A program made the translations under genes and the position numbers. Shown here one piece after another: positions 1 to 36,320 of a stretch of 36,320 nt of DNA (the stretch's first letter is position 1; every line of letters begins with the position of its first letter). The notes below the pieces were generated by a model. The model ran no database searches. It was not told the origin of the DNA and saw nothing but the letters and a program-made list of their open reading frames with translations. The DNA comes from a virus: positions 1 to 36,320 of the IMG/VR virus record IMGVR_UViG_3300046794_000174; one strand, 5' to 3'.

Positions 1-1178
1 TCGAGACCGTTGCCGGAGAAATCAATCTTCTCGCACAGGATGTTCGGGATGTTCGTTGCGAAGTCAGCCTGGTTCCACCGCCAGGTGTAAAGGAAATACC
101 CCTGGCTGTTCGTCATCTTGCCGTTGATGAAGCGCAGGTTTTTCGACGCGTTGCTCCCCACCAGCGTGGTCCATGAGAACGTGCCCACGTACGTGCCAGC
201 GGCAATCGGGACCGTACCGGTCAGGTTGGACGCGAGCGTGACCGTGTTGCCTGCAATCGCCGTAATGGCGGTTGGCGTGGCCAGCGGGAAGTTCGATACA
301 TTGTCGCCATAAGAGCACCAGATCTGGTCGCCCACCACTAACTGGGAAGCGTCTTCGAACACCAGCTGGTTTTGCCCGGTGGCCGCCTGTGCTGCCAGCT
401 TGCCAACGTGCAGGGGACCGCGAATTTCGCCGCCGCCCAGGTCGATCGTCACGTTGTCGGCATTGATATTCAGCTGGACGATCTTCAGCAGCGCACCGCG
501 CATGTACAGCGTTTGTGCCGACGTGGTGAAATTGATCGTGCCCACGCGGTACGTTCTCTTCGTCAGAAGCACGTCTTTGCCAGTGGCCAAAGCCGCGTTG
601 AACGCCGCGGTGTCGTCGGCCACGCCATCGCCTATGGCGCCGAACTGCTCGGGCCTGACAAACGCGCGCAGTTCATCCTGTACCTTGGTCGGGACTGCGC
701 CGAGCCCGGCCTGGACGAAGCCGATCAGGGATGAACCAATAGCCGTTCCCAGATTGCCTACGATCTGAACTGCAGCTGCCCCGCCGACATACAACCCTCC
801 GCCTACCTTTGCTGATACCTGCTGAATCATGACAACGATGCGATCGAGAGTATCGTTGATGGTGGCCGGGTAAAAGCCGCCATTGTTCGTCAGATCCAAG
901 CTCTGCGTCATCGCGATGTTGGACGTCATCGCGAGCGTGTAGCCCGTGGGCAGCGCAGTAGACAAAGTGACAGTGCCGCCAGGAGCGCTGGACTGGTCGC
1001 TGTTCAGCGTCACCGAATAATCCGAGTCCAGAGTCAGTATCGATTCATTGCCAGCGGTGTCGGTACGCGCAACCAGCAGGTCGCTGCGCGAGAAGACTTT
1101 GAAACTGAAGGGATACGACACCGTGACGCCGTTCCCGATGAAAGGCCCGGCCGTCCGGTCGGAATTGCTGATGGTCAT
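1..1178 (-). CDS. Tailspike / tail fibre protein with pectate-lyase-like beta-helix (partial, C-terminus cut by window edge)
   Basis: Reading frame open from an ATG at 1178 to the window edge (about 392 residues). The N-terminal ~110 residues look like the short particle-binding domain of podovirus tail fibres. After a Gly/Ala-rich linker comes FGAIGDGVADDTAAF (about residue 180), the classic start of a pectate-lyase-superfamily beta-helix as found in tailspikes. The rest shows short beta-rich repeats with regular Asn and Gly. The likely role is receptor binding, with possible degradation of host surface polysaccharide; the catalytic part would lie in the missing C-terminus. It is the last visible late gene, 62 bp after the giant internal virion protein, and has its own late-promoter motif. 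The SD GGAG sits about 8 nt before the ATG. The family call is confident; the substrate is unknown. Confidence 0.85.
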   Translation of the reverse strand, partial: MTISNSDRTAGPFIGNGVTVSYPFSFKVFSRSDLLVARTDTAGNESILTLDSDYSVTLNSDQSSAPGGTVTLSTALPTGYTLAMTSNIAMTQSLDLTNNGGFYPATINDTLDRIVVMIQQVSAKVGGGLYVGGAAAVQIVGNLGTAIGSSLIGFVQAGLGAVPTKVQDELRAFVRPEQFGAIGDGVADDTAAFNAALATGKDVLLTKRTYRVGTINFTTSAQTLYMRGALLKIVQLNINADNVTIDLGGGEIRGPLHVGKLAAQAATGQNQLVFEDASQLVVGDQIWCSYGDNVSNFPLATPTAITAIAGNTVTLASNLTGTVPIAAGTYVGTFSWTTLVGSNASKNLRFINGKMTNSQGYFLYTWRWNQADFATNIPNILCEKIDFSGNGL

Positions 1179-1181
1179 ATA

Positions 1182-1223
1182 GGCGCTCCGCTCGAAAGAC
1201 TGCATTCTCAGCAGCGGAGCGCC
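1182..1223 (-). promoter_or_regulatory. Long inverted repeat covering the tailspike ribosome-binding site
   Basis: The arms GGCGCTCCGCT (1182-1192) and AGCGGAGCGCC (1213-1223) are perfect 11-bp complements with a 20-nt loop. On the minus-strand RNA the 3' arm contains the tailspike Shine-Dalgarno (CGGAGCG). The 5' arm lies upstream of the start site predicted for the adjacent late promoter (about 1197). Read-through RNA could therefore hide the ribosome site, while RNA from the local promoter could not. The repeat is seen directly; the switching role is inferred. Confidence 0.55.
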
Positions 1224-1235
1224 CGGTACGTATAC
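1204..1235 (-). promoter_or_regulatory. Predicted late promoter (copy 4), before the tailspike
   Basis: The motif GGTACGTATAC (1225-1235), followed on the minus strand by 15 bp and the -10-like GAGAAT (1209-1204). Predicted start is near 1197, giving a ~19-nt leader with an SD. It has the same layout as the copies at 14709-14740, 15792-15823 and 20871-20902. There is no sigma70 -35 box, so I infer an activator bound at the motif. Confidence 0.6.
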
Positions 1236-1240
1236 GCCGT

Positions 1241-4200
1241 TTAGTGGTCGATCTTCCCGTGGACGATGCCATTCCACCAGTCCTGCAAGGCCTGTGGATC
1301 TTGCTTGCCCTGCGAGACATCCCACAGGAACTGTGTCGTGCTGGCGGGCTGCCCGAGCGGTAGGCCAAGCACATACCCGGCCGTGGTCATGCTGTGCTTC
1401 AGCACTTTCGGATCCGTTTCCTTTCCGGTCAGCGCATTCGCTGCGTCGATGCCGGACTTGCCGATCGCATCGACCATGCCGGCCGCCGGCGTGACGCTGT
1501 AGTCCTTGCCGGTCAGGTAGTGCGCTGACAGATCGCGCAGGATCGGCACGCCGGCGAACGCCGCCGAGACGAACTCTTTCCCGGCCCATGCGAGCCAGTG
1601 CGTATCACCTTCATCGTCCTTTTGCGGGTGCAGCATGTGGTGCATGGTCTGTACACCCAAGGTGTAGATCAGGAACCGCATGATCACGGTCGCGGCCAGC
1701 GTCGAGTCCTTCCAGGTGCGCGCGTCGGCCGCGAGCCGGCCGGTATCCATCAGGCGGTTCACGTTGTGGTTCCAGAAGGTGTAGAACATCGTGAACAGCT
1801 TGAAGAACTCGGGCCCGCGCTGCACGGCTGCCAAGTCCTTCACGCCGGTACCGCCGTGAGCATTGCGCACGGTCTTGTCGGCGAAGTAGATGGCGTCCTG
1901 TTCGCTCAGTCCTTTGCCGCCTTTCTCGACCGGCGCCATTCCTTTATGGTACGCGCCCATCCAAGTCGGCAATGCACTGGCCATGTCGAACATGGCGATG
2001 CCCTGGTAGGCGTGGGCTTTCATCAGGTCGGTACCGCGTGCGAGCGCACCGCTGCTCGGATCCATCAGCCGGATGTCGATTTCGCGCATATGCTCGCGTA
2101 CGTCGCGGTCGACCTCGTTCATCCGGTTTCGCATCTCGCCCGAGCGCTCGAATACGAAGTCGCGGTTCGCGGCCCAGCCTCGCGGGTCGGCGAAGTCGGC
2201 AAGACCTTTTCCGAACCAGACCGGGCCCACCTCGGCGATCGACTCCATGGCCGCCGAGCTGCCGTGTACGAGCATCGTCGACAGCCGGTAGCCCAGACCT
2301 ACGATAGTCGCGCGCGTGCGCGCACCGTGCGCGACGGCGTCGAACCATTTCAGCGCCTGCATGTCTACCTTGCGGTCGTTCGCGATCGACTGTAGCCACG
2401 GGCGCAGCTGGTCGTAATGCTCCTGGCTCAGCGCGTCGACGATGGACTTGCGCACGGTCGGGTTGCGCAGAAACTTGTCGGCGTCCATGATGGCCTCGCG
2501 GTAGGCGATGTCGTGCACCTCGTCGCGGATCACGCGCGGGATGGCGTCGAGCGACAGGAGCAGTGGCCGGGCGTAGTTCGCGCTACGCGTGTTGGTGCGG
2601 CCGGTATCCGTATTGGCACGCGCGTATACATTCTCGAACAGGCTGTCGGCGTCGCGCGCACCGCGCATGGCAACGTCGTGCGAGCGCGCCGGGTCATAGA
2701 TCATCGGCCAGTACCAGCCTTCATAGCGGCCGTGCGGCGTGTCGAACGGCCGCGGCGCAATCTTGTCCGGGCTGGTGCTGCCCAGTCGGCGCGACATCGC
2801 TACCTTTTCCGGCCACAGGGATTCCAGCGTGCGCCCCATGCCGGCGATGAAGTCCCAGTCGGCCTTGCTCATGTTCTGGTTCAGGAACTGCCACACGGCG
2901 CTCTCACTCCAGCGCTCGCCGGCGAGCAGCTTCGACATGTTCGACTCGTTGCCCATGTTGCCGGCCAGGGCCAGCATTTCCTTCTTCGTGAAGCGCTGCG
3001 GCTTTCCGGTCAGGCCGTCGATCAGGCCCGGCGCCTCGTAGATCTTACCCTTGTCGCGGGTGACGTCGGCCAGGTGCGCATCGAGCAGCTTGTCGATCTC
3101 GCCCTTGACCTTGGCCAGCAGGTCCGCTTCCTTCACGCCGGCGTCGGCGATGCGGCGGAACACGACGCGGTTCAGGACGCCGTTAGGGTTGCGGTCGTCC
3201 AGCCAGTCCATCATCTGTTCCATCTTCAGCAGCGAGGCCTGCGCACTGCGGCCGGCGCTCTTGAGCTTGAGCAGCGCGGCATCGATGCGCGTCAGACCGC
3301 GGTTGCTCTCATCGCCGCGCTGGGGCAGGGCGCCCATCACCTCGGCGGCCTCGCGCGCGAGCTCGTCGATGTCGCGCGCCTTTTCGCCGTCGGCGACCTT
3401 CTGCACGTTGCGGCCCAGGTGGTCGAGCGACTTCACGGCATCGACCAGACCGCGAAACTCCTCGACCGTCATGTCCTTGAAGTGCTGGCGGCGCGCCTCA
3501 TTCAGCAGGCCTTCCGGTACCTGCGGCTCCAGGCCTTGGGCGGACAGCTGCTCGACGAACGCGAGCAGCGACTGGCGCGCATCCAGCGCCGTGTTGCTGG
3601 TGGACTTGCGCAGGTCGAAACGATCGAGCAGGGCGTCGATCTGGTCGCGGTACTCAAGCGCGATCTTCTCGCGCACGCTCGCCTTGTCGAACTTGGATAG
3701 GTAGGCCACACCCTTCTGCACCTCGGCGACGGCGTCGCTTGCCGCCTTGAACAGCCGGTTGTTCAGGAGGGCCGCGCGCTGCTGTTGCGCGGCACCGGCC
3801 GGGTCCTTCGCGGCCAGCTTGATGGCCTCCTTGTTGGCACGCGCCTCGGCGGCAGCGTGCTGGGCCGGGCGCAGGTCGCGCACACGCTTGACGGCGACGG
3901 CGGTCTCGGCGGCCTCGCGCGCGGCTTCGGCGAGCTGGCGAGCGGGTATCGGCGACTTGGCCAGCAGCTTCAACCCGGTGGCGATAAAGCGGGCGCGCGT
4001 CTCGTTGTGCACGGCGGCCTCGGCGGCGCGCTCGACGCTGATCGGGTCGACCAGGTCCCCGTGGCGCTCGAGCATGCGGCGGTCGGTTTCCTGCTCGATG
4101 CGGTCCTTCAGCTTCCCGGCTTCCTTGATGGCCTTGCGCAGCGTGGCGCCGTCCTCGAAGCCGAACATCTCGGCCACGATGTCGATACCCGGATCCGCGC

Positions 4201-6982
4201 GGCCAGGGCGAGGGTTCTCCTGTTCCCAGGAAAGCAGCCGACGCTCGACCTCGTTGGCGATCGCGCGCTTATTCTTAGCCAGGAACTGGCCGCGCTTCAG
4301 CCCCTTGGTAGCGGCGCCTTCCTCGCTGGCCAGGTATTCACCCTTCACCTCATCATGCAGCCGCGTCTGTTCGGCGTCACGGCGGCCCTCCCACTCACGC
4401 ACGGCTTCGGCCGGCGCCGGATCGGTGCCATGCGGACGCTTCAGGTAGGCTTCAGCCTGGCGCACGGGCTCTGCGTCCATCTCACGCGTGACCTCTTCGC
4501 GGATCGCCTTACGCTGGGCGTCCGCCTGCTTCTGGAGTTCGCGCAGGGCCTTGCCCTTCGCGTTGCTCGCCCACTGCATGTCGCGCAGGCTGCGCGCGCC
4601 CATCTCATCTATGGCCTTGTCGGTCGCCGCGCGGCCGAGCGCGTGATAGGCGGCGATCTGCTCGGGTGTGCCCTCGACGTGCAGCGGCAGGTACCCGCGC
4701 GCCTGCTCGGTGTAGCGGATCGCATTGTCGGTGGCCACCAGGCGGTCCATCACGCCGCGCACTTCGTCCGTCAGATCGACGTGCAGATTCGTCATCGACT
4801 TGTACACGGCCACGAGCCACGAGCGGAAGCGGGAGAACAGGCCCTGCAGCTCCATCGTCGGCGCTTTCCCTTCCATCAGGTACGCTTCGAAGCTGCGCGC
4901 AAACTGCTCGTGCCCGTCGCGCTTCTGGTCGAGCGTGCGCCCGCTCCAGTCGGCCAGGCGCTGCTCGGCCGCGTCGCCGGCCACGCCGAAGGAGCGCAGC
5001 AGCGTGTCGAAGTCGTCGCGCACCCCCTGCGGCGCTTCTGGCGCGCGGGCGATGTCGTGCATGGTCTCAAGGAAGAAGTGGCCGGACTCGTGCAGATACG
5101 AGCTCAGGTCTGCGGCTTTCAGCAAGCCGATCGTGTGGGTGGCCGGATCGAAGTTGGCGCGTGCGCCCTGGTCCAGACCGCCGGCCAGCGCCTCGCTCGT
5201 CACCTTCAGCGGATACTTCTCGAACAGCTCCGCCGGCCGCATGCCGGCGCGGTCGGCCATCGTGACGAAGAAGTCGCGCGTGAGGGCGGCGTAGGCGTTA
5301 TTTACCTCGGGCCGGAAGCGGCCGGTGGCGTTGAGCTGGTCGAGCACGTGGTCGTGGATCTGCTTCGCCTCGGCCTGCGCGGCGTCTTCGGCCGTCTTCG
5401 CTGCCAGGATCTTCCGGGCCTGCGCCGTCAGGTCGGCGTGCTGGGTCACGTAGAAGTGCTGGCTCTGCTCGTAGGTGAAGCCGTCCGGCTCCACCTTCAG
5501 GTGCGGCAGCAGCGGCTGGTCGAGCTTCCCGCCGGCGATGTGCGTGGCGTAGTCCTCGACCGGGATCCGGATATCGCCCTTCGTCTCGCGCGCCTCATGC
5601 AGCTGAGCGGCCACGTCCGGCATCAGGCGCTGCAGCTCGGGCATGCCGACGCCCGACTGGTTCAGCACCTCGGCGAACTTGTTGGCGTCGACGTACACCT
5701 CGTGTAACTGGCCGTTCTCCGTCACGCTGCGCACGAAGTCCTTGAAGCCCTCCTGGTCGCGACCGCGCGTCTTGCTCGCGGCTGCGGCCTCCCCCAGCTT
5801 CTGCAGCGCGGCCATGCCTTGCTCGGCAGCCTCGGCCTTCGTCGAGTCGGTATAGAACTGGCGGATGGCTTCGTGGTAGGACGGCTCCGGGCGCGGGCCC
5901 ATGGCACTGCCCAGCAGGGAACCGGACAGGCCGGCCAGCAGGGTATCTTCGATGTTGAAGGATTGCTGCATGCTGTCGGGCAGCGCCATGTTCATCACAT
6001 CGCGAGAGACCTCGCCGGCGGCGGCGCCGGATGCGAAGCCACCCAGCGCGCGGGCGGCCAGCCCGCCGGGCGCCGACAGCGGCATTACGCCGCCCAGCGT
6101 CGACGTCGCATACTGGGCCTGCGCGGCGCGGATCGCCTGCTGCGCATCGCCGGTGGCCTCGTAGACTTTGCGGCCGGTGTCGATCGCGTCGGTGACGGCC
6201 GGGAACGCCATGCTTTTCGCGCCGTGCGCCATCTGGTTGCCGACCACCTCGGCGGTGGTGCCTGCCGCGCCCGCCGCCTCGCCGCCGCTGCCGGTCAGCA
6301 CGATCTGGGACATCATGCCGGTGAGGTTGCCCAGCATGTGGGTTGCCTTCGATACGAAGGGCGCATCTTGGCCAAGCTGGAACGCGGGCGCGCTGGTGAC
6401 CAGTGGGTCGACCATATTGCGGAAATATGCGTCGCTGGCGGCAGTAGTCTGCTTGCCGGTGTACAGGCTGGCCACCTTGTCGTAGATGGTCGGGAACGCA
6501 CCCAGCACGATGTTCACCCCGGTGGCCGCCTTGTTGAAGCTGCCCGACAGGCCCTTCAGGAAATCCATGGGCAGGCCGGCGAGGGTATCGCCGAAGCTGG
6601 GCGCGCGCGCGGCCGGCGCCGGGCTGGGCAGCGCCTTGGCTGCTTGCTCAACGGATGCCAGCGGCGTGACGTCGTCGTGCGACTTCGCCGCGTTGTCCGG
6701 ATCGGTCAGGTACTTGGCCAGCACCGGCTGATCGGCAACGAGCTGGTCGGCGTTCATGGCCTTGAGCGCAGCTTGCTGCCGAATGACGTCGGGTTGGGCC
6801 TGCACGGTCTCCGGCGGCACGCCGACGTACTTGGCCAGGTGCTGGTATTCGGCGGCCTGGTCAGCGCTGGTACCGACGGCGAACTGCATGTTGTTGCGGA
6901 CCTGGACGGCGGTCGCCTGCGTGTCTTGGTGCATTACCGCCGCGGCTGCGGCGTCGAACTCGTTGCTGCTGTTATTTGCCAT
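1241..6982 (-). CDS. Giant internal virion / DNA-ejection protein (1,913 aa) with HExxH motif
   Basis: The start is taken at ATG 6982 (MANNSSNEF); it overlaps the preceding transglycosylase gene by 11 bp, and the upstream extension is just antisense-like low-complexity sequence. Size, position after two other internal proteins and before the tailspike, and long Ala/Glu/Arg helical stretches (roughly residues 770-1250) match the gp16-like inner-core proteins that podoviruses eject into the cell to carry DNA across the envelope. Residues 631-635 read HESGH inside LHESGHFFLE, a zinc-metallopeptidase HExxH signature also seen in large polyvalent phage proteins. The N-terminal ~200 residues are Ala/Gln-rich, and residues ~250-370 hold Gly/Ala-rich, possibly membrane-active segments. 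Protease activity is inferred from the motif only. Confidence 0.8.
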   Translation of the reverse strand: MANNSSNEFDAAAAAVMHQDTQATAVQVRNNMQFAVGTSADQAAEYQHLAKYVGVPPETVQAQPDVIRQQAALKAMNADQLVADQPVLAKYLTDPDNAAKSHDDVTPLASVEQAAKALPSPAPAARAPSFGDTLAGLPMDFLKGLSGSFNKAATGVNIVLGAFPTIYDKVASLYTGKQTTAASDAYFRNMVDPLVTSAPAFQLGQDAPFVSKATHMLGNLTGMMSQIVLTGSGGEAAGAAGTTAEVVGNQMAHGAKSMAFPAVTDAIDTGRKVYEATGDAQQAIRAAQAQYATSTLGGVMPLSAPGGLAARALGGFASGAAAGEVSRDVMNMALPDSMQQSFNIEDTLLAGLSGSLLGSAMGPRPEPSYHEAIRQFYTDSTKAEAAEQGMAALQKLGEAAAASKTRGRDQEGFKDFVRSVTENGQLHEVYVDANKFAEVLNQSGVGMPELQRLMPDVAAQLHEARETKGDIRIPVEDYATHIAGGKLDQPLLPHLKVEPDGFTYEQSQHFYVTQHADLTAQARKILAAKTAEDAAQAEAKQIHDHVLDQLNATGRFRPEVNNAYAALTRDFFVTMADRAGMRPAELFEKYPLKVTSEALAGGLDQGARANFDPATHTIGLLKAADLSSYLHESGHFFLETMHDIARAPEAPQGVRDDFDTLLRSFGVAGDAAEQRLADWSGRTLDQKRDGHEQFARSFEAYLMEGKAPTMELQGLFSRFRSWLVAVYKSMTNLHVDLTDEVRGVMDRLVATDNAIRYTEQARGYLPLHVEGTPEQIAAYHALGRAATDKAIDEMGARSLRDMQWASNAKGKALRELQKQADAQRKAIREEVTREMDAEPVRQAEAYLKRPHGTDPAPAEAVREWEGRRDAEQTRLHDEVKGEYLASEEGAATKGLKRGQFLAKNKRAIANEVERRLLSWEQENPRPGRADPGIDIVAEMFGFEDGATLRKAIKEAGKLKDRIEQETDRRMLERHGDLVDPISVERAAEAAVHNETRARFIATGLKLLAKSPIPARQLAEAAREAAETAVAVKRVRDLRPAQHAAAEARANKEAIKLAAKDPAGAAQQQRAALLNNRLFKAASDAVAEVQKGVAYLSKFDKASVREKIALEYRDQIDALLDRFDLRKSTSNTALDARQSLLAFVEQLSAQGLEPQVPEGLLNEARRQHFKDMTVEEFRGLVDAVKSLDHLGRNVQKVADGEKARDIDELAREAAEVMGALPQRGDESNRGLTRIDAALLKLKSAGRSAQASLLKMEQMMDWLDDRNPNGVLNRVVFRRIADAGVKEADLLAKVKGEIDKLLDAHLADVTRDKGKIYEAPGLIDGLTGKPQRFTKKEMLALAGNMGNESNMSKLLAGERWSESAVWQFLNQNMSKADWDFIAGMGRTLESLWPEKVAMSRRLGSTSPDKIAPRPFDTPHGRYEGWYWPMIYDPARSHDVAMRGARDADSLFENVYARANTDTGRTNTRSANYARPLLLSLDAIPRVIRDEVHDIAYREAIMDADKFLRNPTVRKSIVDALSQEHYDQLRPWLQSIANDRKVDMQALKWFDAVAHGARTRATIVGLGYRLSTMLVHGSSAAMESIAEVGPVWFGKGLADFADPRGWAANRDFVFERSGEMRNRMNEVDRDVREHMREIDIRLMDPSSGALARGTDLMKAHAYQGIAMFDMASALPTWMGAYHKGMAPVEKGGKGLSEQDAIYFADKTVRNAHGGTGVKDLAAVQRGPEFFKLFTMFYTFWNHNVNRLMDTGRLAADARTWKDSTLAATVIMRFLIYTLGVQTMHHMLHPQKDDEGDTHWLAWAGKEFVSAAFAGVPILRDLSAHYLTGKDYSVTPAAGMVDAIGKSGIDAANALTGKETDPKVLKHSMTTAGYVLGLPLGQPASTTQFLWDVSQGKQDPQALQDWWNGIVHGKIDH

Positions 6983-9104
6983 TTTTACTCGTCCAGTAGG
7001 TTCGGAGGATCTGGTCGTCCGTCGGGCGCGTATTGCCGGCGCGAGCGAGCGCGGCACGGACGCCGGACAGCGACTCGCTCGGGATGTCGCTGACGCGCAT
7101 GGCAATCAGGTTTTGCTGGCTCGCGCCGGTCGTCATACCCAGGAACGTGTTGCGGAAGGTGACGTTACGCGCCATGGTCTGGTCGACGTATTCCGAAACC
7201 TCCTGCGCTGTCATCTTGCGGCCGAGCTCTTTTTGCTGGGCAAATATCCCATCGGTGACAAACTTCTGAATGGCGCCCATGCGCGCCTTTTCTTCAAGGG
7301 TTTTCGGTTTAGGGTTGATGCCGACAGCTTCGAGCCGCGATTCGAGTGCAGCGTTCAACGCTGGACGATTCAACCCTCCGGAGCTATCGCCGCCATCAAT
7401 CTCTTTCTGTCGCAGCTCAGCGATGTGCTTGCCATCCTCGGCGGAGAAATTCTTCTGCACGAAGTCGTTGAATACCGATTGCGGCATCTTGGCCAACTCG
7501 TCGACGTTGGCCACGGAATCGTAATACGCCGACATGTTCGTCTTGACGTTGTCCTTGCCGGCGATCTTCTTGCCGAAGTCGATCAGGTTGTCCATCTTGT
7601 CCGGAGCGTACTGCGTCACCTGCTGGAGCAATGACGACGGCATGCCGGCCATGTTCCCGCCGTTCTGCACGAGCCACTGCTGGGCCTGTACGGTCGCGTT
7701 CTCGCCCTTGGTCTTGCGGTCGGCGATGAAGTCGGAATACATGCGCGTGCCCTCCGCCAGTGCGGCGCCCAGCACCTTGGGGTCGGCGTTCGGGCCGAGC
7801 TGCTGGCGGATAGCGTCGTGCACGTCCTGCTGCGACGGTATCGGCGCCACGGCCGATTTCTGGTAGGCGGCCTGGTTCTTCGCGACGTAGTCCTGCGTCT
7901 CCTGTGGCATCAGCGCGAGCCAGTTCCCGCCCGACTTCTTGGCCTGCGCGACTGCATCGTCGACGCGGCCGGACCCGGCGTTGTACGCCGCCCAAGCTTT
8001 CGAGCGGTCGCCGCTGTAGTTTTGCACCAGAGCCAGGATGTAGTCGCGCCCGACCCGCGCACGTTCCTCAGGGCTATTGTCCTTCGCTGGCGTGACACCG
8101 TAGCCTGGGTTGGCGGCTGTCGCGTCCATCACCTGCATTGAGCCCTTGGCGCGCCCCTGGCCTGGCACGTAGCGTCCCAAGGCGTCTCGGTCGCCGCCGC
8201 TCTCAGACTTCATGGTGATGTTCACCATCTGATCAGCATCCGTTGGCGCCAGCTTCGACTGGAGCGACGTCATCACGTTCTGGGCCGTTGTGGTGGCCAC
8301 GCGCGCGCGCACGTCAGCCTTCACCAGGCCGTTCGCCCGCAGCAGATCGTCGGCCGTCATCTCGTTTTTTTTCGACTCGATGTACCCGAGCGCGTATTCC
8401 GGATTGTTGTTGTCGAGCGCGGCCTGGATCACGCCGGCGTGGATTGCGCTGGTCGTGTCCTTGATCTTCGCGGCTGTCAGGTTGCCCGGCTCGCCGTTGT
8501 TAAGGCCCATCTTCCAAACTGCCGCCTGTGCGCTCTTGACTTGGGAATCAATCGCGTCCGGATCGGACCAGTGCAACTTCGCGGAGTCGGCTGCAAGTTT
8601 GATCGTTCCCTGCTGGGTTTGATCGAAATACGAGCGGTATTCCTTAAGGTAGTGGCTTTCGACTTGTCCATGGAACTGCGTAGAGATCTCGGCAGCTTGC
8701 TGGGCAAATACGCGTCGCTGTGCATCGTTTCCCAAACCAGCGGACAACTCGTTGATCTTGTCTTGCAGCGGCTCGGCATACTGCTGCTGGAGAGAGCGCC
8801 CGAGCGGATCCTTGTCGAGTGCCGTGCTCCCGCGCTTCGACAGGAAGCCGTTTTCCGGGTCGAAAGTCTGCTGCTGATTAAACTCGATCAACTTGTTACG
8901 AGCATCGTCGACCCGCACCTGGTTGGCCATCATCTGGATGTCGCTGACGATGCCCGAGGCCGTCGCGCCGGCGCGCACGGCTGTATCGCCCAGTTGTTGT
9001 GTCTGCTGTGGCGCGGCGTTGGCCACCTGCGGCGCGGCGAAGCCGCCGCTCGGCATCGAGGACGGCGCGATGCCGCTGCCGTTGTAGGTTGGGACGGTAG
9101 GCAT
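6972..9104 (-). CDS. Internal virion protein with lytic transglycosylase domain
   Basis: 710 residues. The middle part (about 298-400) has the signature of a soluble lytic transglycosylase: KSESGGD with catalytic Glu301, then GSMQVMD and WAAYNAGSGRVDDAV. Such domains cut peptidoglycan to open a local path during genome ejection. The N-terminal ~290 residues are Gln/Ala-rich and mostly helical, and the C-terminal ~300 residues are helical without a recognised fold. Located in the ejection-protein cassette, 3 bp after the 183-aa core protein and overlapping the 1,913-aa protein, so the three were probably translated together and assembled in the capsid. This is functionally similar to the transglycosylase of T7 gp16, here carried by a separate protein. 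Confidence 0.88.
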   Translation of the reverse strand: MPTVPTYNGSGIAPSSMPSGGFAAPQVANAAPQQTQQLGDTAVRAGATASGIVSDIQMMANQVRVDDARNKLIEFNQQQTFDPENGFLSKRGSTALDKDPLGRSLQQQYAEPLQDKINELSAGLGNDAQRRVFAQQAAEISTQFHGQVESHYLKEYRSYFDQTQQGTIKLAADSAKLHWSDPDAIDSQVKSAQAAVWKMGLNNGEPGNLTAAKIKDTTSAIHAGVIQAALDNNNPEYALGYIESKKNEMTADDLLRANGLVKADVRARVATTTAQNVMTSLQSKLAPTDADQMVNITMKSESGGDRDALGRYVPGQGRAKGSMQVMDATAANPGYGVTPAKDNSPEERARVGRDYILALVQNYSGDRSKAWAAYNAGSGRVDDAVAQAKKSGGNWLALMPQETQDYVAKNQAAYQKSAVAPIPSQQDVHDAIRQQLGPNADPKVLGAALAEGTRMYSDFIADRKTKGENATVQAQQWLVQNGGNMAGMPSSLLQQVTQYAPDKMDNLIDFGKKIAGKDNVKTNMSAYYDSVANVDELAKMPQSVFNDFVQKNFSAEDGKHIAELRQKEIDGGDSSGGLNRPALNAALESRLEAVGINPKPKTLEEKARMGAIQKFVTDGIFAQQKELGRKMTAQEVSEYVDQTMARNVTFRNTFLGMTTGASQQNLIAMRVSDIPSESLSGVRAALARAGNTRPTDDQILRTYWTSKNGK

Positions 9105-9107
9105 CGA

Positions 9108-9659
9108 TCAGGCTCCTTTCGTGGTGGGCATGGCGCCGGCTTTATTGAGCACGTACCAGCTGGATGCGACCTGGCCCGCGCTGCCGAGCAGGGATGTGAA
9201 AGCGGCCATGCCTGGGCTGATGGAATCGGCGCTCGCGCGCTTCGCCAGCGCGTCGTTTTGGAAGTTCGTCGCCTGCGTGCGGTAGCCCCAAGCCGAGCGC
9301 ACGGCATTGGCCGTGATCGTGTTGATGTCGTTTTCCTTGGCTATATCCGTCGACGTCAGCACCTCGGCCGCACTACCGACGCCCAAGTCCACGCCGTTGG
9401 CGGCGAGCGCCGTGCGCTGTGCTCCCTTGACTTGGCCGGCGCGCTGCGTGGCTGCCGCGACCTCCGCGTTACCACGGAAGAGCTCCTGCTGCGCTGCCAG
9501 CTCCGACTGCTGCGCGTTGATGTCGCCGATGGCGGCCGCGCCGCGTGCTGCGATCTGTTGCGACTTGGCGCCGTAATACGCACCGACCGCCGCACTGGCC
9601 GCGCCAGCACCCTGAAGCGCCAGCGAACCTTGTGCCATGGTTCCTGCTGCAATTCCCAT
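9108..9659 (-). CDS. Internal virion protein (T7 gp14-like, small core protein)
   Basis: 183 residues, very rich in Ala, Gly and Gln. The N-terminal hydrophobic stretch (about residues 8-32) and the Gly/Ala-rich segment near 150-170 flank a helical core with AQQSELAAQQELFRGNAEVA. This layout, and its place directly before the transglycosylase and giant ejection proteins, match the small inner-core protein that in T7 (gp14) forms the outer-membrane pore. The start ATG at 9659 is followed by an alternative Met at residue 8. It lies 11 bp after the nozzle gene. Identity rests on composition and synteny, not on a strong motif. Confidence 0.65.
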   Translation of the reverse strand: MGIAAGTMAQGSLALQGAGAASAAVGAYYGAKSQQIAARGAAAIGDINAQQSELAAQQELFRGNAEVAAATQRAGQVKGAQRTALAANGVDLGVGSAAEVLTSTDIAKENDINTITANAVRSAWGYRTQATNFQNDALAKRASADSISPGMAAFTSLLGSAGQVASSWYVLNKAGAMPTTKGA

Positions 9660-9670
9660 ATCTGTTCTCC

Positions 9671-11731
9671 CTAGTTTGCGATTGAGACTTCCATGGTCAT
9701 GGAAGTGATGGTGATGGGGAGCGGGTCGCTCTGCCGCACCACGATAGCGGCGTCGCTTTCCCAGTCGGGCCGCACGTCGATTTCGATCTCGTCAGTGCGT
9801 AGCGCCGGCGCTACTCCATAGGGTTCGGTCGTACGCTGCTTGTACTGCACGAGTTGGTCGACGGAGGGGCCGGCGAAGATGCCGCTGGAATTCACGACGC
9901 GCATCCACACCTTGTTCACGTTCTTGACGCGCCCTTGGCCGTACCCTGTGTCGATCGACGCGGCCAGCGGCAGCGTCTTGGCGTCCGCTGTGATTGGCAG
10001 TCCAACCTGGACGACGCTCGCCGGGTTGTCGAGCGTGATCTGGCCGCCCGTGACCACGCGCTGGGGATGCACCGCGCCGTCGGCAAGAATGCTGACGGTC
10101 TTGCCCTCCAGCCAATCCAAGCCCGTGATCGTGGTCGTGGCCGCCCCGCTGTAGGTGGCCCCGCTGTCGACGAAGAAGGCGTTTGCAAGCTCTACGAACC
10201 TGCGGCTGCTCTGGCGCTCGATGTACCGCCGGTCGACGCCGCCGATGGTCCGGCGCACGATCACATACAGCACGTCCTCGCGCCCCTCGGCCACGACGGC
10301 GCAGGATTCGAACACGCCATCAGTGTCGTGCTGATGCCATGCGCCGACCTGCTGCTCCGGGACATACGTCAGGCCCAGCAGCTTGCCCGAGCTGCTGACG
10401 GCCCACACGATCGGCAATGGCGCCTTCGCGTACGCCATGTCGACCAGGTCGTAATCGTCGAAGAGGTGTGTAGAGCGGAGCGACAGGTCACCGGAGACGT
10501 AACCGCCCGACTCGCGCGAATACGACATCTCGCGCATATGGCCGCCGCGCGCGGCGCCATACAGCAAATTGCTGTTGATGGTGCAGGGCTGGACATTACT
10601 CGCGCCGATATACGACTGCGGCTTCACGGAAATGCTGGTTGGCGTCAGTGCATCGGTATTGATCGATGTGACGCGGAACTCTGCCGAGCTGGTCAACACG
10701 AGCAGGTCCGACAGCGGCACGAGGTGTCGGATCGTGTTCGCTTGCAGTGCCGCGATGCGGAAGGCAATACGGTCGTCGTCCTTCGTCGGCAACGAGTACG
10801 ACATGTCCGCTTCCGTACCCGCGCGAGTCATCCAGATTTTCTGCGGTGCGTTCGTGGTCCCGCCGAAATTGCGCCGCTGCTCGTAATAGCTGACGGCTGC
10901 CGGGTAGTCGCCGGCAACTTGGAACACCGGGTCATACGTCGGCGGCGTCAGCGACAGGTCGGCGGCGATATTGTCGTCGACCAGGCTGTTGTCGGTCGTG
11001 CGCCCAATGTAGCCGTATGTGCCCCCTAATTTTTTGTAGACCGCGTATTGGGTCGTCCCCGTGATGGCGCCCGCCGGTGGCGTCCAGCTGATTGTGTTCT
11101 TGGCGCCAGTTGCGAAGATGTTGTTCTGGCAGGTTCCCGCACTGCTTGCGGCCGACTGGGTGAGCAGGTCGCTCGAAAACGTGGTGACCACGTACGAGTA
11201 GTCATACTGGGTGCCCGCGCCGCTGGAGGCTGCAGCGACTGCTGTCGGCGGCTGAACCTGTGGCGTGAACGCGATTGCGACCAGAGTCCAGTTCGTCGGG
11301 CCCAGGCGTCGCAGTTCTCTTGGGGCATAGTTCGGGTGCACGAGGGTGAGCACGTCGCCAGATTGAATGAAGTGGATGTCGAACAGGTCTGCTTCGGCGT
11401 ATGGATTGGCGATCTCGTACGGCACGCCCCCACTCAACACCGTGGCCCCGTTTGTATGGAAACGGAAGCAGCCAGCGCCCAGCTCCAGAATCATGGTCTG
11501 CGTAGTCGAGAACGTGAATGGCAGCAGGCGCACACGTTTCGTCGAATCCTTCACCTCGCGCACGAATGCGAAGCCGGCCCGGTTCTCGATCGGACCTTGG
11601 GGCTTCGCGACGAAGTTGCGGCACAGGGCCACGCCCGTCTGGAACTTGGCATCGCTGATCTGGCCGAAGAATTCTGGGGTGAGCTCGCCACCGTTAAAGC
11701 TGGCGCGGTAAGTCCTCATGTTGGCGCCCAT
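9671..11731 (-). CDS. Tail nozzle / tail tubular protein B-like
   Basis: 686 residues from ATG 11731, chosen because GGAG lies 8 nt upstream and the codon follows the adaptor stop as TGATATG. The first 60 residues (FNGGELTPEFFGQ, then GPIENRAGFAF) are typical of the large nozzle protein of BPP-1-type and other podoviruses, which forms the distal tail tube below the adaptor. The rest is beta-rich, with a fibronectin-like stretch near 170-260 (PPTAVAAASSGAGTQYDYSYVVT) and later blade-like repeats. It lies 1 bp from the adaptor gene upstream and 11 bp from the core protein downstream. Family assignment is good; no enzymatic motif is seen. Confidence 0.8.
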   Translation of the reverse strand: MGANMRTYRASFNGGELTPEFFGQISDAKFQTGVALCRNFVAKPQGPIENRAGFAFVREVKDSTKRVRLLPFTFSTTQTMILELGAGCFRFHTNGATVLSGGVPYEIANPYAEADLFDIHFIQSGDVLTLVHPNYAPRELRRLGPTNWTLVAIAFTPQVQPPTAVAAASSGAGTQYDYSYVVTTFSSDLLTQSAASSAGTCQNNIFATGAKNTISWTPPAGAITGTTQYAVYKKLGGTYGYIGRTTDNSLVDDNIAADLSLTPPTYDPVFQVAGDYPAAVSYYEQRRNFGGTTNAPQKIWMTRAGTEADMSYSLPTKDDDRIAFRIAALQANTIRHLVPLSDLLVLTSSAEFRVTSINTDALTPTSISVKPQSYIGASNVQPCTINSNLLYGAARGGHMREMSYSRESGGYVSGDLSLRSTHLFDDYDLVDMAYAKAPLPIVWAVSSSGKLLGLTYVPEQQVGAWHQHDTDGVFESCAVVAEGREDVLYVIVRRTIGGVDRRYIERQSSRRFVELANAFFVDSGATYSGAATTTITGLDWLEGKTVSILADGAVHPQRVVTGGQITLDNPASVVQVGLPITADAKTLPLAASIDTGYGQGRVKNVNKVWMRVVNSSGIFAGPSVDQLVQYKQRTTEPYGVAPALRTDEIEIDVRPDWESDAAIVVRQSDPLPITITSMTMEVSIAN

Positions 11732-11732
11732 A

Positions 11733-12398
11733 TCAACGGCTCCAGGGATACGCCTGATGTTGGCGCTCGCGCTGCTGGTTCGCACTCGACACCGCGGCAC
11801 TGCCCAGCAACCCCATCGCGATCTTCAGCATGGCCTGGCCGACGCTGATGCCGGTTTCTCCCTTCAGCACAGGGCCGGCAAGGTAGCTGGCCAGATACCA
11901 GCCCAGGGCGTCCCGGAAGAGGGGCGAGAACTTGCTCGTGTCGGCGATCGAGCGGGTGTAGCGTGCCAGCGCATTCGACTGGTTCGTGAGGACGACCTTG
12001 TTGCCGGTCGTCGCGTCGGTCTCGGTGGTGAATTCGCGCGGCGTGTATGTCGTGAGCAATCCGAACGTAGCGCCGTGATAGAAACCATCGCACGGATAGG
12101 ACTGCGCGATGTCGCCGGTGGCATCGGCCGGCAAAATGGCCAGCACCTTGAGGCAATCGCTGGGCTGCGCATAGGCGTGCTGCCATTGTGGGAATGGGTT
12201 GACCAGCTCGGCCAGCTGGGCGCGCGTGGTCGCGAAGCCCCATTCCTGCATTTCGAGCAGGGAGTCGCGCGCGATTGGGTACCAGCGCGCGCAGTGCTCG
12301 GCCTGGGCCGATCCTTCAGGTGGGTTGATGCTGGCGACGGTGGCACTGTCGCCCAGGTGTGCGAGGGCCAGATTGCAGATTTCTACTTCGGATGACAT
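11733..12398 (-). CDS. Head-tail adaptor / tail tubular protein A-like
   Basis: 221 residues beginning SSEVEICNLALAHLGDS, the standard opening of T7 gp11-like adaptor (gatekeeper) proteins, whose N-terminal helices recur as 'ALaaLGd'. Later AEHCARWYPIARDSLLE and the C-terminal helical bundle agree with that family. The protein docks on the portal and receives the nozzle. It is the first gene after the strong terminator at 12415-12445, so it may need read-through or antitermination to be expressed with the head genes; no separate promoter was found in the short gap. It is followed 1 bp later by the nozzle gene. Confidence 0.82.
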   Translation of the reverse strand: MSSEVEICNLALAHLGDSATVASINPPEGSAQAEHCARWYPIARDSLLEMQEWGFATTRAQLAELVNPFPQWQHAYAQPSDCLKVLAILPADATGDIAQSYPCDGFYHGATFGLLTTYTPREFTTETDATTGNKVVLTNQSNALARYTRSIADTSKFSPLFRDALGWYLASYLAGPVLKGETGISVGQAMLKIAMGLLGSAAVSSANQQRERQHQAYPWSR

Positions 12399-12414
12399 GC
12401 GGTTCTCCAGAATG

Positions 12415-12445
12415 AAAAAAGGGCGACCCCGAGAGATCGCCCTTT
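12415..12445 (-). terminator. Strong intrinsic terminator between head and tail genes
   Basis: On the minus strand AAAGGGCGA pairs perfectly with TCGCCCTTT around a 10-nt loop and runs into TTTTTT. It lies between the stop of the 193-aa gene (12477) and the adaptor start (12398). The stem has 9 pairs, 6 of them G:C or C:G. Confidence 0.88.
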
Positions 12446-12476
12446 GTCATGGTCGGGGTGCTGGCGAGGCGCCGGA

Positions 12477-13058
12477 TCAGCCCTTGGCTTTGCCGGCGGC
12501 CTTGTCGGTCGGCTTGTCGTCGGCGGGCGCTGCCGGCGCGGCCGGTTCAGCTGCCGATGCGGCCTGCGTGGTCTGTGCCTGGACCAGGGCCGCCGCGAGC
12601 ACGGACATGTTGTGCGCGGCCTCGGCCAGCTTCGTCGCCGATTCCTGTTGCAGCGCCAGCATCTTTTCCATGCGTTCGGCATGCTCAGCGCGCTCTTCGG
12701 CCAGAGCCTTCGCGAACTGCTCAGCGAACTTGGTCGGATCGCCGACGGCGCTTTCCTGGTTGGCGGCGATCATCGTGGCGACGCGCTGCTTGTTCGACTG
12801 CTCGTACTCGGCGGCGCGGGCGCGGCCTTCGTCGCACAGCGGCTCGAGGTTGTCGGCCGGCAGACCGTCGTAATTGGCGACCTGGCCAGCCTCGAAAATC
12901 TGGTTGCCGATCAGGGATTTCTCCTTTACGCGGTACTGGACCGGCTTGCGCGGCGCGCCGACTTCGCTTGCGTCGGCGGCTTCGATCATGCAGCCGGCCA
13001 TCAGCGCGGCGGCCATCATGTTGGCGCCGAGGCGCGAATGCTTGAGATGACGGTTCAT
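12477..13058 (-). CDS. Virion-region protein of unknown function with N-terminal hydrophobic segment
   Basis: 193 residues from ATG 13058 (SD AGGAAAG about 7 nt upstream). Residues 11-28 (LGANMMAAALMAG) form a short hydrophobic stretch followed by a Cys, resembling a poor lipobox or signal peptide. Residues ~38-75 contain YRVKEKSLIGNQIFEAGQV and LPADNLEPL, a short domain that recurs in late regions of related phages. The middle is a charged helix (about 110-150) likely to form a coiled coil, and the tail is a disordered Ala/Pro/Lys segment. It lies between the cement protein and the tail adaptor, upstream of a terminator. No function can be assigned. Confidence 0.6.
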   Translation of the reverse strand: MNRHLKHSRLGANMMAAALMAGCMIEAADASEVGAPRKPVQYRVKEKSLIGNQIFEAGQVANYDGLPADNLEPLCDEGRARAAEYEQSNKQRVATMIAANQESAVGDPTKFAEQFAKALAEERAEHAERMEKMLALQQESATKLAEAAHNMSVLAAALVQAQTTQAASAAEPAAPAAPADDKPTDKAAGKAKG

Positions 13059-13088
13059 ATTCTTTCCTATGTCAGGGGAAGATAGGCA

Positions 13089-13101
13089 GGGGCGTGGCCC
13101 C
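13089..13101. other. Small intercistronic hairpin
   Basis: GGGGC-GTG-GCCCC between the cement-protein stop and the next start. It is a tight GC stem without a U-tract, so more likely an mRNA-stability or pausing element than a terminator. Confidence 0.3.
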
Positions 13102-13118
13102 CACCACTTCATGGTTTA

Positions 13119-13607
13119 TCAGGAGACCGAATAGCCCGACTTCAGGCTGGTCTGGCGCGTCTGGACGTTCTTCGTGACAGCCGCGGCCACCGCGAAAGTA
13201 GCGATCGCGCCCGTGTTCACGTAGCGGGCGCCCACGTAGCGCTTCGGCGCGTACGGCGCGGCCGGATCCCAGTGCAGCGGCACGATGGTGCCGGCCGCCA
13301 GGTTGGCGATCGGGATGTCATCCGTCTGATTGATGACTTGCACGTTGGTGGTCAGCGCTGCGTCGTCCGCCTGGATGAGCTGGAAGCGCACATTGGTGCC
13401 GACGGTCGGGGCGGTGAGCACGGAAAATTCCACGTACAGTTCTTCGCCGACGCCGGTATCGGCCGCCTGGTTGCCGCCGATGGTCAGCGGCGCGGTGTCG
13501 ATCGTGTTGGCCGACAGGATGGAGCCGGCACCGTTCACCGCTTGGCCGGTCAGCACGCCGGCGGCAGAGTACGAACCGGAGAGGAGCATTGCTGCGTCGA
13601 GGATCAT
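13119..13607 (-). CDS. Bbp16-like capsid cement (decoration) protein
   Basis: 162 residues, beta-rich, Ala/Thr/Val-rich and lacking Cys. It matches the Bbp16 family of capsid cement proteins in its opening (ILDAAMLLSG), the GEELYVEFSV strand region, the TNVRFQLIQADDAA segment and RYVGARYV near the C-terminus. In BPP-1 this protein clamps capsomers together on the outside of the shell. It sits directly after the capsid gene (28 bp), as expected. The start ATG 13607 has an AAGGAA-type SD. Confidence 0.8.
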   Translation of the reverse strand: MILDAAMLLSGSYSAAGVLTGQAVNGAGSILSANTIDTAPLTIGGNQAADTGVGEELYVEFSVLTAPTVGTNVRFQLIQADDAALTTNVQVINQTDDIPIANLAAGTIVPLHWDPAAPYAPKRYVGARYVNTGAIATFAVAAAVTKNVQTRQTSLKSGYSVS

Positions 13608-13635
13608 GATTCTTTCCTTATTCAGTGGGACGCGG

Positions 13636-14655
13636 TTACACCACGCGCGACTCGGTGTTCAGCAGCTGGTCGACCTTGCGCAGCGGGATGCCCATGAAGT
13701 TGGTCATCTTGTACGCATTGCCAAACTGGTTCGTGGCACTCTCGATCGACAGGGCGGTGTTCGACTTGTTGAGCGCGGCCACGCGCAGCATCGAGTACAC
13801 CGTGCGGTTCGCGTAGAACACCGGGCGGCCCATGGCCAGATTCGGTGGGCGATCCATGGCGCGGATCATCAGGTTGATGATCGCGGTCGCGGCTGCGGCT
13901 GCTTGGGTAGCGGTCTGGCCGGTCAGGTCGGACACGTTGATATTGCAGATGCGGACCACGTAGCGCCAGTCCTTGACCACCAGGCCGTTCTTCCACTGGT
14001 ACAGCGCGCGCAGCGCCTGGAAGAAGTTGCCGTTCGCATCCGGCACCGACTCTTCGCCCAGGTCCTGGTGTTGCAGGCCAGCCTTCGAGCCTTTCGGGAA
14101 CGGGCAGAACACGGTGTTCTCGCCCCACACGACCAGGTAAATCGAGGTGTTGTTCGAGCCCGTACCGCCGGCGTCCAGGATGTTCTGGGCGTTGCCCGCG
14201 CTCAGCGAGCTGTAGCGGGTTTGCAGGCCGAGGAACTGGCGCGGGTCCGTGCCCGGGTTGCCGTAGAACATGGCGCCGGCCATGGTCTGGTTCATCGCCT
14301 CGATGAAGGCTTCGTCTTCCGACAGGCGGAATGCGGCCTCGTTGCCGTTCAGCTTGGCCAGCTCGACGTCGATGTGCGAGCGCGCTTCCAGGATGCCGCA
14401 TGCCTCGTCGACCTGCGTGCTGGTCGATTTGGAGGTCGGAACGCCCTGGTTGATCATGCGGTAGAAGACCTGCGGCAGGCCCGTGCGGATGGTGACGCGG
14501 TGGCCGGTCGGCAGGTTGCCTTCCTTGAACACTGCATCTTCCAGAATCTCGTTGGTTTGGGACAGGAGCTCAGCCACCTTCGGCACCTGGCCATCGGGGT
14601 CGAGACGCTTTGCCCAGTCGGCGAGGGTGAGGGCGCCAGCTGCTAAAAGTGCCAT
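13636..14655 (-). CDS. Major capsid protein (BPP-1 Bbp17-like)
   Basis: 339 residues. The N-terminus (ALTLADWAKRLDPDGQ, then NEILEDAVFKEGNLPTGHRVT) and the C-terminus (AYKMTNFMGIPLRKVDQLL) are typical of the HK97-fold capsid family of BPP-1-like podoviruses. The scaffold gene upstream and cement gene downstream fit. It is preceded by a 104-bp gap with late promoter copy 3 and an SD (GGAG, 9 nt before ATG 14655). Placing a private promoter before the most abundant virion protein makes sense. No cleaved propeptide is evident. Confidence 0.87.
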   Translation of the reverse strand: MALLAAGALTLADWAKRLDPDGQVPKVAELLSQTNEILEDAVFKEGNLPTGHRVTIRTGLPQVFYRMINQGVPTSKSTSTQVDEACGILEARSHIDVELAKLNGNEAAFRLSEDEAFIEAMNQTMAGAMFYGNPGTDPRQFLGLQTRYSSLSAGNAQNILDAGGTGSNNTSIYLVVWGENTVFCPFPKGSKAGLQHQDLGEESVPDANGNFFQALRALYQWKNGLVVKDWRYVVRICNINVSDLTGQTATQAAAAATAIINLMIRAMDRPPNLAMGRPVFYANRTVYSMLRVAALNKSNTALSIESATNQFGNAYKMTNFMGIPLRKVDQLLNTESRVV

Positions 14656-14708
14656 ATCTTGTTTCTCCAGTGGTGGGGTATGACCGATAAGTGCTTCGGT
14701 GAAACTGA

Positions 14709-14740
14709 AGAGTAGATAAGGCGCGCGGCGGTACGTATAC
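14709..14740 (-). promoter_or_regulatory. Predicted late promoter (copy 3), before the major capsid gene
   Basis: GGTACGTATAC at 14730-14740, then 15 bp and TACTCT (14714-14709) on the minus strand. Predicted start is near 14702, a 47-nt leader. This copy is embedded in a longer palindrome (GGCGGTATACGTACCGCC), so an RNA hairpin is an alternative reading. A shifted -10 TTATCT is also possible. Confidence 0.6.
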
Positions 14741-14759
14741 CGCCACGGGAGGGAGGAGA

Positions 14760-15479
14760 TTACTTCTTCGAAGCGGCGCTGCCGTACAGGACTTCGGCAG
14801 CCGAGCGGTTAGCGCTGGCCGGAGCGCCGCCGGTGACGATGCGGTCCTCGCTGATGGCCTTGCCGGCGCGGACCATGAAGCGCACGACGTCCGGATGGTT
14901 ACCCAGGCCGGTCTGGTCCAGCATGGTCTTCAGCTCGGGCGTGCCGAACGTGTCGATCGCCTTGCGCGCGAAGCCCAGGTTCTCGGCCAGCTTGTCGCCG
15001 CCGAATTCCTTGTCGCTGGTCGACGCCGCGGCCCAGTCGGTGCGCAGCTGCTCGAGCTGGGCGGACTGCTGCTTCGCCATCACCGGCGCCATCTTGTCGA
15101 TCAGCTTCTGGGCGGCGTCCTGCGGCAAGTTCAGTTCGCGCGCCGCCGTCTCGAACTCGGTCATCACGGCGGCGTCCAGCGTGGAGCCTTCCGGCGCGGT
15201 GAACGGTTCGTACTTCTCGGGCGCACCGGTCTTGGCCGCTGCTTCCTCGGCTGCCTTGGCTGCGGCCTGGTCGGCGGCGATCTGCTCCGGGGTCTTCGTC
15301 CCTTCGTCAGCGGCCTCGCCAGTTTTCTCGCCCGGGGATGACGTCGTTTGCGTGGTTTCGCCAGCTGCTTCGCCAGTTCCGGCGGCAGGGGCGGATGCGC
15401 CATTGGCTACCGGCGCAGCAGCTGCAGGCGTCGCGGGCGTGGCCGGTGCTGCTTCGGTGATCAGGGTTCCGTCGGACAT
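14760..15479 (-). CDS. Capsid scaffolding protein
   Basis: 239 residues, acidic and low in aromatic residues. The N-terminal ~80 residues are disordered Ala/Pro/Thr/Glu-rich, residues ~75-100 hold an Ala/Glu helix (AAAKAAEEAAAKTG), and residues 120-190 form amphipathic helices. It ends SAAEVLYGSAASKK. The 'AxxVLYG/P' tail recurs in podovirus scaffolds and is the likely coat-binding end. Located directly upstream of the capsid gene. The same SAA(D/E)VLYG motif ends the 108-aa protein at 17019-17345. The start ATG 15479 overlaps the end of the Bbp19-like gene by 19 bp. Confidence 0.82.
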   Translation of the reverse strand: MSDGTLITEAAPATPATPAAAAPVANGASAPAAGTGEAAGETTQTTSSPGEKTGEAADEGTKTPEQIAADQAAAKAAEEAAAKTGAPEKYEPFTAPEGSTLDAAVMTEFETAARELNLPQDAAQKLIDKMAPVMAKQQSAQLEQLRTDWAAASTSDKEFGGDKLAENLGFARKAIDTFGTPELKTMLDQTGLGNHPDVVRFMVRAGKAISEDRIVTGGAPASANRSAAEVLYGSAASKK

Positions 15480-15784
15480 TGCGATTGCTCCTTCATCATG
15501 ATGGGGTAGAGGTCAGGGCATAGCTCGTGGATCTGCGCGAGCAGGCGCAGGCCTTCCGAGCGGCGCCCTTCGTTGAAAGCCATGGTCATGGCGGTGGGGT
15601 CGAAACTGGACTGGAAGACGCCGGCGGCGGCCAGCTGGCGCCATACGATGCGGCGGCCGCGCGGGTCGGCCATCAGCCACTTGAAGTCGGCGACTTCCTG
15701 CTTGCGCGCGAGTTCCCGGCGCTTCGCTTCGTCCTCGCGCTGCGTGTCCTGCTGGTGGGTATCGAGGGGGTCAAAGTCTTCCAT
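15461..15784 (-). CDS. Bbp19-like small phage protein
   Basis: 107 residues if started at ATG 15784 (MEDFDPLD); an in-frame ATG at 15808 would add eight residues. Neither has an SD. Late promoter copy 2 predicts a transcript start near 15785, so 15784 would be read as a leaderless message. The core (FKWLMADPRGRRIVWRQLAA, GVFQSSF, MAFNEGRRSEGLRLL and PDLYPIMM) is the conserved Bbp19 family, found next to scaffold and capsid genes of BPP-1-like phages. Its role is unknown, perhaps in assembly. It overlaps the scaffold gene. Confidence 0.78.
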   Translation of the reverse strand: MEDFDPLDTHQQDTQREDEAKRRELARKQEVADFKWLMADPRGRRIVWRQLAAAGVFQSSFDPTAMTMAFNEGRRSEGLRLLAQIHELCPDLYPIMMKEQSQCPTEP

Positions 15785-15791
15785 GGCCGCC

Positions 15792-15823
15792 ACTGTATGA
15801 GCGGCCATGGACGGTACGTATAC
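15792..15823 (-). promoter_or_regulatory. Predicted late promoter (copy 2), before the Bbp19-like and scaffold genes
   Basis: GGTACGTATAC at 15813-15823, then 15 bp and TACAGT (15797-15792) on the minus strand. TACAGT is the same hexamer used by both early promoters. The motif begins 4 bp after the stop of the SGNH hydrolase. Predicted start near 15785. Confidence 0.65.
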
Positions 15824-15826
15824 AGG

Positions 15827-16999
15827 CTAGGATTTCAGGGCGACGGCTACTGCGCGTGCAACATCGGCATACCCGACGGCAAGCGGGTGCAGCGTGTCGG
15901 AGTACATGCCCAGCGCGTTGCTGACGGCATATGAGCCCCAGCGCTGGGTCAGATTGATGAACGGCAGGTTGTTTGCGAGGGCGATTTGACGGGCAGCGTC
16001 GATGTATTTTGCCTGCACATCGGTGGTGGCCGCCGTGGGGCTGGACGGTATGCCAGACATGATGATCACATCTCCGGTGGTCAGCGCCGCGGTTATGATC
16101 GCCTGCAAGTACGTCGTGTAGCTCGCCATGTCAGTTGCGTTGCTCCAGTCGTTGATCGTCAAACTGATCACAGTCAGGTCCGGCGCAACCTGAGGAAGAT
16201 TGGAGACCGGAGTCACGTTGTTGATGTACGAAGCATTTGCCGTTGCCCAGTCCACGACCTTGGAGCCGTGCCAGCCGAGGTTGCAGACATCGACTTTCTT
16301 GCTGGTCGAGTCGTAGGTAACGACGCCGGCTATGTAGACCGATCCACCAGTCGTGCGCGCGATGTTCAGCACACTTGTGGCGAGCGCCTTGGTGACGATG
16401 ACTTTATTCAGGGCGCCCGATCCGCTCGGCGTGACAGTAGCCAGAGTTGCGCCGCCGTCCGCGTTCACGGTGAACGTGCCGCTGCCCGCCAGGTCGGCAT
16501 ACCAGACTTCTGCCGTGTCCCACGACACCCCGGGCGTAAAGGCCATGGTGTCGGTGATGCCATTGGCGCGCATGCTGTTGCCGTTCAGCACGTACGAGGA
16601 CTGCACCCAGTTGGGCGCGGCCACGCGCGGGTCCGTCGCTGGCAGCATGTTCCTGCCCCAGCACGAGGAGGCCGTAGCCGGTACGTCCGCGCTATTCAGC
16701 AGTGCCGCTAGCAGCGTTGGGTAGGACCCGGGAACGGCATTCGTGGTGCCGCTATTGGCTGAGCCAGTTCCCGCCGTGGTCGAGTCGCCAACCAGCGCCA
16801 GTCGGGCGCGACCGGTGCCCGCGCGCACTGCGCCGATTGCTTTGCGCCAGCGGCGCAGGTTGTTGCTGCTGAAGTTGAGGAATTCGGAAGGGGTCGCCAG
16901 CGTCGGGAAAAACACTTCTTGTCCGTTTACCCTGGCGCCAATCGCGCGGCCGGCTTCATCAATAATAAATTCGCCCTTGAGGGTTTGATTGCCTGACAT
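15827..16999 (-). CDS. SGNH/GDSL-family hydrolase in the head gene cluster
   Basis: 390 residues. Block I is LALVGDSTTAG with nucleophile Ser73, block III-like SLTINDW carries the oxyanion Asn, and block V DTLHP carries the Asp/His pair, so the triad of an SGNH esterase/lipase looks intact. The first ~55 residues (GEFIIDEAGRAIGARVNGQEVFF) are a separate module that may anchor the enzyme to the virion. An insert of ~100 beta-rich residues lies between blocks I and III. A likely reaction is removal of O-acetyl groups from host surface polysaccharide. Its place between portal and scaffold, framed by a late promoter just after its stop, suggests a late-expressed added gene. Start ATG 16999 has GGAG 8 nt upstream. 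Confidence 0.8.
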   Translation of the reverse strand: MSGNQTLKGEFIIDEAGRAIGARVNGQEVFFPTLATPSEFLNFSSNNLRRWRKAIGAVRAGTGRARLALVGDSTTAGTGSANSGTTNAVPGSYPTLLAALLNSADVPATASSCWGRNMLPATDPRVAAPNWVQSSYVLNGNSMRANGITDTMAFTPGVSWDTAEVWYADLAGSGTFTVNADGGATLATVTPSGSGALNKVIVTKALATSVLNIARTTGGSVYIAGVVTYDSTSKKVDVCNLGWHGSKVVDWATANASYINNVTPVSNLPQVAPDLTVISLTINDWSNATDMASYTTYLQAIITAALTTGDVIIMSGIPSSPTAATTDVQAKYIDAARQIALANNLPFINLTQRWGSYAVSNALGMYSDTLHPLAVGYADVARAVAVALKS

Positions 17000-17018
17000 T
17001 TAATTTTCTCCAGTTGAG

Positions 17019-17345
17019 TTACTTGGTGCCGTACAGGACATCCGCCGCCGACTTTGCCGGCATGGCGATGTCCATATCGGTGATCTGCAGGTCGACGCAC
17101 GTCCGCATTTGCTCGCCGTCCTTGCTGGACTGGGTAGCGCGTTGGCTCGTGCCGGTGACCATGACCGTGACCGTGGCCGGCATCGACGTGCCGACCTTCG
17201 GCAGATCGGTGATGCCGAGCTTCTTCAGCGTGTCGTCGTCCAGGTACAGCGTCAGGCCGTACGGGTACTTCGGCAGGCTGTCATCGTCCGGCTCGACGCC
17301 GTACTCGCTCTTCGCTTCTTCTTTCGTCATTGCCAGATTGGGCAT
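17019..17345 (-). CDS. Small head protein sharing the scaffold's C-terminal motif
   Basis: 108 residues from ATG 17345 (MPNLAMTKEEAKSEYG). The middle has YPYGLTLYLDDDTLKKLGI followed by beta-strand-rich MPATVTVMVTGTSQ, reminiscent of small head or portal-associated proteins encoded beside podovirus portals. It ends SAADVLYGTK, nearly the same as SAAEVLYGSAASKK at the end of the scaffold protein. That suggests both bind the same face of the coat or portal. It follows the portal gene by 20 bp. The function is not established; capsid stabilisation or portal recruitment is inferred. Confidence 0.65.
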   Translation of the reverse strand: MPNLAMTKEEAKSEYGVEPDDDSLPKYPYGLTLYLDDDTLKKLGITDLPKVGTSMPATVTVMVTGTSQRATQSSKDGEQMRTCVDLQITDMDIAMPAKSAADVLYGTK

Positions 17346-17365
17346 GTCGGGTTCCTCTCCTGTGC

Positions 17366-19045
17366 TTATTGGCCGAGGCCTTGGGCGAACATGCCCATGA
17401 CGTCGGAAGCGGCATTGCCGCCGGTGGTGGGCGTGGCGCCCAGGTTCTTCGCTGTGGCGGATGCCTGCTCGGCGGCCTGAAGCTGGGCGGCCTGTTGCTG
17501 CGCCTGTGCGCGCTGCTGCCGGATCATGGCCACTTTGTCGGATGGAGTGATCAGGCTTGGCGGGACGCCGAGCATGTCGCTGTAGGCGTCGACCCACTGG
17601 TCAGCATCGAACTTGTCGAGCACCTCGGGCTTCATCTGGGCGATCACACCGAGGTTGCCAGTGAAACGGTCCACGCCGTTGGTCGCTACCGCACGCTGAG
17701 CCTGGGCGAGCACCGACGTGTACTCGACATCGAGCTGGATCCCGTGCAGTTCGGGGGGCGGCGGAGGCAGGGCGTTCGCCTGTAGCAGCATCTCGAAGGC
17801 GTTGTCGACCAGCGGCGCCAGGGCCTCGTTGTCCAGGCGCTCCAGCACGGGCCCCAGCATCAGCAGCTTTTCCTCGTGACGCTCAGCCACCTCCGTGGCG
17901 GTCATGCCCGTATGGTCGATCTGGGACAGCATCAGGAACAGGTCGGTGTAGAACGCCTCATTGATGCGCTGCCGCACATCCTGCATGTTCACGCGCAGGT
18001 GCGACAGGTCGAGATTCACCTGCCAGGCGGGCATGATCGCGCCCTTGCCGGCACCGGTCGTCGGGTCGTAGTAGCTGACGCCGCCCGGCAGAGTGTCTAG
18101 CGGCTGGTTCTTCATCGTGAGCGGCACCTGAAGCGGGGGCTTCGTCTGGTAGTCGATGGCTTGGCCTTGGCGCAGGTTCTGGTGCTGCAGCTGCTTCACG
18201 TCGCCCAGGGCTTCCATACCGGGCGAGTTGCCGTAGATGTCGCCTCCGGCAAGATCCCAGCGCGGGCAGATCGCCGGGAAGCGCCTGAAGCCGGATTCGC
18301 GCAGGTACTGGTTGTCGTTCACGCCCTGCTCGAAATACGTGCTGGACCACGCCATGTTCGCTGGATCCAGCTTCGTCGGGTCGCGGTCGGCACGCGGCTC
18401 GATCGCGTGGACAACGGTCACCCAGCTGTCCAGGTCTCCGCGGTCGTACAGCGTCTTCACGGTCGCGCTGATCTGCGTCATCCCGAATTCCTTCACCAGG
18501 CTGCCCACGGTAGTCTGGAACTCGCGGTAGATCGTGCACACCTCGCCGCGCCAGTCGGTGGCGATGCAGTACTCGCCCGTGGTCAGGGGCGTGTGATGCA
18601 GCACGTCGCGGAAGTCCGGGACGATCAGGCTGGCACCGGTACCGAAGCCGCCCATCTCGTTGTAGAGGGAGTGCAGGGCGCGGTAGGTGTTCGACTTCTG
18701 GAAGACCGCCAGGATCAGGCCGGTCACGTCGTCCAGCCACTGCTTCACCGCCTGAGCCTTCATGAGGTCGGTGTCCTTCACCTTCAGGCGAAACCACGGC
18801 CGTGCCGGAGACGTTGCACCGCCCATCAGGCCAGCGGAGAGGATCCGCAGCGCGCGCGTGCCGGTTGAATCGTAGATGGCGTTGTGGCGGCGGTCGCCCT
18901 TGTTGCGGTCCTCGATGAAGAAACGGCCCTGGCGAGGGAGAAGGTTGCGGGAGATTTCCTGCCAGTGCGAGAACCAGCTGGCGCGCTCGCGCTTGAGCAT
19001 GCCCCAGCGGTTCAGCAACTCGTTGCGGGTGGTTGACTGTGCCAT
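17366..19045 (-). CDS. Portal protein (T7-like head-tail connector family)
   Basis: 559 residues. It opens with RNELLNRWGMLKRERASWFSHW and NLLPRQGRFF and has RALRILSAGLMGGATSPARPWF near residue 65, both hallmarks of the podovirus head-tail connector family. The 12-mer ring sits at one capsid vertex and is the DNA entry and exit channel. The C-terminal ~60 residues are Gln/Ala-rich (QQRAQAQQQAAQLQAAEQA), as in related portals. Its ATG at 19045 overlaps the last base of the preceding 104-aa gene, consistent with translational coupling. Confidence 0.92.
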   Translation of the reverse strand: MAQSTTRNELLNRWGMLKRERASWFSHWQEISRNLLPRQGRFFIEDRNKGDRRHNAIYDSTGTRALRILSAGLMGGATSPARPWFRLKVKDTDLMKAQAVKQWLDDVTGLILAVFQKSNTYRALHSLYNEMGGFGTGASLIVPDFRDVLHHTPLTTGEYCIATDWRGEVCTIYREFQTTVGSLVKEFGMTQISATVKTLYDRGDLDSWVTVVHAIEPRADRDPTKLDPANMAWSSTYFEQGVNDNQYLRESGFRRFPAICPRWDLAGGDIYGNSPGMEALGDVKQLQHQNLRQGQAIDYQTKPPLQVPLTMKNQPLDTLPGGVSYYDPTTGAGKGAIMPAWQVNLDLSHLRVNMQDVRQRINEAFYTDLFLMLSQIDHTGMTATEVAERHEEKLLMLGPVLERLDNEALAPLVDNAFEMLLQANALPPPPPELHGIQLDVEYTSVLAQAQRAVATNGVDRFTGNLGVIAQMKPEVLDKFDADQWVDAYSDMLGVPPSLITPSDKVAMIRQQRAQAQQQAAQLQAAEQASATAKNLGATPTTGGNAASDVMGMFAQGLGQ

Positions 19046-19359
19046 CAGGTGCCCCCGCCGCCCAGCAACGTGGTCTTGCCGAGTGTGAGCAGGTTCGGGT
19101 CAATGCCGCCGGCGCCGGTCAACATCGTGCTGGCCTGGCCGGCCTTGCCATTCGTGAGGTTCGCGGACAGCAGCGCGTCGCTGTCCGGCTTCTTCTGGTT
19201 GGCCTTGTTGGTAGCTTGAGCCGTTGCATCTGCCGTTTTTTTGGCGTTTTGCTCGGCCTGCTGATTCGCCTCTTCGGCGCGTGCATTGGCGTTCTTGTTC
19301 GATACGTAGGCCGACGTTGCGCTGACGGCAACGGCGGCCCATGCTGCGGCTGCTCCCAT
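19045..19359 (-). CDS. Small Ala-rich virion-associated protein
   Basis: 104 residues. It starts with a hydrophobic Ala/Val stretch (residues 2-20, AAAAWAAVAVSATSAYV), followed by a charged Ala/Gln/Asn helix likely to be a coiled coil (residues 22-56) and a Gly-rich tail. Composition resembles the small membrane-active core protein at 9108-9659, so it could be another ejected or head-interior protein. It lies between the GNAT/hydroxylase fusion and portal genes, touching the portal gene. Assignment is by composition and place only. Confidence 0.55.
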   Translation of the reverse strand: MGAAAAWAAVAVSATSAYVSNKNANARAEEANQQAEQNAKKTADATAQATNKANQKKPDSDALLSANLTNGKAGQASTMLTGAGGIDPNLLTLGKTTLLGGGGT

Positions 19360-19369
19360 GATGTATTCC

Positions 19370-20407
19370 TTACTCGGTGATGGCGTCGATGATCAGGTGG
19401 ATGCGCGGCCGAGCACTTTGGTTGAATACCTCGTGCTCGGCGCGATGGTTGAATTTCCACAGCTCGCCGGGCTTCATGTGGATGGCCTCGGCGCCGTTGT
19501 GGAAGGTGTTCCCCTCGTCCGACTGCAGGACCAGGTGGAAGCGTTCGAAGTGCTCGGCGTATGCGCCTTCGTCGACGTGCCGGTCGATGTGCCCGCCGGG
19601 CGCCAGTTCAACCAGCATGACGCGGCCGAGGGCCACAGCACGGATGCGCCTGCACGCTGCCGCGCACAGATCGCGCACGGCCGGCAGCATTTCCACGGCT
19701 GGCGTATCGACGCTCTCCAGCATGTTGAAAACGACGTCGCTGGTGATCACGTCGGCCGCCGGGCCGCGCAGGACAATGCAGCGTGTGTCGTGATGTGGAC
19801 TGCCGGGCGCATTCTGGCGCGCGGTGAATGCATCCCAGAGCTCCGCGGGCGCCAGTTGCCCCAGGCCGCTGATCGGGCATGGGTCGCTCATGTCGCCGAA
19901 CAGAGCGGCCATCACGTCCAGGTTGCCGTAGAAGCGGAAGTTGGACGCCGGCAGCTCCTTGCTGAAAATGATGTCCTGCACGGTGCAGCCAATGCGCGGC
20001 AGGATGTCAGCCAGCGGCGTGTTTTCCTTCGCGTGCCACATCACCATGCGCGCGCCGCGCTTGGCGGCCGCATTCTCGGTTTCTTGGATCAAGCGCATGC
20101 CGACGCGGCCGGCGCGATGGGCCTTGCCGACGAACAGCAGGTCGTTGTTCGCCATGACCAAGTCGGAATAGTGCAGGTTCGTGCTGATGATGTTGACGGA
20201 ATATCCAATGATCTCGGCGCCGGCGTAGGCGACGATGGCAAACAGCCTGCCGCCCTGTTCGAGACGGCGGTACTGGGAGACGTCAGGTGACAGGACCATC
20301 AGGTGCTTGTTGCGCGCGATCTCGTCCCAGTGCTCTTCCTGCAGGGCTTCGCACATGGCGATCTTGTCGGTGATCGTGTCGCACTCGACGTAACGGACTT
20401 CCGGCAT
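19370..20407 (-). CDS. GNAT acetyltransferase fused to an aspartyl/asparaginyl beta-hydroxylase-like dioxygenase
   Basis: 345 residues in two parts. Residues ~1-152 are a GNAT fold, with the acetyl-CoA loop around RAGRVGMRLI (99-107) and the strand ARMVMWHA. They are clearly paralogous to the neighbouring 146-aa GNAT. Residues ~205-343 match the aspartyl/asparaginyl beta-hydroxylase family: VELAPGGHIDRH (iron ligand His277), FERFHLVL, a Gly-turn before GELWKFNHRAEHEVFN (second iron ligand His325), and RIHLIIDA (Arg335, 2-oxoglutarate contact). The usual 'FDDS' reads FNHR here. Two protein-modifying domains in one late gene between terminase and portal suggest modification of a virion or host protein. 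The target is unknown. Confidence 0.8.
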   Translation of the reverse strand: MPEVRYVECDTITDKIAMCEALQEEHWDEIARNKHLMVLSPDVSQYRRLEQGGRLFAIVAYAGAEIIGYSVNIISTNLHYSDLVMANNDLLFVGKAHRAGRVGMRLIQETENAAAKRGARMVMWHAKENTPLADILPRIGCTVQDIIFSKELPASNFRFYGNLDVMAALFGDMSDPCPISGLGQLAPAELWDAFTARQNAPGSPHHDTRCIVLRGPAADVITSDVVFNMLESVDTPAVEMLPAVRDLCAAACRRIRAVALGRVMLVELAPGGHIDRHVDEGAYAEHFERFHLVLQSDEGNTFHNGAEAIHMKPGELWKFNHRAEHEVFNQSARPRIHLIIDAITE

Positions 20408-20408
20408 C

Positions 20409-20849
20409 TCAAATCTCCTTCATGACAATGACATCGGCAGGGGCGTATCCGCGGCGCTGAAGCGTTGCAGCCAGCGGCGTACCGGCGCGGGTGTGCCAGA
20501 GCATGCGCATGGCGCCATAAGCGGCGGCCGTGCGCTCGGTCTCGGCAATGAGGCGCGCGCCGGCGCTGGTCTTCCGCCAGGCGCGGCGAACGAACAGCGC
20601 GTCGCTGTTGCAGCAGATGACCGCGGGGTTGTAGGTGTGAGGGGAGACCATGGCGGACGAGTAGCCGACCAGCTCGTCGTCATCGAACGCACCCAAGACG
20701 AACATCAGGCCGGCGTCCTGCAGCCTGCGCACCATCTCGACGTCCGGACGCAGATCGAAATCGAAGCCTGTTTCGGCCCAGTTCTCGGACAGCAGGTCCT
20801 GGACCTTCCTTATGTAATCGGCAGCTTTGATTTCTCGAATGACGAGCAT
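20409..20849 (-). CDS. GNAT-family N-acetyltransferase
   Basis: 146 residues with a complete GNAT core: N-terminal helix pair, FVLGAFDDDELVGYSS (beta 2-4), SDALFVRRAWRKTSAGARLI (acetyl-CoA binding turn) and LWHTRAGTPLAATLQRRGY. About half of the positions in the last 90 residues match the GNAT half of the next gene, which starts 1 bp downstream, so this is a tandem duplication. First gene after late promoter copy 1, with a GGGGGA SD just before ATG 20849. Related phages carry GNAT genes beside terminase; the substrate is not known and it may be structural. Confidence 0.8.
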   Translation of the reverse strand: MLVIREIKAADYIRKVQDLLSENWAETGFDFDLRPDVEMVRRLQDAGLMFVLGAFDDDELVGYSSAMVSPHTYNPAVICCNSDALFVRRAWRKTSAGARLIAETERTAAAYGAMRMLWHTRAGTPLAATLQRRGYAPADVIVMKEI

Positions 20850-20870
20850 GGCATCCCCCTATGGACGAGC

Positions 20871-20902
20871 ATCGTAGGAGGGGGGAGGGCGGGTACGTAT
20901 AC
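20871..20902 (-). promoter_or_regulatory. Predicted late promoter (copy 1), between terminase and GNAT genes
   Basis: GGTACGTATAC at 20892-20902, 2 bp after the terminase stop codon, then 15 bp and TACGAT (20876-20871) on the minus strand. Predicted start near 20864, a ~15-nt leader holding the SD of the GNAT gene. Confidence 0.65.
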
Positions 20903-20904
20903 CG

Positions 20905-22368
20905 TCAGGCGTACGGGTCGTAGTCCTTCGGCCGGTTGCCGCCCAGGCCCATGCGCTCGAGCGGGGACTTCTTCGCGACCGGGTAGGCGAACGAGAGCGC
21001 GAGTGCGTCGCCGCGGCCGGGGGAGGGCAGGCCGCGCGCCTTCATGTCCTTCTTCGACTCCAGCTGGATCTTGCCGTCCAAGCGCGGCACGGTCTCGGGG
21101 CCGGTCAGGTCGTCGGCCAGCACTTGGTCGTTCTTGTCGATCGCGCCGCCTTCCTTCAGCCAGTCACGGGCCGACTTCCACATCTCCGCGCGCTTGTTCA
21201 GGCAGCCCGGGTCCGACGACTCGCCGCTGAACCAGACGCCAATCCACGTGCGGCCCATTGTGCGGCCGGCGCTGATGATGCCGGTACCGAAGCCGTTGTC
21301 GATGAACACGGCATCGGCCTGGTGCTGATCTTCCAGGTTCGCGAGGATGTTCGCGATGTGCACGTCGTTGTCGTTCTTCGGGATCGTGCGCAGGATCTGG
21401 AAGTGCAGTCCTTGGCGCATGCCGATCTCCAGCATGTCGTCGCCATCCCAGGCCGGGTCGCAGGTGAGGATCTTCGGGGCGAAGTCGTACTGCTCGGGGC
21501 GCAGGATCCGCGCTCGCGCCGCGTCGACGTCCGCCGAGCTGATGAACTGTTTGGCCGACATCGCCGGGAACAGGCCGCGCACGCGCACCTTCACGATGTC
21601 GCTGTCCTCGCCGTGCGTTGCCACGAACTCGTCCAGGTACTGCTTGTTCGTGCCCTCGACGGTGCGGCTGTCGATGTGGCGGGTCACCCAGAGGTGGCGG
21701 TACCGGCGGAAGCACTCGCGGAAGCGGCCCGTGGACTGCGTCGGGTTCCCGAACGCGATCCAGATGATTTCGGTGTCCTCGTCCGTCAGCGCGCCGTCCG
21801 TGACCTCCCAGACCTTGTCGGCGATCTTCGAGGCCTCGTCGTAGATGACGATGATGCGCTTGCCCTTGTTGTGCAGGCCGGCGAACGCCTCGGTGTTGTG
21901 CTCGCTCCAGGGCGTGGCGTCGGCGCGCCAGCTCTTCTCGCGGCCGGGCTCGTTCGAGTAGATCGACATAGCAGGCACGTTCCACCAGTGCTCGGTGATG
22001 GTCAGGCGCCGCCACTTCGAGATCTCGGGCCACGTCTTCGTGCGCAGCTGGCCTTCGGTGTTGGCTGTCACCACGATGCGGCAGTCCTCGCACGTGTCCA
22101 TGCCCCAGCCGGTCAGCATGCCGATCAGTGCGGACTTGCCGATACCGTGGCCGGCCGCGACGGCGATGCGCAGCGGCTGATAGCGGTTCTCGCCCTGCAG
22201 GTGGTCGCCGATCACGTTCAGGATGTCGACCTGCCACGCGCGCGGGCCCGTGTAGCCGGCCAGCTCTCCGTTGCCCCAGTCGTAGGCATAGCGACAATAG
22301 CCGAGCGGGTCGCTCGACAGCTCGGCCATGTCTTCGATGAGGGCTTCTTCCAGATCGGATTCGGTCAT
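20905..22368 (-). CDS. terL: Terminase large subunit
   Basis: 487 residues. Packaging ATPase: Walker A AGHGIGKS (72-79) and Walker B IIVIYDEA (172-179). Nuclease domain: acidic clusters DPAWDGDD (304-311), FIDNGFGTG (near 356) and the C-terminal GRGDALALSFAYPV. It cuts concatemers and pumps DNA through the portal. The length is normal for the family. It overlaps the small-subunit gene by 4 bp (ATGA). Whether packaging is by cos or headful cannot be told from the window. Confidence 0.95.
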   Translation of the reverse strand: MTESDLEEALIEDMAELSSDPLGYCRYAYDWGNGELAGYTGPRAWQVDILNVIGDHLQGENRYQPLRIAVAAGHGIGKSALIGMLTGWGMDTCEDCRIVVTANTEGQLRTKTWPEISKWRRLTITEHWWNVPAMSIYSNEPGREKSWRADATPWSEHNTEAFAGLHNKGKRIIVIYDEASKIADKVWEVTDGALTDEDTEIIWIAFGNPTQSTGRFRECFRRYRHLWVTRHIDSRTVEGTNKQYLDEFVATHGEDSDIVKVRVRGLFPAMSAKQFISSADVDAARARILRPEQYDFAPKILTCDPAWDGDDMLEIGMRQGLHFQILRTIPKNDNDVHIANILANLEDQHQADAVFIDNGFGTGIISAGRTMGRTWIGVWFSGESSDPGCLNKRAEMWKSARDWLKEGGAIDKNDQVLADDLTGPETVPRLDGKIQLESKKDMKARGLPSPGRGDALALSFAYPVAKKSPLERMGLGGNRPKDYDPYA

Positions 22369-22892
22369 GCCTTGGCTTTTCGCTCGCGCGCAAGGCGTAG
22401 CCGGTCGGCCCGGGTGGTGACGTCCTTCACTTCCAGCTTGTCGGTGAGCATGCCCAGGTGACGCATCGCGAGGTTCAGGGCGCCGACCTTATCGGCCAGC
22501 TTCACCTTCTTGGTGTAGCCGACGAAGCGCCGGTCCTCGCCCGAGCCCTCGTATTCCTCGGAAATGTCCATCCCGGCCAGCACCGCGGCCGTGTCGTCGT
22601 CGAGCTCGTTGATGGGGCGGGGCGAGCCGTCGGCGTTGAGCAGGCGGCGCGGATCGAAGAAGGCGACGCGGCCCAGTTCCTGCAGCACGCGCTCGGCAGT
22701 AATTTGTGTCGCCTTGGAGCGTTCTTCCATGGCTTTTGACACAAGTTTCGCAACGTCAACATCGTCCAACAAACGCGGGCCCTGCGAATGTGCCGTCTTG
22801 GCGCTGTAGCCGGCACGGATCGCAGCCTGGGTTGCGTTCAGGTCAACCAGGTATTCATCGACGAAGCGTTGCTTTTTCGGCGTGATAGGCAT
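22365..22892 (-). CDS. terS: Terminase small subunit
   Basis: 175 residues. It opens PKKQRFVDEYLVDLNATQAAIRAGYSAKTAHSQG, the winged/HTH DNA-binding head shared by the Terminase_2 small-subunit family, which recognises the packaging site. The middle (VLQELGRVAFFDPRRLLNADG) and C-terminal helices are typical for oligomerisation and contact with the large subunit. It lies 21 bp after the 98-aa gene and overlaps terL. No promoter motif of the late type was found directly upstream. Confidence 0.93.
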   Translation of the reverse strand: MPITPKKQRFVDEYLVDLNATQAAIRAGYSAKTAHSQGPRLLDDVDVAKLVSKAMEERSKATQITAERVLQELGRVAFFDPRRLLNADGSPRPINELDDDTAAVLAGMDISEEYEGSGEDRRFVGYTKKVKLADKVGALNLAMRHLGMLTDKLEVKDVTTRADRLRLARERKAKA

Positions 22893-22913
22893 GGTGGTTC
22901 ACGGGCGCGCCGC

Positions 22914-23210
22914 TCAGACCTTCGGGGAGTTGGCGACGACGCGCAGTGCGGTCTCGGTCATCGGGGGCAGGCCGCCCGTGATTTTCCCAGCCGCCTTCAT
23001 GAACTTGCGCTTGCGGGTCTGGACGTCGCGCGCGCGGGTGATCTCGGCGTGCATGAACTCCGCGGCGTACAGCTCGGCACGCAGGGTTGGTAGACAGCTG
23101 GCCAGCATTGCCTTCACGTTGCCGTCGTCGATGACCTTCTGGGCCTGCTTTTGCTCGGTCGTGAGGTCCGGCGCGGCGGCCGGCGTAGCGTTGGTCGTAG
23201 GGGCGTGCAT
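22914..23210 (-). CDS. Hypothetical small helical protein upstream of terminase
   Basis: 98 residues from ATG 23210, chosen because GGAGG sits 7 nt upstream; a TTG at 23216 has no such spacing. The first ~20 residues are Ala/Thr/Pro-rich and disordered, then helices with QKQAQKVIDDGNVKAML and EITRARDVQTRKRKFMKAAGK, basic toward the C-terminus. No known domain is recognised. It lies between the HTH protein and terS, 2 bp after the former, so it probably belongs to the packaging operon. Confidence 0.6.
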   Translation of the reverse strand: MHAPTTNATPAAAPDLTTEQKQAQKVIDDGNVKAMLASCLPTLRAELYAAEFMHAEITRARDVQTRKRKFMKAAGKITGGLPPMTETALRVVANSPKV

Positions 23211-23212
23211 GG

Positions 23213-23542
23213 TCAATCCTCCGCGGTGTTGGTCAGGGAAATCGGGAAGTGCAGCAGCAGCACCTTCCAGCGCGCGATCGTCGACGCCCGGCGTTCATAG
23301 GTGCAAATCTTCTGGACGGTGATGTACGGCACGTCGAAGCGCTCGGCCAGCTGGTCGTAGCTCCAGCCGCTGTGCTCGCGCAGGTCGCGCATCTCATCGA
23401 CCTGCGCGTCCGTCAGCTTGGCGTTGGGATGGGTTTCGCCGATGCGCAACCCGTTTTCGTCTACCGCGATGAACACCTTGCGGCTGGTGGTCGGTACGAC
23501 CTGGTCGAGGTCTTCGACCTGAAGCGGGATTCTTGAGCCCAT
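23213..23542 (-). CDS. HTH DNA-binding protein, candidate late regulator
   Basis: 109 residues. Residues ~41-80 (KLTDAQVDEMRDLREHSG, then YDQLAERFDVPYITVQKICTY) form a helix-turn-helix of the type used by phage regulators and by HNH-associated DNA-binding modules. No nuclease motif is present. It is the first gene of the packaging/late block, after a 154-bp AT-richer gap. With no other activator in the late region it is my best candidate for the protein that recognises the GGTACGTATAC promoters, but this is inference. Start ATG 23542 has a weak GGGAA SD. Confidence 0.6.
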   Translation of the reverse strand: MGSRIPLQVEDLDQVVPTTSRKVFIAVDENGLRIGETHPNAKLTDAQVDEMRDLREHSGWSYDQLAERFDVPYITVQKICTYERRASTIARWKVLLLHFPISLTNTAED

Positions 23543-23548
23543 CGAAAA

Positions 23549-23580
23549 ATTCCCATAGTCATTGGAATATGGAAATTTTA
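23549..23580 (-). promoter_or_regulatory. Possible promoter and dyad before the HTH/terminase operon
   Basis: The gap 23543-23696 is AT-richer than its surroundings. On the minus strand TAAAAT (23580-23575) could be a -10 box for the HTH gene; no good -35 is visible. An ATTCC-N10-GGAAT dyad (23549-23568) overlaps the predicted start, as an operator would. Weak evidence. Confidence 0.35.
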
Positions 23581-23696
23581 CAGCTTGACGACGGGAAATT
23601 GTGGCTGTTTATGGCTGAGATAATGAAAAAACCGGCAGATTGTGCTTTGCTTGCACGCGCCGCCGATCCCGTGATGGTGAAGGGGCAATGCGCCGG

Positions 23697-23873
23697 TCAA
23701 GCTACATCCTCCCGCAGCTGGCCGTCCGACGCTACGATGCGCAGCTGGACGCCGCGCACCTTCCGTGCCGCGAGGAAGATCATGGCCGCGACGCGGAAGC
23801 CACCGGCGAACCCGCCGATGAAGCCGACGGCGAAGCAGGCGGCGCAGGCCAGGGCGGATTGCTCGGGCGTCAT
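23697..23873 (-). CDS. Small membrane protein at the end of the early left operon
   Basis: 58 residues from ATG 23873. One transmembrane helix (about residues 6-36, Ala/Gly/Phe-rich: CFAVGFIGGFAGGF) followed by a short basic tail with RKVRGVQLRIV. It overlaps the previous gene by 4 bp (ATGA), so it is translated as part of the operon. It could act on the envelope or in membrane signalling; no family is recognised. Nothing argues that it is a holin, which would normally sit with lysis genes outside this window. Confidence 0.55.
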   Translation of the reverse strand: MTPEQSALACAACFAVGFIGGFAGGFRVAAMIFLAARKVRGVQLRIVASDGQLREDVA

Positions 23874-24223
23874 GGCTGCTCTCCCAGCGCCGCGCGCAGG
23901 TTGGCCACCTCGGCCGGATTCTCGTCGCGCCACTGCTGCCAGCTCTCGTCGGTCAGCTTCCAGCGCATCCAGTCGGGGTGATCTGGCGTCGCATCGAACG
24001 GCGGTTTGCCATTGCTGCATCGATCGCACACGCAGCGATACGCGTACAGGTGATCGCCGCAGAAGAACAGTCCGCAGCCGTGCTCACCGCCGTCCGGCTC
24101 CCCTCCGCAGACATAGCTGATGCCGCGATCGATTTCGGCGTTGCAGTCGGGGTGATCGCAATAGGCAGGCACGCCGTAGCCGACATCGCGGCCTTCGTTG
24201 TTTCGTCCGAGTGACCAGCCCAT
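23870..24223 (-). CDS. Cys-rich zinc-finger-like protein
   Basis: 117 residues from ATG 24223, overlapping the rusA stop as TAATG. Residues ~20-66 carry CDHPDC, YVCGG, GCGLFFCGDHLYAYRCVCDRC: four or more Cys/His pairs, spaced like a double zinc finger (treble-clef or PHD/B-box-like). The C-terminal part reads PDHPDWMRWKLTDESWQQWRDENP, a short amphipathic domain seen in other phage proteins of the replication region. Probably a nucleic-acid or protein adaptor; function unknown. Confidence 0.6.
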   Translation of the reverse strand: MGWSLGRNNEGRDVGYGVPAYCDHPDCNAEIDRGISYVCGGEPDGGEHGCGLFFCGDHLYAYRCVCDRCSNGKPPFDATPDHPDWMRWKLTDESWQQWRDENPAEVANLRAALGEQP

Positions 24224-24654
24224 TACGCTGCCTCCCCAGCAACCTCGACCACGTGCACCACGGCGCACGGCGTTTCGCTGTAGCGCTTCTCGATCATGAT
24301 GCGCACGACCTGGGCGTCGTCGCCCCACACGATGCCGTTGCAGCCGTCCTTGATCCCCTTGAGCACGTTGTCGGCGTCGGGCTTCTTCGTGGCGCAGATC
24401 GAGCCGGCGACGGCGGCTGCGCGGCGCTTGTTCGACCAGCTGGCCGGCACCTGCAGGTTCAGCGTCACCGACAGGGCCACGGGGCGCGCCGTCGGCTCGA
24501 CGCCGCGCATGGCGGTGCTGGCCGCGAGCTTCACCAGGTTCTCGTAGCTGGCCGTCTTGGCCGGCGTGTACGCGACGACGTGCGCACCGCGGCGCGCGAA
24601 CTTGGGGCGGCCCTTGGCTACGGGCTGGCCGGGGATGGTGAAGGTGGTCATCAT
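24223..24654 (-). CDS. rusA: RusA-family Holliday junction resolvase
   Basis: 143 residues. It opens FTIPGQPVAKGRPKFARRG, the basic DNA-binding strand of RusA. The catalytic block KKPDADNVLKGIKDGCNGIVWGDD supplies Asp93, Asp95, Lys99 and Asp112/113, equivalent to the three essential acidic residues and Lys76 of E. coli RusA. It cuts four-way junctions, resolving branched DNA made by replication and RecT-type recombination before packaging. The length is normal. The start ATG 24654 has GGGAGAA 9 nt upstream. Confidence 0.9.
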   Translation of the reverse strand: MMTTFTIPGQPVAKGRPKFARRGAHVVAYTPAKTASYENLVKLAASTAMRGVEPTARPVALSVTLNLQVPASWSNKRRAAAVAGSICATKKPDADNVLKGIKDGCNGIVWGDDAQVVRIMIEKRYSETPCAVVHVVEVAGEAA

Positions 24655-24713
24655 GTTTTCAGGTTCTCCCGTGTCGTTGTTGTTGCCGCCCGGCGGCCGG
24701 GCGGGTGGTTCGG

Positions 24714-25292
24714 TTACTCGACGATCAGCCAGTCCTCGGCCAGCGCGTCGCTGCCGCTGGGCGCCCAGGTGCTCACGGTGTCATCGGCACCCTTGAGCGC
24801 GAGGTAGGCGTTGTACGGGACCATGCCGCCTTCGCCGAAGAAGGCCTTCGCGGCGCCCGTCTGCGCCGGGTAGCTGTTGGCCGGGACCAGGTAGGCAAAC
24901 ATGCCCTTGCCGTTCCAGCCGGCGCGCGCCACGCGTTGGCCGGTCTTCAGCGCCGTCAGCGCGATGCCGAACGACAGGCCGCTGGCCGCCGCCAGGTCGC
25001 GCGTCTTCGGCTCGTCGGCGCGCGCCACCTCGTTGGCGTGCTTCTCGGCCTGCTGCTTCTGGTACGGCATCCAGTGCCAGGACGGGAAACAGCCGGGCTC
25101 CTGCTCGGGATCCGCGTGGGTGACGGCGCTGCGGTAGCCTGCCTCGATGTCGACCGAGTTCAGGCCGAACACATGCAGGTTCAGGTTGAACGGACCGTTG
25201 ACAGCGGCGACGATTGCCGCGCGGACGGAGCCGTCGGCGCCGCGGTACCAGACGATGCGGCCGATGGTCGGGGTGATGTGCGTCATGCTCAT
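24714..25292 (-). CDS. Tad2 (DUF2829)-domain protein with N-terminal extension; candidate anti-Thoeris factor
   Basis: 192 residues. Residues ~106-192 (LSFGIALTALKTGQRVARAGWNGKGMF, then a loop, MVPYNAYLALKGADD, WAPSGSDALAEDWLIV) are a full DUF2829 domain, the fold of Thoeris anti-defence protein Tad2, which soaks up the cyclic ADP-ribose-type signal. Residues ~4-78 (ITPTIGRIVWYRG, WHWMPYQKQQ) are a separate phage domain often found alone. The fusion may fix the signal sponge to something or be a double-domain protein. It is expressed early, as anti-defence genes usually are. Two in-frame ATGs (25292, 25286) share one AAGGAG SD. Activity against a defence system is inferred from the family. 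Confidence 0.8.
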   Translation of the reverse strand: MSMTHITPTIGRIVWYRGADGSVRAAIVAAVNGPFNLNLHVFGLNSVDIEAGYRSAVTHADPEQEPGCFPSWHWMPYQKQQAEKHANEVARADEPKTRDLAAASGLSFGIALTALKTGQRVARAGWNGKGMFAYLVPANSYPAQTGAAKAFFGEGGMVPYNAYLALKGADDTVSTWAPSGSDALAEDWLIVE

Positions 25293-25301
25293 GCTGCTCC
25301 T

Positions 25302-25580
25302 TCAGGTTGTTGTCGTTCCCGCTACAGCGGGGACGGTTGCTGCGCTCGCGCGCGAAATGGTCTCGTTGGCCGGTGCTGGCCTCTTGCGCTGCTCCGGTGG
25401 CATCTGCGCTTTCCGGGTCTCCCACGCTCCCTGCTCGTTGAAGAGCACGCAGCGCGGGTCGGTCGAGTGCACGGGCCTGTCGAATCCCTCGCAGTGGCCT
25501 GGGCCGTCCTCGTTGCGCCGCCGGGATCCGGTCGGGATGAAGCGCGCGCAGATGCGGCAGGGCAGGGGCTCGCGGTTCAT
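25302..25580 (-). CDS. Small Cys-containing hypothetical protein
   Basis: 92 residues from ATG 25580, overlapping the previous gene by 4 bp. Residues 8-45 hold CRICARF, CEGF and RCVLFNEQGAWE, a plausible zinc knuckle of CxxC...C...C type. The C-terminal half is Pro/Ala/Thr-rich and probably disordered. It belongs to the early left operon between the replication genes and the Tad2-domain gene. No function is known. Confidence 0.55.
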   Translation of the reverse strand: MNREPLPCRICARFIPTGSRRRNEDGPGHCEGFDRPVHSTDPRCVLFNEQGAWETRKAQMPPEQRKRPAPANETISRASAATVPAVAGTTTT

Positions 25581-26233
25581 GCGCGGCGGCCGTCCGCGAT
25601 CCGGTGCACGTCGGCGCTGGGCAACAGCACGTCGGCGGCAGACCTCATGCTCAGCAGCGGCGCGGTCGTGCCGCCCAGGCGCACGGCGCTGGCCTTGCGC
25701 TCGTCGCCGACGAGGATGGGCGGGTTCTCGCGGAAGCCGGCCTTGCTGTTGTGCGCGTTCGCCAGGCCGATCAGGACGGGCGGGTACTCGGGTGTCTCGT
25801 CGCGCATGCGGTAGCCGCGGTAGCGGTTCTGGAACTCCTTGGCGACGAAGGGCCATTCCTTCTCGTCCTTGGCGCCGATGTACACCCAACCGCCCATGTC
25901 GAGGACCACGCGATGGATAACCGGGTCATCGAACACGACGCACTGGTAGGTGCCGACTCGGCGCACGGCCTGATCGACCTTCGACCAGGCAATGGCGGCC
26001 TGGTCGTCGGTCCGGCCCTGGGTCATCCGGGCGACGTCGGCGATCTTCGGCATAAACTGCCCGGTGTCCGGGTTGCGCACGTGGGCCCAGAGCGCGCGCT
26101 TGACGCTGGCGAGGTCGTACTCGCGGAGACCGTTCCAGTACAGGTCGACCACGTTCTCGGACAGCTCCTTGCCGTAGTAGTCGGCCACGGCCAGCAGCGT
26201 TTTCGCGAAGTCGGGCAGCTCGGAATCAACCAT
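25577..26233 (-). CDS. Phage replication protein (DUF6475-like, possible helicase-loader partner)
   Basis: 218 residues. The N-terminal ~90 residues (LPDFAKTLLAVADYYGKELSENVVDLYWNGL, then VKRALWAHVRNPDTGQFMP) resemble the small replication proteins that follow DUF1376 genes in Burkholderiales phages, annotated I believe as DUF6475. RNPDTGQFMPKIADV is the kind of segment found in lambda P / DnaT-like loaders. It overlaps the initiator gene by 8 bp. By synteny with lambda O-P this would recruit the host helicase to the origin; that role is inferred. Confidence 0.65.
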   Translation of the reverse strand: MVDSELPDFAKTLLAVADYYGKELSENVVDLYWNGLREYDLASVKRALWAHVRNPDTGQFMPKIADVARMTQGRTDDQAAIAWSKVDQAVRRVGTYQCVVFDDPVIHRVVLDMGGWVYIGAKDEKEWPFVAKEFQNRYRGYRMRDETPEYPPVLIGLANAHNSKAGFRENPPILVGDERKASAVRLGGTTAPLLSMRSAADVLLPSADVHRIADGRRA

Positions 26234-27284
26234 GGTTTTGCTCCTGTTCCTGTCGTTTGCGTTCGAGCCAGGCTTCCATGTTTCGGGCGGTGGCCTGGCC
26301 GGCTTTGGTGAGGGTTGTGGTGGCGCCAGGCTGCGCGGCGCCGGCGGCGGTCAGCTCGCGGGCTTCCTTGGCCCAGCGCTCGAGGATCGAGAAGACGAAG
26401 CCGGGCGGGATGGCTGCGCCCTTCTTCGCCTTGCGAGCGTCTTCACACGCGGCGGTCATGGTCTCGGCGGTAACGCCTTGCGCGGCAAGGGTGGTCAGAC
26501 GCGGGTCGCCCGGGTTCGAGCTGATGCCGAAGGCACGCATCGCCATGCTCAGGGATGCCGCAGCCGTCGGCCCGACGCCCGCACCGGGTTCCGGTTGAGC
26601 AGATGCGCGGGGATCGGAGCCCATAGGGTTTGTATTTAATTCTCCCTGTCTCTGTCCCTCTCCCTGTCCCTTGGATGGTGTTTCGCCAGGGACATCGGGG
26701 ATGTCATCGAGGGACAATGGGGGTATGTCGTCGGGGACATCATCATCTGTCCCTTGGGACAAAGGGGTGATGTCCTTCGGGACAGGTAGCGGCTGTCCAA
26801 CGGGACAACCACCCGCGAACCATGCTTCGAACTCAGGGAACGGAATCTTTGTCCCGTGTCTGTCGTTGTGTTTCTTGATGCGTGCGCACTCGGTTTTCAA
26901 CCGCTGCTTCAGCTTCCCGATCCAGGATTCGTTCGCCTTCTCGCACACGACAGTGTGGTACCAACGGCCGTCGCTGCACAGGACGAAGCCACGCATGGCG
27001 CCGTCCTTGACGTCCTTCCAGTGGGGATCGATTCGGCCGCGCGACAGGTAGCCGGCCGCTTTCGCGATCCAGTTGTCGCTGTCGGGCATGCTGCCGGCGG
27101 GAACCTGATGCCAGGCCGCGGCCCAGAGCAGGACAGCCGCCCAGTTCTCCTCGGGGGTCTGCTCGCTGGCCATGTCGCTGTCGCGGAGACGTGCGACGTC
27201 CAGGGGCATGAACTTGAAGTCCTGGAGGTCGCAGTCAGGTGGGGTGAGGGGCGCCGGTAGGACGGCAGCCTCGCGCGCGGTCAT
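26226..27284 (-). CDS. DUF1376-type replication initiator-like protein
   Basis: 352 residues. Residues ~20-120 (FKFMPLDVARLRDSD, EENWAAVLLWAAAWHQVPAGSMPDSD, WYHTVVCEKANESW) are a DUF1376 winged-helix domain, typical of phage initiators of the YdaU type. Residues ~155-235 are an acidic, Pro/Asp/Gly/Gln-rich linker whose DNA carries the 22-23 bp iteron array. The C-terminal ~110 residues form a helical domain. Overall it has the two-domain-plus-linker plan of lambda O, with the origin inside the linker. It overlaps both neighbours by a few bases. The replication role is inferred from family, position and repeats. Confidence 0.75.
   Translation of the reverse strand: MTAREAAVLPAPLTPPDCDLQDFKFMPLDVARLRDSDMASEQTPEENWAAVLLWAAAWHQVPAGSMPDSDNWIAKAAGYLSRGRIDPHWKDVKDGAMRGFVLCSDGRWYHTVVCEKANESWIGKLKQRLKTECARIKKHNDRHGTKIPFPEFEAWFAGGCPVGQPLPVPKDITPLSQGTDDDVPDDIPPLSLDDIPDVPGETPSKGQGEGQRQGELNTNPMGSDPRASAQPEPGAGVGPTAAASLSMAMRAFGISSNPGDPRLTTLAAQGVTAETMTAACEDARKAKKGAAIPPGFVFSILERWAKEARELTAAGAAQPGATTTLTKAGQATARNMEAWLERKRQEQEQNHG
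26689..26807. repeat. Iteron array: putative origin of replication inside the initiator gene
   Basis: GGGACA occurs at 26689, 26711, 26734, 26756, 26779 and 26802 (spacings 22, 23, 22, 23, 23). The last three are inverted repeats of form TGTCC-N(2-3)-GGGACA at 26748-26761, 26771-26784 and 26794-26807, exactly 23 bp apart; TGTC also precedes those at 26702-26716 and 26726-26739. Inverted TGTCCC copies flank the array at 26653, 26665 and 26850. The period is not a multiple of three, so this is not a peptide repeat. Confidence 0.7.
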
Positions 27285-27505
27285 GGCGGATTCGCTCCCG
27301 CCAGTTCCAGCATGGGCTTCACGGCCACGCGCGCGTAGACGACGGCCTGGCGCTCTCGCCAGCCTTTCTGCCAGTCAGCGATGGCAACGGCCGACGTGTG
27401 CGGATTCATGTTGTGATCGTCGATGCCTTCGTGGCGGTCGAACGCGTCGGCGCCGCGCTGGCGCATGATCTCGGGGGTGACGGGGCGGATTGCTTCGTCC
27501 ATCAT
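27281..27505 (-). CDS. Small hypothetical protein of the early left operon
   Basis: 74 residues (MMDEAIRPVTPEIMRQRGADAFDRHEG); the first two codons are both ATG. Mostly helical, with ADWQKGWRERQAVVYAR in the C-terminal half, a pattern found in small phage proteins that pad early operons (CrfC- or ninX-like in size, but no real match recognised). It overlaps both the upstream 63-aa gene and the downstream initiator gene by 4 bp, so translation is coupled through the whole run. Confidence 0.55.
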   Translation of the reverse strand: MMDEAIRPVTPEIMRQRGADAFDRHEGIDDHNMNPHTSAVAIADWQKGWRERQAVVYARVAVKPMLELAGANPP

Positions 27506-27693
27506 TCCCCCGCCTGCTTGCGGTAGTGATCGACGGCTTCCGCGAGCTCCTCGCCGCTGACCTCATAACGGCCGGCCTCGCGGGCTTTCTGGCCTGGTGG
27601 CGCGACCTGCACAGCCTTGCGGCGGTCGGCCCAGGAGCACGCTTTGGCGATGACCTTCGTCGCCGCCTTGCTATCCAGTGATACAGTGCTCAT
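27502..27693 (-). CDS. Small basic hypothetical protein of the early left operon
   Basis: 63 residues from ATG 27693 (MSTVSLDSKAATKVIAKACSWADRRKAVQVAPPGQ). One short basic helix, a Pro/Gly turn, and a C-terminal amphipathic helix EELAEAVDHYRKQAGE. No known domain. The start has AAGGAA about 10 nt upstream. It comes after a 74-bp gap with a rightward-facing hairpin and before the 74-aa gene, with which it overlaps. Confidence 0.5.
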   Translation of the reverse strand: MSTVSLDSKAATKVIAKACSWADRRKAVQVAPPGQKAREAGRYEVSGEELAEAVDHYRKQAGE

Positions 27694-27711
27694 CGTTGTA
27701 TTTCCTTTCAC

Positions 27712-27740
27712 GGCCCGGTTCTCCCCCGGGCCTTTCTTTT
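27712..27740 (+). terminator. Possible rightward (plus-strand) intrinsic terminator inside the leftward operon
   Basis: GGCCCGG (27712-27718), 7-nt loop, CCGGGCC (27726-27732) and then TTTCTTTT on the plus strand. The U-tract is only on the plus side, so it would stop transcription running against the operon, not the operon itself. No plus-strand gene precedes it; it could trim antisense RNA. Confidence 0.45.
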
Positions 27741-27767
27741 GCAGCTTCGTGACGCAGGCGGAACCCA

Positions 27768-28010
27768 TCAAAGATTCCTCCGGGCGCCGCCTTTTGCGCC
27801 GCGTGCGCGGCAGGCCGGGCGACCGAGACCCGGACAATGTCGGGATTCCTTCGGGGGCGCCGGCGGCTTACCATGCGTGCGAGCTGCCTTGTGCATCAGG
27901 TCGCGGAAGAACGGGCTTCGGCCCAGCCCTCCGCGGATCTGATCGAGGATGCTCATCTCGTCGTCGTTCAGCTTCACTTCGACGGTTCCAATACGGGCTG
28001 CGTGGTTCAT
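27768..28010 (-). CDS. Ribbon-helix-helix type small regulator
   Basis: 80 residues from ATG 28010 (SD AAGGAG 7 nt upstream). Residues ~7-45 (GTVEVKLNDDEMSILDQIRGG, then SPFFRDLMHKAA) fit the beta-alpha-alpha pattern of an Arc/MetJ-like ribbon-helix-helix DNA-binding domain: an N-terminal strand with alternating residues and two helices split by a Gly/Ser turn. The C-terminal ~30 residues are basic and disordered. It is the second gene of the early left operon after cro, a position often held by CII-like or early regulators. The target is unknown. Confidence 0.55.
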   Translation of the reverse strand: MNHAARIGTVEVKLNDDEMSILDQIRGGLGRSPFFRDLMHKAARTHGKPPAPPKESRHCPGLGRPACRARGAKGGARRNL

Positions 28011-28133
28011 GTGTTTCTCCTTGGTGGTGCGGGTTACGAGGACGGCCATGCGGCCGGGGTGATTCTGTGCAATCGCTCAAGGGCAACTGCCTGTGCGCAA
28101 CTTTGTAGGCGTGCGAAATCGGTATGGCTATGC

Positions 28134-28385
28134 TCAGGCCGGCGCGGTGCGCCGTCGGCTCGGCAGGGTGGTGGATCGGATGAAGGCCCAGTCGGCCTCT
28201 GGACAGAGCTCCTCGCATAGCAGGATGCGGTTGCTCTCGCGCTCAAGGTTGATGGCGAGCTTCTCGGGACACGGACGGTTGCCATAGCCCACCTGGCGCA
28301 GGTAGTTGAACGACGTGCCACAGCGTGCCGCAAAGGAGTCCCGGGCTTCCACCGGGATGGCGTTCAGGTAGTCGATGAGCTTCAT
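28134..28385 (-). CDS. cro: Cro-like repressor (YdaS-type HTH), likely leaderless
   Basis: 83 residues from ATG 28385 (MKLIDYLNAIPVEARDSFAARCGTS). The HTH (about residues 13-45) with SFNYLRQVGYGNRPCPEKLAINLE is typical of YdaS/Cro-family repressors that face a CI gene in Proteobacterial prophages; CEELCPEADWAFIR at the end is also characteristic. It is divergent from cI, with 83 bp between the two ATGs. The promoter on the minus strand (TTGACT, 17 bp, TACAGT at 28399-28394) predicts a start within 0-5 nt of the ATG, leaving no room for an SD. A TTG further upstream (28403) lies in the -10 region and is not usable. Confidence 0.85.
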   Translation of the reverse strand: MKLIDYLNAIPVEARDSFAARCGTSFNYLRQVGYGNRPCPEKLAINLERESNRILLCEELCPEADWAFIRSTTLPSRRRTAPA

Positions 28386-28393
28386 GGGCTCCG

Positions 28394-28422
28394 ACTGTAT
28401 CAATTGATAAAGTAAGAGTCAA
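28394..28422 (-). promoter_or_regulatory. Early left promoter (cro promoter)
   Basis: TTGACT (28422-28417), 17-bp spacer, TACAGT (28399-28394). The spacer holds operator O1 and the -35 abuts O2. The arrangement is base-for-base equivalent to the early right promoter at 29485-29513. Confidence 0.8.
28395..28412. promoter_or_regulatory. Operator O1 (repressor site in the cro promoter)
   Basis: CTGTATCAATTGATAAAG, an almost perfect 18-bp dyad centred on CAA|TTG (28403.5), lying in the cro promoter spacer. Its inverse matches the sites at 29472 and 29495. Confidence 0.75.
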
Positions 28423-28435
28423 GCGATTGCTAATT
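28418..28435. promoter_or_regulatory. Operator O2 (between cro and cI promoters)
   Basis: Degenerate dyad AGCGATTGCTAA centred at 28426.5, 23 bp from O1 (the same spacing as the two right-arm sites). Relative to the predicted cI start (28469) it is centred at about -42, the position from which lambda CI activates its own promoter. Confidence 0.55.
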
Positions 28436-28451
28436 TATCAGATGCTAAAAG
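28434..28451. promoter_or_regulatory. Operator O3 (overlaps the cI promoter)
   Basis: TTTATCAGATGCTAAAAG: both half-sites fit the consensus, only the centre differs. Centred at 28441.5, 15 bp from O2, so the two would compete. It covers the cI -35 region, as expected for negative autoregulation. Confidence 0.6.
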
Positions 28452-28462
28452 TGCGGGATAAT
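28434..28462 (+). promoter_or_regulatory. cI maintenance promoter
   Basis: Weak -35 TTTATC (28434-28439), 17-bp spacer, -10 GATAAT (28457-28462). The predicted +1 falls on the A of the cI ATG (28469). A poor -35 with a good -10 is typical of a self-activated promoter. Confidence 0.6.
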
Positions 28463-28468
28463 TTCCGG

Positions 28469-29185
28469 ATGAACATGTACCAACACCGGAGAGAGCGCCT
28501 ACTTGCGCTGATCGAGGCCGAATACAACGGCGAGCGCGTGCGCTTCTGCGACAAGGCGGGGGTGAGTGAATCGCGGCTGGCGCAGCTTCTTTCTGCGACA
28601 TATCGCGATGGCACATCCTTCACCGAGAAGACAGCGCGCAAGCTCGAGGAGGCGGCCGGCTTGCCGCCGCTGTATTTCGACCAAGGCGCCGCGCCCACGG
28701 TTGATGAATGGATTGCGAAGATTCCAGGGGCGCGCCGCGTCGTGGCCGTGGACCCTGGGCACCCAGCGCTCACGCAGATTAGGAAAGTGAAGCTGAAGGT
28801 CCAGGCTGGAATCACGGGTTTCCAGATTGAACCCGAGCATTACGAAGGTGAAACGACGACCGTACCGACGAGCTGGATGCTGGAGCGCGGCCTGGCCCGC
28901 GACGCATTGCTATCCATCGTCGTAAAGGGCGAAAGCATGGTGCCCAACCTACACGATGGGGACACAATCATCGTGAACACGAGGGATACGAAACTCGTGT
29001 CGGGCGCCGTCTACGTCGTGAATTACGAAGGCGAGGCGGTCGTTAAACGCATGATTCGAGATGCTGGGCAATGGTGGCTCGCATCAGACAATGCTGATCA
29101 GGTGCGATATCACAAGCAGTTGTGCAAAGGCGCAGAGTGCATTGTTATCGGCCGAGTGGTTCGCAAAGAGAGCTCCTATATATGA
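28469..29185 (+). CDS. cI: CI/LexA-type phage repressor with S24 self-cleavage domain
   Basis: 238 residues from ATG 28469 (MNMYQHRRERLLALIEAEYNG). N-terminal HTH at residues ~22-66 (FCDKAGVSESRLAQLLSA). The hinge carries the cleavage pair Ala113-Gly114 (VQAGITGF). The S24 peptidase domain has nucleophile Ser156 in KGESMVPNLHDGD and general base Lys193 in EAVVKRMI. So this repressor should be cleaved with RecA help after DNA damage, linking induction to SOS. No SD precedes the start, and the promoter predicts a leaderless mRNA. It controls both arms through the operators listed. The gene overlaps the next by 4 bp. Confidence 0.93.
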   Translation: MNMYQHRRERLLALIEAEYNGERVRFCDKAGVSESRLAQLLSATYRDGTSFTEKTARKLEEAAGLPPLYFDQGAAPTVDEWIAKIPGARRVVAVDPGHPALTQIRKVKLKVQAGITGFQIEPEHYEGETTTVPTSWMLERGLARDALLSIVVKGESMVPNLHDGDTIIVNTRDTKLVSGAVYVVNYEGEAVVKRMIRDAGQWWLASDNADQVRYHKQLCKGAECIVIGRVVRKESSYI

Positions 29186-29385
29186 AGCGATTCGGCGGTT
29201 ATATCTGGGCAGTAATTATTTTGTGTGCTTTGATCGATGAGGGTATCAGGCTATATCACCACAGAGACCTCAGAACTTGGATTGTGCTAGCTATAGTTTG
29301 CTATTTGATACTGAGCATCACCATAGGTATGTTGTTGCGTCTATGGGGGAAGTACGTCCTCCGTAAGAGAAAAGCTCAGCCCTAA
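29182..29385 (+). CDS. Small membrane protein translationally coupled to the repressor
   Basis: 67 residues from ATG 29182, overlapping the cI stop (ATGA). Two hydrophobic helices, about residues 5-20 (YIWAVIILCALID) and 31-53 (WIVLAIVCYLILSITIGMLL), joined by a charged loop with IRLYHHRD, and a basic C-terminus (RKRKAQP) suggesting both ends are cytoplasmic. The DNA is visibly lower in GC than its neighbours. Being co-transcribed with cI it would be made in the lysogen, so superinfection exclusion or another lysogenic-conversion role is plausible. No family is recognised. Confidence 0.7.
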   Translation: MKRFGGYIWAVIILCALIDEGIRLYHHRDLRTWIVLAIVCYLILSITIGMLLRLWGKYVLRKRKAQP

Positions 29386-29405
29386 CTCGTCGTTCATAAC
29401 TTAGG

Positions 29406-29433
29406 AAAAACCCGCTTCGAGCGGGTTTTTTTT
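29406..29433. terminator. Bidirectional intrinsic terminator after the lysogeny module
   Basis: AAAAACCCGCT-TCG-AGCGGG followed by TTTTTTTT. A-tract and U-tract on both sides let it work both ways. It insulates the cI transcript from the early right promoter about 50 bp downstream. Confidence 0.9.
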
Positions 29434-29471
29434 CGTCCGTACCATCCACTCCCGAAAAATTTTCCCAAGTT

Positions 29472-29489
29472 CTTTATCAATTGCTTGAC
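29472..29489. promoter_or_regulatory. Operator OE1 (upstream of the early right promoter)
   Basis: CTTTATCAATTGCTTGAC centred at 29480.5, 23 bp from OE2. It overlaps the -35 box from upstream, exactly as O2 does at cro. Confidence 0.65.
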
Positions 29490-29513
29490 GAGTCCTTTAG
29501 CAATTGATACAGT
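29485..29513 (+). promoter_or_regulatory. Early right promoter
   Basis: TTGACG (29485-29490), 17 bp, TACAGT (29508-29513); predicted start near 29520, 36 nt before the first gene. Built like the cro promoter, with operators overlapping the -35 and the spacer. Confidence 0.82.
29495..29512. promoter_or_regulatory. Operator OE2 (in the early right promoter spacer)
   Basis: CTTTAGCAATTGATACAG centred at 29503.5, 4.5 bp from the -10 box, the same offset as O1 in the cro promoter. Confidence 0.75.
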
Positions 29514-29555
29514 GTCTCTACTGCAACCGAGCCCGACAGGGCAGATGGAGACCCG

Positions 29556-29927
29556 ATGGACCGCTTCCCCTACGCCGCCGAAGACCGTGAAGACAAGGTC
29601 TGCCAGCTGATCGACGCCCGCATCCACGCCATCAAGCAAGACATCCGTGTGAACCGCGCATCGACCGTCGAGGCCGTGCTCGAGCACCTGGACCTGGGCG
29701 ACACCGAAGCCGATGCGCGCGACATCCTCCGCGCGGCCGTGGTCGGCCATTCCGCCGCCGTGGGCGTGCACTACGCTGCAGCCGTCGAGGCCGCTATCTA
29801 CTTCGAAGCCGAGGCGCTGGCCGAGCGCGACGTCGCCGACATGGAGCGGCACCGCGCCGAGTCCGCCCGCGAGAACCGCATCGAGCAGCGCGTGTGGAAC
29901 CACTTCTTCGCACGGAGCGCGGCATGA
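29556..29927 (+). CDS. Hypothetical helical protein, first gene of the early right operon
   Basis: 123 residues from ATG 29556 (weak SD TGGAG, 5 nt spacing). Entirely charged and helical: AEDREDKVCQLIDARIHAIKQDI at the N-terminus, STVEAVLEHLDLGDTEADARDILRAAVVGHSAAVG in the middle and ERDVADMERHRAES at the end. No known motif; the composition suggests a coiled-coil or helical-bundle protein. First genes after such promoters often counter host defences or help antitermination, but nothing here shows that. It overlaps the next gene by 4 bp. Confidence 0.6.
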   Translation: MDRFPYAAEDREDKVCQLIDARIHAIKQDIRVNRASTVEAVLEHLDLGDTEADARDILRAAVVGHSAAVGVHYAAAVEAAIYFEAEALAERDVADMERHRAESARENRIEQRVWNHFFARSAA

Positions 29928-30124
29928 CCTGCGCCCACTGCAACGACACGGGCAGCCTGTCCAAGAACGTCACCGGCTATCTGGACTGCCCGCACTGCGG
30001 CGCGGCCGCAGAGCGCATGCGCGTCGAAGCGTGGGCCCGCCGCGCGGCCCCGGGCGCCGGCCTGATCGACGTCTGGACCATTTACCAGCACGGCAAGGCC
30101 GCAGCGGCCGGCCTGAACCAATAA
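29924..30124 (+). CDS. DnaJ-type zinc-ribbon small protein
   Basis: 66 residues from ATG 29924. It opens CAHCNDTGSL and, after 10 residues, LDCPHCGAA: two CxxC knuckles with the GxG-like turn of a DnaJ cysteine-rich repeat (half of a usual DnaJ pair). The C-terminal half is a short helix and a hydrophobic end. Such solitary zinc ribbons are common in phage early operons, and their partner is unknown. It overlaps the previous stop (ATGA). Confidence 0.65.
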   Translation: MTCAHCNDTGSLSKNVTGYLDCPHCGAAAERMRVEAWARRAAPGAGLIDVWTIYQHGKAAAAGLNQ

Positions 30125-30165
30125 ATCAACCGCCGGCGGCGCCGGCCAGAACGAGGAGCAGCAGG

Positions 30166-31017
30166 ATGAGCAAGAAATTCGAAGCCGGCCAGGAGATCTA
30201 CAGCGAGCGCGGCGAACGCGCGGAATACGTCACCGCGTCCGGCGATGGGCACATCGTGCGCCCGATCATCGAGAGCTACGACGACGAATACGGCGAGGCC
30301 TACGACCACGTGTGCGATCCCGTGGTGTGGCGTCACGTCTTCCCCGAAGAGCCGGTGGCCAAATTCAGCGAGGAACTGAAGGCGTTGCACGAGCAGATCT
30401 CGGCCGCGAAGGCCGAGCGCGCGCAGATGGAAAGCGAGGATTGGCAGCGGCAGCGCGAGCGCGCCGAGAAGCTGAAGCGCTTCGCTATCCTCGACAACCT
30501 GGAAGCGTTCATCGACGGGAAGATCACCCACTACGTCCAGCGCGAATACTCCGCACCCCCGGCGATCGTTGCCGTGGAAGACGCAGTGTCCAACGAAAAC
30601 AGCAACTGGCGCAAGGAACTGCGTTTGCTCACCCTGGGCGGCTCGCTGACGAATGGCGGGCTGCATTGGACTCTCAATCGGTATTCGGATGGCAGCGGCA
30701 ATGCCCACACCGTGACCCCGTGCACGTCTTACGAACAGGCTTCCGAGATCGTCCGCGCCGCCGTGGTTCAGCACCTGAAAGCCGACCGTCCGGACCACGA
30801 AAAGCGCCAGGACTGGATGGAACTCGCCGACAAGCTGGGCATTCCCGTCCCTGAACTGTACCGCCGCGCCGTCGTGAAGAACCGCATCCAGGCCATCGAG
30901 CAGAATTCCGGCTACATGCGTAAGCAGGCCCAGGACTATGCCGAATCGGTTGCGAAGACCGACGCCGAGCTGGCCCAGCTGCGCGCCTATCTCGATGCCC
31001 CGGCAGGTGCCGCATGA
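30166..31017 (+). CDS. Hypothetical protein with central coiled coil
   Basis: 283 residues from ATG 30166 (SD CAGGA 2-6 nt upstream; GAGGAGCAG slightly further). The N-terminal ~50 residues are beta-rich (EIYSERGERAEYVTASGDGHIVRP), residues ~65-105 form a charged coiled coil (ELKALHEQISAAKAERAQM), and the C-terminal ~60 residues are helical. KFAILDNLEAFIDGKITHYV in the middle recalls small DNA-binding phage proteins but is not a clear match. It is placed a few small genes upstream of recT. It could be an accessory recombination or single-strand-binding factor; I do not recognise the family. Confidence 0.6.
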   Translation: MSKKFEAGQEIYSERGERAEYVTASGDGHIVRPIIESYDDEYGEAYDHVCDPVVWRHVFPEEPVAKFSEELKALHEQISAAKAERAQMESEDWQRQRERAEKLKRFAILDNLEAFIDGKITHYVQREYSAPPAIVAVEDAVSNENSNWRKELRLLTLGGSLTNGGLHWTLNRYSDGSGNAHTVTPCTSYEQASEIVRAAVVQHLKADRPDHEKRQDWMELADKLGIPVPELYRRAVVKNRIQAIEQNSGYMRKQAQDYAESVAKTDAELAQLRAYLDAPAGAA

Positions 31018-31220
31018 TCGCCGCCCGCATCGCGCGCCGCCTGGTGCGCAAGATCGCCAAGCCCGTCGCGCTGTGGTGGAACGAACGCGCGCTGCGCGAG
31101 GCCGAGGACACGGCCGACTTCTACATGCACCTGCGCCGCGCGGCTGCGCCGATGGAGCGTCACCAGCGTGAGCGCGCCGTGCAGCTGGTCGGCCGCCGCA
31201 ACGAGATCCGGGGGTGGTGA
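31014..31220 (+). CDS. Small basic hypothetical protein
   Basis: 68 residues from ATG 31014, overlapping the previous stop. Highly basic, with a continuous amphipathic helix (AARIARRLVRKIAKPVALWW) then ERALREAEDTADFYMHLRRAA. A nucleic-acid or membrane-surface binding peptide is possible. No family recognised. It is tightly packed with the following gene (last base shared). Confidence 0.5.
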   Translation: MIAARIARRLVRKIAKPVALWWNERALREAEDTADFYMHLRRAAAPMERHQRERAVQLVGRRNEIRGW

Positions 31221-31357
31221 TGGTGTGCGCATCCTGTGGCGGCCATGTCACCTGGCGCGGCCCGATCACCAACCTGACCCACACCGAGTGCGCCGACTGC
31301 GGCGCGATCAACAACCAGCTGGTCGACCAGCCCGACGAAGAAGAGGACGACGAATGA
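31220..31357 (+). CDS. 45-residue zinc-ribbon protein
   Basis: MVCASCGGHVTWRGPITNLTHTECADCGA and an acidic tail (QPDEEEDDE). Two CxxC pairs 19 residues apart make a simple zinc ribbon. It starts one base into the preceding stop region and its own stop overlaps the next ATG (ATGA), so it sits in an unbroken chain of coupled genes. Too small to place, but the coupling and Cys spacing argue that it is real. Confidence 0.6.
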   Translation: MVCASCGGHVTWRGPITNLTHTECADCGAINNQLVDQPDEEEDDE

Positions 31358-31458
31358 TCCGCCACATCCTGAACCAGTACCGCCTGTCCCTGCGCGCCGG
31401 CTTCCGCCCGCGCAAGGCCGCCACCCGCGCGCTGCGCACCTACGTTTTCGGTTTCTAA
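31354..31458 (+). CDS. 34-residue basic peptide gene
   Basis: MIRHILNQYRLSLRAGFRPRKAATRALR, ending TYVFGF. It overlaps the previous stop by 4 bp and ends 13 bp before recT. Strongly basic and possibly DNA-binding. Support comes from position, coupling and codon use only. Confidence 0.45.
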   Translation: MIRHILNQYRLSLRAGFRPRKAATRALRTYVFGF

Positions 31459-31471
31459 CCTGGAGAGCAAC

Positions 31472-32332
31472 TTGAACGCACCACAGAACAACACCCAGCT
31501 GGCCGTCCAGCAGAACACCATGCCGGTGCGCGCCGGCTTCATGGACGCCGCCGGCTTCGACCTGATGCAGCGCGTGGCCAAGGCCTTCTCCAGCTCCACG
31601 CTGGTGCCGGCGCAGTACCAGAACAACCTCCCGAACTGCATGATCGCCTTGAACCTCGCGCAGCGCCTGAAGGCCGACGAGCTGATGGTGATGCAGAACT
31701 TGTACATCGTGCACGGCAACCCGGGCTGGTCGTCGAAGTTCCTGATCGCCAGCGTGAACACCTGCGGCCGCTTCTCGGCGATGCGCTACGAATGGCGCGG
31801 CACCGAAGGCCAGGGCGACTTCGGTTGCCGGGCCTGGGCGATCGAGCGTGAGAGCGGCGAGCGCCTGGACGGTGCCTGGGTCGACTGGAACATGGTGCGC
31901 GCCGAGGGCTGGGACAAGAAGAACGGCTCGAAGTGGAAGACCATGCCGCAGCAGATGTTCATCTACCGCGCCGCCTCCTTCTGGCAGCGCGCCTACGCTC
32001 CCGAGATCAGCATGGGCCTCAGTACCGCGGAGGAGCTGCAGGACGTCATCGACGTGTCCGCCGACGGCAGCTACACGGTCACCCAGGAATCGCACCGCGT
32101 CGACATGCGCTCGGCGAACACGTCCGGGCAGGACATCCAGGGCAGCGGTGCCGCCGCCCAGCTCCCGGCGTGCACGGCTGAACACTTCGAATCGAAGAAG
32201 GCGGAATGGCGCGACCTGATCCATTCCGGCAAAAAGACCGTCTCGCAGCTGATCGCGATGATCGAGACCCGCCAGCTGCTGACCGAAGACCAGAAGCTGA
32301 CGATCGATACCTGGGCTCACGAGAACGACTAA
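31472..32332 (+). CDS. recT: RecT-family single-strand annealing protein (TTG start)
   Basis: 286 residues. TTG 31472 is the start because GGAGAG lies 4 nt upstream; the next Met is residue 17. Family signatures: QYQNNLPNCMIALNLAQRLKADELMVMQNLYIVHGNPGWSSKFLIA (about 47-92), then AWAIERESGERLDGAWVDW, and WKTMPQQMFIYRAASFWQRAYAPEI. This is the RecT/Bet-type annealase that coats ssDNA and pairs complementary strands. Its exonuclease partner is the next gene, 52 bp downstream. It links with RusA on the left arm, which would resolve the resulting joints. Confidence 0.92.
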   Translation: MNAPQNNTQLAVQQNTMPVRAGFMDAAGFDLMQRVAKAFSSSTLVPAQYQNNLPNCMIALNLAQRLKADELMVMQNLYIVHGNPGWSSKFLIASVNTCGRFSAMRYEWRGTEGQGDFGCRAWAIERESGERLDGAWVDWNMVRAEGWDKKNGSKWKTMPQQMFIYRAASFWQRAYAPEISMGLSTAEELQDVIDVSADGSYTVTQESHRVDMRSANTSGQDIQGSGAAAQLPACTAEHFESKKAEWRDLIHSGKKTVSQLIAMIETRQLLTEDQKLTIDTWAHEND

Positions 32333-32340
32333 ACCGCGGC

Positions 32341-32363
32341 ATTCCCGCGAAAGCGGGAACCCA
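32341..32363. repeat. dRS3-like hairpin between recT and the exonuclease gene
   Basis: ATTCCCGCGAAAGCGGGAAC: TTCCCGC (32342-32348), a GAAA tetraloop, GCGGGAA (32353-32359). The same kind of ATTCCC...GGGAA element is scattered in Neisseria (dRS3) and other betaproteobacteria. It forms a GNRA hairpin on RNA. It may be a host repeat that landed in the phage or an mRNA processing/stability element. Confidence 0.6.
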
Positions 32364-32384
32364 TCTACCTCACCAAGGAAAAGC

Positions 32385-34142
32385 ATGGCAACCATCCACA
32401 ATCTCGTCCAGGGCTCGCCGGAGTGGCAGGCCTTCCGCCTGGAGCGCCGCGGCGCCAGTGAAGCCGCAGCAATGCTCGGTCTCTCCAGCAAAGTCTCGCG
32501 TACCGAGCTGCTGCACATGAAGGCGACCGGCACCGCACAGGAGTTCAGCGACTGGGTGCAGAAGCACATCCTCGACTACGGCCACCATGTGGAAGCGCTG
32601 GCGCGCCCTCTGGTCGAAAACCTGATCGGCACCGAGCTGTACCCGGTCACGTGCTCGGACGGCCTCTTGTCCGCGTCGTGCGACGGCCTGACGATGGGCG
32701 AGGACGTCGCCTTCGAGCACAAGCAGTGGAACGAAGCGCTCGCCGCCGCCATCACCGCCGGCCAGCTGCCGGACGAGTACATGCCGCAGTGCCAGCAGAT
32801 CATGATGGTCACCGGCGCCGCTAAGGTGGTGTTCGTGTGCTCCGACGGAACGCTCGACAACTTCGTGTATCTGGATGTGCTTCCGGATCCGGCTTGGCAG
32901 ACGCGCATCCGTGACGGCTGGAAGCAGTTCGAGGCCGACCTGGTCACGTACCAGCACGTCGAGGTGCTGCCGGCGCCGGTCGCGGCCGCCGTGCAGGACC
33001 TGCCGGCCCTGTCGATCCGCGTCGACGGCCAGCTCACGCTGAACCACAACCTGGTTCTGTTCGGTGAGCGTCTGCAATCGTTCATCGGCGACATCGACAC
33101 GAACCCGAGCGACGACCAGGCCTTCGCCGATGCTGAGCAGGCCATCAAGGTGATGGAGCGCGCCGAGACCGCGCTGGGCGCCGCCGAGGCCTCCGCGCTG
33201 GGCCAAATTTCGACCGTCGATGAGATGGTGCGCACGGTCGCCAGCTACAAGGAACTGGCCCGCAAGACCCGCCTCATGCTGGAAAAGGTGGTCAAGGCGC
33301 GCAAGGAAACGATCCGCGTCGAGATTCAGCAGGCCGGCAAGGACAAAGCCGCGGCGCACATCGCGTCGCTGAACGCCCGCCTGGGCAAGCCGTACATGCC
33401 GGCCATCGCCGTGGACTTCGCCGGCGTCATGAAGGGCAAGAAGACCGTCACCAGCCTGCGCGATGCCGTCGACACCGAGCTGGCCCGCTTCAAGATCGAG
33501 GCGAACGCCGTGGCCGACCGTATCCAGATCAACCTCGGCACGCTGCGTGAGCTGGCCCCAAACCATGCCTTCCTGTTCGCGGATACGCCGTCAATCGTGC
33601 TCAAGGCGCCCGACGACCTGACGACGCTGGTCAAGATGCGCATCGCCGAGCACGAACAGGCCGAGGCCGCGAAGGCCGAGGCACTGCGCGCCAAGATCGC
33701 CGAGGAAGAGCGGATCAAGGCCGAGCAGGCGGAGCGCGCGCGTGTCGCCGCCGAAACGAAGCGTCAACTGGACGAGCAGGCCGCCAACTTGGCTGCGGCA
33801 CGCGCGCAGGAAGAGGCCGCAGCGCGCGCGGCAGCAGCAGCCCAGGCACAACCCGAACCGCAAATTATTCCGGAAATTATTCCTGAGGCGGCACCGGCCG
33901 CAGTGACGCCAATCGACGCCGCGCGCGCGCCCGCGGCGGCCGACGAGCCGATGCTGCGTCTCGGGCAGATCAACGAGCGCCTCGCTCCCATCGTGCTGAC
34001 GTCCGAAGGCCTGAGCCGTCTGGGCTTCGCGCACGTGATGACCGACAAGTCGGCCAAGTTGTACCGCGAGTCCGATTTCCACCGCATATGCGCCGCGCTG
34101 ATGCGGCACATCGCGGACGTCCAGCAGCCGAAGGCCGCGTGA
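32385..34142 (+). CDS. YqaJ-family viral exonuclease with long coiled-coil and extra C-terminal domain
   Basis: 585 residues, about twice the usual YqaJ length. Residues 1-190 are the nuclease: GSPEWQAFRLERRGASEAAAMLG at 10-32, Glu70, Asp100 in SASCDGL, and Glu111-His-Lys113 (EHK), matching the D-ExK site of lambda exonuclease. It resects 5' ends to feed RecT. Residues ~195-400 include helical KELARKTRLMLEKVVKARKET and VTSLRDAVDTELARFKIEA. Residues ~405-480 form an Ala/Glu coiled coil. A ~25-residue Pro/Ile linker (IIPEIIPEAAP) is followed by a C-terminal domain (about 515-585). Start ATG 32385 has AAGGAAAAGC. Confidence 0.85.
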   Translation: MATIHNLVQGSPEWQAFRLERRGASEAAAMLGLSSKVSRTELLHMKATGTAQEFSDWVQKHILDYGHHVEALARPLVENLIGTELYPVTCSDGLLSASCDGLTMGEDVAFEHKQWNEALAAAITAGQLPDEYMPQCQQIMMVTGAAKVVFVCSDGTLDNFVYLDVLPDPAWQTRIRDGWKQFEADLVTYQHVEVLPAPVAAAVQDLPALSIRVDGQLTLNHNLVLFGERLQSFIGDIDTNPSDDQAFADAEQAIKVMERAETALGAAEASALGQISTVDEMVRTVASYKELARKTRLMLEKVVKARKETIRVEIQQAGKDKAAAHIASLNARLGKPYMPAIAVDFAGVMKGKKTVTSLRDAVDTELARFKIEANAVADRIQINLGTLRELAPNHAFLFADTPSIVLKAPDDLTTLVKMRIAEHEQAEAAKAEALRAKIAEEERIKAEQAERARVAAETKRQLDEQAANLAAARAQEEAAARAAAAAQAQPEPQIIPEIIPEAAPAAVTPIDAARAPAAADEPMLRLGQINERLAPIVLTSEGLSRLGFAHVMTDKSAKLYRESDFHRICAALMRHIADVQQPKAA

Positions 34143-34143
34143 C

Positions 34144-34314
34144 ATGGCCGGCCAGTCGCCATGCCGCTGGACCGCGATGCGCTGCCGCGAGCAGGACTTC
34201 CAGCGTTTCCTCGGCGTCGACGGCGAAGACGCGGCCGCCCAGGCGCGCTGGGATGAGCGGATCCGGCGCGCGTACCTGAACTATCAAAAGCAGCACCCCA
34301 CCAACCACCAATAG
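34144..34314 (+). CDS. 56-residue hypothetical protein
   Basis: MAGQSPCRWTAMRCREQDFQRFLG, then VDGEDAAAQARWDERIRRAYLNYQ. Starts 1 bp after the exonuclease stop. FQRFLGVDGEDAAAQ with basic residues recalls small DNA-binding phage peptides such as those near recombination genes. Evidence is the clean ORF, close packing and codon use. Confidence 0.5.
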   Translation: MAGQSPCRWTAMRCREQDFQRFLGVDGEDAAAQARWDERIRRAYLNYQKQHPTNHQ

Positions 34315-34332
34315 GACCAGGAGATGTAACGA

Positions 34333-35070
34333 ATGAACGCCACCACCAAACACGAACAGACCATGCTGAACACGCTCAAGCGCGACAAGAACGGCTACGG
34401 CGCCCTGCCGGGCTTCGAAGACTTCGCGCTGCCGGACGAGGAACTGGCGCCCGGCGCCGTCGTCAACGGCCACGAGGTCCACGTGCTGCGCCTCGTCGAC
34501 GACACCAGCGCCAAGGAAGTCGCCGCGCGCTGGCTGGGCGGGGACAGCAACCTCGGCGACTGGACGCCGACGGCACCGGACGGCAACGACTGGCGCCTCG
34601 CCGCGGTGCTCGAGCACGAGGAAGGCCCGTTCGCCGTGTTCGCGAAGCCCGGTGTGCACGGCATCCTGACCGGCAAGGCCTATGCGCAGGAATACCTCCT
34701 GGGCGCGATGATCAAGGCGGCCACCAAGCACATGAAGACCCTGTCGAAACCGTGGATCGAAATGAAGGAGGGCGAGCAGAAGCGCGTGCTGGCCACCGTG
34801 CAGCAGGATTGCCGGGCCGCGGTGCGCGACGCGATCGACATCATCGCCAGCAACGCCCGCATGACCTTCCCGGCAGCCGTCGACCAGGTCGTATTCAAGG
34901 ATGGCGTCAAGTGCGTGCTCACGCTGGCGAAAGGCGACTGGGCGCACAGCCTCGCCGATGCGGAGGGCGGGTTCGTCACGATCGTGATCGAGGAGCGTTC
35001 GAAGCTGCTGCAGGAAGGCGATGCCCTCGATGTCGAGCCGGACCAGAAGTCGCTGTTGGGCGAGGCCTGA
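34333..35070 (+). CDS. Hypothetical phage protein (DUF2303-like in size and place, family unsure)
   Basis: 245 residues from ATG 34333 (SD AGGAG 9 nt upstream). Residues 22-100 are beta-rich (GALPGFEDFALPDEELAPGAVVNGHEVHVLRLVDD, then WRLAAVLEHEEGPFAVFAKPG); the C-terminal half is helical with VDQVVFKDGVKCVLTLAKGDW. Position between a recombination exonuclease and a winged-helix gene fits early-right-arm DUF2303/YfdQ-like proteins, but sequence similarity is not clear enough to claim it. Function unknown. Confidence 0.55.
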   Translation: MNATTKHEQTMLNTLKRDKNGYGALPGFEDFALPDEELAPGAVVNGHEVHVLRLVDDTSAKEVAARWLGGDSNLGDWTPTAPDGNDWRLAAVLEHEEGPFAVFAKPGVHGILTGKAYAQEYLLGAMIKAATKHMKTLSKPWIEMKEGEQKRVLATVQQDCRAAVRDAIDIIASNARMTFPAAVDQVVFKDGVKCVLTLAKGDWAHSLADAEGGFVTIVIEERSKLLQEGDALDVEPDQKSLLGEA

Positions 35071-35071
35071 C

Positions 35072-35467
35072 ATGAACGACACCTTCTTCGGCCGCCGCAA
35101 GAGCGCCGCCAACCTGTCGAACGCCGAGAAGATCGCGCGGCGCGCCAACGCGATCAAGCGCTTCCGCGAGCTGCTGGCCGTGCGGCCGATGACCGTCAAC
35201 GAGCTGGCCGAGGTCGTGGAGCTGCCGCCGAACACGGTCTACCAGTACCTGTGCCAGATGGCCGAGGACGGCGAGGCGCAACGTCAGGGCGAAGGCGCCA
35301 TCGGGCGCCGGACGCGATGGGTTCTCGGCGCCGGGGGAGGTGAGCGGGACGAGTCGCACGCGCCGCGTGCGCACGGCGCCGTCATCGTGCCGGCGGTGCA
35401 GATGGGCATGACGCGCGATCCGTGGGACGTCGCGCTGTTCGGGCCAGCGCGGGGAGCTGCGGCGTGA
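35072..35467 (+). CDS. Winged-helix DNA-binding protein
   Basis: 131 residues from ATG 35072, which follows the previous stop directly (TGACATG). Residues ~25-80 (RRANAIKRFRELLAVRPMTVNELAEVVELPPNTVYQYLCQMAEDGEAQRQGEG) form a typical winged HTH of the MarR/ArsR-like phage kind: HTH with NTVYQYL as recognition helix and a basic wing. The remaining 50 residues are flexible and end in PWDVALFGPARGAAA. A regulator of right-arm genes is likely; the target is unknown. It overlaps the next gene by 4 bp with a GTG start. Confidence 0.65.
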   Translation: MNDTFFGRRKSAANLSNAEKIARRANAIKRFRELLAVRPMTVNELAEVVELPPNTVYQYLCQMAEDGEAQRQGEGAIGRRTRWVLGAGGGERDESHAPRAHGAVIVPAVQMGMTRDPWDVALFGPARGAAA

Positions 35468-36021
35468 AAGCCGCGTCCAGCCGTGTGGCGCCGCCGCTGT
35501 CGCCGGCCGGGTCGAAGATCGTCCAGCGGCGAATCCAGATGTTCGTCCACTCGTACCTGTACTACGTGCTGGATCGGCCGATCGTGAGCGATGCCACGTG
35601 GCAGCGCTGGGCGAACGAGCTGGCCCTGATGCAGCGGAACCACCCGAAGCTGGTCCTGAACTTCTACGACGAGGACTTCGCTGACTGGGACGGCAGCACG
35701 GGCATGCACTTGCCGCAGTATCCGTGGGTTGTCGATCGCGCCGACCACCTGTTGCACCTGCATGAGCATGGCGAGCTGCGCGCCGGCCACTTGAGGCCGG
35801 AGCCCGAAGAGGATATTCAGGTGCGCATCGACCGCACTCGCGACATGCAGATGGCGGCGGCGCGCGATCTGGGGAGTGCGGCCGCTGCGGCCGGCCAGCG
35901 CCGCCATCCGCCAGCCTACCGCAAGCGCATCGAAATCGACGCTTGGCTGGAAGGCTTCGATGAGGCCATGGCGCCGGCAGCGCTGCCACCAGCGGCTGTG
36001 GGCCAGATGGCGCTTTTCTGA
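35464..36021 (+). CDS. LigA Ia-domain-like protein ending in a beta-clamp binding motif
   Basis: 185 residues from GTG 35464 (overlapping the previous stop). Residues ~30-60 (HSYLYYVLDRPIVSDATWQRWANELALMQRNHP) closely follow the N-terminal (Ia) domain of NAD-dependent DNA ligase, where YYVLD...SDAEYD...L...HP binds NMN. The adenylation and other ligase domains are absent, so this cannot ligate alone. The extreme C-terminus is GQMALF, a good fit to the sliding-clamp pentapeptide QxxLF. So it may dock on the host beta clamp at the replication fork. Family call by motif; function inferred. Confidence 0.7.
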   Translation: MKAASSRVAPPLSPAGSKIVQRRIQMFVHSYLYYVLDRPIVSDATWQRWANELALMQRNHPKLVLNFYDEDFADWDGSTGMHLPQYPWVVDRADHLLHLHEHGELRAGHLRPEPEEDIQVRIDRTRDMQMAAARDLGSAAAAAGQRRHPPAYRKRIEIDAWLEGFDEAMAPAALPPAAVGQMALF

Positions 36022-36039
36022 AACACAACCAGGATCCAT

Positions 36040-36320
36040 ATGAACCAGAACATCGAACACCTGCGCGAGCAGAACCGCAACCGCTTGATCGGTCTCGCGA
36101 CCGAACATCTGCAGCTGGAAAGCATCGCCAGCGCAATCATCCCCATTCCGGGCGGCGACCGCGTGATCGCGATCGGGACGACGGCGCAGGTGAGCGCGCT
36201 GCTGTTGGACGCGCCGCCCCCGCTGCTCAATGCCGACGAGCTGGCCGCGCTGCGCCGCTTTGACGAGTGCGCGCAGGACGGCGAGGGCTACGACGTTGCG
36301 CCGGAAATGATGGCGCGCTT
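36040..36320 (+). CDS. Hypothetical protein (partial, runs off the right end)
   Basis: Open from ATG 36040 to the window edge, 93 residues visible: MNQNIEHLREQNRNRLIG, LESIASAIIPIPGGDRVIAIGTTAQ and LLNADELAALRRFDECAQDG. Helical at both ends with a short beta hairpin. It follows the LigA-domain gene by 18 bp in the same operon, with AGGATC upstream as a weak SD. No family recognised. Confidence 0.5.
   Translation, partial: MNQNIEHLREQNRNRLIGLATEHLQLESIASAIIPIPGGDRVIAIGTTAQVSALLLDAPPPLLNADELAALRRFDECAQDGEGYDVAPEMMAR

Follow-up and report, generated by a model that had tools for sequence, protein, structure and literature searches.

The stretch of viral DNA analysed here (the window: positions 1 to 36,320 of IMG/VR virus record IMGVR_UViG_3300046794_000174) belongs by its TerL to the group of podovirus-like phages that includes epsilon15, phiV10 and BPP-1. 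Its late genes read along the minus strand, and four of the gaps between them carry the 11-mer GTATACGTACC, which is the late-strand reading of GGTACGTATAC. The gene for a helix-turn-helix (HTH) protein sits just before the terminase genes, as does bbp27 in BPP-1. The features that concern us are the following.

20892..20902, minus strand: putative activator box GTATACGTACC (exact motif) of the promoter before the GNAT genes, in the gap between TerL and GNAT
20871..20876, minus strand: -10 element TACGAT at the fixed spacing, 15 bp after the box; predicted +1 near 20864
15813..15823, minus strand: putative activator box of the Bbp19/scaffold promoter (exact motif; same gap in relatives)
15792..15797, minus strand: -10 element TACAGT, 7 nt from the Bbp19 ATG; predicted +1 at or next to 15784/15785, that is, at the ATG
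15461..15784, minus strand: Bbp19 (Pfam Phage_Bbp19, 8.2e-17), start corrected by alignment
14730..14740, minus strand: putative activator box of the major capsid gene promoter (exact motif)
14709..14714, minus strand: -10 element TACTCT at the fixed 15-bp spacing; predicted +1 near 14702
13636..14655, minus strand: major capsid gene (PHROG major head protein, 5.6e-86), proposed to be driven by the third promoter
1225..1235, minus strand: putative activator box of the tail (tailspike/tail fibre) gene promoter (exact motif)
1204..1209, minus strand: -10 element GAGAAT, conserved in 6/6 distinct phages; predicted +1 near 1197, with the tail gene ATG at 1178
23213..23542, minus strand: HTH protein of 109 aa, homolog of BPP-1 Bbp27 (homology and AlphaFold2), proposed late-gene activator

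Elsewhere in the window, a strong hairpin with a T run after it, resembling a terminator, lies on the late strand at 12418-12445, after the gene at 12477-13112, and a protein with a Tad2-like domain (PF11195, 1.5e-21) encoded at 24714-25292 is a candidate anti-Thoeris counter-defence gene.

The original prediction, made from the letters of the window alone, had taken the 11-mer for the core of a late promoter family with four copies and no others. The count holds: the exact motif occurs at the four positions listed and no further match was found in the window, even when 2 mismatches were allowed. From base composition 0.0074 exact copies would be expected (Poisson P(≥4) 1.3e-10, uncorrected for the choice of this 11-mer). 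Several other 11-mers of the window, GC-rich and coding, are likewise found 4-5 times, so repetition by itself is weak evidence and not unusual. The case for the motif rests instead on placement, orientation and spacing. All four copies lie on the minus strand, reading with the late genes, and, as had been claimed, between them: each falls wholly inside the 419 of 22,366 late-region bases (1.9%) that are non-coding according to our own gene calls. Each is separated by exactly 15 bp from the -10-like hexamer that had been proposed for it, namely TACGAT (copy at 20892), TACAGT (15813), TACTCT (14730) and GAGAAT (1225). The last is a weak match to a -10 element, yet it is kept at the tail gene in 6/6 distinct phages of the window's clade. 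The dyad within the motif is real too, and in two copies it extends to GGTA-TACG-TACC. A consensus sigma70 promoter, with a TTGACA-like -35 at a distance of 16-18 bp, is missing from the late strand throughout the late region. The sole TTGACW-N17-TAnnnT promoter of the window, at 28394-28422, stands before an early Cro-like gene at 28134-28403, beside the S24 repressor.

The prediction would have been refuted had the motif been missing from the same gaps in relatives, and this test was passed. IMG/VR records with ~70-90% identical TerL carry the same motif, in the form GTATACGTMCC, in the same four gaps: between TerL and GNAT, upstream of Bbp19, between scaffold and capsid, and between the giant protein and the tail gene. 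Apart from the window, the box is present in the TerL-GNAT gap of L005, L007, L008, L009, L011, L012, L383 and G011, in the capsid gap of L007, L008, L009, L012, L089 and L383, and in the tail-gene gap of G002, G003, G006, G011 and G012. The last five, which are near-complete genomes, have exactly four copies apiece, all on one strand, and no reversed or other-strand copy was found in any of them; the four copies in the window are not due to chance. The motif stays with Bbp19 even where the SGNH-type ORF upstream of it is missing (L007-L009) or swapped for other DNA (L012). In the window this ORF (15827-16999) separates the portal-side genes from the Bbp19 promoter, and the corresponding place in L012 (about 14352-17523) holds another insert; the place resembles a cargo spot immediately ahead of a promoter. 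When the whole collection was scanned for the exact 11-mer with TAnnnT, most matches were due to chance, and the chief gain was L089 and L383.

Beyond this clade, the homologous gaps of BPP-1, DC33, zth2-2, ctEw122, ctQRb9, the plasmid-prophage pA and marine relatives hold a more general element, nGTR-NN-YRT-NNN followed after 15 bp by TAnnnT. The reading of the window sites as four promoters is supported; the exact 11-mer proved to be specific to the clade and the element itself broader; three of the window sites fit the general pattern exactly, and the tail site has GAGAAT. The BPP-1 box, GGTGCCCGTGCC, is found upstream of the GNAT gene bbp24, of bbp19 and of bbp9, and a fourth time ahead of TerS; BPP-1 lacks the copy at the capsid gene. 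DC33 and ctQRb9 share the box GGTACCCGTATC, ctEw122 has GGTGCCCGTATM, zth2-2 mainly GGTACCCGTAAC, pA GGTGCCTATRCC and the marine phages (T)GTGACCGTAAC or (A)GTGCCCGTA; SR18 carries no more than a divergent box, GGTGCGCATGAT, and its -10 elements are less regular. A phage's own box has 3.1 further sites per 40 kb, compared with about 0.06-0.08 for boxes 4-6 mismatches away; the boxes are phage-specific. The motif of the window is very probably one phage's version of a late-gene control signal used by the whole phage group, including Bordetella phage BPP-1.

Spacing and strand served as controls for this pattern. A count over seven genomes, complete or nearly so, gave 27 late-strand matches to the general pattern at 15 bp and 2 on the other strand, with at most 4 matches on either strand at other spacings of 10-20 bp. 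Upstream of Bbp19, 29 phages have the element at 15 bp, and no other spacing between 5 and 26 accounts for more than 2; the box is present there in 29/33 non-redundant phages positive for the HTH gene and in 0/18 negative ones (Fisher 2.6e-10; L089 was entered as positive although its locus ends before the HTH gene). The exceptions among HTH-positive phages are L027 (altered box), L029 (none), L460/SR18 (-10 off) and L502 (spacing of 14). Because these same sequences had served to shape and refine the search pattern, the controls by spacing and strand outweigh the Fisher value, which also overstates independence in that presence of the HTH gene and of the element may reflect one shared ancestry. 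The -10 at the Bbp19 site is mostly TA[GC]A[TG]T, with A as the fourth base in 95%, a preference that the search pattern did not require. Together, the gaps of the relatives and the diverged versions support the promoter reading, although promoter activity and binding remain untested.

In phage L006, in which no HTH homolog was found, a 16-bp repeat, AAACGCAGAACTCTAC, occurs at 11415 just after TerL and again downstream at 13761, and is possibly another late element. In the marine relatives L488 (6947-7927), L490, L492, L496-L498 and L503, the best TerL match sits between TerS and GNAT, encoded on the opposite strand, with an identity to the query of only about 31%, which suggests that the terminase was replaced and inverted within an otherwise conserved late cassette in several marine phages.

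The dyad could also be read as an operator of the lysogeny repressor that shuts the late promoters in the prophage. The record of epsilon15 (L461) annotates repressor-binding sites upstream of gp3 and of the tail gene (2931-2947 and 19895-19911), which fits such a reading; the element itself, as well as any Bbp27 homolog, is absent from epsilon15, and its annotated sites suggest that late control there is different. In the window, however, no box lies near the repressor/Cro control region, and the box takes the position of a -35, with no -35 nearby. Moreover, the early genes including the repressor (bbp28-bbp50) are not common to all compared genomes, whereas the element is. We therefore regard the operator reading as very improbable and retain that of late promoters with a phage-specific box in place of the -35.

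For Bbp19, alignment with relatives most likely replaces the start at 15808 by that at 15784 (ATGGAAGAC). The distance from the -10 to the Bbp19 ATG, 7 nt in the window, is 5-8 nt in 28/29 phages and 10 nt in the remaining one; 5-8 nt is what would be expected if the ATG lay at a real transcription start point. Since such a distance leaves no room for a Shine-Dalgarno sequence, we predict that the Bbp19 mRNA is leaderless and begins at or next to its ATG.

Of the four promoters, three are nested within inverted repeats in the window's clade.

1182..1224, minus strand: inverted repeat around the -10, with the 5' arm in the spacer (upstream of +1) and the 3' arm over the GGAG Shine-Dalgarno of the tail gene
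15780..15811, minus strand: inverted repeat around the -10, with the 5' arm in the spacer and the 3' arm over the Bbp19 ATG
20850..20890, minus strand: weaker inverted repeat, in which a C-run of the spacer pairs with the AGGGGG Shine-Dalgarno of the GNAT gene

The tail-gene repeat has a z-score of -5.8 in the window and of -4.2 to -8.6 in relatives, the Bbp19 repeat one of -5.6 and of -2.4 to -4.8, respectively, and the GNAT repeat one of -1.25 in the window. When each phage's own spacer/leader pairing was compared with pairings swapped between phages, the arms matched better within than between phages at all three sites (permutations as good: 54/5000 at the tail gene, 35/5000 at Bbp19 and 107/5000 over nine phages at GNAT). 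Nothing of the kind was seen at the capsid site. Conservation of the hairpins across the whole family was tested and rejected, as they are absent or sporadic in BPP-1 and most others and confined to the window's clade. Both arms would be present only in RNA that comes in from upstream. In such read-through RNA the hairpins would mask where translation of the tail, Bbp19 and GNAT genes begins, leaving each gene to be translated mainly from its own late promoter; this silencing is inferred.

That strong inverted repeats (z-scores of -3 or lower) follow two of the window copies might instead mean that the motif is no promoter, being part of an RNA structure or processing site. We give this almost no credence: the box is not part of the repeats and is kept where they are missing, the window has no Rfam match, and the fixed spacing from box to -10 to ATG would be left unexplained.

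The likeliest protein to read the box is the HTH protein. Among 49 BPP-1 proteins, Bbp27 is the only non-virion one with homologs in all seven other genomes compared (the window, zth2-2, DC33, ctEw122, ctQRb9, pA and SR18), and in nearly all loci found with BPP-1 Bbp27 as the query the HTH gene is linked to the late cassette. The AlphaFold2 model of the window protein is a confident HTH, with a mean pLDDT of 85 and HTH helices at residues 45-80. A fold search with it gave no significant match among solved structures; its matches among viral models are mainly HTH domains of HNH endonucleases, a likeness that explains why Bbp27 is annotated as an 'endonuclease'. No nuclease domain was found in the HTH proteins (78-109 residues), and the dyad suggests, by inference, that the box is bound by an HTH dimer.

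The clearest case of phage-specific boxes is that of BPP-1 and pA. Here the four sites have all changed their box together, BPP-1 having GGTGCCCGTGCC and pA GGTGCCTATRCC, a difference that a single changed trans-acting factor would explain. The late genes around the sites are mostly 85-99% identical and the HTH proteins 51%; as a caveat, the terminase genes nearest the HTH gene diverge more as well (TerS 74%) and the tail-side genes have been replaced.

The same promoters could nevertheless be served by a box whose reader is not Bbp27 or its homologs but some other factor of the phage, or a transcription or sigma factor of the host. Similarity of the HTH proteins to known regulators is weak, the PHROG 'late transcriptional activator' giving only weak matches in 9/35 homologs (best 2e-4), on which we do not rely. 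Co-evolution does not favour the HTH gene over others either: in a partial Mantel test on 28 phages it was not singled out, and motif distance tracked portal and Bbp19 distance at least as well. A host factor, on the other hand, would not explain why the boxes of BPP-1 and pA differ, because both come from Bordetella bronchiseptica, and no other non-virion BPP-1 gene is common to all genomes compared. We consider such a factor unlikely, if still a possibility to be reckoned with. Because the distance test did not single out the HTH gene, its proposed role leans on gene content, linkage to the late cassette and the BPP-1/pA pair; there are no binding data. With binding and activation untested, the probable function of Bbp27 is that of a late-gene activator, in place of the annotated endonuclease.

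We thus think it likely that the four sites are sigma70-type late promoters in which the box of the HTH protein replaces the -35, combined with a leaderless Bbp19 mRNA and, in one clade, with hairpins. The host sigma70-type RNA polymerase would read all four; a 12-bp dyad box (GGTA-N4-TACC-like in the window) at about -39 to -28 would stand in for the -35, followed at exactly 15 bp by a TAnnnT -10; and the HTH protein would bind the box and recruit the polymerase, so that separate late transcripts start before the GNAT, Bbp19/scaffold, capsid and tail genes. The anatomy of the sites, their conservation and spacing, the phage-specificity of the boxes and the shared gene content are what we observed; in the absence of expression, transcript, binding or deletion data, promoter activity, HTH binding, the mechanism of activation and leaderless translation are inferences. 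We lean, by a small degree only, to a broader view in which an HTH domain of the HNH-homing-endonuclease kind, now stand-alone, has become the late activator of a BPP-1-like lineage that spans phages of Bordetella and of the sea, its boxes and protein having diverged from phage to phage, and in which the leaderless Bbp19 mRNA and the hairpins of one clade form a second layer of timing.

These results propose a system of late-gene control for BPP-1-like phages that can be tested in a well-studied phage, with the BPP-1/pA pair as a natural swap experiment for the specificity between activator and box. As the BPP-1 site just before bbp9 lies in front of mtd and the diversity-generating retroelement, we infer that the same switch may control tropism switching. 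The open-access literature yielded no description of the site and nothing relevant on Bbp27; the search did not extend to subscription papers, the original BPP-1 genome paper among them.

The closest known counterparts are systems of T4, P2 and Mu. In gene e, soc and I-TevI of T4, a late promoter lies within the DNA for the 5' arm of a hairpin, so that only read-through RNA hides the start, and for gene e and I-TevI the nested hairpin blocks translation of that RNA (PMC3014915); compared with these, the hairpins described here are known from sequence alone and only from the window's clade, where they lie at the tail, Bbp19 and GNAT genes. At the middle promoters of T4, the MotA box (with AsiA) replaces the -35 before a normal -10 (PMC7403470). 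The window likewise has a phage-specific box in place of the -35 upstream of a -10, but its system concerns late genes and its dyad box is longer, and Pfam gave no similarity of the HTH protein to MotA. In P2, the small activator Ogr serves four dispersed late promoters with a common dyad upstream element, TGT-N12-ACA, through a zinc finger, CX2CX22CX4C (PMC3931495). A small phage-encoded activator (here proposed), four dispersed late promoters and a dyad upstream element recur in the window, but its box is at the -35 position and its HTH protein has a single cysteine and no CX2CX22CX4C; TGT-N12-ACA has four matches in the window, which is chance level, and none at the four sites. In Mu, the dimeric activator C drives four late promoters from a site that coincides with the -35 or lies immediately upstream of it (PMC4461284). 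Dispersed late promoters under one phage activator (again, as proposed) are common to both, but box and spacing differ, and neither the HTH protein nor its homologs have a Pfam match to the Mor/C family. As judged from these comparisons, the system fails the tested defining features of P2 Ogr and Mu C but works like both.
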